A stretch of DNA of 43,355 bases from Bacteroidota bacterium (GTDB taxonomy: Bacteria; Bacteroidota; Bacteroidia; Chitinophagales; Chitinophagaceae): the NCBI GenBank assembly GCA_947476825.1, contig CANJRV010000017.1:1-43355 (forward strand). The letters are read 5' to 3'. A model generated the notes under the pieces. The model worked only from the letters and a program-made list of their open reading frames with translations, did no database searches and was not told the origin of the DNA. Both the position numbers and the translations under genes were made by a program. How positions within the stretch are numbered: the stretch's first letter is position 1; each line of letters opens with the position of its first letter. Of this stretch, positions 1 to 43,355 are shown one piece after another.

Positions 1-7
1 GGGTAAC

Positions 8-57
8 AAAATCAGAGTGAGAAACAGCGCGAAAGCGACGTTTTAAACTCTGATTTT
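8..57. terminator. Compound hairpin with T-run at the window edge
   Basis: Seen: an 11-bp perfect stem (AAAATCAGAGT at 8-18 with ACTCTGATTTT at 47-57). Inside it are AAAC/GTTT and a CGC-GAAA-GCG mini-stem closed by a GNRA-type tetraloop. The right arm runs into a T-stretch (54-61). This fits a Rho-independent terminator for a plus-strand gene or RNA lying left of the window. The nested structure is more elaborate than a plain terminator, so the 3' end of a structured RNA or a palindromic repeat is also possible. Confidence 0.5.
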
Positions 58-190
58 TTTTTGATGCTTATGATGTTACTTATTATTAGTACAAGAATGA
101 TTTGAATGAGGTAATGGAACTTCACTAGAACAGAATTGGCAAAGTTTGAAAAGTTAACCCAATGCTGCTAAATGGAGGTATTTTGACATA

Positions 191-218
191 TAAAATCGAG
201 GCAATTACCTCGATTTTA
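191..218 (-). terminator. Terminator of the lipoprotein/membrane-protein operon
   Basis: Perfect 11-bp stem TAAAATCGAGG (191-201) with CCTCGATTTTA (208-218) and a 6-nt loop. It lies 4 bp beyond the stop codon of the minus-strand gene ending at 223. The minus-strand 3' arm ends in ATTTTA, a short T-run, consistent with intrinsic termination. Confidence 0.65.
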
Positions 219-222
219 TTAA

Positions 223-717
223 TTAATCATCCTCTTTTTCACCTTGCTCACCATGTCCACTCTGCTGAATAATTGCACCATTCCTAACTTCGGTATGTCT
301 TATTTGTCCTCCCAAATAACCTGTTCTTGCAAATAATAAAAAACAAATCATGCCTATGCTAAAAGCAGAAAGAGTTGTCCATTTATTAAACAAACAACTA
401 CCTTTTGAAGTAAGTATTCCAGCTAAAGCAACAACGCCTAAAACAATAATCCCTATTAATGAGTAAGTCGCAAATTGTTCATGTTTATCAATAATGCTCT
501 CCATAACCCCAGGTAATTCTTCTACAATCTCTTCGGCTTCTTCACCTGTTGCATAGGCAATTCCTGCACCAACAGCCGAAATAATAAATATTCCGTACGA
601 AATTAGTTTCGCATCAATATTTTTTTTAATCATGCCATAAAGCAAAATAAAAATACCGAAAAACGTTCCAAAAATCGGTAGGTGTGTAACCACCAAATGA
701 ATGTGTGCACTGTTCAT
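223..717 (-). CDS. Four-helix inner-membrane protein, DUF2231-like
   Basis: 164 residues. Four hydrophobic helices are visible, at roughly residues 10-28, 40-56, 84-104 and 115-131. The N-terminus (NSAHIHLVVTHLPIFG) carries two His residues at the start of helix 1, reminiscent of DUF2231-type small membrane proteins with a possible heme or metal role. An acidic segment (EEAEEIVEELPG) lies between helices 2 and 3, and the tail is acidic. It is 24 bp downstream of a small lipoprotein gene, probably in one transcript that starts behind the direct repeats at 1078-1119, so it is likely controlled by the adjacent two-component system. The function is not known. The metal or heme idea is inference from the His-rich N-terminus only. 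Confidence 0.75.
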   Translation of the reverse strand: MNSAHIHLVVTHLPIFGTFFGIFILLYGMIKKNIDAKLISYGIFIISAVGAGIAYATGEEAEEIVEELPGVMESIIDKHEQFATYSLIGIIVLGVVALAGILTSKGSCLFNKWTTLSAFSIGMICFLLFARTGYLGGQIRHTEVRNGAIIQQSGHGEQGEKEDD

Positions 718-741
718 GAATTTATATTTTTAATTTTAATA

Positions 742-1026
742 TTATTTATTTTCTTTCGACTCTTCCCTTTCATTGACTTTGTTGGATTCCTTTTCTTCTG
801 ACACCTCATTGTTTTCTTTAGCTTCTGTTTTTTCGTTGGCCTTTGTAGTTTCCAACTTTTCTCCGATACCTGAAACTGATGAATCCTTGTTGACTTCTGC
901 TGTAGGTTGTGTTGTAGTTTTTTCGGTTGTTGACAGATCAGATTTTGCAGTTTCAGCATTGTTGCAAGCCACAAAGAATGTTGCGGTAAATAAAATGGCG
1001 AATGTTGTTTGAATTACTTTTTTCAT
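742..1026 (-). CDS. Small Lys/Glu-rich lipoprotein
   Basis: 94 residues. A basic and hydrophobic signal sequence ends in the lipobox FVA-C (Cys21), so the mature protein is probably lipid-anchored. The rest is low-complexity: Thr-rich at about 30-42, then a run of Glu, Lys and Asn (about 58-94) predicted to be disordered or helical. No catalytic domain is seen. The promoter region carries three CTTAAGATT repeats ending 11 bp from a -7-like box, so it is probably a direct target of the response regulator at 2482-3150. It could be a periplasmic metal or stress sensor partner of the membrane protein that follows. That role is inference. Confidence 0.75.
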   Translation of the reverse strand: MKKVIQTTFAILFTATFFVACNNAETAKSDLSTTEKTTTQPTAEVNKDSSVSGIGEKLETTKANEKTEAKENNEVSEEKESNKVNEREESKENK

Positions 1027-1058
1027 TGTATTAAATTTTTATATTGTTATTAATAATA

Positions 1059-1119
1059 CAAAGATGCTATTGCCCAACTTAAGATTAAATGAGTAGTAAC
1101 TTAAGATTCGCTTAAGATT
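1059..1119 (-). promoter_or_regulatory. Probable response-regulator operator and promoter for the lipoprotein operon
   Basis: Three copies of CTTAAGATT start at 1078, 1100 and 1111, spaced 22 and 11 bp, which places them on one face of the helix. A -7-like box (CATCTTTG on the minus strand, 1059-1066; consensus TAnnTTTG) lies 11 bp from the nearest repeat, so the repeats occupy the place of the -33 element. This is the arrangement expected for an OmpR/PhoB-type activator. Two of the copies, with the 22 bp containing them, recur exactly at 3216-3237. Confidence 0.7.
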
Positions 1120-1124
1120 TTTAG

Positions 1125-2480
1125 TTATGTAAATTGCAGGAAAAAAGTACAGCCTTCACCAATCGTGCTTTGCACTGAAATTTCAATATGAAGTAAAGCA
1201 CATAATTTTTGAACAATTGAAAGTCCAATGCCATGACCTTTGATATTTGAATTCCTTGAAGTATCCACTCTATAAAACCGATTAAATATATTAGGTATTT
1301 GCTCCTTTGTCATTCCAATGCCAGTGTTGTAAATACTCAATGTTCTGCTTTCTACAAGCCAACTTATTTCTAACTTTCCATAAGGGATATTATATTTTAT
1401 GGCATTGGAAATAATATTTGAAATAATAATTTCTAAATAAGTTTCTTGCCCTAACACGGTAATATCATTACCAAATAGCTTTTTAACTTCGAGATTTTGG
1501 TCAAGAATATTTTTCTCCAATTTATCCAAAACTGCTTCAACAATTTCATTCAAATGAATTGGTTGTAATTCAACTGCCGAATGAGTTGCATCTAATTTTG
1601 CTAACACCAACATCTCGTTATAAAGGTCAGTAATTTTATTTGTTTGATCTAAAACATGTTCTATCTTTTGTTGATAATGCAATGCATCTCTATCTTTTCG
1701 CAACAAAACTTCTAACGTACCCTTTATGGCCGTAAGAGGAGTTCTTAGCTCATGCGACACATCAGCAGTAAATTGTTTTTGTTTCAGAATGCTTTTTTCT
1801 ATTCTTGCAATAAACTCATTTATAGTGCATGATAGTTGGTAAATTTCATCTTTATTTTCTGGCAAAGGCACCCGTTGATCTAATTTATTTTCATCAATAG
1901 ATGACGCAAACAAAATCAATTTTTTAACTGGCTCAATCGCTTTCGATGTGGCTAGCCAAATCACTAAAAAAAGTGTGAAAAGTATAAAAATGAATGAAAG
2001 CAATAATACATATTTTAAATTATTCAACACTACAAACGACTCTTGTTGAGAAACAGCGACCGTTAAATATTCGTATTCATTCTTCTTTTTATTTAAGATA
2101 TAAAACTGCCCAAGTCTCACTTTTTGATTATTAATTGCTTTGCTAAAAAAATAATCTTTCTGTATTTTGAGGTTAACTTCAAATTGCTCCTTCTTTAAAT
2201 TTTCCGATGAAAATTTGACTTTACCATTTACATCACTTACTTGAATAAAAATAGGATTAGCTTCCATTTTTTGATGTTCCGACTCTTGCCATTCCATTAT
2301 GTTATCCTCATTTTCAATAGTATGAATGATGACATTTTTTTCAGTAATAATATCATTATCTAAATGCTGAGAACTACTAAAAGCAACAACTTGATAGATA
2401 ATTACAAAAACAATAGCCATTACAATGACCACTGCTATTGTATTAATCCAAGTAATCCTGTTTCTAAATGACCAATTCAT
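1125..2480 (-). CDS. Sensor histidine kinase of an OmpR-type two-component system
   Basis: 451 residues. Membrane segments at about 12-34 and 156-177 flank a periplasmic sensor of about 120 residues with no recognised fold. A HAMP linker follows (about 178-232), then a HisKA domain with SHELRTPL, where the phospho-acceptor is His243. The ATPase has the N-box at 356-364 (N359), a G1 box that reads NTGIGM (385-390) instead of the more usual DNGxGI, an F-box FNRFYR (399-404) and G2 GHGIGL (415-420). It starts 1 bp after the regulator stop, so the two are co-translated. The overall layout resembles CusS/BaeS-type envelope or metal-stress kinases, but the signal cannot be read from the sequence. 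Confidence 0.93.
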   Translation of the reverse strand: MNWSFRNRITWINTIAVVIVMAIVFVIIYQVVAFSSSQHLDNDIITEKNVIIHTIENEDNIMEWQESEHQKMEANPIFIQVSDVNGKVKFSSENLKKEQFEVNLKIQKDYFFSKAINNQKVRLGQFYILNKKKNEYEYLTVAVSQQESFVVLNNLKYVLLLSFIFILFTLFLVIWLATSKAIEPVKKLILFASSIDENKLDQRVPLPENKDEIYQLSCTINEFIARIEKSILKQKQFTADVSHELRTPLTAIKGTLEVLLRKDRDALHYQQKIEHVLDQTNKITDLYNEMLVLAKLDATHSAVELQPIHLNEIVEAVLDKLEKNILDQNLEVKKLFGNDITVLGQETYLEIIISNIISNAIKYNIPYGKLEISWLVESRTLSIYNTGIGMTKEQIPNIFNRFYRVDTSRNSNIKGHGIGLSIVQKLCALLHIEISVQSTIGEGCTFFLQFT

Positions 2481-2481
2481 T

Positions 2482-3150
2482 TTAATTATTTATTCTATAC
2501 CCCACACCTCTAATTGTTTCAATAATTGAGGGTTTGCCATTGGTGTCTAGCTTTCTCCTCAATGCATTTATAAAAACATCAATTACTGAATCGTCTTTGT
2601 CAAAATGGATGTCCCAAATTTTTTCGATAATTCGATGGCGTCTACACACTTTGCCATTTTTTCTAAAAAGATATTCCAATAGTGCAAATTCCTTTTGAGT
2701 CAGTGCCACTTTTTTACCCGCTTTTGTTACGGCATAATTGTTAGCATTTAAAACAATATCTCCCATTTCATATACTTGAGCTTCACTTTGTTTTGGCCTT
2801 AATAGCACTTTAATTCTTGCCAACAATTCTTCAAAGGAAAAAGGCTTTTTCAAATAATCATTTGCTCCACTATTTAAACCAAGTACAATATCTTCTACGT
2901 TGTCTTTAGCAGTTAAAATCAAAATGGGAATTTCTATATTGTCTTTTCTTACAGCCTTACAAATTTCAATTCCACTCACAGTAGGCAACATCCAATCTAA
3001 AAGCAATAAATCATAGGTATTCGTTTCCGTAGCCAACTGCAAACCTTCCTTGCCTGTATTTGCTACATCAATCATATAACCTTCTTCTTCCAACCCTTCT
3101 TTTAAAAAATTGGCAATTGCTAATTCGTCTTCTACAACTAAAATTTTCAT
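2482..3150 (-). CDS. OmpR/PhoB-family response regulator
   Basis: 222 residues. The receiver domain has the acidic pair E7/D8, phospho-acceptor Asp52 (LLDWMLP), Thr80 and Lys102 (KKPF). The C-terminal winged helix (about 125-222) includes the DDSVIDVFINALRRKLD recognition-helix region and the IRGVGYR hairpin typical of this family. It is the first gene of the kinase operon. The repeats CTTAAGATT at 3217 and 3228 lie upstream of its own start and recur before the lipoprotein operon, suggesting autoregulation and a local target. The length is normal for the family. Confidence 0.95.
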   Translation of the reverse strand: MKILVVEDELAIANFLKEGLEEEGYMIDVANTGKEGLQLATETNTYDLLLLDWMLPTVSGIEICKAVRKDNIEIPILILTAKDNVEDIVLGLNSGANDYLKKPFSFEELLARIKVLLRPKQSEAQVYEMGDIVLNANNYAVTKAGKKVALTQKEFALLEYLFRKNGKVCRRHRIIEKIWDIHFDKDDSVIDVFINALRRKLDTNGKPSIIETIRGVGYRINN

Positions 3151-3176
3151 TTTTCCTTATCTTAAATATAGAATAA

Positions 3177-3237
3177 CAAAGGTGGGGTAATTTTTCAATA
3201 AACTAATTGAAGTTTACTTAAGATTCGCTTAAGATTT
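3177..3237 (-). promoter_or_regulatory. Autoregulatory direct repeats and promoter of the two-component operon
   Basis: Two CTTAAGATT repeats (3217-3225, 3228-3236) are spaced 11 bp start to start. A -7-like box CACCTTTG (minus strand, 3177-3184) lies about 31 bp downstream of them. The repeats are identical to those at 1100-1119, including the CG spacer. The larger distance to the -7 box, compared with the lipoprotein promoter, suggests a different mode or strength of regulation. Confidence 0.6.
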
Positions 3238-3725
3238 ACGCTTTGAAATTTTCTAAACGTTAATAAAATTGAACGATACTGTTTATTACAATTAGCTTGA
3301 GTTTATCAATCACCTTCTAATTCATAATCAAATTTTCGCAGATAATTAATATGTGCTAAAAGGCTCTTTTGTAATGAACGAAATTCCATTGCAGTTTTAG
3401 AGCACAATTTTTTTCTGTCTAATACAAATAACAAAAATGGTTTTCATTTTATGTAGGATTTTTATACTTGAGAATAAAGGTAGGGATTTCAATCCTAAAT
3501 GAGGTATTTAATTCGAACACAGATATTTTCATTTGATAGCGCACAAAGCTGAAAATAAATACTCACTTTCATTTTTATTACTCCTGAATTCCAGATCGAC
3601 TTTATAAGATTCTCATTTATTCACGAGTTAACTTAAGTGTGAATTATGTAAACCTTTCACGCACGAACGTAAGTACTTATCTTGTATAACAAGGTTCCTT
3701 TGCAGTACAATATAAACTTTATATC
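3238..3725. other. Intergenic region without a gene
   Basis: About 490 bp between the divergent two-component operon and the ice-binding-like gene. No supported ORF and no RNA gene was recognised. Near the right end there is a single ACTTAAG (3631-3637), a short CTTGT-ATA-ACAAG hairpin around 3681-3693, and a -7-like TTCCTTTG (3695-3702) placed to serve the gene at 3726. Confidence 0.5.
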
Positions 3726-5609
3726 ATGAAACATTTATTTAAATTTCTTATTACTTTATTACTCTTTATTATAGTGATAAATAGAACTTTTGCGCAGACA
3801 CCTAACTTAGGTACTGCAGCTAATTTTGCATTATTTACTTCCGTGGGTGCCATCACAAATACTGGCATCTCTCATATAACAGGACATGTAGGCAGCAATA
3901 GTGGCGCTGGCACAGGCTTTGGCAACGTGAATGGCGTAATGCACAGTGGCAATGGAACAACCGCTCAATGCGCGGCAGATTTAATTGCAGTTTACAATCA
4001 ATTAAATGCAGCAATTCCCAATTACTTTGTTGCCCCATTATTAGGAAATGGCGACACATTAGTATCTGGTGTTTATCACATGGCAGGTGCAACGGTATTG
4101 AGTGGCAATCTGATTTTAAACGGACAAGGCAATCCTAATGCTGTGTTTATATTTCAAATTCAAGGTGCCTTCTCCACAAGCGCTTCCTCTAAAGTTAAAT
4201 TAATTAATGGCGCTATGGCGTGTAATGTATTTTGGAAAGTAGAAGGCCTAGTAAATATGGCTACACAAACCTATATGCGTGGTACTATTCTTGCAAATAA
4301 TGCCGCAATCATTATGAGTACTTTAGATACACTAGAAGGACATGCACTTTCTACTTCTGGTGGTATTTCTGTGAATACAGTTGTTGTCACTAATCCAATT
4401 GGTTGTGGAAGTCCTATTCTTACTGGACCTCTCATGCCAACCTTAGGATCTGCAGCATGTTACACCCTTTTTACAAGTAATGGATCTTTGACCAATGCAG
4501 GCGTTTCTTCAGTAACAGGTGATGTAGGAACCAATGTAGGTTTAACCACTGGTTTTAATCCACTTTTAGTAAATGGCACCATCCATCCTATCCCCGATGG
4601 ATCCACTGCCGCTGCAGCCGCCGATTTATTGAATGCAGCAAATCTGATGAATATTATGCCTTATGACATTGAACTTCTTTATCCAGCTCAATTTGGTAAT
4701 GACCTAGTACTTACCCCACATACCTACATTCTAAATGCCGCAACTTCATTTACTGGAAATCTATATTTGAACGCGCAAGGAAATGCAAATGCCATTTTCT
4801 TTATTAAAATATATGGCGCTCTTTCAACTAGTGTTGCTTCGAATGTTATTCTAATAAATGGTGCTCAAGCAGATAATGTGTATTGGCTTGTTACTGGTGC
4901 TACGGGTATAGATGGTAATAGTGTTTTTAATGGCAACCTAATTGGTGTCAATGGCGCAATAAGTACCCTATCCACTGGCGTTCAAGTGAATGGCAGATTA
5001 CTAACAACTGACGGCGCATTTTCTACTTCAGCTGTAACAGCAATATCCTTGTCTCCTTGTTTTGCATTACCAGTTACATGGTTATATTTCAATGGGCAAG
5101 CCGCACAACATGAAGTAAAACTAACATGGGGAACTAGTAACGAAGTCAATAATAATTACTTCCTCATTGAAAAAAGTAAGGACGGAATTTCATTTGAAAC
5201 ACTTGGCAAAGTAGATGCAAAAAATGAAAATATACAAACGAAAAAAGAATATGCAATAATTGACCATTCTCCATTGCAAACTAATTATTATCGAATTGCA
5301 CAAGTGGATATAGATGGCCGCACCAATGTGTACAAAACCATTAAGGTAAATGCCAAGTCTAACGATTTAATTGTCACACATCAAACATTAGGTACATACA
5401 TTGAAGTTAGTATTGCGAATGCTTCTGCGGGTAAAGGATACATCGAATTATTTACAGCACAAGGTGAAATAGTATCTTCTACAGCAATACAATTCAACAA
5501 TATTTACAATGAATATCAAATTCGCAAACCACTTCAAAATGGGTTATATATATTGAGAGTTATAGTAAATAATGAAAATGTCTATACTGGGAAAGTGATA
5601 TTGAATTAA
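3726..5609 (+). CDS. Tandem ice-binding-like (DUF3494) protein with T9SS sorting domain
   Basis: 627 residues. The signal peptide ends near AQ (23-24). Two DUF3494/ice-binding-like domains follow in tandem (about 25-222 and 235-443), each beginning LGxAxxxxLFTSxG and repeating the family motifs TGHVGSNSG / TGDVGTNVG, FIFQIQGAFSTSASSK / FFIKIYGALSTSVASN and NVFWKVEG / NVYWLVTG. A fibronectin-like segment (about 447-540) and a C-terminal T9SS type A sorting domain (about 550-627, GLYILRVI...GKVILN) complete it. It is probably exported by T9SS and attached or released at the surface. Many DUF3494 domains bind ice, while others act as adhesins. Activity here is unproven. Confidence 0.88.
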   Translation: MKHLFKFLITLLLFIIVINRTFAQTPNLGTAANFALFTSVGAITNTGISHITGHVGSNSGAGTGFGNVNGVMHSGNGTTAQCAADLIAVYNQLNAAIPNYFVAPLLGNGDTLVSGVYHMAGATVLSGNLILNGQGNPNAVFIFQIQGAFSTSASSKVKLINGAMACNVFWKVEGLVNMATQTYMRGTILANNAAIIMSTLDTLEGHALSTSGGISVNTVVVTNPIGCGSPILTGPLMPTLGSAACYTLFTSNGSLTNAGVSSVTGDVGTNVGLTTGFNPLLVNGTIHPIPDGSTAAAAADLLNAANLMNIMPYDIELLYPAQFGNDLVLTPHTYILNAATSFTGNLYLNAQGNANAIFFIKIYGALSTSVASNVILINGAQADNVYWLVTGATGIDGNSVFNGNLIGVNGAISTLSTGVQVNGRLLTTDGAFSTSAVTAISLSPCFALPVTWLYFNGQAAQHEVKLTWGTSNEVNNNYFLIEKSKDGISFETLGKVDAKNENIQTKKEYAIIDHSPLQTNYYRIAQVDIDGRTNVYKTIKVNAKSNDLIVTHQTLGTYIEVSIANASAGKGYIELFTAQGEIVSSTAIQFNNIYNEYQIRKPLQNGLYILRVIVNNENVYTGKVILN

Positions 5610-5667
5610 TATAAAATACATGGAGGGAAAGGTCATGTTTAGTATATTCTAAAAATATCCACTCGTA

Positions 5668-5715
5668 TATAAAAGTAAAAGCCATTCAACAATTTGAATG
5701 GCTTTTACTTTTATA
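5668..5715. terminator. Strong bidirectional terminator between convergent genes
   Basis: A 20-bp perfect stem (5668-5687 with 5696-5715) with an 8-nt loop. The core is AAAAGTAAAAGCCATTC / GAATGGCTTTTACTTTT. A- and T-rich flanks on both sides make it suitable for both strands. It sits between the plus-strand gene ending at 5609 and the minus-strand gene ending at 5727. Confidence 0.9.
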
Positions 5716-5726
5716 AAAAAAAACAA

Positions 5727-7784
5727 TTATTTCTTCATCATTTTAAATCTACTTACATGATTATTGTTATTCACTTGTATCATATAAATACCATTTTCTA
5801 AAGAGGAAATATCCAAATTAGTTTGCTTGTGTTTGGAATGAATATCTTTTTGCAAAACCAATTTACCAGACAAATCATAAATAGATACAACTGCATTCGA
5901 CAAATTCTCTTGGGCACTTATCGTGATGGATTGTGTAGCTGGATTTGGATAAACAGAAATAGGATTGTCCGCATTTACGATTTCATTCAATCCGTCTGGC
6001 ATATTGCTGATAATAATATTTTCAGTTGTATTTGTTACTACTGCAGCATTGAAATCAAATACAATAGATGCTGTATTATGAATCACAGATGCTGGAGCCA
6101 ATCCTACTTTAGGCATGATGCTATACGTAACAGCTCCATGGCTTGCTGGTTCATTACTATTACTATCCGGCAAATTAATATTCGCAAATTGGAATCTAAG
6201 ATTTCCTGCTCCATTGATTGTATATGTTACGGGGTGGCTATTCGCAATTAATTTAAAAGTAGATACATCTAAATTTGAATTCAAGGTATCATACAAAAAA
6301 ACATTTTGAGCTAAAAATGTACCTGTATTTTGAAAATGGATAGTGTACTGTAATTCTTGTGTATTAACAATGTTTCCATCCGGACTAACTGATTTAGAAT
6401 TAGGATCAAAAGAGGATAAACAAGCTTGCGTAATTTCCACATCATTGTTCGCTGGCGCAACATCCGATGCTAATGGATTGATATGCCAATTAGAATGCAA
6501 AGTATCGCCTATGGTGATGATAGTATCTGCATGTAATTGAACAGTTATATTTCGAAATTCATTGACCAATAAATTGGAATAAACCCAAACAATTTCATTT
6601 CCATTTACTGAAGTAGGTGCTGGCACACTTGATACAAAGCTGTAATGTGCATCTTTAGTAAAGAAAATAGAATCACCCGATTCAACCACCGTTCCATTAT
6701 TATGGAAGGTTGCTAAGAAATTGACATTCGCATTTGGCCAAGGCAAATTAGTATAATTGCAAGCAATGCTCACATCATGTACATTAGGTGTAGCCAGCAT
6801 GCCAAAATCAGCATTGATAGTTGATTGCGAAATTGGTGTAATAGAATAGGATACCGGTGTTGAAGTTAAATTCCAATAAGTAGGAAGAATTGCATTTATC
6901 GAATAGGTAAAATTAGAATCTGTGAAGAGCATAGAATAATCTCCATTCGCATCCGTCACTGCATAATAATTTTGTAAACTCTCATGAAGCAGTACATTTG
7001 GCATACCTAATTCACCAACATCTCTTAAACCATTACCATTCGCATCTTCATACACATTTCCGGTGATGTAAGAAAATGGAATACCTGCTGGAGGACAAGT
7101 TCCGAAAGAATAAGATAATCCAGAAGGTATCGTATTCAAGGCGTTTAAGAGAACGCCTGTTCCAGGATATGTAGAGGATGCGAGTGTGTTCAACCAACTA
7201 GTACTTGATGTTCTTAAGTGATAATCTGCAACAGTTGAACCAGTCAATCCAACATAAAATTCTTTGCCCATATTGCCTGACAATGTATTCGTCCCATACA
7301 TAAACTGAATACAATTGCTTGTTTCATATAAACGTACTTGTGCATTTAAGTGGCAATAATTAATCCCAAAAATGCTATAATCTTTCCATTGAATAATGCA
7401 GACACGATTGGGTGCTGTACCTACAGTTTGGTATTCTATACTACCTCCAGTATTTGTATTTTGCATATCAGTCATCAATACAGATAATTGGTTGGTACTA
7501 TTTGAACTCAAGATCCACAAACCAGAATGAATTAAGCTATCCAACACAATGAATCCATTTGTGCATACACCGAATTTTGAAGTTACATTTCCATTGTATA
7601 CAAAATTGAATCCAATTGGTAAGTTACTGTGGAAGACATCATCTTCATTCGGCATGTCCACTTGGGTTCCACTAATGGATTGATAAGTATCCATAGAAGG
7701 TGTAAATGGAATGATGTTTACTTGGGCATTGGTTTTCCAAATGCTAACAAACAATAATAAGAATAGTGTAATTTTTTTATGCAT
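5727..7784 (-). CDS. Secreted T9SS cargo protein with SdrD-B-like and DUF11-like domains
   Basis: 685 residues. The signal peptide (1-20) ends at NAQ. The N-terminal beta-rich region (about 22-230) is like those of many Bacteroidota surface proteins. An SdrD-B-like domain follows (about 240-327; ITGNVYEDANGNGLRDVGE, then a YAVTDANGDYSM strand), with the Asp/Asn-rich calcium-binding pattern. Next come a DUF11/CARDB-like region and the DPNSK...YTIHFQNTGT module (about 460-590) that often precedes the T9SS tail. The C-terminal sorting domain (about 605-685) carries ISVYPNPA, LENGIYMIQV and a basic end. It is probably an adhesin-like or structural surface protein with no enzymatic motif. It is convergent with the ice-binding-like gene. 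Confidence 0.85.
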   Translation of the reverse strand: MHKKITLFLLLFVSIWKTNAQVNIIPFTPSMDTYQSISGTQVDMPNEDDVFHSNLPIGFNFVYNGNVTSKFGVCTNGFIVLDSLIHSGLWILSSNSTNQLSVLMTDMQNTNTGGSIEYQTVGTAPNRVCIIQWKDYSIFGINYCHLNAQVRLYETSNCIQFMYGTNTLSGNMGKEFYVGLTGSTVADYHLRTSSTSWLNTLASSTYPGTGVLLNALNTIPSGLSYSFGTCPPAGIPFSYITGNVYEDANGNGLRDVGELGMPNVLLHESLQNYYAVTDANGDYSMLFTDSNFTYSINAILPTYWNLTSTPVSYSITPISQSTINADFGMLATPNVHDVSIACNYTNLPWPNANVNFLATFHNNGTVVESGDSIFFTKDAHYSFVSSVPAPTSVNGNEIVWVYSNLLVNEFRNITVQLHADTIITIGDTLHSNWHINPLASDVAPANNDVEITQACLSSFDPNSKSVSPDGNIVNTQELQYTIHFQNTGTFLAQNVFLYDTLNSNLDVSTFKLIANSHPVTYTINGAGNLRFQFANINLPDSNSNEPASHGAVTYSIMPKVGLAPASVIHNTASIVFDFNAAVVTNTTENIIISNMPDGLNEIVNADNPISVYPNPATQSITISAQENLSNAVVSIYDLSGKLVLQKDIHSKHKQTNLDISSLENGIYMIQVNNNNHVSRFKMMKK

Positions 7785-7943
7785 TTTTTATTTTTTAAGA
7801 AGTAAATGTAAAAAAAAACAATTAAAGTGTAACGCAATTTTACAACATCCACCAAAATCCATTGGCACATCAATTGATAATAGGTGGGCTTTGCAGCAAT
7901 AAGCACTCAATTTATTTTTTTACTGACAAAATGAAACATAACA

Positions 7944-10352
7944 ATGGAATTTAACAGACAAATATTCGGAAATGGAAATGATGAAATAGAAATTATGCCA
8001 ATAGTTCCATTATCGGAAGATGAAATGAGTGATGAGGATAAAAAAAAATTACCAAAGAATTTAGTCATACTTCCATTGCGAAATATGGTGCTATTCCCAA
8101 ATGTAGTTATTCCCATTTCTGTATCTAGAGATAAATCGCTGAAAGCTTTAACAGAGGCGGAAAAGAACGGAAAACATATTGGCGTGCTTTCGCAAATTGA
8201 CCCTAAAAGCGAAGAGCCAAATTTTGCAGAAATCAATACGATTGGAACCGTTGCTGAAATTATTAAACAAATAAAAATGCCGGATGGCAGTTCTACCGTT
8301 TTTATTCGTGGGCGCATTCGTTTTCAAGTGGAAGAATGGATTCAAGACGAACCATTTTTCAAAGCAAAAGTTTCTTACCTCGAAGATATCATTCCCGAAA
8401 TGGACGAAGAATTTGCAGCAATGATTTCTTCCGTTAGAGATATGGCAGAACAGATACTTCGAAAATCATCGAATGTGCCACCTGAAGCTGGTATCCTTTT
8501 GAAAAATATTGAAAATATTTCTTTCTTAAATCATTTTATCGCTTCCAATCTGAATGGTGATATCAAGGAAAAACAAGCTTTACTGAATGAAAATAATTTC
8601 AAACAAAGAACAGAAGATTTACTTCGTTTGTTACATGTTGAACTTCAGCATGTGGATTTGAAAAATAAAATTACAGACAAAACAAAAGGCGAATTAGACA
8701 AACAACAAAAAGAATATTTTTTAAATCAACAGCTCAAAGCCATTAAAGATGAACTTGGTGGAGAAAGTAATGATCGAGAAATTAAAGATTTACAAAAACG
8801 AGGAGAAGATAAAAAATGGAGTGAAGCGGCTAAGGAAATGTTTAAAAAAAGCATTGACAAATTAGAGCGTATGCACCCATCCACACCAGATTATTCGATT
8901 ACGTATAACCATGTGGATCTATTACTCGACTTGCCTTGGGAAGAATATACCCAAGATATTTATGATATAAAGAAAGCGAGAAAAGTTTTAGATGATGATC
9001 ATTATGGGATGGATAAAATCAAAGATCGGATACTTGAATATTTAGCCGTTCTTAAATTAAAAGGCGACATGAAGTCTCCAATACTTTGTTTCATTGGACC
9101 TCCAGGTATAGGCAAAACCTCTTTAGGTAAATCCATTGCCAATGCGATTGGTAGAAAATATGTTCGATTTAGTCTTGGTGGATTGCATGATGAAAGTGAA
9201 TTACGAGGACATCGCAAAACCTATATAGGTGCTATGCCTGGCCGTATCATTCAATCTTTACGAAAAGTAAAATCCAGTAATCCAGTATTCATTTTGGATG
9301 AAATTGATAAAATTGGAAATGATTTCCGAGGCGATCCAAGTAGTGCCCTATTAGAAATTTTAGACCCAGAACAGAATAATTCTTTTTATGATAATTATTT
9401 AGAATTGGAATATGATTTATCTAAAGTACTATTTATTGCAACTGCCAATAGCTTAGCAGAAATACAACCTGCGCTTCGTGATCGTTTGGAAATAATCGAC
9501 TTAAGTGGTTATGCTGTTGAGGAGAAAACGGAGATTGCCAAAAAGCATTTAGTGCCAAAACAAAAAGAAGCACATGGTTTAAAATCGTATTCTATCAAAT
9601 TATCCAATGCGGTTATTGTCAAACTCATTACAGAATACACAAGAGAAAGTGGTGTTCGAGAATTAGAAAGACAATTGGCTTCTGTGATGCGCAATTTAGC
9701 GATGCGCGCAGCCTTAGACGAAAATTTGAAAACAGTTGAAGTAACCGAGGCAATGGTTGAAGAAATTTTAGGCAAGCCACGATATACCAACGATCTATAT
9801 TCCAAAACCAACCCGCCAGGTGTTGCAGTAGGATTAGCTTGGACTTATGTGGGAGGAGAAATATTATTCATCGAAACTAGTTTACATCCAGGCAAGGGAG
9901 GTTTAACCTTAACCGGAAATTTGGGCAATGTGATGAAAGAAAGTGCATCAACTGCACTCAGTTATATTCAAGCACACGCAAAAGATTTCAATTTAGATGA
10001 AAAAATATTTGAAGAAAAGTCTATACATATACATGTGCCAGAAGGCGCTGTACCAAAGGATGGCCCTAGTGCAGGTATAACCATGATGACTGCCATACTT
10101 AGTGCATTTACGAAAAAGAAAGTGAAACCATTCTTGGCCATGACAGGTGAAATTACTTTACGTGGACAAGTACTACCAGTTGGTGGTATCAAAGAAAAAA
10201 TATTGGCTGCAAAGCGTGCTGGTATGAAAGAAATTATTCTGTGTGCACAAAATGAAAAAGATATATTGGAAATTAATCCTTCTTATATCAAAGGACTTAA
10301 ATTTCATTATGTACAGGAGATGATGGAAGTGGTGAAGATTGCATTAGGGTAA
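7944..10352 (+). CDS. lon: ATP-dependent Lon protease
   Basis: 802 residues, normal length. The N-terminal substrate-binding domain starts near residue 35 ([21 protein letters not shown]). The AAA+ module has Walker A GPPGIGKT (385-392, Lys391) and Walker [12 protein letters not shown]. The C-terminal protease domain has the Ser-Lys dyad Ser709 (PKDGPSAGI) and Lys752 (GGIKEK). It degrades misfolded and specific regulatory proteins in the cytoplasm. An acidic stretch (about 24-33) precedes the N domain, as in related Bacteroidota Lon proteins. It is divergent from the T9SS gene at 5727-7784, with 159 bp between them. No heat-shock (CIRCE-type) element was seen upstream. Confidence 0.98.
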
Positions 10353-10680
10353 AGTGGTTGTAAAACTAGCTACTGGATTCATTCCAAATTATTGCTGCAA
10401 ATAATATTTTGTTCTTTTGTCTTGATACAAAAGAACCAAAAAATCAAGGCTGTGGATAGTTTTGCTAAAAAATGTTCGTGCTCGACGCAAATCGTCCAAA
10501 CTCACAATCCTCCTAACGTCGGTTGCTCAGACAGGGACGATTTGTTCGCCGACCACTCCATTTTTTTTAACGCCAAACTATCCAAGGCCATTTACAAGTT
10601 CATCAATTGATGCAACAATTTCGAATACACTTCGGTCCATTTAGTACCAATCTCAAAGTGATTACAGATATTCTTAAAAT
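10353..10680. repeat. Gene-free stretch holding a foldback (REP/MITE-like) element
   Basis: No credible gene. The left part has a perfect 10-bp hairpin, GTTCTTTTGT (10411-10420) with ACAAAAGAAC (10427-10436). Next comes a larger nested foldback. Outer imperfect arms at about 10447-10465 (GGCTGTGGATAGTTTTGC) and 10571-10589 pair around TGGATAGTTT. Inner arms CAAATCGTCC (10488-10497) and GGACGATTTG (10535-10544) pair perfectly. The central loop is about 37 nt. The right arm is preceded by a run of eight T. Nested palindromy suggests a non-autonomous mobile or REP-like element, or a structured transcript downstream of lon. Confidence 0.6.
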
Positions 10681-10714
10681 AAAAAAAGGAGCTCAAATTG
10701 AACTCCTTTTTTTT
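10681..10714 (-). terminator. Terminator of the L31 gene
   Basis: A-run, then GGAG-C-TCAA, then TTGA-A-CTCC, then a T-run: a hairpin with one mismatch and A/T tracts on both sides, 17 bp past the stop of the minus-strand L31 gene. Confidence 0.8.
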
Positions 10715-10730
10715 ATAATCTTGATAAAAA

Positions 10731-10982
10731 TTATTTCTTTTTTGCGTAACGCTTGTTGAATTTGTCGATACGACCTGCTGTATCTAATAATACATTTTTA
10801 CCAGTGTAAAAAGGATGTGATGTATTAGAAACCTCCAATTTAATTACTGGATATTCATTCCCATCTTCCCATACCATTGTTTCAGAAGACTTAGCGGTAG
10901 AGCGTGACAAGAATGTAGTTTCGTTACTCATGTCTTTAAAGATGACATGTCGAAAAGATGTTGGGTGAATGCCTTGTTTCAT
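10731..10982 (-). CDS. rpmE2: 50S ribosomal protein L31 type B
   Basis: 83 residues with the L31 signature: MKQGIHP at the N-terminus and SNTSHPFYTGKNVLLDTAGRIDKF toward the C-terminus. It lacks the CxxC pairs of zinc-binding L31, so it is the zinc-independent type B form, and the length fits that form. It is a component of the large ribosomal subunit at the central protuberance. It stands alone with its own terminator. In many bacteria type B is favoured under zinc limitation, but no Zur box was recognised here. Confidence 0.95.
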   Translation of the reverse strand: MKQGIHPTSFRHVIFKDMSNETTFLSRSTAKSSETMVWEDGNEYPVIKLEVSNTSHPFYTGKNVLLDTAGRIDKFNKRYAKKK

Positions 10983-11107
10983 ATTATTTTATTTAGTGCA
11001 TGATTCTAACCATGCGATTTTTAAAAGAGGGCAAAAGTAAGCTAGGAATGTGTAAGGAACAAACAATTTTTCAAATAATTAAAAATCTGCTCAAAGTATT
11101 GCTATTA

Positions 11108-11599
11108 CTAGCTTTTCATATTAATGAACTGCATTGGGATTTTCAATTCGCAGCTTTTACACAATTGTATGACCTCTTGCAAATCGTCAATCTTCTTCCC
11201 TGTCACGCGAATAATATCGTCCATAATGGCAGCTTGTACTTTCATTCCAGCGTCCTTAATCATCTTCACTATCTTCTTTGCATCATCTTGGTTTAATCCA
11301 TTTTTTACTGGAATTTCCTTTTTCACAATTTTACCAGAAGGATAAATTTCTTTGCTTAAATCGAAGCAATCTCCATCCAAGCCATGACGCATAGAACGAG
11401 AAACTAGTACATCCAATATCTGTTCCATCTTCATGTCGCTGTCGGCTTCTAATGAAACTTTATAATCTTTTTTATTCAATTCAATCACCACATGCGATCC
11501 TTTAAAATCGAATCGATTGCTTATTTCTTTGTTCACGGTATTGATAGCGTTGTCTAAAGTTTGAATGTCCACTTTACTGCTGATATCGAATGATGGCAT
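11108..11599 (-). CDS. YajQ-family nucleotide-binding protein
   Basis: 163 residues from the preferred start MPSFDISSKVD. Eight in-frame residues upstream (to 11623) are not typical of the family. Family motifs are the N-terminal SFDISSKVD, ISNRFDFKGS and a C-terminal stretch with QAAIMDDIIRVTGKKIDDLQ. YajQ proteins have two ferredoxin-like/KH-like lobes and bind nucleotides. Some orthologues bind cyclic di-GMP and modulate transcription, and that property is known only for particular members. It is monocistronic and divergent from the PNPOx-like gene across a repeat-bearing 434-bp gap. Confidence 0.92.
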   Translation of the reverse strand: MPSFDISSKVDIQTLDNAINTVNKEISNRFDFKGSHVVIELNKKDYKVSLEADSDMKMEQILDVLVSRSMRHGLDGDCFDLSKEIYPSGKIVKKEIPVKNGLNQDDAKKIVKMIKDAGMKVQAAIMDDIIRVTGKKIDDLQEVIQLCKSCELKIPMQFINMKS

Positions 11600-11699
11600 A
11601 GTATAATTTTTTAATCGAGGCAAAGATAATTCTTATCCTTTTTTATTCATTGCTTTTTCTTTTTTTTTGACAAAACTTAATTTATGGTTAGGTAATACA

Positions 11700-11782
11700 G
11701 TAGCGTATTTTTTGAAAAAAAATTAATGCTACAGTGGAATGGTGTAGCGTATTTTTTGAAAAAAAATTAATGCTACACCATT
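11700..11782. repeat. Tandem pair of identical hairpin repeats
   Basis: A 33-nt sequence starting GTAGCGTATTTTTTG and ending TTAATGCTAC is present at 11700-11732 and, without mismatch, at 11744-11776. Each copy is an inverted repeat (GTAGC/GCTAC outside, TTTTTT/AAAAAA inside). The second copy's stem extends to 11 bp (AATGGTGTAGC 11738-11748 with GCTACACCATT 11772-11782). The two copies can also pair with each other through GCTACA/TGTAGC. Confidence 0.8.
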
Positions 11783-11866
11783 GGGCGGCACACACGCTAT
11801 TCGTTCCAATCTTTTTACTTCAAAGCAAGCAAAAAGGATTTCCACTACTATCGTTGCCGCAATGCA
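11783..11866 (+). repeat. Dispersed GGCGGCA...TGCCGC palindromic element, copy A
   Basis: About 84 bp, from GGGCGGCACACACGC to GTTGCCGCAATGCA. The ends (GCGGCA/TGCCGC) are complementary, and the centre CTTTTTACTT...AAGCAAAAAG forms a hairpin (one mismatch in this copy). Near-identical to copy D (39245-39331). Confidence 0.8.
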
Positions 11867-12033
11867 TCCACCCAAGTCAATTATTTTCCTTATTGCAATT
11901 TTTTTACATACAAAATAAACAGGAACAAACAAAGGGAAATTGCTGGAGCTTATACAATCAATAATAAATTTGAAAAAATACAACTGCAGGTTGATTATTA
12001 TTCCTTACTATATTTGACCATTAAAAAAATGCA

Positions 12034-12579
12034 ATGAGCAAACTCTTTGAATCGATAACACCACAATTAGAGAAGTGGATAAGCCATCAACAAATGTTTT
12101 TTGTTGCCACTGCTCCCCTATCTGCAGATGGACATATTAATTGTTCCCCCAAAGGTTTGGACTCCTTTCGAATACTATCACCTACTGTTGTTGCTTATCA
12201 AGATTTGACTGGCAGCGGTATTGAAACGATTGCCCACATACAAGAAAACAAACGAATTTTAATTATGTTTTGTGCCTTTGATGGCGCACCCAAAATCGTG
12301 CGTTTACATGGACATGGAAAAGCTGTATTACCTACAGATACCGCATTTGCAGACATGGAAACCAAATTTCCAAAGCGAACAGGCGTAAGAGCTTATATAC
12401 AAATTGACCTTACACGAATAACGGATTCGTGTGGCTATTCCGTTCCCTTGTATGATTTTAAAAAACATCGGGATGTTTTAGATAAATACAACGAACAAAA
12501 AGGAGAACAAAAATTAAAAGAATATCGATTGCTTAAAAATAAAACCAGTATTGATGGTTTAATGGGATTGGTCGAATAA
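12034..12579 (+). CDS. Pyridoxamine 5'-phosphate oxidase-family (FMN-binding) protein
   Basis: 181 residues with the split-barrel flavin-binding pattern: FFVATAPLSADGHINCSPKGLDSFRIL near the N-terminus (the usual FxATxxxDGxPxxSPKG strand), then VAYQDLTGSG, NKRILIMFCAFDGAPKIVRLHGHG and a conserved-looking CGYSVPLYDF in the second half. This is the PNPOx-like subfamily of about 180 residues, distinct from true PdxH, and substrates are generally undefined. It is probably a cytoplasmic flavoenzyme. It is convergent with the PKD-domain gene and shares a terminator with it. Confidence 0.87.
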   Translation: MSKLFESITPQLEKWISHQQMFFVATAPLSADGHINCSPKGLDSFRILSPTVVAYQDLTGSGIETIAHIQENKRILIMFCAFDGAPKIVRLHGHGKAVLPTDTAFADMETKFPKRTGVRAYIQIDLTRITDSCGYSVPLYDFKKHRDVLDKYNEQKGEQKLKEYRLLKNKTSIDGLMGLVE

Positions 12580-12650
12580 TACCAACACATTAATTTTTTA
12601 TCAAAAAAATACATTGTGGTGTATTACTCGTGTGCAAGAAACAAGTGCAT

Positions 12651-12683
12651 AAAAAAAAGCTACTCTAAGAGTAGCTCTTTTTT
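12651..12683. terminator. Bidirectional terminator
   Basis: A-run, AGCTACTC, loop TAA, GAGTAGCT, then C and a T-run. A perfect 8-bp stem with A/T tracts on both sides, placed between convergent genes ending at 12579 and 12704. Confidence 0.9.
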
Positions 12684-12703
12684 AAAACAATCATTGGATA
12701 AAT

Positions 12704-13546
12704 TTATTTTGTAAAATTAGAGTAAGTACTCTTACCGCTTGCGTCTGTCAATTTCAAAATATAGATATTAGAAGACAAAGCTTCAATATTTATAGCTTGT
12801 TTATTTTTTACAGAAGTCGATAATACTTTGGTACCATTTGTAGTATACACTTGAACTTGGTAAGTTTGGTTTGTTGCACCTTCAATAAATAATTTATCTG
12901 TTGCAGGGTTAGGATAAATATGTATGCTCTCTTTATCTATCGCGCTAGTAGAAGTAGGCGTACCAAAGGTTACAGAGTACATCGCATTCGCCGTTTTATT
13001 GATGGTACTAGAATCGCAATATGTGTTTGTACAACCATTACCAGTGACAGTTAAACAAATGACATACACACCAGGAGCTGCATAAGTATGTGATGGATTT
13101 GCGCCAGTACCTGTTGAACCGTCACCCCAATCCCATGCATAAGTTAAACCTCCACCTGTACTTGTATTCACACCAATATAGGTTGAAGGTGCACCAAGTG
13201 AATCTGGGTAGATATAAAAGTTAGCATTACAAGGTAAAGCAGAAGTAATCGTAACAGAATTGCAAGTAGAATCGCAAGCAATATTGGTTAAGGAATCAAC
13301 TACTTTATGACAAATGGTATAAGTACCTGGTGTAGTATACGTATAGGTGATGTTTTGTTGACCACAAAGAAAAGTTACACCGCCATCAAAGGACCAATAA
13401 TGTAACATGATGCTCGCAACTGCATTACCAGCACAAGCTACAACCCCATTTGGATTGACGCTTGTAGTGAAAGTAGCGCTACATTGTGCTTGCATTTTTA
13501 CCGAAGCAAATGCAAAAAGGACGAGAAGGAATAATTTTGTTTTCAT
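12704..13546 (-). CDS. PKD-domain secreted protein with T9SS sorting domain
   Basis: 280 residues. The signal peptide (1-21) ends at MQAQ. Two PKD-like beta domains follow. The first (about 22-100) is weaker (HYWSFDGGVT, YTYTTPGTYTICHKVVD). The second (about 104-184) is clear (YAWDWGDGSTGTGANPSHTYAAPGVYVICLTV). Paired cysteines (CDSTCNS, CTNTYCDS) may form disulfides. The C-terminal T9SS type A domain (about 205-280) carries IHIYPNPATDKLFIEG and LSSNIYILKLTD. It is probably a small surface or secreted adhesive protein with no catalytic motif. Upstream on its 5' side lies the large repeat array. Confidence 0.87.
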   Translation of the reverse strand: MKTKLFLLVLFAFASVKMQAQCSATFTTSVNPNGVVACAGNAVASIMLHYWSFDGGVTFLCGQQNITYTYTTPGTYTICHKVVDSLTNIACDSTCNSVTITSALPCNANFYIYPDSLGAPSTYIGVNTSTGGGLTYAWDWGDGSTGTGANPSHTYAAPGVYVICLTVTGNGCTNTYCDSSTINKTANAMYSVTFGTPTSTSAIDKESIHIYPNPATDKLFIEGATNQTYQVQVYTTNGTKVLSTSVKNKQAINIEALSSNIYILKLTDASGKSTYSNFTK

Positions 13547-14728
13547 GTTTTAATTTTTTTTTGAGTTTAAAATGATTGTTCGAGAAGTAATACGATAGTC
13601 ATGCAAATAACGTTAGCGAATCTAGAAATAAATAGCAGTTTTTTTTATGACAACATTTATTTTTTATAAAATAGAAAGTTGTCTATCGGGTTTGCAACTT
13701 TGGCTGGAGATTTGCAACTTTGGCTGGCGCGGGTTTGCAACCCGTGTCCTCTAATCAAATTGTCTGAACTACATCACTTCGGCTTTGCTCAGCACATGGT
13801 TATTTGATTTGGATGATTAGTATGATTCTATTTTGCAGACTCTTCGATATGTTCCGCAGGACATGTCGAAGTAAAAATAATAGCAGATTTGCAATCTGAT
13901 TACACACGATTAAAAATCGCTTTTTATCTTAAGTTCGAGATGCGCTGCGCTAACATCTCGAATAGCCCAATCAATGAACATAAAAATCCCGTAGGGATGA
14001 CATGATTATAGAAATCATGTTATAAGTCGAAAGCAAAATCCCGTAGGGATGACATGATTTAACGGTCTTCGATATATTCCGAATGCCATGTCGAAGTATT
14101 GATAATGGCAGATTTGCAATCTGCTCGTTTGTGATTAAAAATCGCTTTTTATCTACCATTCGAAATGCGCTGCGCTAACATCTCGAAAAGCCCAATAGCC
14201 CAGTTCAATGAACATAAAAATCCCGTAGGGATGACATGATTGTTGAAATCAAATGATAAGTCGAAAGCAAAATCCCGTAGGGATGATATGATTTAACGGT
14301 CTTCGATATGTTCAGAAAGCCATTTCGAAGTATAGATAATAACAGATTTGCCATCTGCTTGTATGCGATTAGAAATCGCTTTTTATCTACCATTCGAGAT
14401 GCGCTGCGCTAACATCTCGAATAGCCCAGATACATACAAAGAAAATAATTATAGAGTAAAATCTATTCCCCCTTCACTGGCGCGGGTTTGCAACCCGTGA
14501 CCCACACTTCCTAACATCCCCAACAGCCCATTCATTTGCAATCTGCTGGTATGCGATTAAAAATCGCTTTTTATCTACCATTCGAGATGCGCTGCGCTAA
14601 CATCTCGAATAGCCCAAATAAAACAAGAACTCCGTTTGATGCACTGCATTGCGGCAACGATTGCAGTGGAAATCCTTTTTGTCGGCGCAGCCGCAAAAAG
14701 ATTGGAACGGAAAGCGTGCCTGCCGCCC
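13547..14728. repeat. Gene-free array of nested palindromic repeats
   Basis: About 1.2 kb with no credible gene. Left part: TTTGCAACTTTGGCTGG twice at a 20-bp period (13691, 13711), then palindrome CGGGTTTGCAACCCG (13730-13744). Core: units beginning CTTCGATAT at 13842, 14067 and 14301 (spacings 225 and 234 bp), the third truncated near 14428, plus a partial unit at 14533-14616. Each full unit holds palindromes CAGATTTGCAATCTG, CGATTAAAAATCG, TTCGAGATG/CATCTCGAA around CGCTGCGC, and two ATCCCGTAGGGAT hairpins. A second CGGGTTTGCAACCCG lies at 14483-14497. The array ends in copy B of the dispersed GGCGGCA element. The 62-codon minus-strand ORFs within units 1 and 2 are treated as by-products of the repeat. 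Confidence 0.88.
14645..14728 (-). repeat. Dispersed GGCGGCA...TGCCGC palindromic element, copy B
   Basis: On the minus strand it runs from GGGCGGCAGGCACGC to GTTGCCGCAATGCA. Its central hairpin is TTTTTG-CGGC / GCCG-A-CAAAAA, whereas copies A and D carry GCTT/AAGC at that position. The change is compensatory, so pairing is preserved. It closes the right end of the repeat array. Confidence 0.8.
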
Positions 14729-14810
14729 AAATAATTTTCATTTAAAGTGTAGTATCCCTTTTATATCTACTTCTAAAAAGTATCTTTACCCCTTATTTTT
14801 AAAGTTGTAA

Positions 14811-16877
14811 ATGGATAAGAAACTATTACTGAAAGCCTACCGATTGATGATGACTGCCAAGGCAATGGCAAATATTTATGAAGACAACAGAGCAATCTGT
14901 ACCTATGTACATAGCACATCTCGCGGACATGAAGCGATACAATTAGCAACCGCATTTCAATTAAAACCGCAGGATTATGTAAGCCCGTATTATAGAGATG
15001 AGAGTTTAATGTTGGGCATGGGATGGCGCCCCTATGAAATGATGTTGCAATTATTAGCCAAAGCCGATGATCCATTTACAGGCGGACGAGAATATTATAA
15101 TCACCCCAATTCAAGACGAGAAAATTTCCCGAAAATAATTCACCAAAGCAGTGCGACTGGTATGCAGGCAATTCCTACAACTGGCATTGCACAAGGCATA
15201 CAGTACATTGAGAAATCCCAAATAAACAAAATTCCAAATTCCAAAGTAAATGTAGAAGCTCCAGTAGTGATTTGTTGTTTTGGCGACGGCAGTGTTACGG
15301 AAGGTGAAGTGAGTGAAGCATTTCAGTTTGCAGCGCTCCGACAATTGCCAATTATTTATTTAGTAGAAGATAATGATTGGGGCATTAGTGTGAGCAGTGA
15401 TGAAGCACGTACCATGAATGCTTATGAATTTATTCAAGGATTTAAAGGCATTGAAAGAATGCAAGTGGATGGTAGTGATTTTGAAAAAAGTTATGCTACC
15501 ATGGAAAATGCCATTCATTATGTCCGTGAAAAAAGAAAACCCATTTTAGTGCATGCTACCGTTCCACTTTTGGGACATCATACGAGTGGAGTTCGCAAGG
15601 AATGGTATAGAACAGAAGAGGATATGGCGAAGCATATCAAAGATGATCCTGCACCAAAACTGAAAAACAAATTAATACAATTAGGCATCAGTGAAACAGA
15701 ACTGAATACGATAGAAGAAGAAGAAAAAATATTGGTTGCTAGTGAATTTGCTGAAGCCGTTAATGCACCAGAGCCTGATGCTACAAGCGTGAGTGCGCAT
15801 GTGTTTGCAGAGACTAGCATCATTGAAGAGCAAGGAGAAAGAACACCTGCCAATGGCGAAAAAGTAGTGATGGTAGACGCTGCCATGCATGCAGTAGAAG
15901 AGTTGATGCGTAAGCACCAAGAGTGTTTATTTTACGGGCAAGATGTTGGTAAAAGATTAGGTGGTGTATTTCGTGAAGCGGCTACGCTTGCCGATAAATT
16001 TGGCGATGATCGAGTATTCAATACTGCTATTCAAGAGGCTTATATTATTGGTAGTACAATAGGCTTAAGTGCCGTTGGATTAAAGCCATTTGTAGAGGTA
16101 CAATTTGCAGATTATATATACCCTGGCTTCAATCAATTGGTTACCGAAATTTCTAAATCTTGTTATTTAAGTTGTGGCAAATTTCCTGTGAGTATGGTAT
16201 TGCGTGTTCCCATTGGTGCCTATGGTGGTGGCGGTCCTTACCATAGTGGTAGTGTAGAAAGTATACTCGCCAATATCAAAGGAATCAAAGTGGTTTACCC
16301 AAGTAATGCTGCCGATATGAAAGGCTTAATGAAGGCTGCTTATTATGACCCTAATCCGGTTGTCATGCTTGAACATAAAGGATTGTATTGGAGTAAAGTA
16401 CCGGGCACAGAAGATGCAAAAATGATAGAGCCTGCTGAAGATTATATTTTACCATTGGGCAAAGGCATCTCTATTGTACAAGCGAGTGATGAGCAAATAG
16501 AACTTGGCAATAGCATCTGTATTATAACCTATGGCATGGGTGTTTATTGGGCGAAAAATGCAGCGCAAAAATTCCCAGATTCGATAGAAATAATTGATAT
16601 CAGAACCATTTATCCATTGGATGAAGACTTAATTTTTGAGACTGTAAAACGCCATGGAAAATGTTTAGTACTAACGGAAGAACAACTTCGTAATTCCTTT
16701 GCGGAAGCCATGGCATGTAGAATTCAACAAGCTTGTTTTTACCAATTAGATGCTCCAGTAAAAACCTTAGGTGCATTGAATCTTCCAGCAGTACCCATGA
16801 ATAAAATTTTGGAACAAGCGATGTTACCTACTGTCGAAAAAGTGGAACAGGCGATTGAGGCGTTGTTGAGAGATTGA
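14811..16877 (+). CDS. Fused E1 alpha/beta subunit of branched-chain 2-oxoacid (2-oxoisovalerate) dehydrogenase
   Basis: 688 residues: an E1 alpha half (about 1-330) and an E1 beta half (about 355-688) in one chain, a fusion frequent in Bacteroidota. The alpha half has the thiamine-diphosphate motif beginning GDGSVTEGE (158-166) and ending EDNDWGIS, RGHEAIQLA near the N-terminus, and a GHHTSG loop. The beta half has GGVFREA, IQEAYIIGSTIGLSAVGLKP and GAYGGGGPYHSGS. It catalyses oxidative decarboxylation of branched-chain 2-oxoacids as E1 of the E1-E2-E3 complex, feeding branched-chain acyl-CoA for iso-fatty acids and valine/leucine/isoleucine breakdown. E2 and E3 genes are not adjacent. A role as pyruvate or acetoin E1 is less likely but not excluded. 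Confidence 0.92.
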   Translation: MDKKLLLKAYRLMMTAKAMANIYEDNRAICTYVHSTSRGHEAIQLATAFQLKPQDYVSPYYRDESLMLGMGWRPYEMMLQLLAKADDPFTGGREYYNHPNSRRENFPKIIHQSSATGMQAIPTTGIAQGIQYIEKSQINKIPNSKVNVEAPVVICCFGDGSVTEGEVSEAFQFAALRQLPIIYLVEDNDWGISVSSDEARTMNAYEFIQGFKGIERMQVDGSDFEKSYATMENAIHYVREKRKPILVHATVPLLGHHTSGVRKEWYRTEEDMAKHIKDDPAPKLKNKLIQLGISETELNTIEEEEKILVASEFAEAVNAPEPDATSVSAHVFAETSIIEEQGERTPANGEKVVMVDAAMHAVEELMRKHQECLFYGQDVGKRLGGVFREAATLADKFGDDRVFNTAIQEAYIIGSTIGLSAVGLKPFVEVQFADYIYPGFNQLVTEISKSCYLSCGKFPVSMVLRVPIGAYGGGGPYHSGSVESILANIKGIKVVYPSNAADMKGLMKAAYYDPNPVVMLEHKGLYWSKVPGTEDAKMIEPAEDYILPLGKGISIVQASDEQIELGNSICIITYGMGVYWAKNAAQKFPDSIEIIDIRTIYPLDEDLIFETVKRHGKCLVLTEEQLRNSFAEAMACRIQQACFYQLDAPVKTLGALNLPAVPMNKILEQAMLPTVEKVEQAIEALLRD

Positions 16878-16952
16878 TGATGGAAGGAATAAGGGGTAAG
16901 ATGTAAGAAGATGTTGACTATTGCATTTTCTTAAACAACTCACTCTACTCCC

Positions 16953-17606
16953 CTACTTCATCGATTTCGCATCTTCCAAAAATTTGGCAAGACCGATATC
17001 TGTCAAAGGATGTTTGAGCAATCCTAATATACTGTCTAATGGGCAAGTGCATACATCGGCACCAACTTCGGCGCAACGAACAATATGCAATGCATTACGA
17101 ATAGAAGCAGCTAATATTTTAGTTTGAAATCCTTGCAAACGATAGATATGTGCAATTTGTTCTATTAAATTGACACCATCCCAACTACTATCATCAATAC
17201 GACCTATAAACGGCGAAACATAAGTAGCTCCTGCCTTTGCAGCTAGTATAGCTTGTCCAGCAGAAAACACCAAAGTACAATTTGTTTGAATACCATTATC
17301 TGTAAACCACTTAATGGCTTTAATCCCATCTTTTATCATAGGCACTTTCACCACGATATTTTTATCTAATGCTGCTAATGCTTTTCCTTCTGCAATGATA
17401 CCATCCAAATCAGTTGCAATCACCTCCGCACTTACTGGGCCATTCGCAATTTTGCAAATGTCAATATAGTGTTTGATAACCGCTTCAGTACCTTTAATTC
17501 CTTCTTTTGCCATAAGAGAAGGATTGGTAGTAACACCATCTAAAATACCAAGTTCATAAGCTTCTTTAATTTGAGAAAGATTCGCTGTGTCGATGAAAAA
17601 TTGCAT
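16953..17606 (-). CDS. Transaldolase of the fructose-6-phosphate aldolase (FSA/TalC) class
   Basis: 217 residues from the start MQFFIDTANL. The 11 extra in-frame residues upstream (to 17639) would cover the SRP RNA terminator and are not family-like. Motifs are DGVTTNPSL (23-31), the Schiff-base Lys87 in NIVVKVPM, TLVFSAGQAI, YVSPFIGRIDD and ILAASIRN. The short length is that of the single-domain FSA/TalC subfamily, which forms decamers in known members. The reaction is either transaldolase or fructose-6-phosphate aldolase in the pentose phosphate pathway, and the sequence alone does not separate these. The gene starts only 28 bp after the SRP RNA 3' end, so read-through may supply its transcript. 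Confidence 0.93.
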   Translation of the reverse strand: MQFFIDTANLSQIKEAYELGILDGVTTNPSLMAKEGIKGTEAVIKHYIDICKIANGPVSAEVIATDLDGIIAEGKALAALDKNIVVKVPMIKDGIKAIKWFTDNGIQTNCTLVFSAGQAILAAKAGATYVSPFIGRIDDSSWDGVNLIEQIAHIYRLQGFQTKILAASIRNALHIVRCAEVGADVCTCPLDSILGLLKHPLTDIGLAKFLEDAKSMK

Positions 17607-17625
17607 AAAATAATAAGTGAAAGGG

Positions 17626-17727
17626 AAAAAAAATGGCAAGTTACTTATATCGCACCGCTACAACCATATACCTTTGCTATGTTCCCATCCTGGAGGAGTA
17701 ATAGGAGCTGGTCGTATAAGACTTGCC
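17626..17727 (-). ncRNA. ffs: Bacterial small signal recognition particle RNA (4.5S-like)
   Basis: The minus strand from 17727 to 17635 (93 nt) begins GGCAAGTCTTATA and ends TATAAGTAACTTGCC, so the two ends pair (GGCAAGT/ACTTGCC and CTTATA/TATAAG). The apical part reads CCAGG-ATG-GGAA-CAT-AGCA-AAGG. This matches SRP domain IV: the GGAA tetraloop, with CAGG facing AGCA across the internal loops that bind Ffh. A run of eight T follows the 3' stem (17626-17633), acting as terminator. A perfect -7 box TACATTTG sits 4 bp upstream of the first G. It scaffolds Ffh and FtsY for co-translational membrane targeting. No protein ORF explains this stretch. Confidence 0.87.
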
Positions 17728-17731
17728 GCTG

Positions 17732-17739
17732 CAAATGTA
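17732..17739 (-). promoter_or_regulatory. -7 box of the SRP RNA promoter
   Basis: TACATTTG on the minus strand, a perfect fit to the Bacteroidota TAnnTTTG element, ending 4 bp before the predicted first nucleotide of the SRP RNA. No clear -33 TTG was found at the expected distance. Confidence 0.65.
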
Positions 17740-17791
17740 ATAGAATACTTTTAATAATGGCATTTTGATAGAAAAATATTCAGCCACTTTT

Positions 17792-18892
17792 TTAGAACCA
17801 TTTTTTCGTTTTAAAATACAACAATAAAAGTATTGGAAATATGATCATCGCAAGGGTTGCAAGCCAGAAACCATGCTGGTTGTGGATGTACGGAATCCGT
17901 TCAAAGTTCATTCCAAAAATACCACCTATCACCGTAGCAGGCGAAAGTAAAGTAGTAACGATGGCTAAAAATTTCATGATCTCGTTCAGCTTGACATTTA
18001 CTTTATTGAAATATAAATCTCGAATATTGGTAATCATATCACGATAGTTTTCAGACAAATCATTCACTTGCAAAATATGATCATAAATATCTTTAAAATA
18101 CTTTTTAGTCGACTCTTCAAAATGTATATTCTCTGATCTAATAATACTTTGAATTAAGTCGCGAACAGGAAAAGTATTTCGCTTAAAATAAATGAGTTCC
18201 TTTCGCAAATTATTGATACGATTCATGGTAAAATCATCCGCCAAATTATTGGTAATTTCTTCTTCTAATTTTTCTATTTGCACACTCAATTTTTCCAACA
18301 CAATAAAATAATGATCTACTATTCTATCCAATAAAGCATACAATAAATAGTCAACCTTTCTTGTTCTGATTTTAGTGTTTTCATGCAACATTCTTTCCCT
18401 TATAGGTGTAAATAAATCACGTGTTGCTTCATCTTGAAATGAAAATAAATAATTCTCACCCAATACAAAACTTACTTGCTCACCTTCAATGGTATTGCTT
18501 AATTCATTGAAGAAAAGCATTTGCAAAACACAAGTAAAATGATCATCAATTTCATCCGTTTTTGGTCTTTGGTAATCATTCAAAATATCTTCAATGATTA
18601 AAGGATCTAATCCTATTGCACCGCCAATTTCTTCAACGGTTTGTTTGTTGATGACATCTACATTCAGCCAATATTTTTTATCCTTCTCCAAAAATGCATG
18701 ACCTATTTGATTACTTTTAATCGTAGTCTTTGTGTTACATGCTGTATCATTGTAAGTAAATAAAGTAAGCACAGACTCGCCTTTACATGCAGTAACAATA
18801 GGCACTGTAGGGTTATTTTGCAATACCTTTTTGGTTTGCAATAATTCTAAAGGATTTAAATATTGCAGATATTTATTGTTGGATGGTTTCAT
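17792..18892 (-). CDS. corA: CorA-family magnesium/divalent cation channel
   Basis: 366 residues. A large cytoplasmic N-terminal alpha/beta funnel with a long helical stretch (about 195-300) is followed by two C-terminal membrane helices (about 305-325 and 340-360). The selectivity motif GMN (327-329) is followed by the short periplasmic loop, and the basic tail KTKKWF matches the family. It forms pentamers in known members and imports Mg2+ (or Co2+/Ni2+). Its ATG overlaps the TGA of the upstream MntR-like regulator (ATGA), so the two are translationally coupled, suggesting metal-linked control. Confidence 0.95.
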   Translation of the reverse strand: MKPSNNKYLQYLNPLELLQTKKVLQNNPTVPIVTACKGESVLTLFTYNDTACNTKTTIKSNQIGHAFLEKDKKYWLNVDVINKQTVEEIGGAIGLDPLIIEDILNDYQRPKTDEIDDHFTCVLQMLFFNELSNTIEGEQVSFVLGENYLFSFQDEATRDLFTPIRERMLHENTKIRTRKVDYLLYALLDRIVDHYFIVLEKLSVQIEKLEEEITNNLADDFTMNRINNLRKELIYFKRNTFPVRDLIQSIIRSENIHFEESTKKYFKDIYDHILQVNDLSENYRDMITNIRDLYFNKVNVKLNEIMKFLAIVTTLLSPATVIGGIFGMNFERIPYIHNQHGFWLATLAMIIFPILLLLYFKTKKWF

Positions 18893-19554
18893 ACTTCATT
18901 TAATAATAAATTATGGGAAAATTTTTCGGACACCATGATTTCCTTTTTATTATCCACTAAAATCAGAAAAGAATTATCAAATTCCATTCGCTTAATCACT
19001 TGTATTTTTGAGGCTAAGGTAATTTTCAATTGCATCAAAAATTGCAAAAATTCAGAAGATGAATCTTTCACCGACGACACCAAATAATGCGTGCCTATAG
19101 CAGCATCGAACAAGGGAATTGTTTTGACAGTTGTATAATCGCCTTTACTATTTGGTATTGGATCTCCATGCGGATCCATTGTAGGATAACCCAAAAACGT
19201 ATCTAATTTCTGAATTAATTTGACGGATTGTATATGCTCTAATTGTTCTGCAATTTCATGCACTTCATCCCAAGTGAATCCCAATTTTTCATACAAAAAA
19301 ACTTCCCATAAACGATGCTTTCTAATGGTCAGCAATGCACTCGATTTCCCTTTTGCCGACAATTTCACTTTTCCATATCGTTCATATAAAATGATGTTCT
19401 TATCCCTGAGTTTTTTCAACATAGATGTCACGGTAGCAGGCTTTATACCTAAGTCTTCCGCAATCTGATTAGTGGAAGTTACCTCCGCATCCGAGCCCAT
19501 AGCCAAATGATAAATGGACTTGATATAATTTTCTTCTGTATAACTTAATACCAT
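18889..19554 (-). CDS. MntR/DtxR-family metal-dependent transcriptional regulator
   Basis: 221 residues. An N-terminal winged helix (about 1-70; STNQIAEDLGIKPATVTSMLKKL is the recognition region) is followed by the metal-binding dimerisation domain, with His80 (RKHRLWE), Glu103, Glu106 and His107 (AEQLEH). The residue corresponding to DtxR Cys102 is Glu103, as in Mn2+-responsive MntR, which favours manganese sensing. A C-terminal SH3/FeoA-like domain follows (about 145-221). It represses or activates metal transport genes when loaded with metal. Its stop overlaps the corA start by 4 bp. No operator palindrome was identified with confidence. Confidence 0.92.
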   Translation of the reverse strand: MVLSYTEENYIKSIYHLAMGSDAEVTSTNQIAEDLGIKPATVTSMLKKLRDKNIILYERYGKVKLSAKGKSSALLTIRKHRLWEVFLYEKLGFTWDEVHEIAEQLEHIQSVKLIQKLDTFLGYPTMDPHGDPIPNSKGDYTTVKTIPLFDAAIGTHYLVSSVKDSSSEFLQFLMQLKITLASKIQVIKRMEFDNSFLILVDNKKEIMVSEKFSHNLLLNEV

Positions 19555-19604
19555 ATTAGCTCAGTGAAAAATATTGCTATACTAAAAATGTAATGAAAAT
19601 TATT

Positions 19605-19647
19605 GGGGCGGCATACACACTTTCCGCTGCAATCGTTGCCGCAATAC
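19605..19647 (+). repeat. Dispersed GGCGGCA...TGCCGC element, internally deleted copy C
   Basis: It retains both ends (GGGCGGCATACACACTTTCC and GTTGCCGCAATACA) but lacks the central CTTTTTG hairpin. The junction falls at TTTCC, which occurs on both sides of the missing segment in full copies, pointing to a microhomology deletion. It lies in the otherwise empty 19555-19842 gap before recX. Confidence 0.7.
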
Positions 19648-19803
19648 AGTCACCAAAATAGCCTATGTCTCTCATTGCATGTTTAGTTTATTTAAAATAT
19701 AAACGAATGTAATTCAATTTATCGTATAGTAATTGGAAAGACCAAGTTGAATTCTGCTAAGCGAATCCTAATAAAATATCCTTACAAATTCTATCCTGTA
19801 TAT

Positions 19804-19811
19804 TATTTTTG
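19804..19811 (+). promoter_or_regulatory. -7 box for the recX operon
   Basis: TATTTTTG fits TAnnTTTG and lies 31 bp upstream of the ATG at 19843. It supports that start over the longer in-frame ATG at 19747, which would place the promoter inside the coding region. Confidence 0.5.
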
Positions 19812-19842
19812 TAAGCCATATATTATCCTCGAAAAATTTACG

Positions 19843-20304
19843 ATGTCTTCACTTGAAAAAATAAAATCCTATTGTGCTTATCAAGAGCGAAGCCATCAAG
19901 AAGTTCGATATAAATTATTGGAACTTGGCGTTTACGGATTGGATTTAGAAAATCATATCACAGTGCTTATTGAAGAAAATTTTTTGAATGAAGAACGTTA
20001 TGCTTGTAGTTTAGTTAGGGGTAAATTTTATTATAAGCATTGGGGGCGACATAAAATAAAACAAAGTTTGCAACAACAACAAGTTTCTGATTATTGCATA
20101 CAGAAAGGGATGAAAGAAATAGAGGAAGCAGATTATGTGCGCACCATAAAAACCTTGGCAGAAAAAAAATGGCTGACTTTACGAACAGAAAAAAATAAAT
20201 TTACAAAGATGACGAAGCTCAAAAATTATCTTTTGCAAAAAGGTTATGAGTATAGTTATATCAACGATTTTTTACACACCAAACAATCACATGCAGATGA
20301 ATAA
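19843..20304 (+). CDS. recX: RecX-family regulatory protein
   Basis: 153 residues from MSSLEKIKSYC. The upstream in-frame extension to 19747 has no family features. It shows the RecX three-helix repeat pattern: CAYQERSHQEVRYKLLELG (first repeat), an ENFLNEERYACSLVRGKFYYKHWGRHKIKQSL core with the typical LDDxRFAxxYVRxK-like motif, and a degenerate C-terminal repeat (KMTKLKNYLLQKGYEYSYI). RecX binds RecA and modulates its filaments and recombinase activity. The recA gene is not nearby. It overlaps the downstream amidase gene by 8 bp. Confidence 0.88.
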   Translation: MSSLEKIKSYCAYQERSHQEVRYKLLELGVYGLDLENHITVLIEENFLNEERYACSLVRGKFYYKHWGRHKIKQSLQQQQVSDYCIQKGMKEIEEADYVRTIKTLAEKKWLTLRTEKNKFTKMTKLKNYLLQKGYEYSYINDFLHTKQSHADE

Positions 20305-21079
20305 TACACTGACCATTTCCTTTCTACAAAGCAATATTCATTGGGAAGACAAAGCTGCTAATTTAGCCATGTTCACATCGAAAATAAAAGCGATAGAAGA
20401 GCAAACAGAAATTATTATTTTACCAGAAATGTTTAATACAGGATTCAGTATGAACCCAAGTATTTTAGCTGAAAATATGGATGGAGAAACGGTAACTTGG
20501 ATGAAACAAATGGCAGCAGAAAAAAGAAGTATCGTCACTGGAAGTTTGATTATTCGTGAGCAGGATAAATTTTACAATCGATTAATCTGGATGCAACCTA
20601 ATGGTGTTTATGGTTATTACGATAAGCGTCATTTATTTTCTTATGCAGGCGAAGACAAGGAATTTACGCCTGGCAATAAACGCTTAATTGCACAATTAAA
20701 AGGTTGGAAAATCAATACCCAAATTTGTTATGATTTACGTTTCCCAATTTGGAGTCGCCAAGCAAATGAAAACGAATATGATATTTTATTGTTTGTTGCC
20801 AGTTGGCCTATGAAAAGAATTGAAGCTTGGAAAGCCTTGCTAACTGCGCGTGCTATCGAAAATCAATGTTATGTGATTGGGTTAAATCGAACGGGTATTG
20901 ATGGTAATGGATTTGACTATTCAGGCGATAGTATGCTAATTGATCCAATGGGTGTTGCTATATTTTCTAACCACCATGAAGAAATCACACATACTTTTCA
21001 AATTGATAAAAAGCAGGTACAAGAAGTACGTGAAAGGCTTCCGTTTTTGAAAGATAAAGATCAATTTGTTTTGGTTTAG
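20297..21079 (+). CDS. Nitrilase-superfamily amidohydrolase (omega-amidase-like, YafV type)
   Basis: 260 residues from the ATG at 20297. ATGs at 20291 and 20246 are also in frame but lie deeper in recX. The catalytic triad is Glu44 (ILPEMFNTGF), Lys110 (YGYYDKRHLF) and Cys144 (TQICYDLRFP), plus the extra Glu/Asp-rich GEDKEFTPG that defines the carbon-nitrogen hydrolase fold. It resembles omega-amidases that hydrolyse 2-oxoglutaramate or 2-oxosuccinamate, part of metabolite repair. Exact substrate not provable here. Translation is likely coupled to recX by the 8-bp overlap. Confidence 0.9.
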   Translation: MNNTLTISFLQSNIHWEDKAANLAMFTSKIKAIEEQTEIIILPEMFNTGFSMNPSILAENMDGETVTWMKQMAAEKRSIVTGSLIIREQDKFYNRLIWMQPNGVYGYYDKRHLFSYAGEDKEFTPGNKRLIAQLKGWKINTQICYDLRFPIWSRQANENEYDILLFVASWPMKRIEAWKALLTARAIENQCYVIGLNRTGIDGNGFDYSGDSMLIDPMGVAIFSNHHEEITHTFQIDKKQVQEVRERLPFLKDKDQFVLV

Positions 21080-21235
21080 TTGGTGCTTTAAAACTTGATG
21101 TTGGATTTCTTTAAATCCGATAAGTTGTAGTCACTGTCTCGTACAACAGGTCACTTAGACCCAAAACAAAATTTACAAAAAGTTGATAGGAAACCCCAAG
21201 TAATTGGGAATTTGTAGAAGAAGAAACAAATTCAA

Positions 21236-22102
21236 TTAGTGTACTCTAGAAAAAATACGTCTTGGACAACGTGTTTTCTTATACGGCATAATATTACCGA
21301 AAGCATCAAAATAAATGGCAACATTGATACCAGCAAACCAATACCAATCTTTTTTCATATTGTCACCACGAACGAATTTATCATTGGGATAATTGCCATC
21401 CCAATTGGTCAACTCATCAGTACGGAAAGATAAATCCACACTTTGTTTCCCTTTATATCTGAATAAAGTATCCATGTTTACATAAGAAGAACTTACATCA
21501 TCTAAATAATCTGTAGCTGTGTATCTAAATCCAATTTCGCTGCTCAACATTACTTTCTTCCCTATGAATACTTTTAATCCTGCGCCTAATGGTATACCCA
21601 CATTTACAAGACTATAAATTTTTCTGTCAGGATATTGTCTTAGACCTTGTCCTTCTGTACTCAATGGACGCAAATAAATTTTTTCATCATTCGCCCCCAT
21701 GGTATATGGGTTATAATAAAATACAGAAAGTCCAGCAAAAATATAAGGAGAGAATTTGAATTCGTCAAAATCAACAGGTATCATGTTCACTTCCACACCA
21801 CCATGCAATTCGAATAAATTAGTTTGAAAATTTAAATTTCTATTTTTTACAGCTTTTGATTCTGAAAGACTGTCCGCACCATATAAACTAGCATACGTAA
21901 CGCCAAATCGAAATCCAACACTAGGGTGAACAAAATACTTGTAGGTCAAACCGCCGCAAGCGCGATATCCTTCTTTTGGGAAAAGACGCTCCTGCAAGTC
22001 TCCATAATAACTAGATGTTCCGCCGAAAATACCAACTTCATGGTGCTTTTGTGCTGAAAGCGCAAAAGGTAATAATAGTAAAATAAAAATTCTCCTGAAC
22101 AT
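21236..22102 (-). CDS. DUF6089-type outer-membrane beta-barrel protein
   Basis: 288 residues from MFRRIFILLLLPF, which begins a clean signal peptide ending LSAQ. The longer in-frame start at 22159 would bury that signal. The mature N-terminus EVGIFGGTSSYYGDL is the recurrent first strand of DUF6089 proteins. Alternating beta strands with aromatic girdles (YKYFVHPSVGFRFGVTYASLYG, SPYIFAGLSVFYYNP, PLGAGLKVFIGKKVMLSSEIGFRYTATDYLDDV) follow, with a basic tail. It is probably an outer-membrane barrel of unknown function. In other Bacteroidota such genes often sit near lipid or isoprenoid genes, but here it stands alone. Confidence 0.8.
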   Translation of the reverse strand: MFRRIFILLLLPFALSAQKHHEVGIFGGTSSYYGDLQERLFPKEGYRACGGLTYKYFVHPSVGFRFGVTYASLYGADSLSESKAVKNRNLNFQTNLFELHGGVEVNMIPVDFDEFKFSPYIFAGLSVFYYNPYTMGANDEKIYLRPLSTEGQGLRQYPDRKIYSLVNVGIPLGAGLKVFIGKKVMLSSEIGFRYTATDYLDDVSSSYVNMDTLFRYKGKQSVDLSFRTDELTNWDGNYPNDKFVRGDNMKKDWYWFAGINVAIYFDAFGNIMPYKKTRCPRRIFSRVH

Positions 22103-22254
22103 AGTAGAATGGTGCTTAAAATAGATGTGTAATATTACAATAACTTTTTTATAATTCATAACGAAAAAATAAATAGTTCAAAATAGATTTATAGATTTTT
22201 ATCTCCTTGAATATATAGGTTACTAGAGTTCATTCTAATCTATTCTACTATAAA

Positions 22255-22287
22255 AAAAGGAGGTTGTTAGTAGAACAACCTCCTTTT
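22255..22287 (-). terminator. Terminator of the BNR-repeat T9SS gene
   Basis: Perfect 14-bp stem AAAAGGAGGTTGTT (22255-22268) with AACAACCTCCTTTT (22274-22287) and a 5-nt loop, 20 bp past the stop of the minus-strand gene. The A-run at 22252-22258 supplies the minus-strand T-tract. Confidence 0.9.
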
Positions 22288-22306
22288 CGTTTAACCAGTT
22301 AAAAAT

Positions 22307-25072
22307 TTATTTTTTTACTAATGTCGCTGATGCTTTTAAATTTCCATCGGTCACATATACTACATATCCCCCGCTTGCCAAATCGGATACATTTATGGCA
22401 ATTTTAGTTTGCGTATTTTTAGTTTGTATTTTTTTCACCAATGAGCCAGTCAAAGAAAATACTTTTACTGAAATATTTTCACCGAAATTACTATTCAATT
22501 CGATGTTCGCTTGATCAATGGTTGGATTAGGGTATAATTTTATTTGTCCGGTTTCACCAACTGTTTGTGTGCCAGTAGGCCAGAATGTTGTTGCCAATGA
22601 TTTGGACATAAACACACCACGACCATGTGTACCAGAAAGAATTACTTCACCATGATAAGATCCATAACCTTTCACATCAATGGATGGTATTTCAATTAAC
22701 TCGTAAGTCACGACGCGTGGATGCCAAGTAGATTGATTATTTGCATTGATTGTATTCAATTCAACCCAACCACTGCCTAATCCATCATTTGTACCCCAAA
22801 CGCCCAATTCAGTTCCAATCATAAATTTAGCTGAACTTCCGCCAACACAAATCACTGTGTAGGCTGGCATTTTAGGTAATACACCAGTAATGTCTGTAAA
22901 TGTTGGTGTGGCACTCAAAGCATCGGATGATTTATAAACGTAGGAAGTATTACCATAATTTCCAAGAGTTACAACCAAGGTATTACCAGAATTATTTGTT
23001 GCTAAATCCGTTACAAATCGTCCACCGAATGTAGTGATAACTGTAGAGGTAATTAGACTACTATAGTAATATCCTTGCGCAGCTGTATTGCCGATACTAT
23101 CATTATATTTATATGTTGAATCTAACAAACTAGGTACATCAAATCTCATCACAACACCACTCGCAGAAGCGGCAAATACATGCGCTGCATCATCTGTAAC
23201 ATACAAAGCGCTTACGTTTGCCAAAGATCCTAATTTAAACCAAATAGTTTTACCCCCAAGAACACCTTGCGTCATCCAAACACCTGCACCTGTACCAATG
23301 ACAGCAACACCTCTCTGCGTACCATTGCTAAAACTTTTTTCTCTATACTCTAAAGGTGCATTCCACAAAGCTCCTTCCGTTGGATCACCTCCATCACTTA
23401 CATCAATATTTTTATCAAAGAAACTTTTAAATGAATTTGCACTGATACCACCATCTGCTGCTTTTCGGAAAGCACCATTTGGCGTACAAGTTATCATTAC
23501 ATTTGGATTCAATGAACTTATTGCATTATTCATACCATCACCGCCAGTTAAATCTCTTGATTCCAATGGAGAATTAACTGAAGTTCCTAATATACCAGAT
23601 CCGTTATCTTGCAAACCAAAAATGATTCGGCCTAAATGATTTGCTGATATACCATAGCATTGAGAAACAGAATAATCTTTATTTCTTTCCGCGAAAAATG
23701 GAGCCACTGCACTACAATTCATTGTTCTATAAATTCCACCATCACAAATTACATACATATTTTCAGGGTTAGAAGGATTAAACATAACACCATGCATATC
23801 AGCATGGACTAAATTTCCGGCAAATGCAGAACCTACCCAGTTGGAAATCGTTTTCCATTCGAAAGACCCAGATGTTGAAGACAAACTGTATCTCCACATA
23901 TTTAATTGTCCTCCTAAAAACAACATGTCTTGATTGGTTGGATGCACGCCTAAAGCGATATTATAACCACCTTGATTGCCCAATGGGTTAAATGTAGCAG
24001 AGCCGCCTATTCCAATCGTTGTCCAAGTAGTTCCACCATCTATAGATTTATAAACTCCTTTTAACGTCTCTGAGGTAGAAGATATACATAAATAAATACA
24101 ATCTGCATTACTTGGTGCTATGGCAATTTCAATTCTACCAGCGGTGCCAGATGCGGGCAATCCACCAAGTCCCATTTTTGCAGTCCCGAAAGTTACACCA
24201 CCATCATTTGAAATATAAAAATTATTTGAAGTCGCAGCTACCACTCGATTACCATCTGTTGAAACTTCCACATCCCCTATTCTAGAGTTAACGGAAGTCA
24301 TACCAGTAGGCTTAGCCCAAGATGTGCCACCATTGGTAGATACTTTTAAGCCACCATTGGTTGCTGCAAAGATTGTATTATTTGTAGGATGCGAAACCAA
24401 TTTATCTACATAGGCCCATGCATCTGAAGTACTATTACTATTACTTGGCTTTGTAGCACTAAGTCTGTCAAATGTAAGCCCTCCATCTGTAGATTTATAA
24501 ATACCTTCCCCAGGCATGCCACCGCCAAAACCAGCATCACCACCATAATGTCCTTCACCAGTGCCATAATAAATATCGCCATTTGAAGTTTGGGTTAAAG
24601 AAGCAATATTCAAACAACTAGAAGAATCATTGCCATCTCTCTTAGTCCAAGTATCGCCATTGTCGGTAGAAATAAATAAACCTCCAGAAACAGAACCCAT
24701 GTATAATTTGCTTGAATTATTCTTATCTACAATCATAGCACGTGTTCGGCCACCTATATTATTAGGACCAGCTTCTGACCATGACATAATATCAAAAGCT
24801 CGCGTTTTTTTGTAATTTGCTTTTCGTAAAGCATCTGCTTGTTCGCGTGCAGCATACACGTCATTGAAGTCCACTTTTCCTGTTATCTGATTTGCGCGCA
24901 TCATTCGTTCCCAATTTCGTGCACCTGCAATTTCTTCCTTTTCATGACTTGATTCTTCTGCTATCCACTTCGCATAAGCTGGATTGGTTTGTTGAATGTT
25001 CGAAACCTTTAACGCTGAAACAGTAATGGCGGAAATACCGATAATGGTTAGTAAAAAATTATTCTTTATCAT
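22307..25072 (-). CDS. Large secreted BNR/Asp-box beta-propeller protein with T9SS sorting domain
   Basis: 921 residues. The N-terminal signal helix (about 7-25) is followed by a propeptide-like helical stretch. Repeated Asp-box motifs of the SxDxGxTW type recur (STDNGDTWTKR, STDGGLTFDR, STNGGTSWAK, SNDGGVTFGT, SIDGGTTWTT), spaced as in VPS10/sialidase-like propellers (about 95-800). The C-terminal T9SS type A domain (about 840-921) includes IKLYPNPT and GGYVVYVTD. Many annotated relatives are called exo-alpha-sialidase or glycosyl hydrolase, but no sialidase catalytic Arg triad or glycosidase acid pair was recognised, so enzymatic function should not be assumed. It is probably surface-exposed or released. 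Confidence 0.87.
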   Translation of the reverse strand: MIKNNFLLTIIGISAITVSALKVSNIQQTNPAYAKWIAEESSHEKEEIAGARNWERMMRANQITGKVDFNDVYAAREQADALRKANYKKTRAFDIMSWSEAGPNNIGGRTRAMIVDKNNSSKLYMGSVSGGLFISTDNGDTWTKRDGNDSSSCLNIASLTQTSNGDIYYGTGEGHYGGDAGFGGGMPGEGIYKSTDGGLTFDRLSATKPSNSNSTSDAWAYVDKLVSHPTNNTIFAATNGGLKVSTNGGTSWAKPTGMTSVNSRIGDVEVSTDGNRVVAATSNNFYISNDGGVTFGTAKMGLGGLPASGTAGRIEIAIAPSNADCIYLCISSTSETLKGVYKSIDGGTTWTTIGIGGSATFNPLGNQGGYNIALGVHPTNQDMLFLGGQLNMWRYSLSSTSGSFEWKTISNWVGSAFAGNLVHADMHGVMFNPSNPENMYVICDGGIYRTMNCSAVAPFFAERNKDYSVSQCYGISANHLGRIIFGLQDNGSGILGTSVNSPLESRDLTGGDGMNNAISSLNPNVMITCTPNGAFRKAADGGISANSFKSFFDKNIDVSDGGDPTEGALWNAPLEYREKSFSNGTQRGVAVIGTGAGVWMTQGVLGGKTIWFKLGSLANVSALYVTDDAAHVFAASASGVVMRFDVPSLLDSTYKYNDSIGNTAAQGYYYSSLITSTVITTFGGRFVTDLATNNSGNTLVVTLGNYGNTSYVYKSSDALSATPTFTDITGVLPKMPAYTVICVGGSSAKFMIGTELGVWGTNDGLGSGWVELNTINANNQSTWHPRVVTYELIEIPSIDVKGYGSYHGEVILSGTHGRGVFMSKSLATTFWPTGTQTVGETGQIKLYPNPTIDQANIELNSNFGENISVKVFSLTGSLVKKIQTKNTQTKIAINVSDLASGGYVVYVTDGNLKASATLVKK

Positions 25073-25191
25073 GCTATATATATTTACAGTGTGCTAAATT
25101 AAACCATAATTTGAATTTTTAACATTTTTCTTTAAGAAGAATGTATTCAATTAATTTCCTTAGAAATAAATGCAAGAATATTCAACATAAC

Positions 25192-25221
25192 TTGGAGAAT
25201 ATATAAGAATGAGTATATTTG
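25192..25221 (+). promoter_or_regulatory. Promoter of the PUR-domain gene
   Basis: TTG at 25192-25194, a 19-bp spacer, then TATATTTG at 25214-25221: a good match to the Bacteroidota -33/-7 promoter. The -7 box overlaps the TTG codon at 25219, ruling that codon out as a start and pointing to GTG at 25255. Confidence 0.75.
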
Positions 25222-25254
25222 ACTTTCAAATTTTTCATTAAAAAAATATTCCCT

Positions 25255-25719
25255 GTGGCTTACGAAAATAACAACGAAAATAGCAACGAACAATTTGCAG
25301 AAAATAATTATGAACGAAATAATGAATCTATTTTTAGCAAAAGACTAAAAGCTGGAAAACGAAGAACCTATTTTTTTGATGTTCGCTCCACTCGTGGAAA
25401 TGATTATTTTGTAACGCTAACAGAAAGTAAAAAAAGATTTAATGATAATGGATACGACAGACATAAAATCTTTTTATACAAAGAAGATTTTAATAAATTT
25501 TTGAGCGCACTGACTGAAACCATCGACCATGTAAAAACGGAGCTGATGCCCGATTATGATTTTGATGCTTTCAAACATGAATACGAACAAGAAGAAAATA
25601 CGGAAAATACGTACAAACCAAACACAGAAATATTTACGGAGCAAAGTACGCCTATCCGTTCTTTCCCAATGGATACTGGTGAGGCTCCCGACCCTACTAT
25701 TGAAGTAGATAAGTGGTAA
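25255..25719 (+). CDS. DUF3276 (PUR-alpha-like) nucleic-acid-binding protein
   Basis: 154 residues if translation starts at GTG 25255 (then AYENNNENS). No ATG is available upstream of the conserved core, and the in-frame TTG at 25219 lies in the promoter. The core ESIFSKRLKAGKRRTYFFDVRSTRGNDYFVTLTESKK, then HKIFLYKEDFNKFLSALTETIDHVKTELMPDYDFD, is the single PUR domain of DUF3276, a Bacteroidota-typical family related to eukaryotic Pur-alpha, whose bacterial members can bind single-stranded nucleic acid. The N-terminal Asn/Glu-rich tail and the acidic C-terminal tail look disordered. The role in the cell is not established. Confidence 0.85.
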   Translation: MAYENNNENSNEQFAENNYERNNESIFSKRLKAGKRRTYFFDVRSTRGNDYFVTLTESKKRFNDNGYDRHKIFLYKEDFNKFLSALTETIDHVKTELMPDYDFDAFKHEYEQEENTENTYKPNTEIFTEQSTPIRSFPMDTGEAPDPTIEVDKW

Positions 25720-25834
25720 TCCCAATTACAAGTTTGCATATAATCCTGTTTAAAGCTTTAATCAGGATTTTTTTTAGTGGCTTACTAAAGCTACTTTCGC
25801 ACCGAGTTGAATTTATATCAAGCAATTATATCGC

Positions 25835-27625
25835 ATGAAAAATATTAGAAATTTTTGTATCATAGCCCATATTGATCATGGTAAAAGTACACTAGCAGAC
25901 CGCCTTTTGGAACATACCAAAACAATTACGGAACGTCAAATGATGAACCAGGTGTTGGACGATATGGATCTAGAAAGAGAAAAAGGCATTACCATCAAAA
26001 GCCACGCCATTCAAGTGAATTATGCGATGGAAGGCCAAGATTATGTTTTAAATTTAATCGATACGCCTGGTCATGTTGACTTTAGTTATGAAGTAAGTCG
26101 CGCATTAGCCGCCTGCGAAGGCGCATTGTTGTTGGTAGATGCATCGCAAGGTATACAAGCGCAAACCATTTCTAATTTGTATTTGGCTATTGGAAACAAT
26201 TTAGAAATCATTCCTGTTATTAATAAAATAGACATGGAAGGTGCCATGATACCAGAAGTTAAAGACCAAATCATTGATTTGATTGGTTGCAAAGAAGAAG
26301 ATATTTTATTGGCTTCTGGCAAAAGTGGAATCGGCATCGAAGAAATTTTACATGCCATCATTAAACGTATTCCAGCGCCAAAAGGTGATTATACTGCGCC
26401 ATTACAAGCTTTGATTTTCGATAGTGTTTTCAATAGTTTCAGAGGAATCATTGTGTACTATCGCATTTTCAATGGCGTGTTGAGAAAAGGAGATAAAATT
26501 AAATTTTCAAATACAGGTTTGGAATACGTGGCTGATGAAGTTGGGATTTTGAAAATGGGATTAATGCCGAAAGAGGAAGTAAAATCTGGAGATGTAGGTT
26601 ACATTATTACTGGCATTAAAGTAGCTAAGGAAGTTAAAGTTGGTGATACGATTACAACTACAGTCAATCCCTGTTTGGAATCTATTCATGGATTTGAAGA
26701 TGTGAAACCAATGGTATTTGCTGGCATTTTCCCAGTAGAAACAGATGAGTTTGAAGAGTTGCGCAATTGCATGGAAAAGCTACAATTAAATGATGCTTCA
26801 CTTACATTTGAATTAGAAACCTCACAAGCTTTAGGCTTTGGTTTTCGTTGCGGCTTCCTCGGTTTATTACACATGGAAATCGTTCAAGAAAGACTAGAAA
26901 GAGAATTTAATCAAACAGTAATTACCACAGTACCAAACGTTAGCTTTGAAGCAATCACCACAAAAAATGAACATATCGTTATCAATAATCCAACGGAGAT
27001 GCCCGACCCAAGCCGTATTGATACCATTCTCGAACCTTGGATTAAAGCACAAATCATTACAAAACCAGAATATATTGGTAATATCATGACACTGTGCATT
27101 GGCAAGAGGGGTATACTTACCAATCAAGGATATTTGACAGCCGACAGAGTGGAACTTAGTTTCGAAATTCCATTAACCGAAATTGTTTTTGATTTTTACG
27201 ATAAACTAAAAAGCCAAACAAGAGGTTATGCTTCTTTCGACTATCATCCTTTGGATATGCGTCCAAGTGATATTGTTAAAATGGATATTTTATTAAACGG
27301 CGACAAAGTGGATGCTTTGAGTGCATTGATTCACAAAGCAAGATCCCACGAATTTGGCAGAAAACTTTGTGATAAATTAAAAGATTTATTGCCACGACAA
27401 CAATTTCAAATCGCGATACAAGCCGCTATAGGCGCTAAGGTTGTAGCCCGCGAGACCATCAGTGCCATGCGTAAAGACGTAACTGCTAAATGCTATGGTG
27501 GTGATATTAGTCGTAAAAGAAAATTATTGGAAAAACAAAAAGAAGGTAAAAAAAGAATGCGTCAAATTGGAAATGTAGAAATTCCTCAACAAGCATTTCT
27601 TGCCGTGCTAAAACTGGATGATTAA
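25835..27625 (+). CDS. lepA: Elongation factor 4 (LepA) GTPase
   Basis: 596 residues, standard length. G1 AHIDHGKST (11-19), switch [14 protein letters not shown]3 DTPGHVDF, G4 NKID and a G5-like SGKSG define the translational GTPase domain. Then come EF-G-like domains II, III and V ([35 protein letters not shown]), and the LepA-specific C-terminal domain with [55 protein letters not shown]. It acts on ribosomes, in back-translocation or 30S biogenesis according to studies of the family. It is monocistronic in this window. Confidence 0.98.
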
Positions 27626-27769
27626 AAACTAAAATTGAATAATAACTTGGTTTAAGATGCCTTATTCTGTTGAGTTATACCCTATTTTTAAAATCCGATT
27701 TCTTTTTATTCATACCATCATTTGATGTAGAATTTCTTTGTAAAAAAAATGCAAACCCTAAAAGAAATT

Positions 27770-27801
27770 TTTGTCCATCCATTGAATTAAGCGCATCTTT
27801 G
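27770..27801 (+). promoter_or_regulatory. Promoter of the EGF-domain lipoprotein gene
   Basis: TTTG at 27770-27773, a 20-bp spacer, then CATCTTTG (27794-27801), one mismatch from TAnnTTTG. It lies 25 bp before the ATG at 27827. The same CATCTTTG is used upstream of the lipoprotein at 742-1026. Confidence 0.6.
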
Positions 27802-27826
27802 TAGCTTAAACAATTAAAATAAAAAT

Positions 27827-28378
27827 ATGAAAAATTTAAAGACAATTCTATTAGCTGGATTTTTAACGGCAGCTGCTTTCGCTACTACTCTAATCACTTC
27901 TTGTAATCAAGATAAATGTAAAGACGTCGTTTGCGCAAACGGGGGTACTTGTACAGATGGTTCTTGCAAATGCGCTTCAGGATATGAAGGCACTTTATGC
28001 GATACAAAAAGTAATTTGAAATTTATTAATGTTGCTGGTTGGTCTGTGTCAGAAGAAGGCACTATCTCAGGACCAAGCACTTACGATGTATTTATCTTAC
28101 CAAGTTCAACAGTTGCAAATGGTATCTATATTTCTAATGCATGGGATAACTTTGTTGCTTCTGTAAATGCTACAGTTGATGGTAATACATTTACAATACC
28201 AAGACAACAACCTGATAATGATGGTTTTTATATTCAAGGTAGTGGTACTATCAATACTTCCTTAAACCCAGTGAAAATTACTGTAACTTACAAAGTAACT
28301 GATGAAACAGGTACACCAATTCTAACCGATGATTTCGGGGTGTCAAGTGGAAATGCATCTATTTGGACTAAAAAATAG
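27827..28378 (+). CDS. Lipoprotein with one EGF-like domain
   Basis: 183 residues. The signal peptide ends in the lipobox ITS-C (Cys26). An EGF-like module spans 31-58, with six cysteines at C31, C36, C42, C47, C49 and C58 and the pattern CxNGGTC...GSCxCxSGYEGTLC. A beta-sandwich-like region of about 120 residues follows (62-183) with no recognised domain. EGF modules in Bacteroidota lipoproteins are found on the outer membrane. No enzymatic residues are evident. It is monocistronic with its own promoter and terminator. Confidence 0.85.
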   Translation: MKNLKTILLAGFLTAAAFATTLITSCNQDKCKDVVCANGGTCTDGSCKCASGYEGTLCDTKSNLKFINVAGWSVSEEGTISGPSTYDVFILPSSTVANGIYISNAWDNFVASVNATVDGNTFTIPRQQPDNDGFYIQGSGTINTSLNPVKITVTYKVTDETGTPILTDDFGVSSGNASIWTKK

Positions 28379-28394
28379 TTCTTATAATATACAT

Positions 28395-28429
28395 AAAAAA
28401 AAGGTCGACATCATGTTGACCTTTTTTTT
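28395..28429 (+). terminator. Terminator of the EGF lipoprotein gene
   Basis: A-run, GGTCGACA, loop TCA, TGTTGACC, T-run. The stem has one G-T wobble. It lies 17 bp after the stop codon. Confidence 0.85.
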
Positions 28430-28513
28430 GTATATATAATTTCTATTTTAGAAAGACATGAATTCTTATAAAATTCCCATTTTAAAAAATAGCAACTTAA
28501 AAAAATATACTCA

Positions 28514-28548
28514 TAAAAAATGGCTACACTTTGAGTAGCCATTTTTTA
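28514..28548 (-). terminator. Terminator of the twin lipoprotein operon
   Basis: Perfect 14-bp stem TAAAAAATGGCTAC (28514-28527) with GTAGCCATTTTTTA (28535-28548) and a 7-nt loop. It lies 17 bp past the stop of the minus-strand gene ending at 28565. Confidence 0.9.
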
Positions 28549-28564
28549 TTATCGTCGGGAAGAA

Positions 28565-29011
28565 TTATTTCCCACTCATTTTATCTTTTTTCTTCTTTAG
28601 AATTTCTTCCTTCCCAGTTTCTTTACCAATCATTTTATCTTTCTTATCCTGCGTATTTTGTTCGTGTGCTGCATTACCTCCATTCATTTTATCCTTTTTA
28701 GTATCTACTTTTACTGGCGGTGGCGGTGGGGTTACCACTTTTGCAGGCGCTGGAGTATGTGCCTTTGTAGGTGCTGACGGCGCAGGTTTAGGTGCTTTGT
28801 TCGCTAATGCCATTATGCTGTCAGCATTAGCTCTTGCTGCATCCATGATACGATTATCGCAATCTGACTTTAATTGATCAGTTGCTGTTTTTACTTTTGC
28901 TTCCACTTGACTATCCAATTCAGCCTGTGTTGGACCTTTAGGTTCTGAATTGCATGAAGCCATTATGATACCCATTAAGGCTGGGACTATGATATATTTT
29001 ATTTTTTTCAT
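28565..29011 (-). CDS. Lipoprotein with coiled-coil, Pro-rich linker and three 18-residue Lys repeats
   Basis: 148 residues. Lipobox MAS-C (Cys20). Residues about 28-70 are an Ala/Glu/Lys/Asp-rich helix, probably a coiled coil. Residues 72-103 are Pro/Ala/Lys-rich and extended. The C-terminus holds KKDKM at 105, 123 and 141, an exact 18-residue spacing. The helical part resembles that of the next lipoprotein upstream (29044-29283), including a mid-helix Cys in an Asp/Glu context (SDCDNR and ADCEAR), suggesting an ancient duplication. The layout (lipid anchor, helix, flexible linker, basic tail) would suit an outer-membrane lipoprotein touching peptidoglycan. That is inference. Confidence 0.8.
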   Translation of the reverse strand: MKKIKYIIVPALMGIIMASCNSEPKGPTQAELDSQVEAKVKTATDQLKSDCDNRIMDAARANADSIMALANKAPKPAPSAPTKAHTPAPAKVVTPPPPPVKVDTKKDKMNGGNAAHEQNTQDKKDKMIGKETGKEEILKKKKDKMSGK

Positions 29012-29043
29012 TTTTCTATTTTTAATTGGTTTTAAATATTCAA

Positions 29044-29283
29044 TTATTTAGGTGCATTTTCTGTTTTAGCAGCTTGTACCAATGAATCAGTAATAGCTTT
29101 TACTTCAGTAGCCATACGTGCTTCGCAATCTGCTGTAGCTTTAGCGTTGGCTTCTTCAATTTTGATGGCTGCCAGTGAATCCACTTTTGCCTGAACCGCC
29201 ATTGGGTCCATTGCTTTTTCACCACAAGACTGAACCAAGATCACTAAGGCTAGTGCGGAGAATGTTAAAATATTTTTTTTCAT
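29044..29283 (-). CDS. Small coiled-coil lipoprotein
   Basis: 79 residues. Lipobox VQS-C (Cys20). The mature part is almost entirely an Ala/Glu/Lys helix (AVQAKVDSLAAIKIEEANAK), then ADCEARMATEVKAITDSL with one cysteine (Cys54 region) that could form a disulfide-linked dimer. It resembles in size and composition the small Lpp-like lipoproteins, without clear homology. It is first of a two-gene operon with its longer paralogue, 32 bp apart. A -7 box TATTTTTG lies upstream (minus strand, 29300-29307). Confidence 0.78.
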   Translation of the reverse strand: MKKNILTFSALALVILVQSCGEKAMDPMAVQAKVDSLAAIKIEEANAKATADCEARMATEVKAITDSLVQAAKTENAPK

Positions 29284-29299
29284 GTTTTATAATTTTGCT

Positions 29300-29307
29300 C
29301 AAAAATA
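29300..29307 (-). promoter_or_regulatory. -7 box of the twin lipoprotein operon
   Basis: TATTTTTG on the minus strand fits TAnnTTTG and lies 16 bp upstream of the ATG at 29283. No convincing -33 TTG was found at 19-21 bp. Confidence 0.45.
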
Positions 29308-29406
29308 AGCTTATCGAGCTGATATTGTATACATCAATTTATTGCTAACAAAATTTTAATTAAATATGAAAGTGGAATAAAGTAAATCCATTACTTTTAA
29401 GCCTCA

Positions 29407-30387
29407 ATGGCATTTCAAGAAAAAGAATATCATCGCGAAGAAAATTGCTTGAACTGTGGATACCCACTAATTGGAAAATTCTGTGGCAACTGCGGACAGA
29501 AGGCATTTCTGCACAAGGATTCTTTTTGGCATATGGCAAGTCATTTTATCGGCGACTATTTTCATTACGACAGCAAATTTTGGATCACGCTAAAAACATT
29601 ATTTACAAAACCAGGATTAGCTACACTGGAATATATTCAAGGCAAACGCGCTAAATACCTAACTCCTATTCAACTGTATGTTTTTGTAACTACTGTTTTC
29701 TTTCTCTTCTTTTTCAGTTTGCATTCATCCGAAAAAAGCAATGAATTACAGTTGCAAGTAAATCATAAAAATGTAGATTCTGTTGAATCTTTAAAATCTC
29801 TTCTAGATTCTGTGCGACAAAATTCCAACCAGAAGAATGGTAATTTCGGCCTAAACGAACATAATATTCCATCTTATGATTCTGTACAACATCAATTGCC
29901 AGATAGTTTGAAAGATGATTTCATTACTAGATTCATGGTCAGAAAATTTTATATAATTTCTGACAAATATGGAACTACTGGTAATATCAGTGAAATTTTC
30001 ATCGAAAAATTTGTACATAATATCCCAAAAATATTTTTTATTCTATTGCCATTTTTCGCCTTTCTGCTCCTACTCATTTTCAGAAAGCAAAAATATTATT
30101 ATGTAGATCATATCATTTTTAGTTTACATTTTCATGTCATGTTGTTTATGCTATTAGGTATTACAGCTGGCTTGACTTATATAATTCCATACACCTTATT
30201 TCACGCTCTTTGTAACTTCCTTTGTTTTATAGGCATTGGCGTCTATTTATTTTTTTCTTTAAAAAAAGTATATCCAAGTGGCTCGGTTTTATTATTTTTC
30301 AAACAATGTATTTTAACGCTTTCTTATTTCATCGCGTTCTTTGTTGTTGCCTCCATTTATTTCATTATCACCTTATGCTTAATGTAA
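29407..30387 (+). CDS. DUF3667-family zinc-ribbon membrane protein
   Basis: 326 residues. The N-terminal zinc ribbon C14-x2-C17...C26-x2-C29 (NCLNCGYPLIGKFCGNCGQKA) is the DUF3667 signature, followed by the conserved-looking HMASHFIGDYFHYDSKFWITLKTLFTKPGLATLEYIQGKRAKYLTPIQLYVF. Membrane helices are at about 94-110, 208-226, 236-256, 258-280 and 295-318. A hydrophilic, probably extracytoplasmic segment (about 112-195) separates the first helix from the rest. The function of the family is unknown, and it is common in Bacteroidota. The next gene follows 30 bp later and is probably co-transcribed. Confidence 0.88.
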   Translation: MAFQEKEYHREENCLNCGYPLIGKFCGNCGQKAFLHKDSFWHMASHFIGDYFHYDSKFWITLKTLFTKPGLATLEYIQGKRAKYLTPIQLYVFVTTVFFLFFFSLHSSEKSNELQLQVNHKNVDSVESLKSLLDSVRQNSNQKNGNFGLNEHNIPSYDSVQHQLPDSLKDDFITRFMVRKFYIISDKYGTTGNISEIFIEKFVHNIPKIFFILLPFFAFLLLLIFRKQKYYYVDHIIFSLHFHVMLFMLLGITAGLTYIIPYTLFHALCNFLCFIGIGVYLFFSLKKVYPSGSVLLFFKQCILTLSYFIAFFVVASIYFIITLCLM

Positions 30388-30417
30388 ATTTTATTCATTC
30401 TCTCTAAAAAAATTCCA

Positions 30418-31431
30418 TTGGATTCAATCACACATATTGTATTAGGTGCGGCAATTGGCGAAAAAGTATTGGGTAAAAAAATTGGTCGCAAAGCTGCACT
30501 TATCGGTGCTTTAGCTAAAACATTTCCAGATTTCGATTTGTTTTTTTCTGGGCTTTCCGATGTTCGCCGTTACGTACTGTATCATCGGAGCTATACCCAT
30601 TCTTTTTTTATTGAATTACTCACTGCCTTTCCTATGGCTTGGATTTTTTACATGTTATTTAAAAAGAAAATCAGTTACAAAGAATGGTTTCTCCTTTGGA
30701 TTATTTGCTTATGGGGACATTCCTTAGTAGATATTTGCACTAATTATGGCACACGAATTTTCTTGCCGTTTTCCACCCAATTAGTTTCTTTGAATAATAT
30801 GGCAATCGCAGATTTATTTCTGACCACCCCCATTCTCATTATGGCAATTGTAGCTTTATTCTATAAAAGCAATTCCATTCCGCGAATGCGAATCATGTCT
30901 GCCGTGCTCATTTATTCTGTTATATATTTCGGATTTTCCTTTGTGAATAAAGCAATTGCAGATGTTCATTTTAAAAATTCTTTAGCTAAAAATAATATAA
31001 CTTATACCAATTATATGAGCAACCCAACTATACTGAACAATGTATTATGGTTTAGTGTGGTGAACGCAGATTCCGTTTTAAAAATTGGCGAATATTCATT
31101 GTTTCAAAAATCAGATTCAATTCGTTGGCATAGCTACCCGATACGTGCAAATGCATTGATGCAAAGCCCAAGCCCAGATGCGCGTATGCTGGAGTGGTTT
31201 AGTCAAGGATTTTATTTTACCCAACAAAATAAAGACACTTTAGAAGTATTTATTCCGAAGTTTGGCAGAGGCGATTTGGATAAAAGTATAGCAGAACAAA
31301 CTTTTCTATTTTATTATAAAATATATTATGCCGAAGGTAAATGGCAATTGGGTGCACAACAACCTTCCAGTAAAGAAATGAAATACAAGGAAGGATTGGC
31401 ACAGTTGATTCGAAAGATAAAAGGAGAATAG
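30418..31431 (+). CDS. YdjM/YbcI-family membrane-bound metal-dependent hydrolase-like protein
   Basis: 337 residues from TTG at 30418. The upstream gene's stop is in the same frame 33 bp before and no ATG lies between, so the family's usual MDSxTH start must be encoded by TTG. Motifs are DSITHIVLGAA (His6), FPDFD (36-40), HRSYTHS (56-62; His56, His61) and WGHSLVDICTNYGTR (His101, Asp105), the putative metal ligands of the family. Several membrane helices occupy about 63-180, followed by a C-terminal soluble domain of about 150 residues. The family is also known as the LexA-binding inner-membrane hydrolase group. No activity has been firmly shown. Confidence 0.87.
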   Translation: MDSITHIVLGAAIGEKVLGKKIGRKAALIGALAKTFPDFDLFFSGLSDVRRYVLYHRSYTHSFFIELLTAFPMAWIFYMLFKKKISYKEWFLLWIICLWGHSLVDICTNYGTRIFLPFSTQLVSLNNMAIADLFLTTPILIMAIVALFYKSNSIPRMRIMSAVLIYSVIYFGFSFVNKAIADVHFKNSLAKNNITYTNYMSNPTILNNVLWFSVVNADSVLKIGEYSLFQKSDSIRWHSYPIRANALMQSPSPDARMLEWFSQGFYFTQQNKDTLEVFIPKFGRGDLDKSIAEQTFLFYYKIYYAEGKWQLGAQQPSSKEMKYKEGLAQLIRKIKGE

Positions 31432-31530
31432 ACTTCTTTCAGAAATATTCATTCCTTATCCAAATGAGAATAAATTAAAGAAGCAGGTTAATAAAAATAG
31501 AATTTATGAAATCAGTCTAAAAAAAATAAC

Positions 31531-32604
31531 ATGCACAAAAAAATCATAGCCCTATTTTATTGCGTTGTAGGCGCAACATTATCCGTTCTTGCACAAGAAA
31601 AAAATTTAGCTGATTTGCTTTCATCACAAATTGAATATCCCCTTGCAGCACAGCAAAATAAAGTATCTGGTGCAGTTGTAGTGGATGTACTTATTTCAGA
31701 AAAAGGCGAAATGAAAAAAAAATATTTACGTAAAGGAATTGGGGATGGGTGCTCAAAATCTGCATTGAAGGTCATTGAAAATATCAAAGATTGGAACCCG
31801 TTTTTTTCAGGGTTTCATAGCGAACAAGTTTTGCGAATTCCAATTTATTTCACGGATGCAAATTTATTACCCAATTGTATTTCTGATTCTATGATTTGGT
31901 TGAATGTAAATAAACTAGATAAAGATTCCACTACAGATAAGCCATTTGAATTTGTGGAGTCAATGCCTGAATTCCCTGGAGGCGAAGGTAAACTCATTCA
32001 ATTTTTATCGCATGAATTAAAATTCCCAAATAAAGCAATCGACAATGGAACAACAGGTAAAGTACTCGTTCAATTTATTGTTGACACGAATGGCAATATT
32101 GAAAATGCGCAAATTAAAAAAGGCATAGGAGATGGTTGTAATGAAGAGTCATTGCGCGTGATAAAAAAATCGCAAAAATGGAAACCAGGTGAACAAAATG
32201 GGAAGAAAGTAAAAGTATATTTTGTACAACCTATCAACTTTGCATTAGCAGACGAAAAACGTTCTTATGATGTTTCCATTATGAAACAAGACACTATTCG
32301 AATCTATAGTCAAGAGAAGCAGCATCCATTATTTACGGGAGGTTTAGTTCAATTGAAAGATACATTGAGCAGCATGATAAAAATGAAATTGGCAATGGTG
32401 CAAAACAGAAAAGAAGGCACAATGGATATCGCATTTGAAGTAGATCCACAAGGAAAAACAACAGGAATAAAAGTACTTGAAAGTATGGGTAAAGAATATG
32501 ATGATATAGTAACACAAGCCATAGAAAAATTACCAACTTTCACCTACCTAGCACCAACCACGACCAATGTAAAATATATCCTTCGAGTTCCTTTTGAAAA
32601 ATAA
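31531..32604 (+). CDS. Periplasmic protein with three TonB C-terminal-like domains
   Basis: 357 residues. The signal peptide (1-21) ends LAQ. Three TonB-C-like modules follow: about 30-108 (IEYPLAAQQNKVSGAVVVDVLISEKGEM, then RKGIGDGCSKSALKVIENI), about 145-235 (KFPNKAIDNGTTGKVLVQFIVDTNGNIENAQIKKGIGDGC...WKPGEQNGKKVKVYFVQPI) and a degenerate third (about 270-357; GTMDIAFEVDPQGKTTGIKVLES). It lacks the N-terminal membrane anchor and the Pro-rich spacer of true TonB, so it probably does not energise receptors by itself. It may instead bind outer-membrane partners or peptidoglycan. Convergent neighbour at 32736. Confidence 0.85.
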   Translation: MHKKIIALFYCVVGATLSVLAQEKNLADLLSSQIEYPLAAQQNKVSGAVVVDVLISEKGEMKKKYLRKGIGDGCSKSALKVIENIKDWNPFFSGFHSEQVLRIPIYFTDANLLPNCISDSMIWLNVNKLDKDSTTDKPFEFVESMPEFPGGEGKLIQFLSHELKFPNKAIDNGTTGKVLVQFIVDTNGNIENAQIKKGIGDGCNEESLRVIKKSQKWKPGEQNGKKVKVYFVQPINFALADEKRSYDVSIMKQDTIRIYSQEKQHPLFTGGLVQLKDTLSSMIKMKLAMVQNRKEGTMDIAFEVDPQGKTTGIKVLESMGKEYDDIVTQAIEKLPTFTYLAPTTTNVKYILRVPFEK

Positions 32605-32613
32605 TATCACTCC

Positions 32614-32698
32614 ATGGTTTACTGTCTTCACAAACCATACCATCCTATTATTTTTATTCTAAATTCCATCTTTTCGTGACGTTTGTGGGGACACAAAC
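32614..32698. repeat. Two hairpins in the gap after the TonB-C gene
   Basis: ATGGTTT (32614-32620) pairs with AAACCAT (32632-32638). GTTTGTG (32681-32687) pairs with CACAAAC (32692-32698) around GGGA. Neither is followed by a T-run, so they look more like palindromic repeats than classical terminators, though they could stop the convergent transcripts here. Confidence 0.5.
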
Positions 32699-32735
32699 CT
32701 AGGGTAAATCGGGAAAGAATTAGTACTGGCTCTTA

Positions 32736-33395
32736 CTATCCAGGAACTCTTGATATGTATTTATCCATTTCTTTGATTTGATTCACCACTTGTTCATTTT
32801 TGGATTTACAAGCTTTAGCTTTTACGTAGTAAAATTTCATGCCTTTAAAATCTCTACGTTCGCCACAAATACTACATAACTGTAAATAGGCTGAGGCCTC
32901 AGAATCTTTATCTGGTAAGCCTAAGGATACTGCCTTTCGTAAATTTTCATACGCTTCTTTTTTGTTCCCTTTTTTATACGAAATCATTCCCAATTGTAAA
33001 TAAGCGCCACCTTCAACTCCTTTATCTGAAATACCTACAGCTAGACTTTTACGTATTTCATCTTCCGCATCTTCAAAATTTTCACCGATGGTGGAGAAAT
33101 TAGATTTCAACATAAAGAATGCCGAACGAACTGGCTTATATAACAAATTAGGATATTTTACTTTTGCCAATAATACTTGTGCGCCTTCAAAATCACCATC
33201 TTCTACATGCTTTTGTATCAAGGTGATTGGACCTATCATAAAATGTGCAACAATCATTAAAATAGCGATGAGAAAAAATATCCAACTCACCCAAATGCCA
33301 TGATTCACTTGCCAAGTAATCAGTATGCCCGAAATTAGTAGCAACACCGCAATTGGCAATCTATTTAAAACAATTATTCTTCTCAATGCTCTCAT
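32736..33395 (-). CDS. Membrane-anchored TPR-type protein
   Basis: 219 residues. Two N-terminal membrane helices (about 13-30 and 34-56) are followed by a cytoplasmic or periplasmic helical repeat domain with TPR-like pairs: DGDFEGAQVLLAKVKYPN, VEGGAYLQLGMISYKKGNKKEAYENLRKAVSLGLPDKDSEASAYLQLCSICGERRDFKGMKFYYVKAK. Typical TPR spacing (A at position 20, P near the turn) is seen for the middle repeats. It is probably a scaffold for protein interaction. No specific partner can be named. 61 bp separate it from the Sua5/YrdC gene upstream on the same strand, so co-transcription is possible. Confidence 0.8.
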   Translation of the reverse strand: MRALRRIIVLNRLPIAVLLLISGILITWQVNHGIWVSWIFFLIAILMIVAHFMIGPITLIQKHVEDGDFEGAQVLLAKVKYPNLLYKPVRSAFFMLKSNFSTIGENFEDAEDEIRKSLAVGISDKGVEGGAYLQLGMISYKKGNKKEAYENLRKAVSLGLPDKDSEASAYLQLCSICGERRDFKGMKFYYVKAKACKSKNEQVVNQIKEMDKYISRVPG

Positions 33396-33456
33396 TGTTC
33401 TTTCCTTTTTTTAAGGATGCAAACGTACAAGATTTTAAACTAAATAAAAAGCACAC

Positions 33457-34026
33457 TTATCTGATTCTTAGCAAAGTACCGTCGTCACACAATTTTAAGA
33501 TGGTAGATGGTTCCTGTATGGTTCTATCCTCTTGCCTGAATTGTACTACATAGTCCACTTGTTCATGAATACTTTCCGTAACCATTTGAAAATAATGTGG
33601 ACTTGGTTCGCCACTTAAATTAGCAGATGTGGACACAATAGGCTGCCGCAATCTTTTTATCAATGACCTACAAAATGTATCCTTCGTAATTCGAACTGCA
33701 ATGGATCCATCAGGACCAAATAAGCTGGAGGGCAAATTGATTGCTCCCGGATAGATTAAAGTCGTTGGTGTATGAAAACTCTCCACTATTTCTTGCAAAT
33801 GAGGCAATGGATTCGCAATGTATTTATACAGTTGTTTCAAGTCTGTCATCAATAACACAAAACTTTTATTTGCATCTCGATGTTTGATTTGAATTATTCT
33901 TTGAATTGCTTTTTCATTACTTGCATCACATCCCAAACCCCAAATGGTATCGGTTGGATAAAGAATCACTCCACCATCCTTTAATACACTTACCGTGTCT
34001 TTTATATCTTGTTCATAATTATTCAT
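33457..34026 (-). CDS. L-threonylcarbamoyladenylate synthase (Sua5/YciO/YrdC family)
   Basis: 189 residues from MNNYEQDIKD. The upstream in-frame extension to 34092 overlaps the glycosyltransferase and lacks family features. Motifs are GGVILYPTDTIWGLGCDA (20-37), KHRDANKSFVLLMTD with the KxR signature, PGAINLPSSLFGPDGSIAVRITKD and PIVSTSANLSGEPSP. It makes threonylcarbamoyl-AMP from threonine, bicarbonate and ATP for t6A37 tRNA modification. This is the short YrdC-type form, without a Sua5 C-terminal domain. It overlaps the upstream glycosyltransferase stop by 8 bp, so it is translationally coupled. Confidence 0.92.
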   Translation of the reverse strand: MNNYEQDIKDTVSVLKDGGVILYPTDTIWGLGCDASNEKAIQRIIQIKHRDANKSFVLLMTDLKQLYKYIANPLPHLQEIVESFHTPTTLIYPGAINLPSSLFGPDGSIAVRITKDTFCRSLIKRLRQPIVSTSANLSGEPSPHYFQMVTESIHEQVDYVVQFRQEDRTIQEPSTILKLCDDGTLLRIR

Positions 34027-35149
34027 GCTGCATTGATTTATACACTTCCATGACGGCCATTGCACAATTTTCATTGTTAAATTTTGCCGCATTTATTTTT
34101 CCATTTTTAATGATTTCAGTCCGTTTAGATTCGTCGTGCATTGCACTTTGCATCGCCATTCTTATTTCATCCACTTGTAAAGGGTTTACGCCAATAGCCG
34201 CATCTCCACCAGCTTCTACTAGGCTCGAACAATTGGAAGTAATAACAACGGTGCCACTTGCTTGCGCTTCAATTACCGGAATACCAAAGCCTTCATATAA
34301 AGAGGGATATACCAAGGCAATGGCATTTTTGTAGATCCATGGTAAAGAGGATTGAATATCCGCATTAGTAAATTTATCCTCCAGAAAAAAAACAGATTCC
34401 ATGATTTTTTCTTGTTGCAAATAGGCTACAACCTCCTCTTTATACTTTCCTCCTTTCCCAATCACAACTAATTGTATATCTGGTTCTTGTTTTAATATTT
34501 GCTGAAATGCTGCACAAATACGAGCTAAATTTTTTCGTTCAATAATGCTTCCAACCGACAAAAAATAACGAGGTGGCAATGGTATAGTTGGAGCAGATGG
34601 CTTTTTTATTTCTGCAAAAAATCTTTGATCACAAGACTGATAACAAACTATAATTTTAGCAGAAGGAATTTGATAAAGCTCTATCAAATCTTTTTTCGTT
34701 TGTTCGCTAATCGCAATGATTTTATCTGCAAACTGACAAGCTAATTTTATTTTTCTACGATAGATCCATCGATCTACAAATGCATATTGCTCAGGATATT
34801 TCTCAAAAATTAAATCATGAATAGTAACTACTTTTTTGACTTTACTGCGTTGTATGCCATAAGGCAATTCATGACTGAGTCCATGGTAAATATCGACTGT
34901 TTTTTCTATTTCCCCTACACACCAACGAGAGCGCCACATAGACGGAAATAATTTGGAGATAAAATGAGTGGGATTAATTTCGATACAATTTTTGGGACGA
35001 TCCTTAAACAATGAAGATGGCTTAGGATTGATTAAATAATATTGATGTTCTGCAAATTGAGTAGCCAATGAGCTAATCAAAGTTCGGCTATAATTACCCA
35101 AACCAGTTTGATTATGAAAAGCTCTTTTTGCATCAAATCCTATTTTCAT
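34019..35149 (-). CDS. Glycosyltransferase family 4 (GT-B, group 1)
   Basis: 376 residues from MKIGFDAKRAFHNQTGLGNYSR. The seven residues upstream (to 35170) are unlikely. The N-terminal lobe has the acceptor-side GLGNYSRTLI motif. The C-terminal lobe has FLSVGSIIERKNLARICAAF and the nucleotide-sugar E-x7-E motif in YPSLYEGFGIPVIEAQASGTVVITSN. It is a cytoplasmic retaining enzyme, probably mannosyl- or glucosyltransferase-like, used in LPS or exopolysaccharide assembly. The donor and acceptor cannot be read from the sequence. It is the first gene of a pair with Sua5/YrdC. Confidence 0.92.
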   Translation of the reverse strand: MKIGFDAKRAFHNQTGLGNYSRTLISSLATQFAEHQYYLINPKPSSLFKDRPKNCIEINPTHFISKLFPSMWRSRWCVGEIEKTVDIYHGLSHELPYGIQRSKVKKVVTIHDLIFEKYPEQYAFVDRWIYRRKIKLACQFADKIIAISEQTKKDLIELYQIPSAKIIVCYQSCDQRFFAEIKKPSAPTIPLPPRYFLSVGSIIERKNLARICAAFQQILKQEPDIQLVVIGKGGKYKEEVVAYLQQEKIMESVFFLEDKFTNADIQSSLPWIYKNAIALVYPSLYEGFGIPVIEAQASGTVVITSNCSSLVEAGGDAAIGVNPLQVDEIRMAMQSAMHDESKRTEIIKNGKINAAKFNNENCAMAVMEVYKSMQHE

Positions 35150-35375
35150 GTATTTTGCCTTGGGGCACAAGATAAGTAAAAATGCAAATAAACAACAAAG
35201 AGATGAGGGAAACGCAGTTGAGATCCTGTGGGGTTGAACATAGTTTTAGCACACGACAAATGAGAAAATTAGGACCACTAATTAAAATTAAACAACAAGA
35301 AATATTCGATTTTAATACCCTAATTGAAACCAGATGAAGGTTCTATTTTTCCTCTATATTACCATTGAGAATACC

Positions 35376-35383
35376 TATATTTG
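35376..35383 (+). promoter_or_regulatory. -7 box of the M42 peptidase gene
   Basis: TATATTTG, a perfect TAnnTTTG, 17 bp before the ATG at 35401. It supports that start over the in-frame ATG at 35365, which lies upstream of the box. The remaining 35150-35375 stretch shows no gene. Confidence 0.6.
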
Positions 35384-35400
35384 TCGCACAAAAAATTATC

Positions 35401-36507
35401 ATGGCAAAAGCAAAAACGACCAAAGCAAATAAAGAATTCTTCAGTCAATCTTCGATGGATTTTATCAAAACCTACTTAGACAATGCATCTCCTACTGGCT
35501 TTGAAACCAGCGGACAAAAGATATGGCTAGATTATATAAAACCCTTTATTGATACGCATTTGGTAGATCCTTATGGAACGGTAGTCGGTATAATTAATCC
35601 TGATGCACCTTTCAAAGTGGTGATAGAAGCACATGCTGATGAAATATCTTGGTTTGTAAAATACATTACCTCGGACGGCTTTATTCATGTGTGCCGAAAC
35701 GGTGGTAGCGATCATCAAATTGCTCCTTCTAAACGCGTGAATATTCATACAAAAAAAGGAATTGTTCGTGGTGTATTTGGCTGGCCAGCAATCCATGTAC
35801 GAACAGCACAAAATGAAAAAAAACCTGAGATAGAAACTATATGGATTGATGTGAATTGTAAAAACAAAAAAGAAGTAGAAGCTTTAGGCATTGAGATTGG
35901 TAGTGTTTGTACTTTCACTGAAGGATTTGAAGAAGGCAATCACGGCTACTGGATTGCACGCGCACATGACAATCGCATGGGTGGCATCATGATTGCGGAA
36001 GTGGCTCGTCTGCTGAAAGAAAATAAGAAGAAATTACCTTTCGGATTATACATCGTAAATTCTGTACAAGAAGAAGTAGGATTGAATGGCGCAACCATGA
36101 TTGCACACAGACTCAAACCAAATGTCGCCATCTGCACCGATGTAACACATGATACTGCCACACCCATGATGAGCAAGCCTGCACAAGGTGAAGCTACTTG
36201 CGGACAAGGACCTGTAATATGCATAGGACCAGCAGTACATAATATCTTGCGCGAACTGATAGTTGATACTGCTAAGAAAAATAAAATCAATCATCAACTG
36301 CAAGCGGTGAGTCGTGTTACTGGCACCGACACGGATGCATTTGCATTCAGCAACGGTGGTGTACCAAGCGCATTGATTTCTCTACCTCTTCGTTACATGC
36401 ATACTACTGTTGAAACGGTTCATAAAACGGATGTAGAACATTGTATCAAATTGATGTATGAAGTGTTGTTGAAGTTGACACCGAAGACTAATTTTCAGTA
36501 CATGTAG
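35401..36507 (+). CDS. M42-family aminopeptidase
   Basis: 368 residues from MAKAKTTKANKEFF. Metal and catalytic residues of the M42 di-zinc family are His78 and Asp80 (EAHADEISW), bridging Asp190 (AHDNRMGG), catalytic Glu224 with Glu225 (VQEEVGLNGA), Asp247 (CTDVTHD) and a late His in RYMHTTVETVH. The PDZ-like insert domain (about 85-175) is present. Known relatives are tetrahedral dodecameric aminopeptidases or deblocking enzymes, some misnamed endoglucanase M. Probably a cytoplasmic peptide-recycling enzyme, since no signal peptide is seen. The Lys-rich N-terminus is short and unremarkable. Confidence 0.93.
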   Translation: MAKAKTTKANKEFFSQSSMDFIKTYLDNASPTGFETSGQKIWLDYIKPFIDTHLVDPYGTVVGIINPDAPFKVVIEAHADEISWFVKYITSDGFIHVCRNGGSDHQIAPSKRVNIHTKKGIVRGVFGWPAIHVRTAQNEKKPEIETIWIDVNCKNKKEVEALGIEIGSVCTFTEGFEEGNHGYWIARAHDNRMGGIMIAEVARLLKENKKKLPFGLYIVNSVQEEVGLNGATMIAHRLKPNVAICTDVTHDTATPMMSKPAQGEATCGQGPVICIGPAVHNILRELIVDTAKKNKINHQLQAVSRVTGTDTDAFAFSNGGVPSALISLPLRYMHTTVETVHKTDVEHCIKLMYEVLLKLTPKTNFQYM

Positions 36508-36650
36508 CAGGGAGTAGTTAGTATTTAGTAGTTAGTAGTGAGATGGCAGTAGTTTAGGATTCGGACTTTGGAATTTGAATTTTGGGATTTGGTTTTAGGG
36601 CTTTGGAATTTGGGATTTGATTTTTGGAATTTTATAATTTGGGATTTAAT
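36508..36650. repeat. Low-complexity degenerate repeats
   Basis: First a TAGTAGTTAGTA-type stretch (36515-36540), then imperfect repeats of TTTGGAATTTGGGATTTG (about 36570-36655), which run into the N-terminal codons of the next ORF. No gene content of its own was seen. Confidence 0.7.
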
Positions 36651-37052
36651 TTGGAACAAATATTCAACATAGGTGATACAAAAACATTTTCAAAAGTAGT
36701 GCAAGAACAAGACATCGCTGCTTTTGAAAGTGGTACTGTTCATGATGTGTATGCCACATTTTCTATAGCGCGTGATGCGGAATGGAGTGGACGACTTTTT
36801 GTATTGGACATGAAAGAAGAGGATGAAGAAGGTATCGGCACTAGCATTACTGTGGATCATGTTAGTCCTGCTTTTATTGGAGATACAATCGTATATACAG
36901 CGGAATTTGTAGAGATTAATGAACGCCGAGAAATTATCACTACCTACAAAGCTTATTGTGGTGAAAGACTAATTGCGAAAGGAGTACAAGGGCAAAAGAT
37001 TTTAAAGAAAATAAAAATCGATGCCTTGTTTGAGGGGTTGAAAAAGGGATAG
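36651..37052 (+). CDS. Hotdog-fold thioesterase-like protein
   Basis: 133 residues from TTG at 36651 (EQIFNIGDTKTFSKVV). The longer reading from TTG 36624 starts inside the low-complexity repeat, so the shorter start is preferred, and the true start is uncertain. HDVYATFSIARDAEWSGRLFVLDM is the helix and strand of FlK/MaoC-like hotdog proteins, and HVSPAFIGDTIVYTAEFVEINERREIITTYKAYCGERLIAKGVQGQKIL is the typical second strand set. It could hydrolyse an acyl-CoA. The catalytic residues cannot be assigned with confidence. It is convergent with the TPR protein gene, with 23 bp between their ends. Confidence 0.75.
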   Translation: MEQIFNIGDTKTFSKVVQEQDIAAFESGTVHDVYATFSIARDAEWSGRLFVLDMKEEDEEGIGTSITVDHVSPAFIGDTIVYTAEFVEINERREIITTYKAYCGERLIAKGVQGQKILKKIKIDALFEGLKKG

Positions 37053-37075
37053 TAAAAATAGAACACATCTCTATT

Positions 37076-39115
37076 TTACCGCCCCATCTCCTTATCATCA
37101 TTCCCGATTTTAAACAAATAGAAACATAAATTTTTACCCGCATCATCATTTGTAGAATAAGTAAATTCATTTGGTGGCACAACAAATTCGTTATGGTATT
37201 TTACAGAATATTGAATAATTGGCAAACGGGCTTTTACTTTAAATTGAACATCCACATCCAAGGCATCTTCACTTGCATCGGTCACCCACTGTATAGAGCA
37301 AGATTTTAAGGTTTGCATAATTGCTTGCTGCGTTTCATTATTTTCATTGCTATGCAAACGCATGGGAACAATAAGCGTTGAGAATGGAATCAACTGCGGA
37401 TACATTTTATAACAACTTATTTTTTCCGCATTGGTTACGGATGTTTTATCCAAATGATTTTTACAAATCAGTAAGTCTGTGGCCACTCTTGCCAAAAATA
37501 ATTTTTCATAATCTATATCCAATTTTGGATCCTGCATTATACTTTCCAAATAGGTTTTAGCAATGGCATACTTCTCTTTCTTCATGTACAATTTTGCGAT
37601 AAATAATTTTTCATAACGCTTCACATTTTCTCGTTTTTCCGCCTTGAGTTCTTCTTGAAATTTGTCCAAAAAATAATTCACACTAAAGCCATCAATCAAA
37701 TACCAAATCTCATCAAAGGAAACTGTACTCTCTGTCGAAAATAAATTATAAATCACTCGATCCCGCTCTGGATTAGTTGCGAATTGGTTGATGATTAAAA
37801 ATTGTAAACTATATTTCTCCAGCGTTAATTGCGCCATCTTTTTTAAGGCTGCAGGCGAATACCACCAATCCTTTTGTAAAAATTGTATCGATTCTATTTC
37901 TCTAATTTTTATCAATAAATTCATCAAAGAAATACTAAAATCATAATGACTTTGTCCTAAGGTTGTACCAATATGAATTTCCTTAAACTGCTCTGCCCGC
38001 AAGGCATAACGTTTGGCAATGTCTATTTGTCCATCGTATAATAAATCACGCGTAAGTGCAATATTATACCAACCAAATCCAGGTGTAGATCCACTGAGCT
38101 TAATCAAATTTTTCAACTCTTGAATGCCAGCTTTTGTATTCCCTTTATACGCATTTATGATCGACAAATAATAATAAGATTCCTTCATTCTTTTATCGCC
38201 AGGATCTTGCATTTTCGAAATATCATAGTAATGTTCGGCTTCTCTAAAATTCGCTTGAATAGCACAAAAGGTAGCATAATTATTTTCCGGAAAATATTTT
38301 GTAGACTTTAATTTATCATAATAATAAGCAGCCGATTCTATTTTTAATTGGTAGCTATATAGTATCGATTTGTAATGCCAAACACTCGGCATTTTTTCGG
38401 CAAGATAATCCAAATTAAAAATGGTTTTATTGACTTGGGCATCTCGCTTTATTTTTTGCGAGCAGCTATCTAGCAGCGTATTTGCGTATTGCTCATTTTC
38501 TGCAATGGTGTTTTTCAGAAACGGATATTTCGCGCTTGTATAAAATCGATTTCGATGTACAGTCCAAGCTAAATAATTATAGGTGTCCATGTACAATTCA
38601 TCTTGCAAATCATTTTTTTTACATTGTTGCAATAGCCCCCAAACCTTACTCGGATTTTCCATATTACTATAACATTGCATCAATGCAAATGCCATATAAT
38701 CCCAGTCACGATGATATTTCATGATGGTAACATAGGTTTGTACATCGGTAGTTCTTGTTTGTAATTGGGCATAAAAATCCTTCTGCAATAATTGCATGGC
38801 TTTCTCTAATTGTTGTGCTGCCACATCATATCCTCGATAGTCGGCGGCATGATCAAATTTGTAGGTGCCTTCGAGCATCCAACCAACATAATAGGTGCTA
38901 TCAATTCTTTTAAATTCTCGACCTTGCGGCAATGCTTCTTTGCTGGTGTAGGTTATCCCAACTCGCTTGGCATCAATTTCAAAACGGCGCGATTCTTTAG
39001 ACTGTGCAAAACCAAATATTGGCAAACAAATAAAAATGCATATCAGCCACAAACCTATATCTCTATTAGATTTCTTTTGATGAATCGGTATGAATGGATA
39101 ATGTTTTTTCTTCAT
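37076..39115 (-). CDS. Exported TPR-like helical-repeat protein
   Basis: 679 residues. The basic N-terminus is followed by a signal or anchor helix (about 20-37, ending FGFAQ). The rest is mostly helical with scattered TPR-like pairs, for example PENNYATFCAIQANFREAEHYYDISKMQDPGDKRMKESYYYLSIINAYKGNTKAGIQELKNLIKLSG. The C-terminal 100 residues look beta-rich (VDVQFKVKARLPIIQYSVKYHNEF). No enzymatic motif and no T9SS tail, so it is likely periplasmic. Function not recognised. The gene stands alone on the minus strand between the hotdog gene and the yebC repeat region. Confidence 0.8.
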   Translation of the reverse strand: MKKKHYPFIPIHQKKSNRDIGLWLICIFICLPIFGFAQSKESRRFEIDAKRVGITYTSKEALPQGREFKRIDSTYYVGWMLEGTYKFDHAADYRGYDVAAQQLEKAMQLLQKDFYAQLQTRTTDVQTYVTIMKYHRDWDYMAFALMQCYSNMENPSKVWGLLQQCKKNDLQDELYMDTYNYLAWTVHRNRFYTSAKYPFLKNTIAENEQYANTLLDSCSQKIKRDAQVNKTIFNLDYLAEKMPSVWHYKSILYSYQLKIESAAYYYDKLKSTKYFPENNYATFCAIQANFREAEHYYDISKMQDPGDKRMKESYYYLSIINAYKGNTKAGIQELKNLIKLSGSTPGFGWYNIALTRDLLYDGQIDIAKRYALRAEQFKEIHIGTTLGQSHYDFSISLMNLLIKIREIESIQFLQKDWWYSPAALKKMAQLTLEKYSLQFLIINQFATNPERDRVIYNLFSTESTVSFDEIWYLIDGFSVNYFLDKFQEELKAEKRENVKRYEKLFIAKLYMKKEKYAIAKTYLESIMQDPKLDIDYEKLFLARVATDLLICKNHLDKTSVTNAEKISCYKMYPQLIPFSTLIVPMRLHSNENNETQQAIMQTLKSCSIQWVTDASEDALDVDVQFKVKARLPIIQYSVKYHNEFVVPPNEFTYSTNDDAGKNLCFYLFKIGNDDKEMGR

Positions 39116-39244
39116 TAGGATAGCTTGTAATCAAGCGGCTACTATCGATTCAAAAGTAAGGAATATATTGTGAATGCAAGAAGGCAAGATAATTTTCCCT
39201 TTGTAAAATATTTGACGAACCAAAATAAATGGTGTGAGTTATCT

Positions 39245-39331
39245 TGGCGGCACTCACGCTATTCGTTCCAATCTTTTTGCTTCAAAGCAAGCAAAAAGGA
39301 TTTCCACTACTATCGTTGCCGCAATACAAAG
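39245..39331 (+). repeat. Dispersed GGCGGCA...TGCCGC palindromic element, copy D
   Basis: From TTGGCGGCACTCACGC to GTTGCCGCAATACA, with the central stem CTTTTTGCTT / AAGCAAAAAG intact. It lies in the 39116-39466 gap, where no gene was found; apparent codons of a long ORF reading into yebC come from this repeat. Confidence 0.82.
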
Positions 39332-39466
39332 CATCTAATAATCTTCTGTTTCATTACCTGTTTAGTTTCGCCAAATATTTTTACTATTTGCATGTTGAAA
39401 AAACCAGTAAAAATAGAATCATATTTTTTACTTAAATTCGCCTCCTTAAATAAAAGGATTCTAATC

Positions 39467-40177
39467 ATGGGAAGAATATTTGAAGTACGTAAGTCGGCAA
39501 TGTTTGCACGATGGGATAAGATGGCAAAGAACTTTACACGTATCGGTAAAGAAATTGCAATTGCTGTAAAAGCAGGTGGACCAGACCCAGATACTAACTC
39601 TGCCTTGCGCCGTTGTTACGCCAATGCGAAATCTGTGAACATGCCTAAAGACCGTGTAGAAGCTGCTATCAAACGTGCTACAGGTAAGGATTTGGTGGAT
39701 TATGAAGAATTGGTGTATGAAGGTTTTGGACCACATGGTGTTGCTATTTTAGTGGAATCAGCAACCGACAATGGCACTAGAACTGTTGCTAATATTCGCG
39801 CGGCATTCAACAAAGGTGGAGGCACCATGGGCAATAGTGGATCTGTTGCATTTTTATTTACACGTATGGGTGAATTCAAATTAAAAAATGAAGGCATCGA
39901 TATGGATGAATTAGAATTGGAAGGCATTGATTTTGGGATGGAAGAAATTGGTGAAGATGCGGATGGCAATATTATCATACGTACTGGCTTCAACGATTTT
40001 GGTAATATGAGTGATTTTTTGGAAAAGAAAAATATAACGCCAATTGAATCTACTTTAACCCGTATTCCGATGACCACCGTAGAACTCAATGACGAGCAAT
40101 CAAAAGAAGTATTGGAATTGGTGGATAGATTAGAACAAGATGATGATGTGCAAAAAGTATATCATAATTTGAAGTAA
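39467..40177 (+). CDS. YebC/PmpR-family regulator of translation or transcription
   Basis: 236 residues from MGRIFEVRKSAMFARWDKMAK, the usual start. The in-frame ORF extends 99 codons upstream, but that part is the copy D repeat and has no protein features. Motifs are RIGKEIAIAVKAGGPDPDTNSALRRCYANAKSVNMPKDRVEAAIKRATG, YEGFGPHGVAILVESATDNGTRTVANIRAAFNKGGGTMGNSGSVAFLF and a C-terminal acidic domain. Some members were described as transcription regulators. More recent work on family members links them to relief of ribosome stalling at proline stretches. Cytoplasmic, single gene. Confidence 0.95.
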   Translation: MGRIFEVRKSAMFARWDKMAKNFTRIGKEIAIAVKAGGPDPDTNSALRRCYANAKSVNMPKDRVEAAIKRATGKDLVDYEELVYEGFGPHGVAILVESATDNGTRTVANIRAAFNKGGGTMGNSGSVAFLFTRMGEFKLKNEGIDMDELELEGIDFGMEEIGEDADGNIIIRTGFNDFGNMSDFLEKKNITPIESTLTRIPMTTVELNDEQSKEVLELVDRLEQDDDVQKVYHNLK

Positions 40178-40191
40178 GGATGCAGGGGCAA

Positions 40192-40220
40192 ACCTATAAG
40201 GTTTCAAAAACTTTATAGGT
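40192..40220. repeat. ACCTATAAGGTTT hairpin
   Basis: ACCTATAAGGTTT (40192-40204), loop CAA, AAACTTTATAGGT (40208-40220): 13 bp with one mismatch. No T-run follows, yet it lies between convergent genes ending at 40177 and 40231, so it could be a weak terminator or a palindromic repeat. Confidence 0.55.
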
Positions 40221-40230
40221 GTATGGATCC

Positions 40231-41217
40231 TCATTCCCCAAAGTACTTTCCTTTCGCTAAATAATTGCTGACATAATCTCTTACCCCTTCTTCTATAATT
40301 TGAAAAGGTTTGATATAACCAGCATCCATTAATTTGGTCATATTGGCTTCTGTAAAATATTGATACTTATCCCGAATGTCCAATGGTGTATCTATAAATT
40401 CAATATTCTCTTTGACGCCCATCGCAGAAAAAATAGCAGATGCCAATGCTAAAAATGTAGCTGCTTTACCACTACCTAAATTGTATAAACCATTGTTCGG
40501 TTTATTGTGCAATAACCAATAGGTCACTTCCAACACATCCTTGACATAAATAAAATCACGCATTTGTCCACCATCTGCATAATCAGGATGATGCGAACGA
40601 AATAGTTTTAAACTGCCATTGTTTAATATTTGATGATAGGCGTGAAATACAACCGATGCCATTCTTTGTTTATGAAATTCATTGGGTCCATACACATTGA
40701 AAAATTTTAATCCATACCAATGTGGAGGCGCTTGATTGGTTTGCGCAATCGCCCATTTATCAAATTCATTTTTTGAAACCCCATACGGATTTAAAGGTTG
40801 TAATTGTTGGATGACAGAATGATTATCTTCATATCCAAACTCGCCATTACCGTAAGTTGCAGCCGATGAGGCATATATAAATGGAATCTGATTTTTGGTA
40901 CAATACTGCCAATATATTTTGGATGACTCTACATTTAATTGCTCATGAATTTGATAATCCATTTCAGTTGTATCTGTTCGTGCACCAAAATGTATGACTG
41001 CATCTATTTGTGCATTGGCTTGCAAAAAGGATCCAATTTCACTTCTTTCAATTTTAACGAGACATTGTATTTGCTGCTGATTATTTTTCTTGTCTTCTCT
41101 CGAAAAATCATCCACCAGATATAAATTCGTAAAGCCTTTTTCATTTAAAAAACGAGCCATGCAACTGGCAATAAATCCTGCTGCTCCTGTAATAATGATA
41201 TGAGATGATGTATTCAA
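40231..41217 (-). CDS. hldD: ADP-L-glycero-D-manno-heptose-6-epimerase
   Basis: 328 residues from TTG at 41217 (then NTSSHIIITGAAGFIA). The in-frame ATG at 41295 lies inside the transporter gene, and no nearer ATG precedes the dinucleotide-binding motif. Extended SDR fold: ITGAAGFIASCMA (9-21; last Gly of GxxGxxG is Ala here), HFGARTDTTE, YASSAATYG and the catalytic YGVSK (Tyr145, Lys149). FNVYGPNEFHKQRMASVVFHAYHQI and DGGQMRDFIYVKDV are characteristic of HldD. It epimerises ADP-heptose for LPS core synthesis in the cytoplasm. It begins 23 bp after the transporter stop, probably one operon. Confidence 0.92.
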   Translation of the reverse strand: MNTSSHIIITGAAGFIASCMARFLNEKGFTNLYLVDDFSREDKKNNQQQIQCLVKIERSEIGSFLQANAQIDAVIHFGARTDTTEMDYQIHEQLNVESSKIYWQYCTKNQIPFIYASSAATYGNGEFGYEDNHSVIQQLQPLNPYGVSKNEFDKWAIAQTNQAPPHWYGLKFFNVYGPNEFHKQRMASVVFHAYHQILNNGSLKLFRSHHPDYADGGQMRDFIYVKDVLEVTYWLLHNKPNNGLYNLGSGKAATFLALASAIFSAMGVKENIEFIDTPLDIRDKYQYFTEANMTKLMDAGYIKPFQIIEEGVRDYVSNYLAKGKYFGE

Positions 41218-41240
41218 AAAAATATTTTTAAATAAAATAA

Positions 41241-42509
41241 TTACATAATAATTCCTGCAATGGTTGCTGATAAATAAGATGCTAAAGTACCGCAAAAAAG
41301 GGCTTTTAATCCAAGCTTTGCTAAGTCTGCTCTACGCTCTGGTGCCAACGCGCCTATGCCGCCTATTTGCATACCTACCGACGAAAAATTAGCGAAACCA
41401 CAAATGGCAAAACTAACAATCAATAGACCTTTTTCAGAAAGTACTGGCAATGCATCCTTTACTGCAGCTGGGTTTGCGGTCAAGTGCGAAAATGCTACAA
41501 ATTCATTCACCACCAATTTTTGTCCCAGTAAAGTAGATACATTATTTAAGTCTTGATAAGGCACGCCCATTGCCCAGGCAAATGGATAAAAGAGTTTCCC
41601 GAATATCCAATCTAAGGTGAATGCAAAATCAAAATGACAAAGCACACCAACTTTTAATAATAAGAAATTGATGAAGGCTATTAAGCCAATAAATCCAATC
41701 AACATGGCAATGACATTCACGGAAATTTTCATACCATCAGCAGCACCATGACTAATCGCATCAATCACATTACTATATGGCGACTTCACATCCAGTTTTA
41801 CATTGCCCATGGTTTCACTTTCTTCTGTTTCTGGAAATACAATTTTAGAAATAACCAATGCACCTGGCGCAGCCATCATACTTGCTGCTAATAAATATTC
41901 TGCCTTTGCACCGAAGCTAACATACACTACCAAAATACCACCAGCAATACAAGCCAAACTTCCAGTCATACTTGCCAATAATTCACTCTTGGTCATTCCT
42001 TTCAAATAAGGTCGTATCATCACTTGCGCTTCCACTTGTCCTACGAATGCACTGGCAACATTACTCAATGCTTCTGCACCACTCACACGCATCACAAAAT
42101 TCATCGCTTTAGCAATGATGCTGACAATAAACTGCATCACTCTGAAATGATATAGAATAGCCACTATCACACAAACTAAAATAATAGTGGACAATACACT
42201 GAAACCAAAAATAAAAGTGGCAGGTGTTCGGTATGCAACACTCCCACCTTGAAAATTATCAACCATTATACCGCCATACACAAAGCCAGCGCCTTCTTTA
42301 GCGAAAGCTTCTATATGCGTCATTTGTTTGCCCAACCATTGAAAAATATTTTTTACGGCTTCCACTTTCAAGATAAGCAATGCCAATATCATTTGTAAAG
42401 TAAGACCGCTCAATACCAAACGAATATTAATTTTTCTTTTATTATTGGATACTAAAAATGCTAGCCCAAGTATGAGCACAAGCCCGATTAATCCGTGAAA
42501 TCTTTCCAT
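41241..42509 (-). CDS. Concentrative nucleoside transporter (NupC/CNT family)
   Basis: 422 residues, many membrane helices. Family motifs are GGIMVDNFQGGSVAY-like N-terminal gate, VSGAEALSNVASAFVGQVEAQVMIRPYL (core with the GQxEA motif), GSLACIAGGILVVYVSFG, and the C-terminal LLGQKLVVNEFVAF and ICGFANFSSVGMQIGGIGALAPERRADLA. CNT proteins import nucleosides with Na+ or H+. The pair with hldD is probably incidental co-transcription. Helix 1 begins at residue 5. The start ATG is 3 bp into an otherwise clear upstream region (42510-42600). Confidence 0.95.
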   Translation of the reverse strand: MERFHGLIGLVLILGLAFLVSNNKRKINIRLVLSGLTLQMILALLILKVEAVKNIFQWLGKQMTHIEAFAKEGAGFVYGGIMVDNFQGGSVAYRTPATFIFGFSVLSTIILVCVIVAILYHFRVMQFIVSIIAKAMNFVMRVSGAEALSNVASAFVGQVEAQVMIRPYLKGMTKSELLASMTGSLACIAGGILVVYVSFGAKAEYLLAASMMAAPGALVISKIVFPETEESETMGNVKLDVKSPYSNVIDAISHGAADGMKISVNVIAMLIGFIGLIAFINFLLLKVGVLCHFDFAFTLDWIFGKLFYPFAWAMGVPYQDLNNVSTLLGQKLVVNEFVAFSHLTANPAAVKDALPVLSEKGLLIVSFAICGFANFSSVGMQIGGIGALAPERRADLAKLGLKALFCGTLASYLSATIAGIIM

Positions 42510-42939
42510 GTCAAAAATTAGATTGTATGATAAAATATTATTTGCAAAGCCTACAAATATAGTAGCTCAATGTAAGTGATTTATTTTTATTGTACAATAA
42601 TGTGGAAGAAGAATCATGACACGCTGCGGTTAATGACTGAATCACGGATGTCATGGATGAAAGTATGAGACGGATTCGGGAATTAAATTCTTATTCTGTT
42701 CGGAATTTGCAAATCTCAAACAGGTATCTCGAACAGATTCTGCTAATTAAAACTCCCCTATCTCACCAAAATAAAATCGCCTTTCGCAATTTTCTGACTA
42801 ATAATGCCTTTGTCATTGCAGGTGTAAAGCATGATATAATGGTAGGTATCTGGATCTTCATCTTCGCCACTGTTCGGGATTTGCAATCCCGAACCGCTAT
42901 CGGAGGATTTTTAATCCTCATATCACAAGCTTCCAAAAT
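42510..42939. repeat. RAYT-associated palindromes (REP/BIME-like), no gene
   Basis: Left: CATGACA (42615-42621) with TGTCATG (42649-42655). Then a degenerate pair, GAATTAAATTC (42680-42690) and a TTTGCAA-type palindrome (42698-42721). After about 150 nt comes a well-kept pair in mirror order: arms GTTCGGGATT / AATCCCGAAC (42872-42894) and GAGGATT / AATCCTC (42903-42919). The two pairs face each other like a BIME. A 42-codon minus-strand reading frame (42758-42886) lies between them. The 120-codon plus-strand ORF here is not supported. Confidence 0.75.
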
Positions 42940-43230
42940 TTATCCATTTATAAAATCTAAGGTTAATATCCCTTTACCAACTCCTCGAAAATCACAAGCA
43001 CTACTTAACAAATAATCTTCCTCATGTTGAACCAACCCATTTCTAACAGGATTCAGATGTATATAATTTGCTCTTGATTCAAACATATCCATATCTACTA
43101 TTTCTACCCCATGATAGCCCTCTTCCCAAAACCAAATTTTATTCTCGAAGTGTAGTGCCATAAGCAACCATTCTTTTCTACTTTCCTTTAAATTATCTTC
43201 AATAGCTTTTTGATTCTGTCTTAGTTTGCC
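42940..43230 (-). pseudogene. 5'-truncated REP-associated tyrosine transposase (RAYT, Y1/IS200-like)
   Basis: About 96 codons of the C-terminal part only. The frame runs from GGC AAA CTA at 43230 and reads KLRQNQKAIEDNLKESRKEW, LLMALHFENKIWFWEEGYHGVEI and then the family hallmark NYIHLNPVRNGLVQHEEDYLLSSACDF. The N-terminal part that would hold the HUH metal-binding motif is missing, replaced by transposase sequence of another family. The only ATG in frame (43167) would give a 75-residue remnant. It lies immediately next to the palindromes at 42.7-42.9 kb, as RAYT genes commonly do. Non-functional as it stands. Confidence 0.82.
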
Positions 43231-43355
43231 ACAAGATTCTGAGCCACTGCTACAACGAGTCTATCAAAAAGTCTTTTGCCAAAATATCTTCGATTTAATT
43301 TGTAACAGAACTCATCTAAATAATTTTGCAAATACTTGGCATTGATTTTATGATA
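43221..43355 (-). mobile_element. 3' end of an IS1595-family (ISXO2-like) transposase, cut by the window edge
   Basis: Reading the minus strand from 43355 gives 44 codons ending in TAA at 43221: YHKINAKYLQNYLDEFCYKL, then NRRYFGKRLFDRLVVAVAQN. The (K)YLQNYLDEF-x(4)-NRR...LFDRL pattern is the C-terminal signature of ISXO2-like DDE transposases. The 5' part lies outside the window. The stop falls directly at the RAYT fragment (43230), with no visible terminal inverted repeat between them, so one or both elements were truncated at this junction. Confidence 0.78.

Follow-up and report, generated by a model that had tools for sequence, protein, structure and literature searches.

Introduction

The closest described system is subclass 2.6 of the TnpAREP/RAYT proteins, which equals Bertels group 5 (Quentin 2018, PMC6006769). 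According to the main text of that paper, atypical hairpins were found by eye beside subclass 2.6 RAYTs of Bacteroidetes, and the W motif region of this subclass is not conserved (its Table 1 lists WQ). In the parts of the literature that were available, RAYT/REP biochemistry has so far dealt with groups 2 and 3 of Proteobacteria. The available text of PMC8266576 reports CT as the cutting dinucleotide of E. coli REPs, and that of Di Nocera 2013 (PMC3733652) reports CGTC repeats in Bacteroidetes that have no transposase.

The window analyzed here is a stretch of 43,355 nucleotides from a Bacteroidota genome (own genome G000). Its TTTGCAA palindromes are very probably non-autonomous REPs of Y1/HuH RAYTs that resemble the Bacteroidota subclass 2.6. 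The likeness to the subclass, as far as the text of PMC6006769 describes it, includes the Bacteroidota host, the form of the HuH and Y motifs, the HuH-to-Y distance (83 here, 82 published), and RAYT genes flanked by hairpins without GT[AG]G that have copies elsewhere. Added here are a foot that contains a G.T wobble, a triloop that starts with T, covariation, two-hairpin units, and REP types that follow RAYT clades. An earlier note on this DNA supposed that such elements may not have been described. Hairpins had in fact been noted for this subclass, but the text of PMC6006769, taken without Table S1, contains no REP consensus for it.

Like the REP/BIME elements of E. coli with their group 2 TnpAREP, the REPs described here are oriented imperfect hairpins with a fixed 5' tag, a conserved stem irregularity and inverted pairs. 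They differ in that GTAG is absent, that one G.T wobble stands in place of the AA/GC bulge, and that the 25-nt type has a 10-bp stem and a 3-nt loop. With the GTAG and CGTC families, as presented in the available text of PMC3733652, they share small tagged hairpins, dimers, and a mostly extragenic location, but neither the GT[AG]G foot of canonical GTAG REPs nor the CGTC tag was found in the foot logo or in type A, and in contrast to the CGTC repeats the REPs described here have a transposase. The Y1 fold and the hairpins at both ends are also found in IS200/IS605 elements with TnpA; however, the RAYTs of the own genome score 20-29 bits on the IS200 model, which has a cut-off of 55.

Three types of hairpin elements in the window

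The window contains three REP types, A, B and C, and the remnant of a RAYT gene:

13687 to 13723, plus strand: two partial tandem type A copies (TTTGCAACTTTGGCTGG, period 20), immediately next to the first REP (repeat D5)
13724 to 13748, plus strand: type A REP, single hairpin, CT-GG-CGC-GGG-TTTGCAA-CCC-GTG-TC with G.T wobble (model R1, E 3.3e-8)
13842 to 13962, no strand: type B inverted pair, unit 1 (repeat D1)
14067 to 14187, no strand: type B inverted pair, unit 2 (repeat and sequence)
14301 to 14421, no strand: type B inverted pair, unit 3, with a decayed core, TTTGCCA (repeat and sequence)
14477 to 14501, plus strand: type A REP, second copy, oriented as the first (model R1, E 5.4e-9)
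14533 to 14609, no strand: type B unit 4, 5'-truncated (repeat and sequence)
42870 to 42919, plus strand: type C two-hairpin REP adjoining the RAYT remnant (sequence and fold)
42940 to 43212, minus strand: RAYT remnant, C-terminal part with the catalytic-Tyr motif YIHLNP (A2 profile, E 1.6e-23)
43230 to 43355, minus strand: end of an IS1595-family transposase, which interrupts the RAYT and reaches the contig end (NF033547, PF12762)

The palindromes described in the earlier note are present, i.e., CGGG-TTTGCAA-CCCG at 13730 and 14483, CAGA-TTTGCAA-TCTG at 13884 and 14109, the decayed copy CAGA-TTTGCCA-TCTG at 14343, and a palindrome at 42874, whose full arm comprises 8 bp (GTTCGGGA/TCCCGAAC). 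A lack of enrichment over random palindromes would have refuted the note, but enrichment was found at two levels. The window contains five TTTGCAA hairpins with arms of at least 4, compared to 0.22 expected (300 Markov-1 simulations, maximum 2), and two arm types are frequent in the own genome, namely GGTTTGCAACC with 39 matches versus 2 for the reversed pattern, and GATTTGCAATC with 31 matches versus 0 for the reversed control.

A second palindrome had been claimed to follow 8 bp later in every setting. This holds at 13884 and 42874, but not at the two CGGG copies of type A, which have no partner stem within 25 bp. Stems of at least 5 begin 8 bp past 13884, 7 bp past 14343, 10 bp past the decayed copy at 14535, and 8 bp past the complete arm at 42874. 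The copy at 14109 has an imperfect partner, GTGATT-AAA-AATCGC, which was seen by eye; the script gave only another hairpin at 11 bp. The paired organization applies to the array, where it is an inverted REP pair, and to 42.9 kb, where it is one two-hairpin unit; it is absent from type A.

The array consists of 230-bp units according to the repeat search. By eye, and with the flank of the L014 RAYT as reference, the order within type B unit 1 was read as H1, linker, H2 (CAGA-TTTGCAA-TCTG), 8 bp, H2' (CGATT-AAA-AATCG), linker, and H1', and the 8-bp partner is part of the inverted neighbor REP. The possibility that the outer AGATAA/TTATCT of the array form a three-way junction was rejected, as two B units with their linkers inverted account for these sequences. 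The whole type B unit folds no better than shuffled sequences (z -1.0 and -1.6). REPINs, which reportedly go back to Bertels and Rainey in 2011, are said to have an inverted REP pair as repeat unit. Type B is similar in this respect (as judged by eye), and types A and C are not; type B differs from REPINs in that both halves are in turn two-hairpin units whose arms are unequal. In type C, H1 (CT-GTTCGGGA-TTTGCAA-TCCCGAAC) is connected by the linker CGCTATCG to H2 (GAGGATT-TTT-AATCCTC), which is the side toward the RAYT, and the region from 42868 to 42922 folds with -15.1 kcal/mol (z -6.1). The CGC/GTG block of type A is absent from types B and C.

The three types lie by different RAYTs: type A by L012, type B near L014, and type C by L011 and the remnant in the window. 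In other species, other apices are found at the equivalent place beside the RAYT. The idea of a single family with a constant core was therefore abandoned, since the RAYT flanks separate A, B and C and the equivalent position carries different apices in different species; TTTGCAA is a recurrent apex, one of several, and does not mark the family. The same observation bears on the alternative that the elements are operators with TTGCAA as the palindromic core recognized by a transcription or nucleoid protein. All three types do have this core, but the change of apex between species and the asymmetry of both CT tag and G.T wobble make an operator function extremely unlikely.

A common foot motif and covariation of the arms

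The flanks of RAYT genes share the motif CT-NN-CGC...GTG-N'N' with a G.T wobble in about half of the related loci. Within 300 bp of 80 named RAYT genes, 97 inward-facing copies were found, on both sides in 34 cases, compared to eight outward-facing copies and six copies in 213 kb away from RAYTs. Controls yielded next to nothing: replacing G.T by a plain pair gave 1 and 0 copies, three other stems 0-2, and three other tags 0. The strict foot is absent from 50 of the 109 RAYT rows, including L014-L016 of the own genome, and therefore it is not universal. The foot logo is C-rich, followed by (G)CT; type A reads GGCT or CACT.

As the earlier note had stated, the arms vary and nevertheless pair. 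Among 35 distinct REP sequences 96.0% of the cells are paired, versus 70.9 after shuffling, and all seven variable pairs covary (score 0.648 versus 0.180 shuffled); the unconstrained triplet pairs are complementary in 53 of 58 cases. The invariance of CT, CGC and GTG in this alignment carries no meaning, because it was fixed by the extraction pattern, which did not impose the first T of the loop. In the analysis that gave the foot logo, a single hairpin may allow several loop sizes, so that the value of 157/208 counts readings, not hairpins. Model R1, which was built only from other genomes, found exactly 13724 and 14477 in the window and 36 matches in the own genome at E values up to 0.1. Thus, as is characteristic of REPs, there are many dispersed copies of a short hairpin.

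About one in four of the examined loci has two neighboring hairpins, and their apices often match. The stricter set comprises 21 loci, not all of them independent, and the looser set of H1-H2 pairs includes tandem single REPs or chance pairs.

REPs were not wholly within an ORF of at least 100 amino acids in 33 of 42 cases; ORFs of this size make up 75% of the fetched stretches. This location would also suit intrinsic terminators or other RNA hairpins between genes that were spread by duplication, and the array contains eight terminator-like sites, compared to 0.8 in shuffled sequences, among them the type B H2' hairpins followed by TTTTTATC and the ATCCCTACGGGAT repeats. However, no such site was found at the two type A copies or between 42.6 and 43.4 kb, the foot is oriented and points inward at both ends of RAYT genes, the arms covary, and one REP copy lies in frame within a gene. 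A terminator origin is thus very unlikely, and type B may be both a REP and a terminator. At gathering scores no Rfam family matched the hairpins, and a literature search with strings of six REPs had a single match, when one of the strings turned up in a paper on fish primers. Rfam Flavo-1 adjoins the array.

For four single TCG/CGA copies in distant genomes a coding origin was considered and rejected, as no open stretch longer than 339 bp covers them. At L199 an open stretch of 1,089 bp covers the copy, which may lie in a gene.

The RAYT remnant and the association with RAYT genes

The RAYT fragment reported at the end of the window is real: on the minus strand, its stop codon lies at 42940-42942, the profile match reaches up to 43212, and the HuH part is missing. 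The IS1595 end that replaces its 5' side is a piece of 21-23 amino acids that scores below the cut-offs (NF033547, 24.6 bits versus 75; PF12762, 19.9 bits versus 27). The A2 profile has 11 matches in the own genome, and the examined set is without the pieces on C134, C170, C36 and C138. Five RAYT proteins of the own genome were scored with NF047646, leaving out L011 and L016; four of them (L012-L015) reach 88-118 bits, above the cut-off of 80, and the fifth, the remnant in the window, 39.9 bits. The closest structure is 4er8, the E. coli RAYT with REP, both by profile and by fold.

HuH and Y motifs, searched with relaxed patterns, are present in 77 of 79 named RAYT proteins, with the median distance given above; SHxH occurs in 14 of 77, and variants of the Y motif are YIHNNP (30) and YIHQNP (8). 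The YSS extension is also found in 77 of the 79. The W motif WQ that is published for subclass 2.6 in Table 1 of PMC6006769 was not found; L012-L015 have WR, WI, WE and WT, and the consensus of 27 has WR. For this reason the RAYTs are described as resembling subclass 2.6 and not as its members.

The association of the REPs with RAYT genes, which the earlier note had predicted, is evident from the 97 inward feet near RAYTs and also from the distribution among genomes. A RAYT is present in 22 of 23 REP-positive genomes versus 20 of 36 others (Fisher p 0.0009), in a test that ignores phylogeny and genome size and with a RAYT profile that is not subclass-specific; G038 is RAYT-negative by this profile, yet has two REP matches. 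The REP types also cluster on the RAYT tree (35 changes versus 54.7 after shuffling, none of 200 shuffles as low). Seven tree rows with stops or a shifted frame were read with X (L065, L094, L096, L113, L121, L130, and L134), and the tree was repeated without the out-of-frame row L096.

A proposed model for REP mobilization

The enrichment, the linkage to RAYT genes and the covariation support the proposal that the REPs are tied to a tyrosine transposase. RAYT genes bear their own REP type at their ends, facing inward, and further copies are scattered, mostly between genes. We infer strand, cutting site, and mobilization by the RAYT as follows. When the REP strand becomes single-stranded, e.g., as lagging strand, the hairpin would fold, and the RAYT would read the foot (CT followed by CGC/GTG with the G.T wobble in the type A branch) together with its own apex. 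Cutting beside CT and rejoining would generate single REPs, tandem repeats, and inverted pairs, and the arms would be free to vary so long as pairing holds. The common foot sequence suggests what the enzyme may recognize.

A defined foot and apex provide a testable substrate for the RAYT group of Bacteroidota, stem irregularities become comparable between RAYT groups, and model R1, which works across families, enables the automatic finding of REPs in this RAYT group.

Comparison with the sister genome

Strict type A copies number 22, on 13 contigs, in G000, and 17 in the sister genome G001, which has no close orthologue of L012. Therefore, REPs can outlive their RAYT or use another one. The presence of REPs differs between the two genomes, once in frame inside a gene (L031), where G001 has 14 other bases, so that this is not a clean insertion. 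At L032 G001 has a diverged REP and no empty site, and the difference of about 1 kb between L022 and contig C5 of G001 is not bounded exactly by REPs. The L012 locus comprises 63 bp in G001 and 915 bp in G000, where the RAYT lies together with four REP-like copies, of which one is degenerate.

This size difference would fit a RAYT that has remained an IS-like unit (TIRtron) together with its hairpins, moving as a whole and leaving solitary REPs derived from its ends, which would be compatible with the REP reading. Over 745 bp, the units on C2 and C93 are 83% alike; at either end their BLAST match stops about 9 bp beyond the outer hairpin, or 37 bp at one end when aligned more loosely. However, these are just two paralogous units, both old, and the left side of the L012 site in G001 rests on a 91-bp stretch of 84-85% identity that occurs twice there. 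The difference could be a gain or a loss. We regard movement of the whole unit as unlikely.

Going beyond the reading as REPs, we propose, as a possibility that we hold slightly less probable than its opposite, that subclass-2.6-like RAYTs read a REP superfamily with a non-GTAG grammar of its own. This grammar would comprise a CT that can be cut, two pairs that covary, a constant C-G/G.T/C-G block, a stem with covariation, and a triloop with T in first position; one branch would use two hairpins whose apices match, the unit would move as a whole in the manner of an IS, and REPs would still insert, even in frame into genes.

Alternatively, the copies might now differ only by slippage or recombination, with a historical RAYT linkage and no movement left, which would also be compatible with the REP reading. 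The RAYT of the window is broken by the IS1595 end, and the 230-bp units of the array fit such processes; the dispersal of type A over 13 contigs and the solitary in-frame REP argue against them, even though the site of the latter is not a clean insertion, and complete immobility seems rather improbable. A 69-bp tandem unit fits these processes as well, and tandem differences could stem from slippage or homologous recombination.

Three REP Types With a TTTGCAA Apex

The TTTGCAA palindromes of the earlier note are present where it placed them, and they clearly exceed chance. Five hairpins in the window have the TTTGCAA core and arms of 4 or longer, versus 0.22 expected (maximum of two in 300 simulations). 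In the whole genome (G000; 3.30 Mb, 184 contigs, of which C17 is the window) there are 39 matches to GGTTTGCAACC versus 2 for the reversed pattern, and 31 versus 0 for GATTTGCAATC. The idea of a single family with a constant core had to be abandoned. Instead, 53 hairpins with arms of at least 3, some of them due to chance, were read together with their flanks (window and stretches L018-L057) and gave three oriented types (H1 and H2, first and second hairpin; prime, inverted copy):

Type A: GCTGGCGC-GGG-TTTGCAA-CCC-GTG, a single hairpin that contains a G.T wobble
Type B (array; units at 13842, 14067 and 14301, truncated unit at 14533): H1 (CTTCGATATG..CATGTCGAAG), linker TATAGATAAT, H2 (GGCAGA-TTTGCAA-TCTGC), about 8 bp, inverted H2', linker, H1'
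Type C: CT-GTTCGGGA-TTTGCAA-TCCCGAAC (H1), linker CGCTATCG, GAGGATT-TTT-AATCCTC (H2)

Judged from its sequence, type B is a REPIN-like inverted pair. The partner palindrome reported 8 bp downstream exists at 13884, 14343 (7 bp) and 42874 (past the full arm), is imperfect at 14109, and is lacking within 25 bp of both CGGG copies. The paired organisation has two meanings: in the array the partner is half of the inverted neighbour, whereas the one at 42.9 kb forms the second hairpin of its own unit. Among 59 genomes the type B and C patterns occur only in G000 and its sister G001. The strict type A pattern was found in six of the 59, each a member of the genus of G000 and each having a RAYT match. 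In a phylum draw of 296 genomes, G000 among them, 7 have it.

Co-variation of the Arms

The pattern CT-NN-CGC-NNN-TTTGCAA-NNN-GTG-NN (N free) has 58 instances, many of which belong to the own genus; the inner triplets are exactly complementary in 53, and the outer pairs pair in 48. A broader set comprised 35 distinct 25-nt REPs, selected solely by CT..CGC.{13}GTG.. near the RAYTs of 80 loci, so that CT, CGC and GTG were imposed. The proposed co-variation is borne out by this set: 96.0% of the cells are paired (70.9% shuffled), 83 cells are changed on both sides (23.6 shuffled), covariation is 0.648 (0.180 shuffled), and all 7 variable pairs have double changes. The number of pairs with a double change and the further pair types were not above the shuffles (218 and 390 of 500 as high, respectively). 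The first loop base is T in 35/35. A model built from these sequences, none of them from G000, matched the window at E up to 10 at exactly 14477-14501 and 13724-13748.

A Recurrent Foot Beside Many RAYT Genes in Bacteroidota

Of 474 confirmed loci the best 80, all named Bacteroidota loci, were used for an analysis of the flanks. At nine of them the RAYT has a TTTGCAA hairpin (arms of 4 or longer) no more than 600 bp away, and same-core hairpins number 16 in 93.8 kb near RAYTs versus 8 in 273.8 kb far away. Several have the type A frame with other arms, i.e., AGA/TCT (Mariniphaga), GAA/TTC (Petrimonas), GGA/TCC (Breznakibacter) and TGA/TCA (a Bacteroidales MAG).

When upstream flanks were compared with reversed downstream flanks at 106 RAYT loci, 50 exceeded the 99% level obtained with swapped flanks, and 29 beat every swapped pair. 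The most frequent feature common to both flanks is the foot CT-NN-CGC...GTG-N'N'. Around the 80 RAYTs (up to 300 bp away) there are 97 inward and 8 outward copies of it, versus 6 in 213 kb farther off; the inward foot is upstream at 38 loci, downstream at 46 and on both sides at 34. Control stems near RAYTs were rare (CGC/GCG 1, CAC/GTG 0, GCG/CGC 1, CCG/CGG 0, GCC/GGC 2), and the control tags TC, GA and AG gave 0. Without imposing the foot, G.T interrupts 157/208 readings of stems with one irregular pair near RAYTs versus 36/199 far away (readings, not hairpins, as one hairpin can be read with more than one loop size). 148 of the 157 have the context C-G-C/G-T-G, with a C-rich run and (G)CT in front.

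Of 114 loci, 33 have a two-hairpin layout, 15 of them on both sides. The linkers measure 7-12 nt in 39/63 cases (mode 9). At the stricter 21 loci the H1 apex resembles its own H2 apex (likeness 0.587 versus 0.407 shuffled; 0/20,000 as high).

RAYT Genes and Their Hairpins

PF01797 matches eight places in G000, two with the NQxEHH motif, which the accessible text of PMC6006769 assigns to subclass 1.2, and six of RAYT kind. Four of these six were scored, L012-L015, and exceed the NCBIfam RAYT cut-off; a wider profile has 11 matches. The six loci and the remnant in the window are:

L011: upstream, three type C units (TTTACAA in one of them); other end cut off
L012: type A, inverted, at each gene end
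L013: long-looped hairpin CTGGCGCAGG..CCTGTGCC at each end
L014: unit GCTGTTCGACATG..CATGTCGAAC-linker-GGTTC.. at each end (by eye) and, about 450 bp upstream, a copy of type B
L015, L016: two-hairpin unit without TTTGCAA at each end
42940-43212, minus strand: RAYT remnant, C-terminal part only, with an IS1595 end taking over on its 5' side

On contig C178, an IS1595 zinc-ribbon piece comes after L011. Each of the three IS1595 matches is short and fails to reach the cut-offs. C178 and C17, which are not joined, may carry the halves of one RAYT gene. A gene end of the last 36 codons (EDEDPDTYHYIMLYTCNDKGIISQKIAKGDFILVR) is present on both sides of this possibly split RAYT (window 42758-42868, minus strand, and L011 26-1099), the whole end in C178 and an end piece in the window.

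According to PMC6006769, Bacteroidetes RAYTs of subclass 2.6 are flanked by atypical hairpins that lack GT[AG]G and were recognized by eye, and the GTAG and CGTC families are described in the accessible parts of PMC3733652 and PMC2817692. The suggestion that such elements may not have been described holds only in part: the atypical hairpins were already known, and a consensus for them was not found in the accessible text of PMC6006769, the main text of which does not contain "mismatch" or "wobble". No other description was found in the open-licence literature searched. The RAYTs of this genome resemble subclass 2.6 but deviate from its published WQ motif.

Distribution and Phylogeny

At E up to 0.1 the model matches 23 of the 59 genomes of the relatives set, G000 included, and the RAYT profile matches 42. 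A RAYT is present in 22/23 REP-positive versus 20/36 other genomes (Fisher p 0.0009, without the own genus 0.008; phylogeny and genome size uncorrected), as expected from the proposed association. REP types also follow the RAYT phylogeny: on a tree of 108 rows, made by a quick method and with 52 of 104 inner branches open, they need 35 changes versus 54.7 shuffled (0/200 as low). For TTTGYAA, 8 rows are explained by 4 changes (7.8 shuffled); clustering is weak for ATTGYAT and AATCCTT, and GTCCGC showed none on these 108 rows. L012 lies within a branch of mostly foot-type rows and L014-L016 within a 21-row branch with 18 rows lacking the foot (neither branch starred); these different positions fit separate origins of the TTTGCAA apex. 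RAYT matches with internal stops or shifted frames in other Bacteroidota (L065, L094, L096, L113, L121, L130 and L134) are probably decaying copies.

Differences From the Sister Genome

Matching flanks of G001 and G000 are about 90-100% identical. On contig C18, G000 has an extra 69-bp unit, one type A REP plus following sequence, which is bounded at GGCT and starts at the REP foot (L020 versus L241). On C74, the second type A REP is an in-frame part of a gene (L031, about 905-938; DAGAGLQPVPH), where G001 has a shorter unrelated stretch coding for PTTTP (L246). The L012 locus measures 915 bp in G000 versus 63 bp in G001, and the left side of the site rests on a 91-bp repeat; the difference may reflect either gain or loss. 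A search of G001 for a close L012 orthologue found none (best RAYT match 66%), although G001 has 17 strict type A copies. The RAYT units of C2 and C93 resemble each other at 83% over a length of 745 bp, with the BLAST match extending about 9 bp beyond the outer hairpins.

The array of the window is also present in G001, where two contigs end inside it. In G003, G005, G008, G009 and G013 a long match starts only at or near the gene to its right. Structured RNAs in the window are:

11786-11862, minus strand: Flavo-1 RNA (RF01705)
14649-14725, plus strand: Flavo-1 RNA, directly right of the REP array
39248-39324, minus strand: Flavo-1 RNA
17630-17735, minus strand: Bacteroidales small SRP RNA (RF04183)

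Flavo-1 behaves as a dispersed repeat: dozens of places in G001 and G002 resemble the stretch beside the array.

Possible Mechanism and Terminator Function

The structure of the L012 protein was predicted confidently (pLDDT 91, pTM 0.87). Among known structures 4er8 (E. coli RAYT with a REP hairpin) matches it best, and IS200/IS605 transposases come next. H60, H62 and Y145 are invariant across 27 aligned sequences. In E. coli, CT is the site at which single-stranded REP is cut, and a conserved stem mismatch is required (accessible text of PMC8266576). By analogy we infer strand, cutting and movement of the Bacteroidota REP: the top strand would fold into a hairpin, the RAYT enzyme would read CT and the G.T block, and cutting at CT followed by rejoining would spread the element. 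For the type A copy at 13724 the top strand folds at -7.9 versus -5.8 kcal/mol for the bottom strand.

Type B could additionally act as a terminator. The array contains 8 terminator-like sites versus 0.8 in shuffles, some of them within ATCCCTACGGGAT repeats. At 13985-14295, repeated ATCCCGTAGGGAT palindromes lie between the type B units and are terminator-like on the minus strand.
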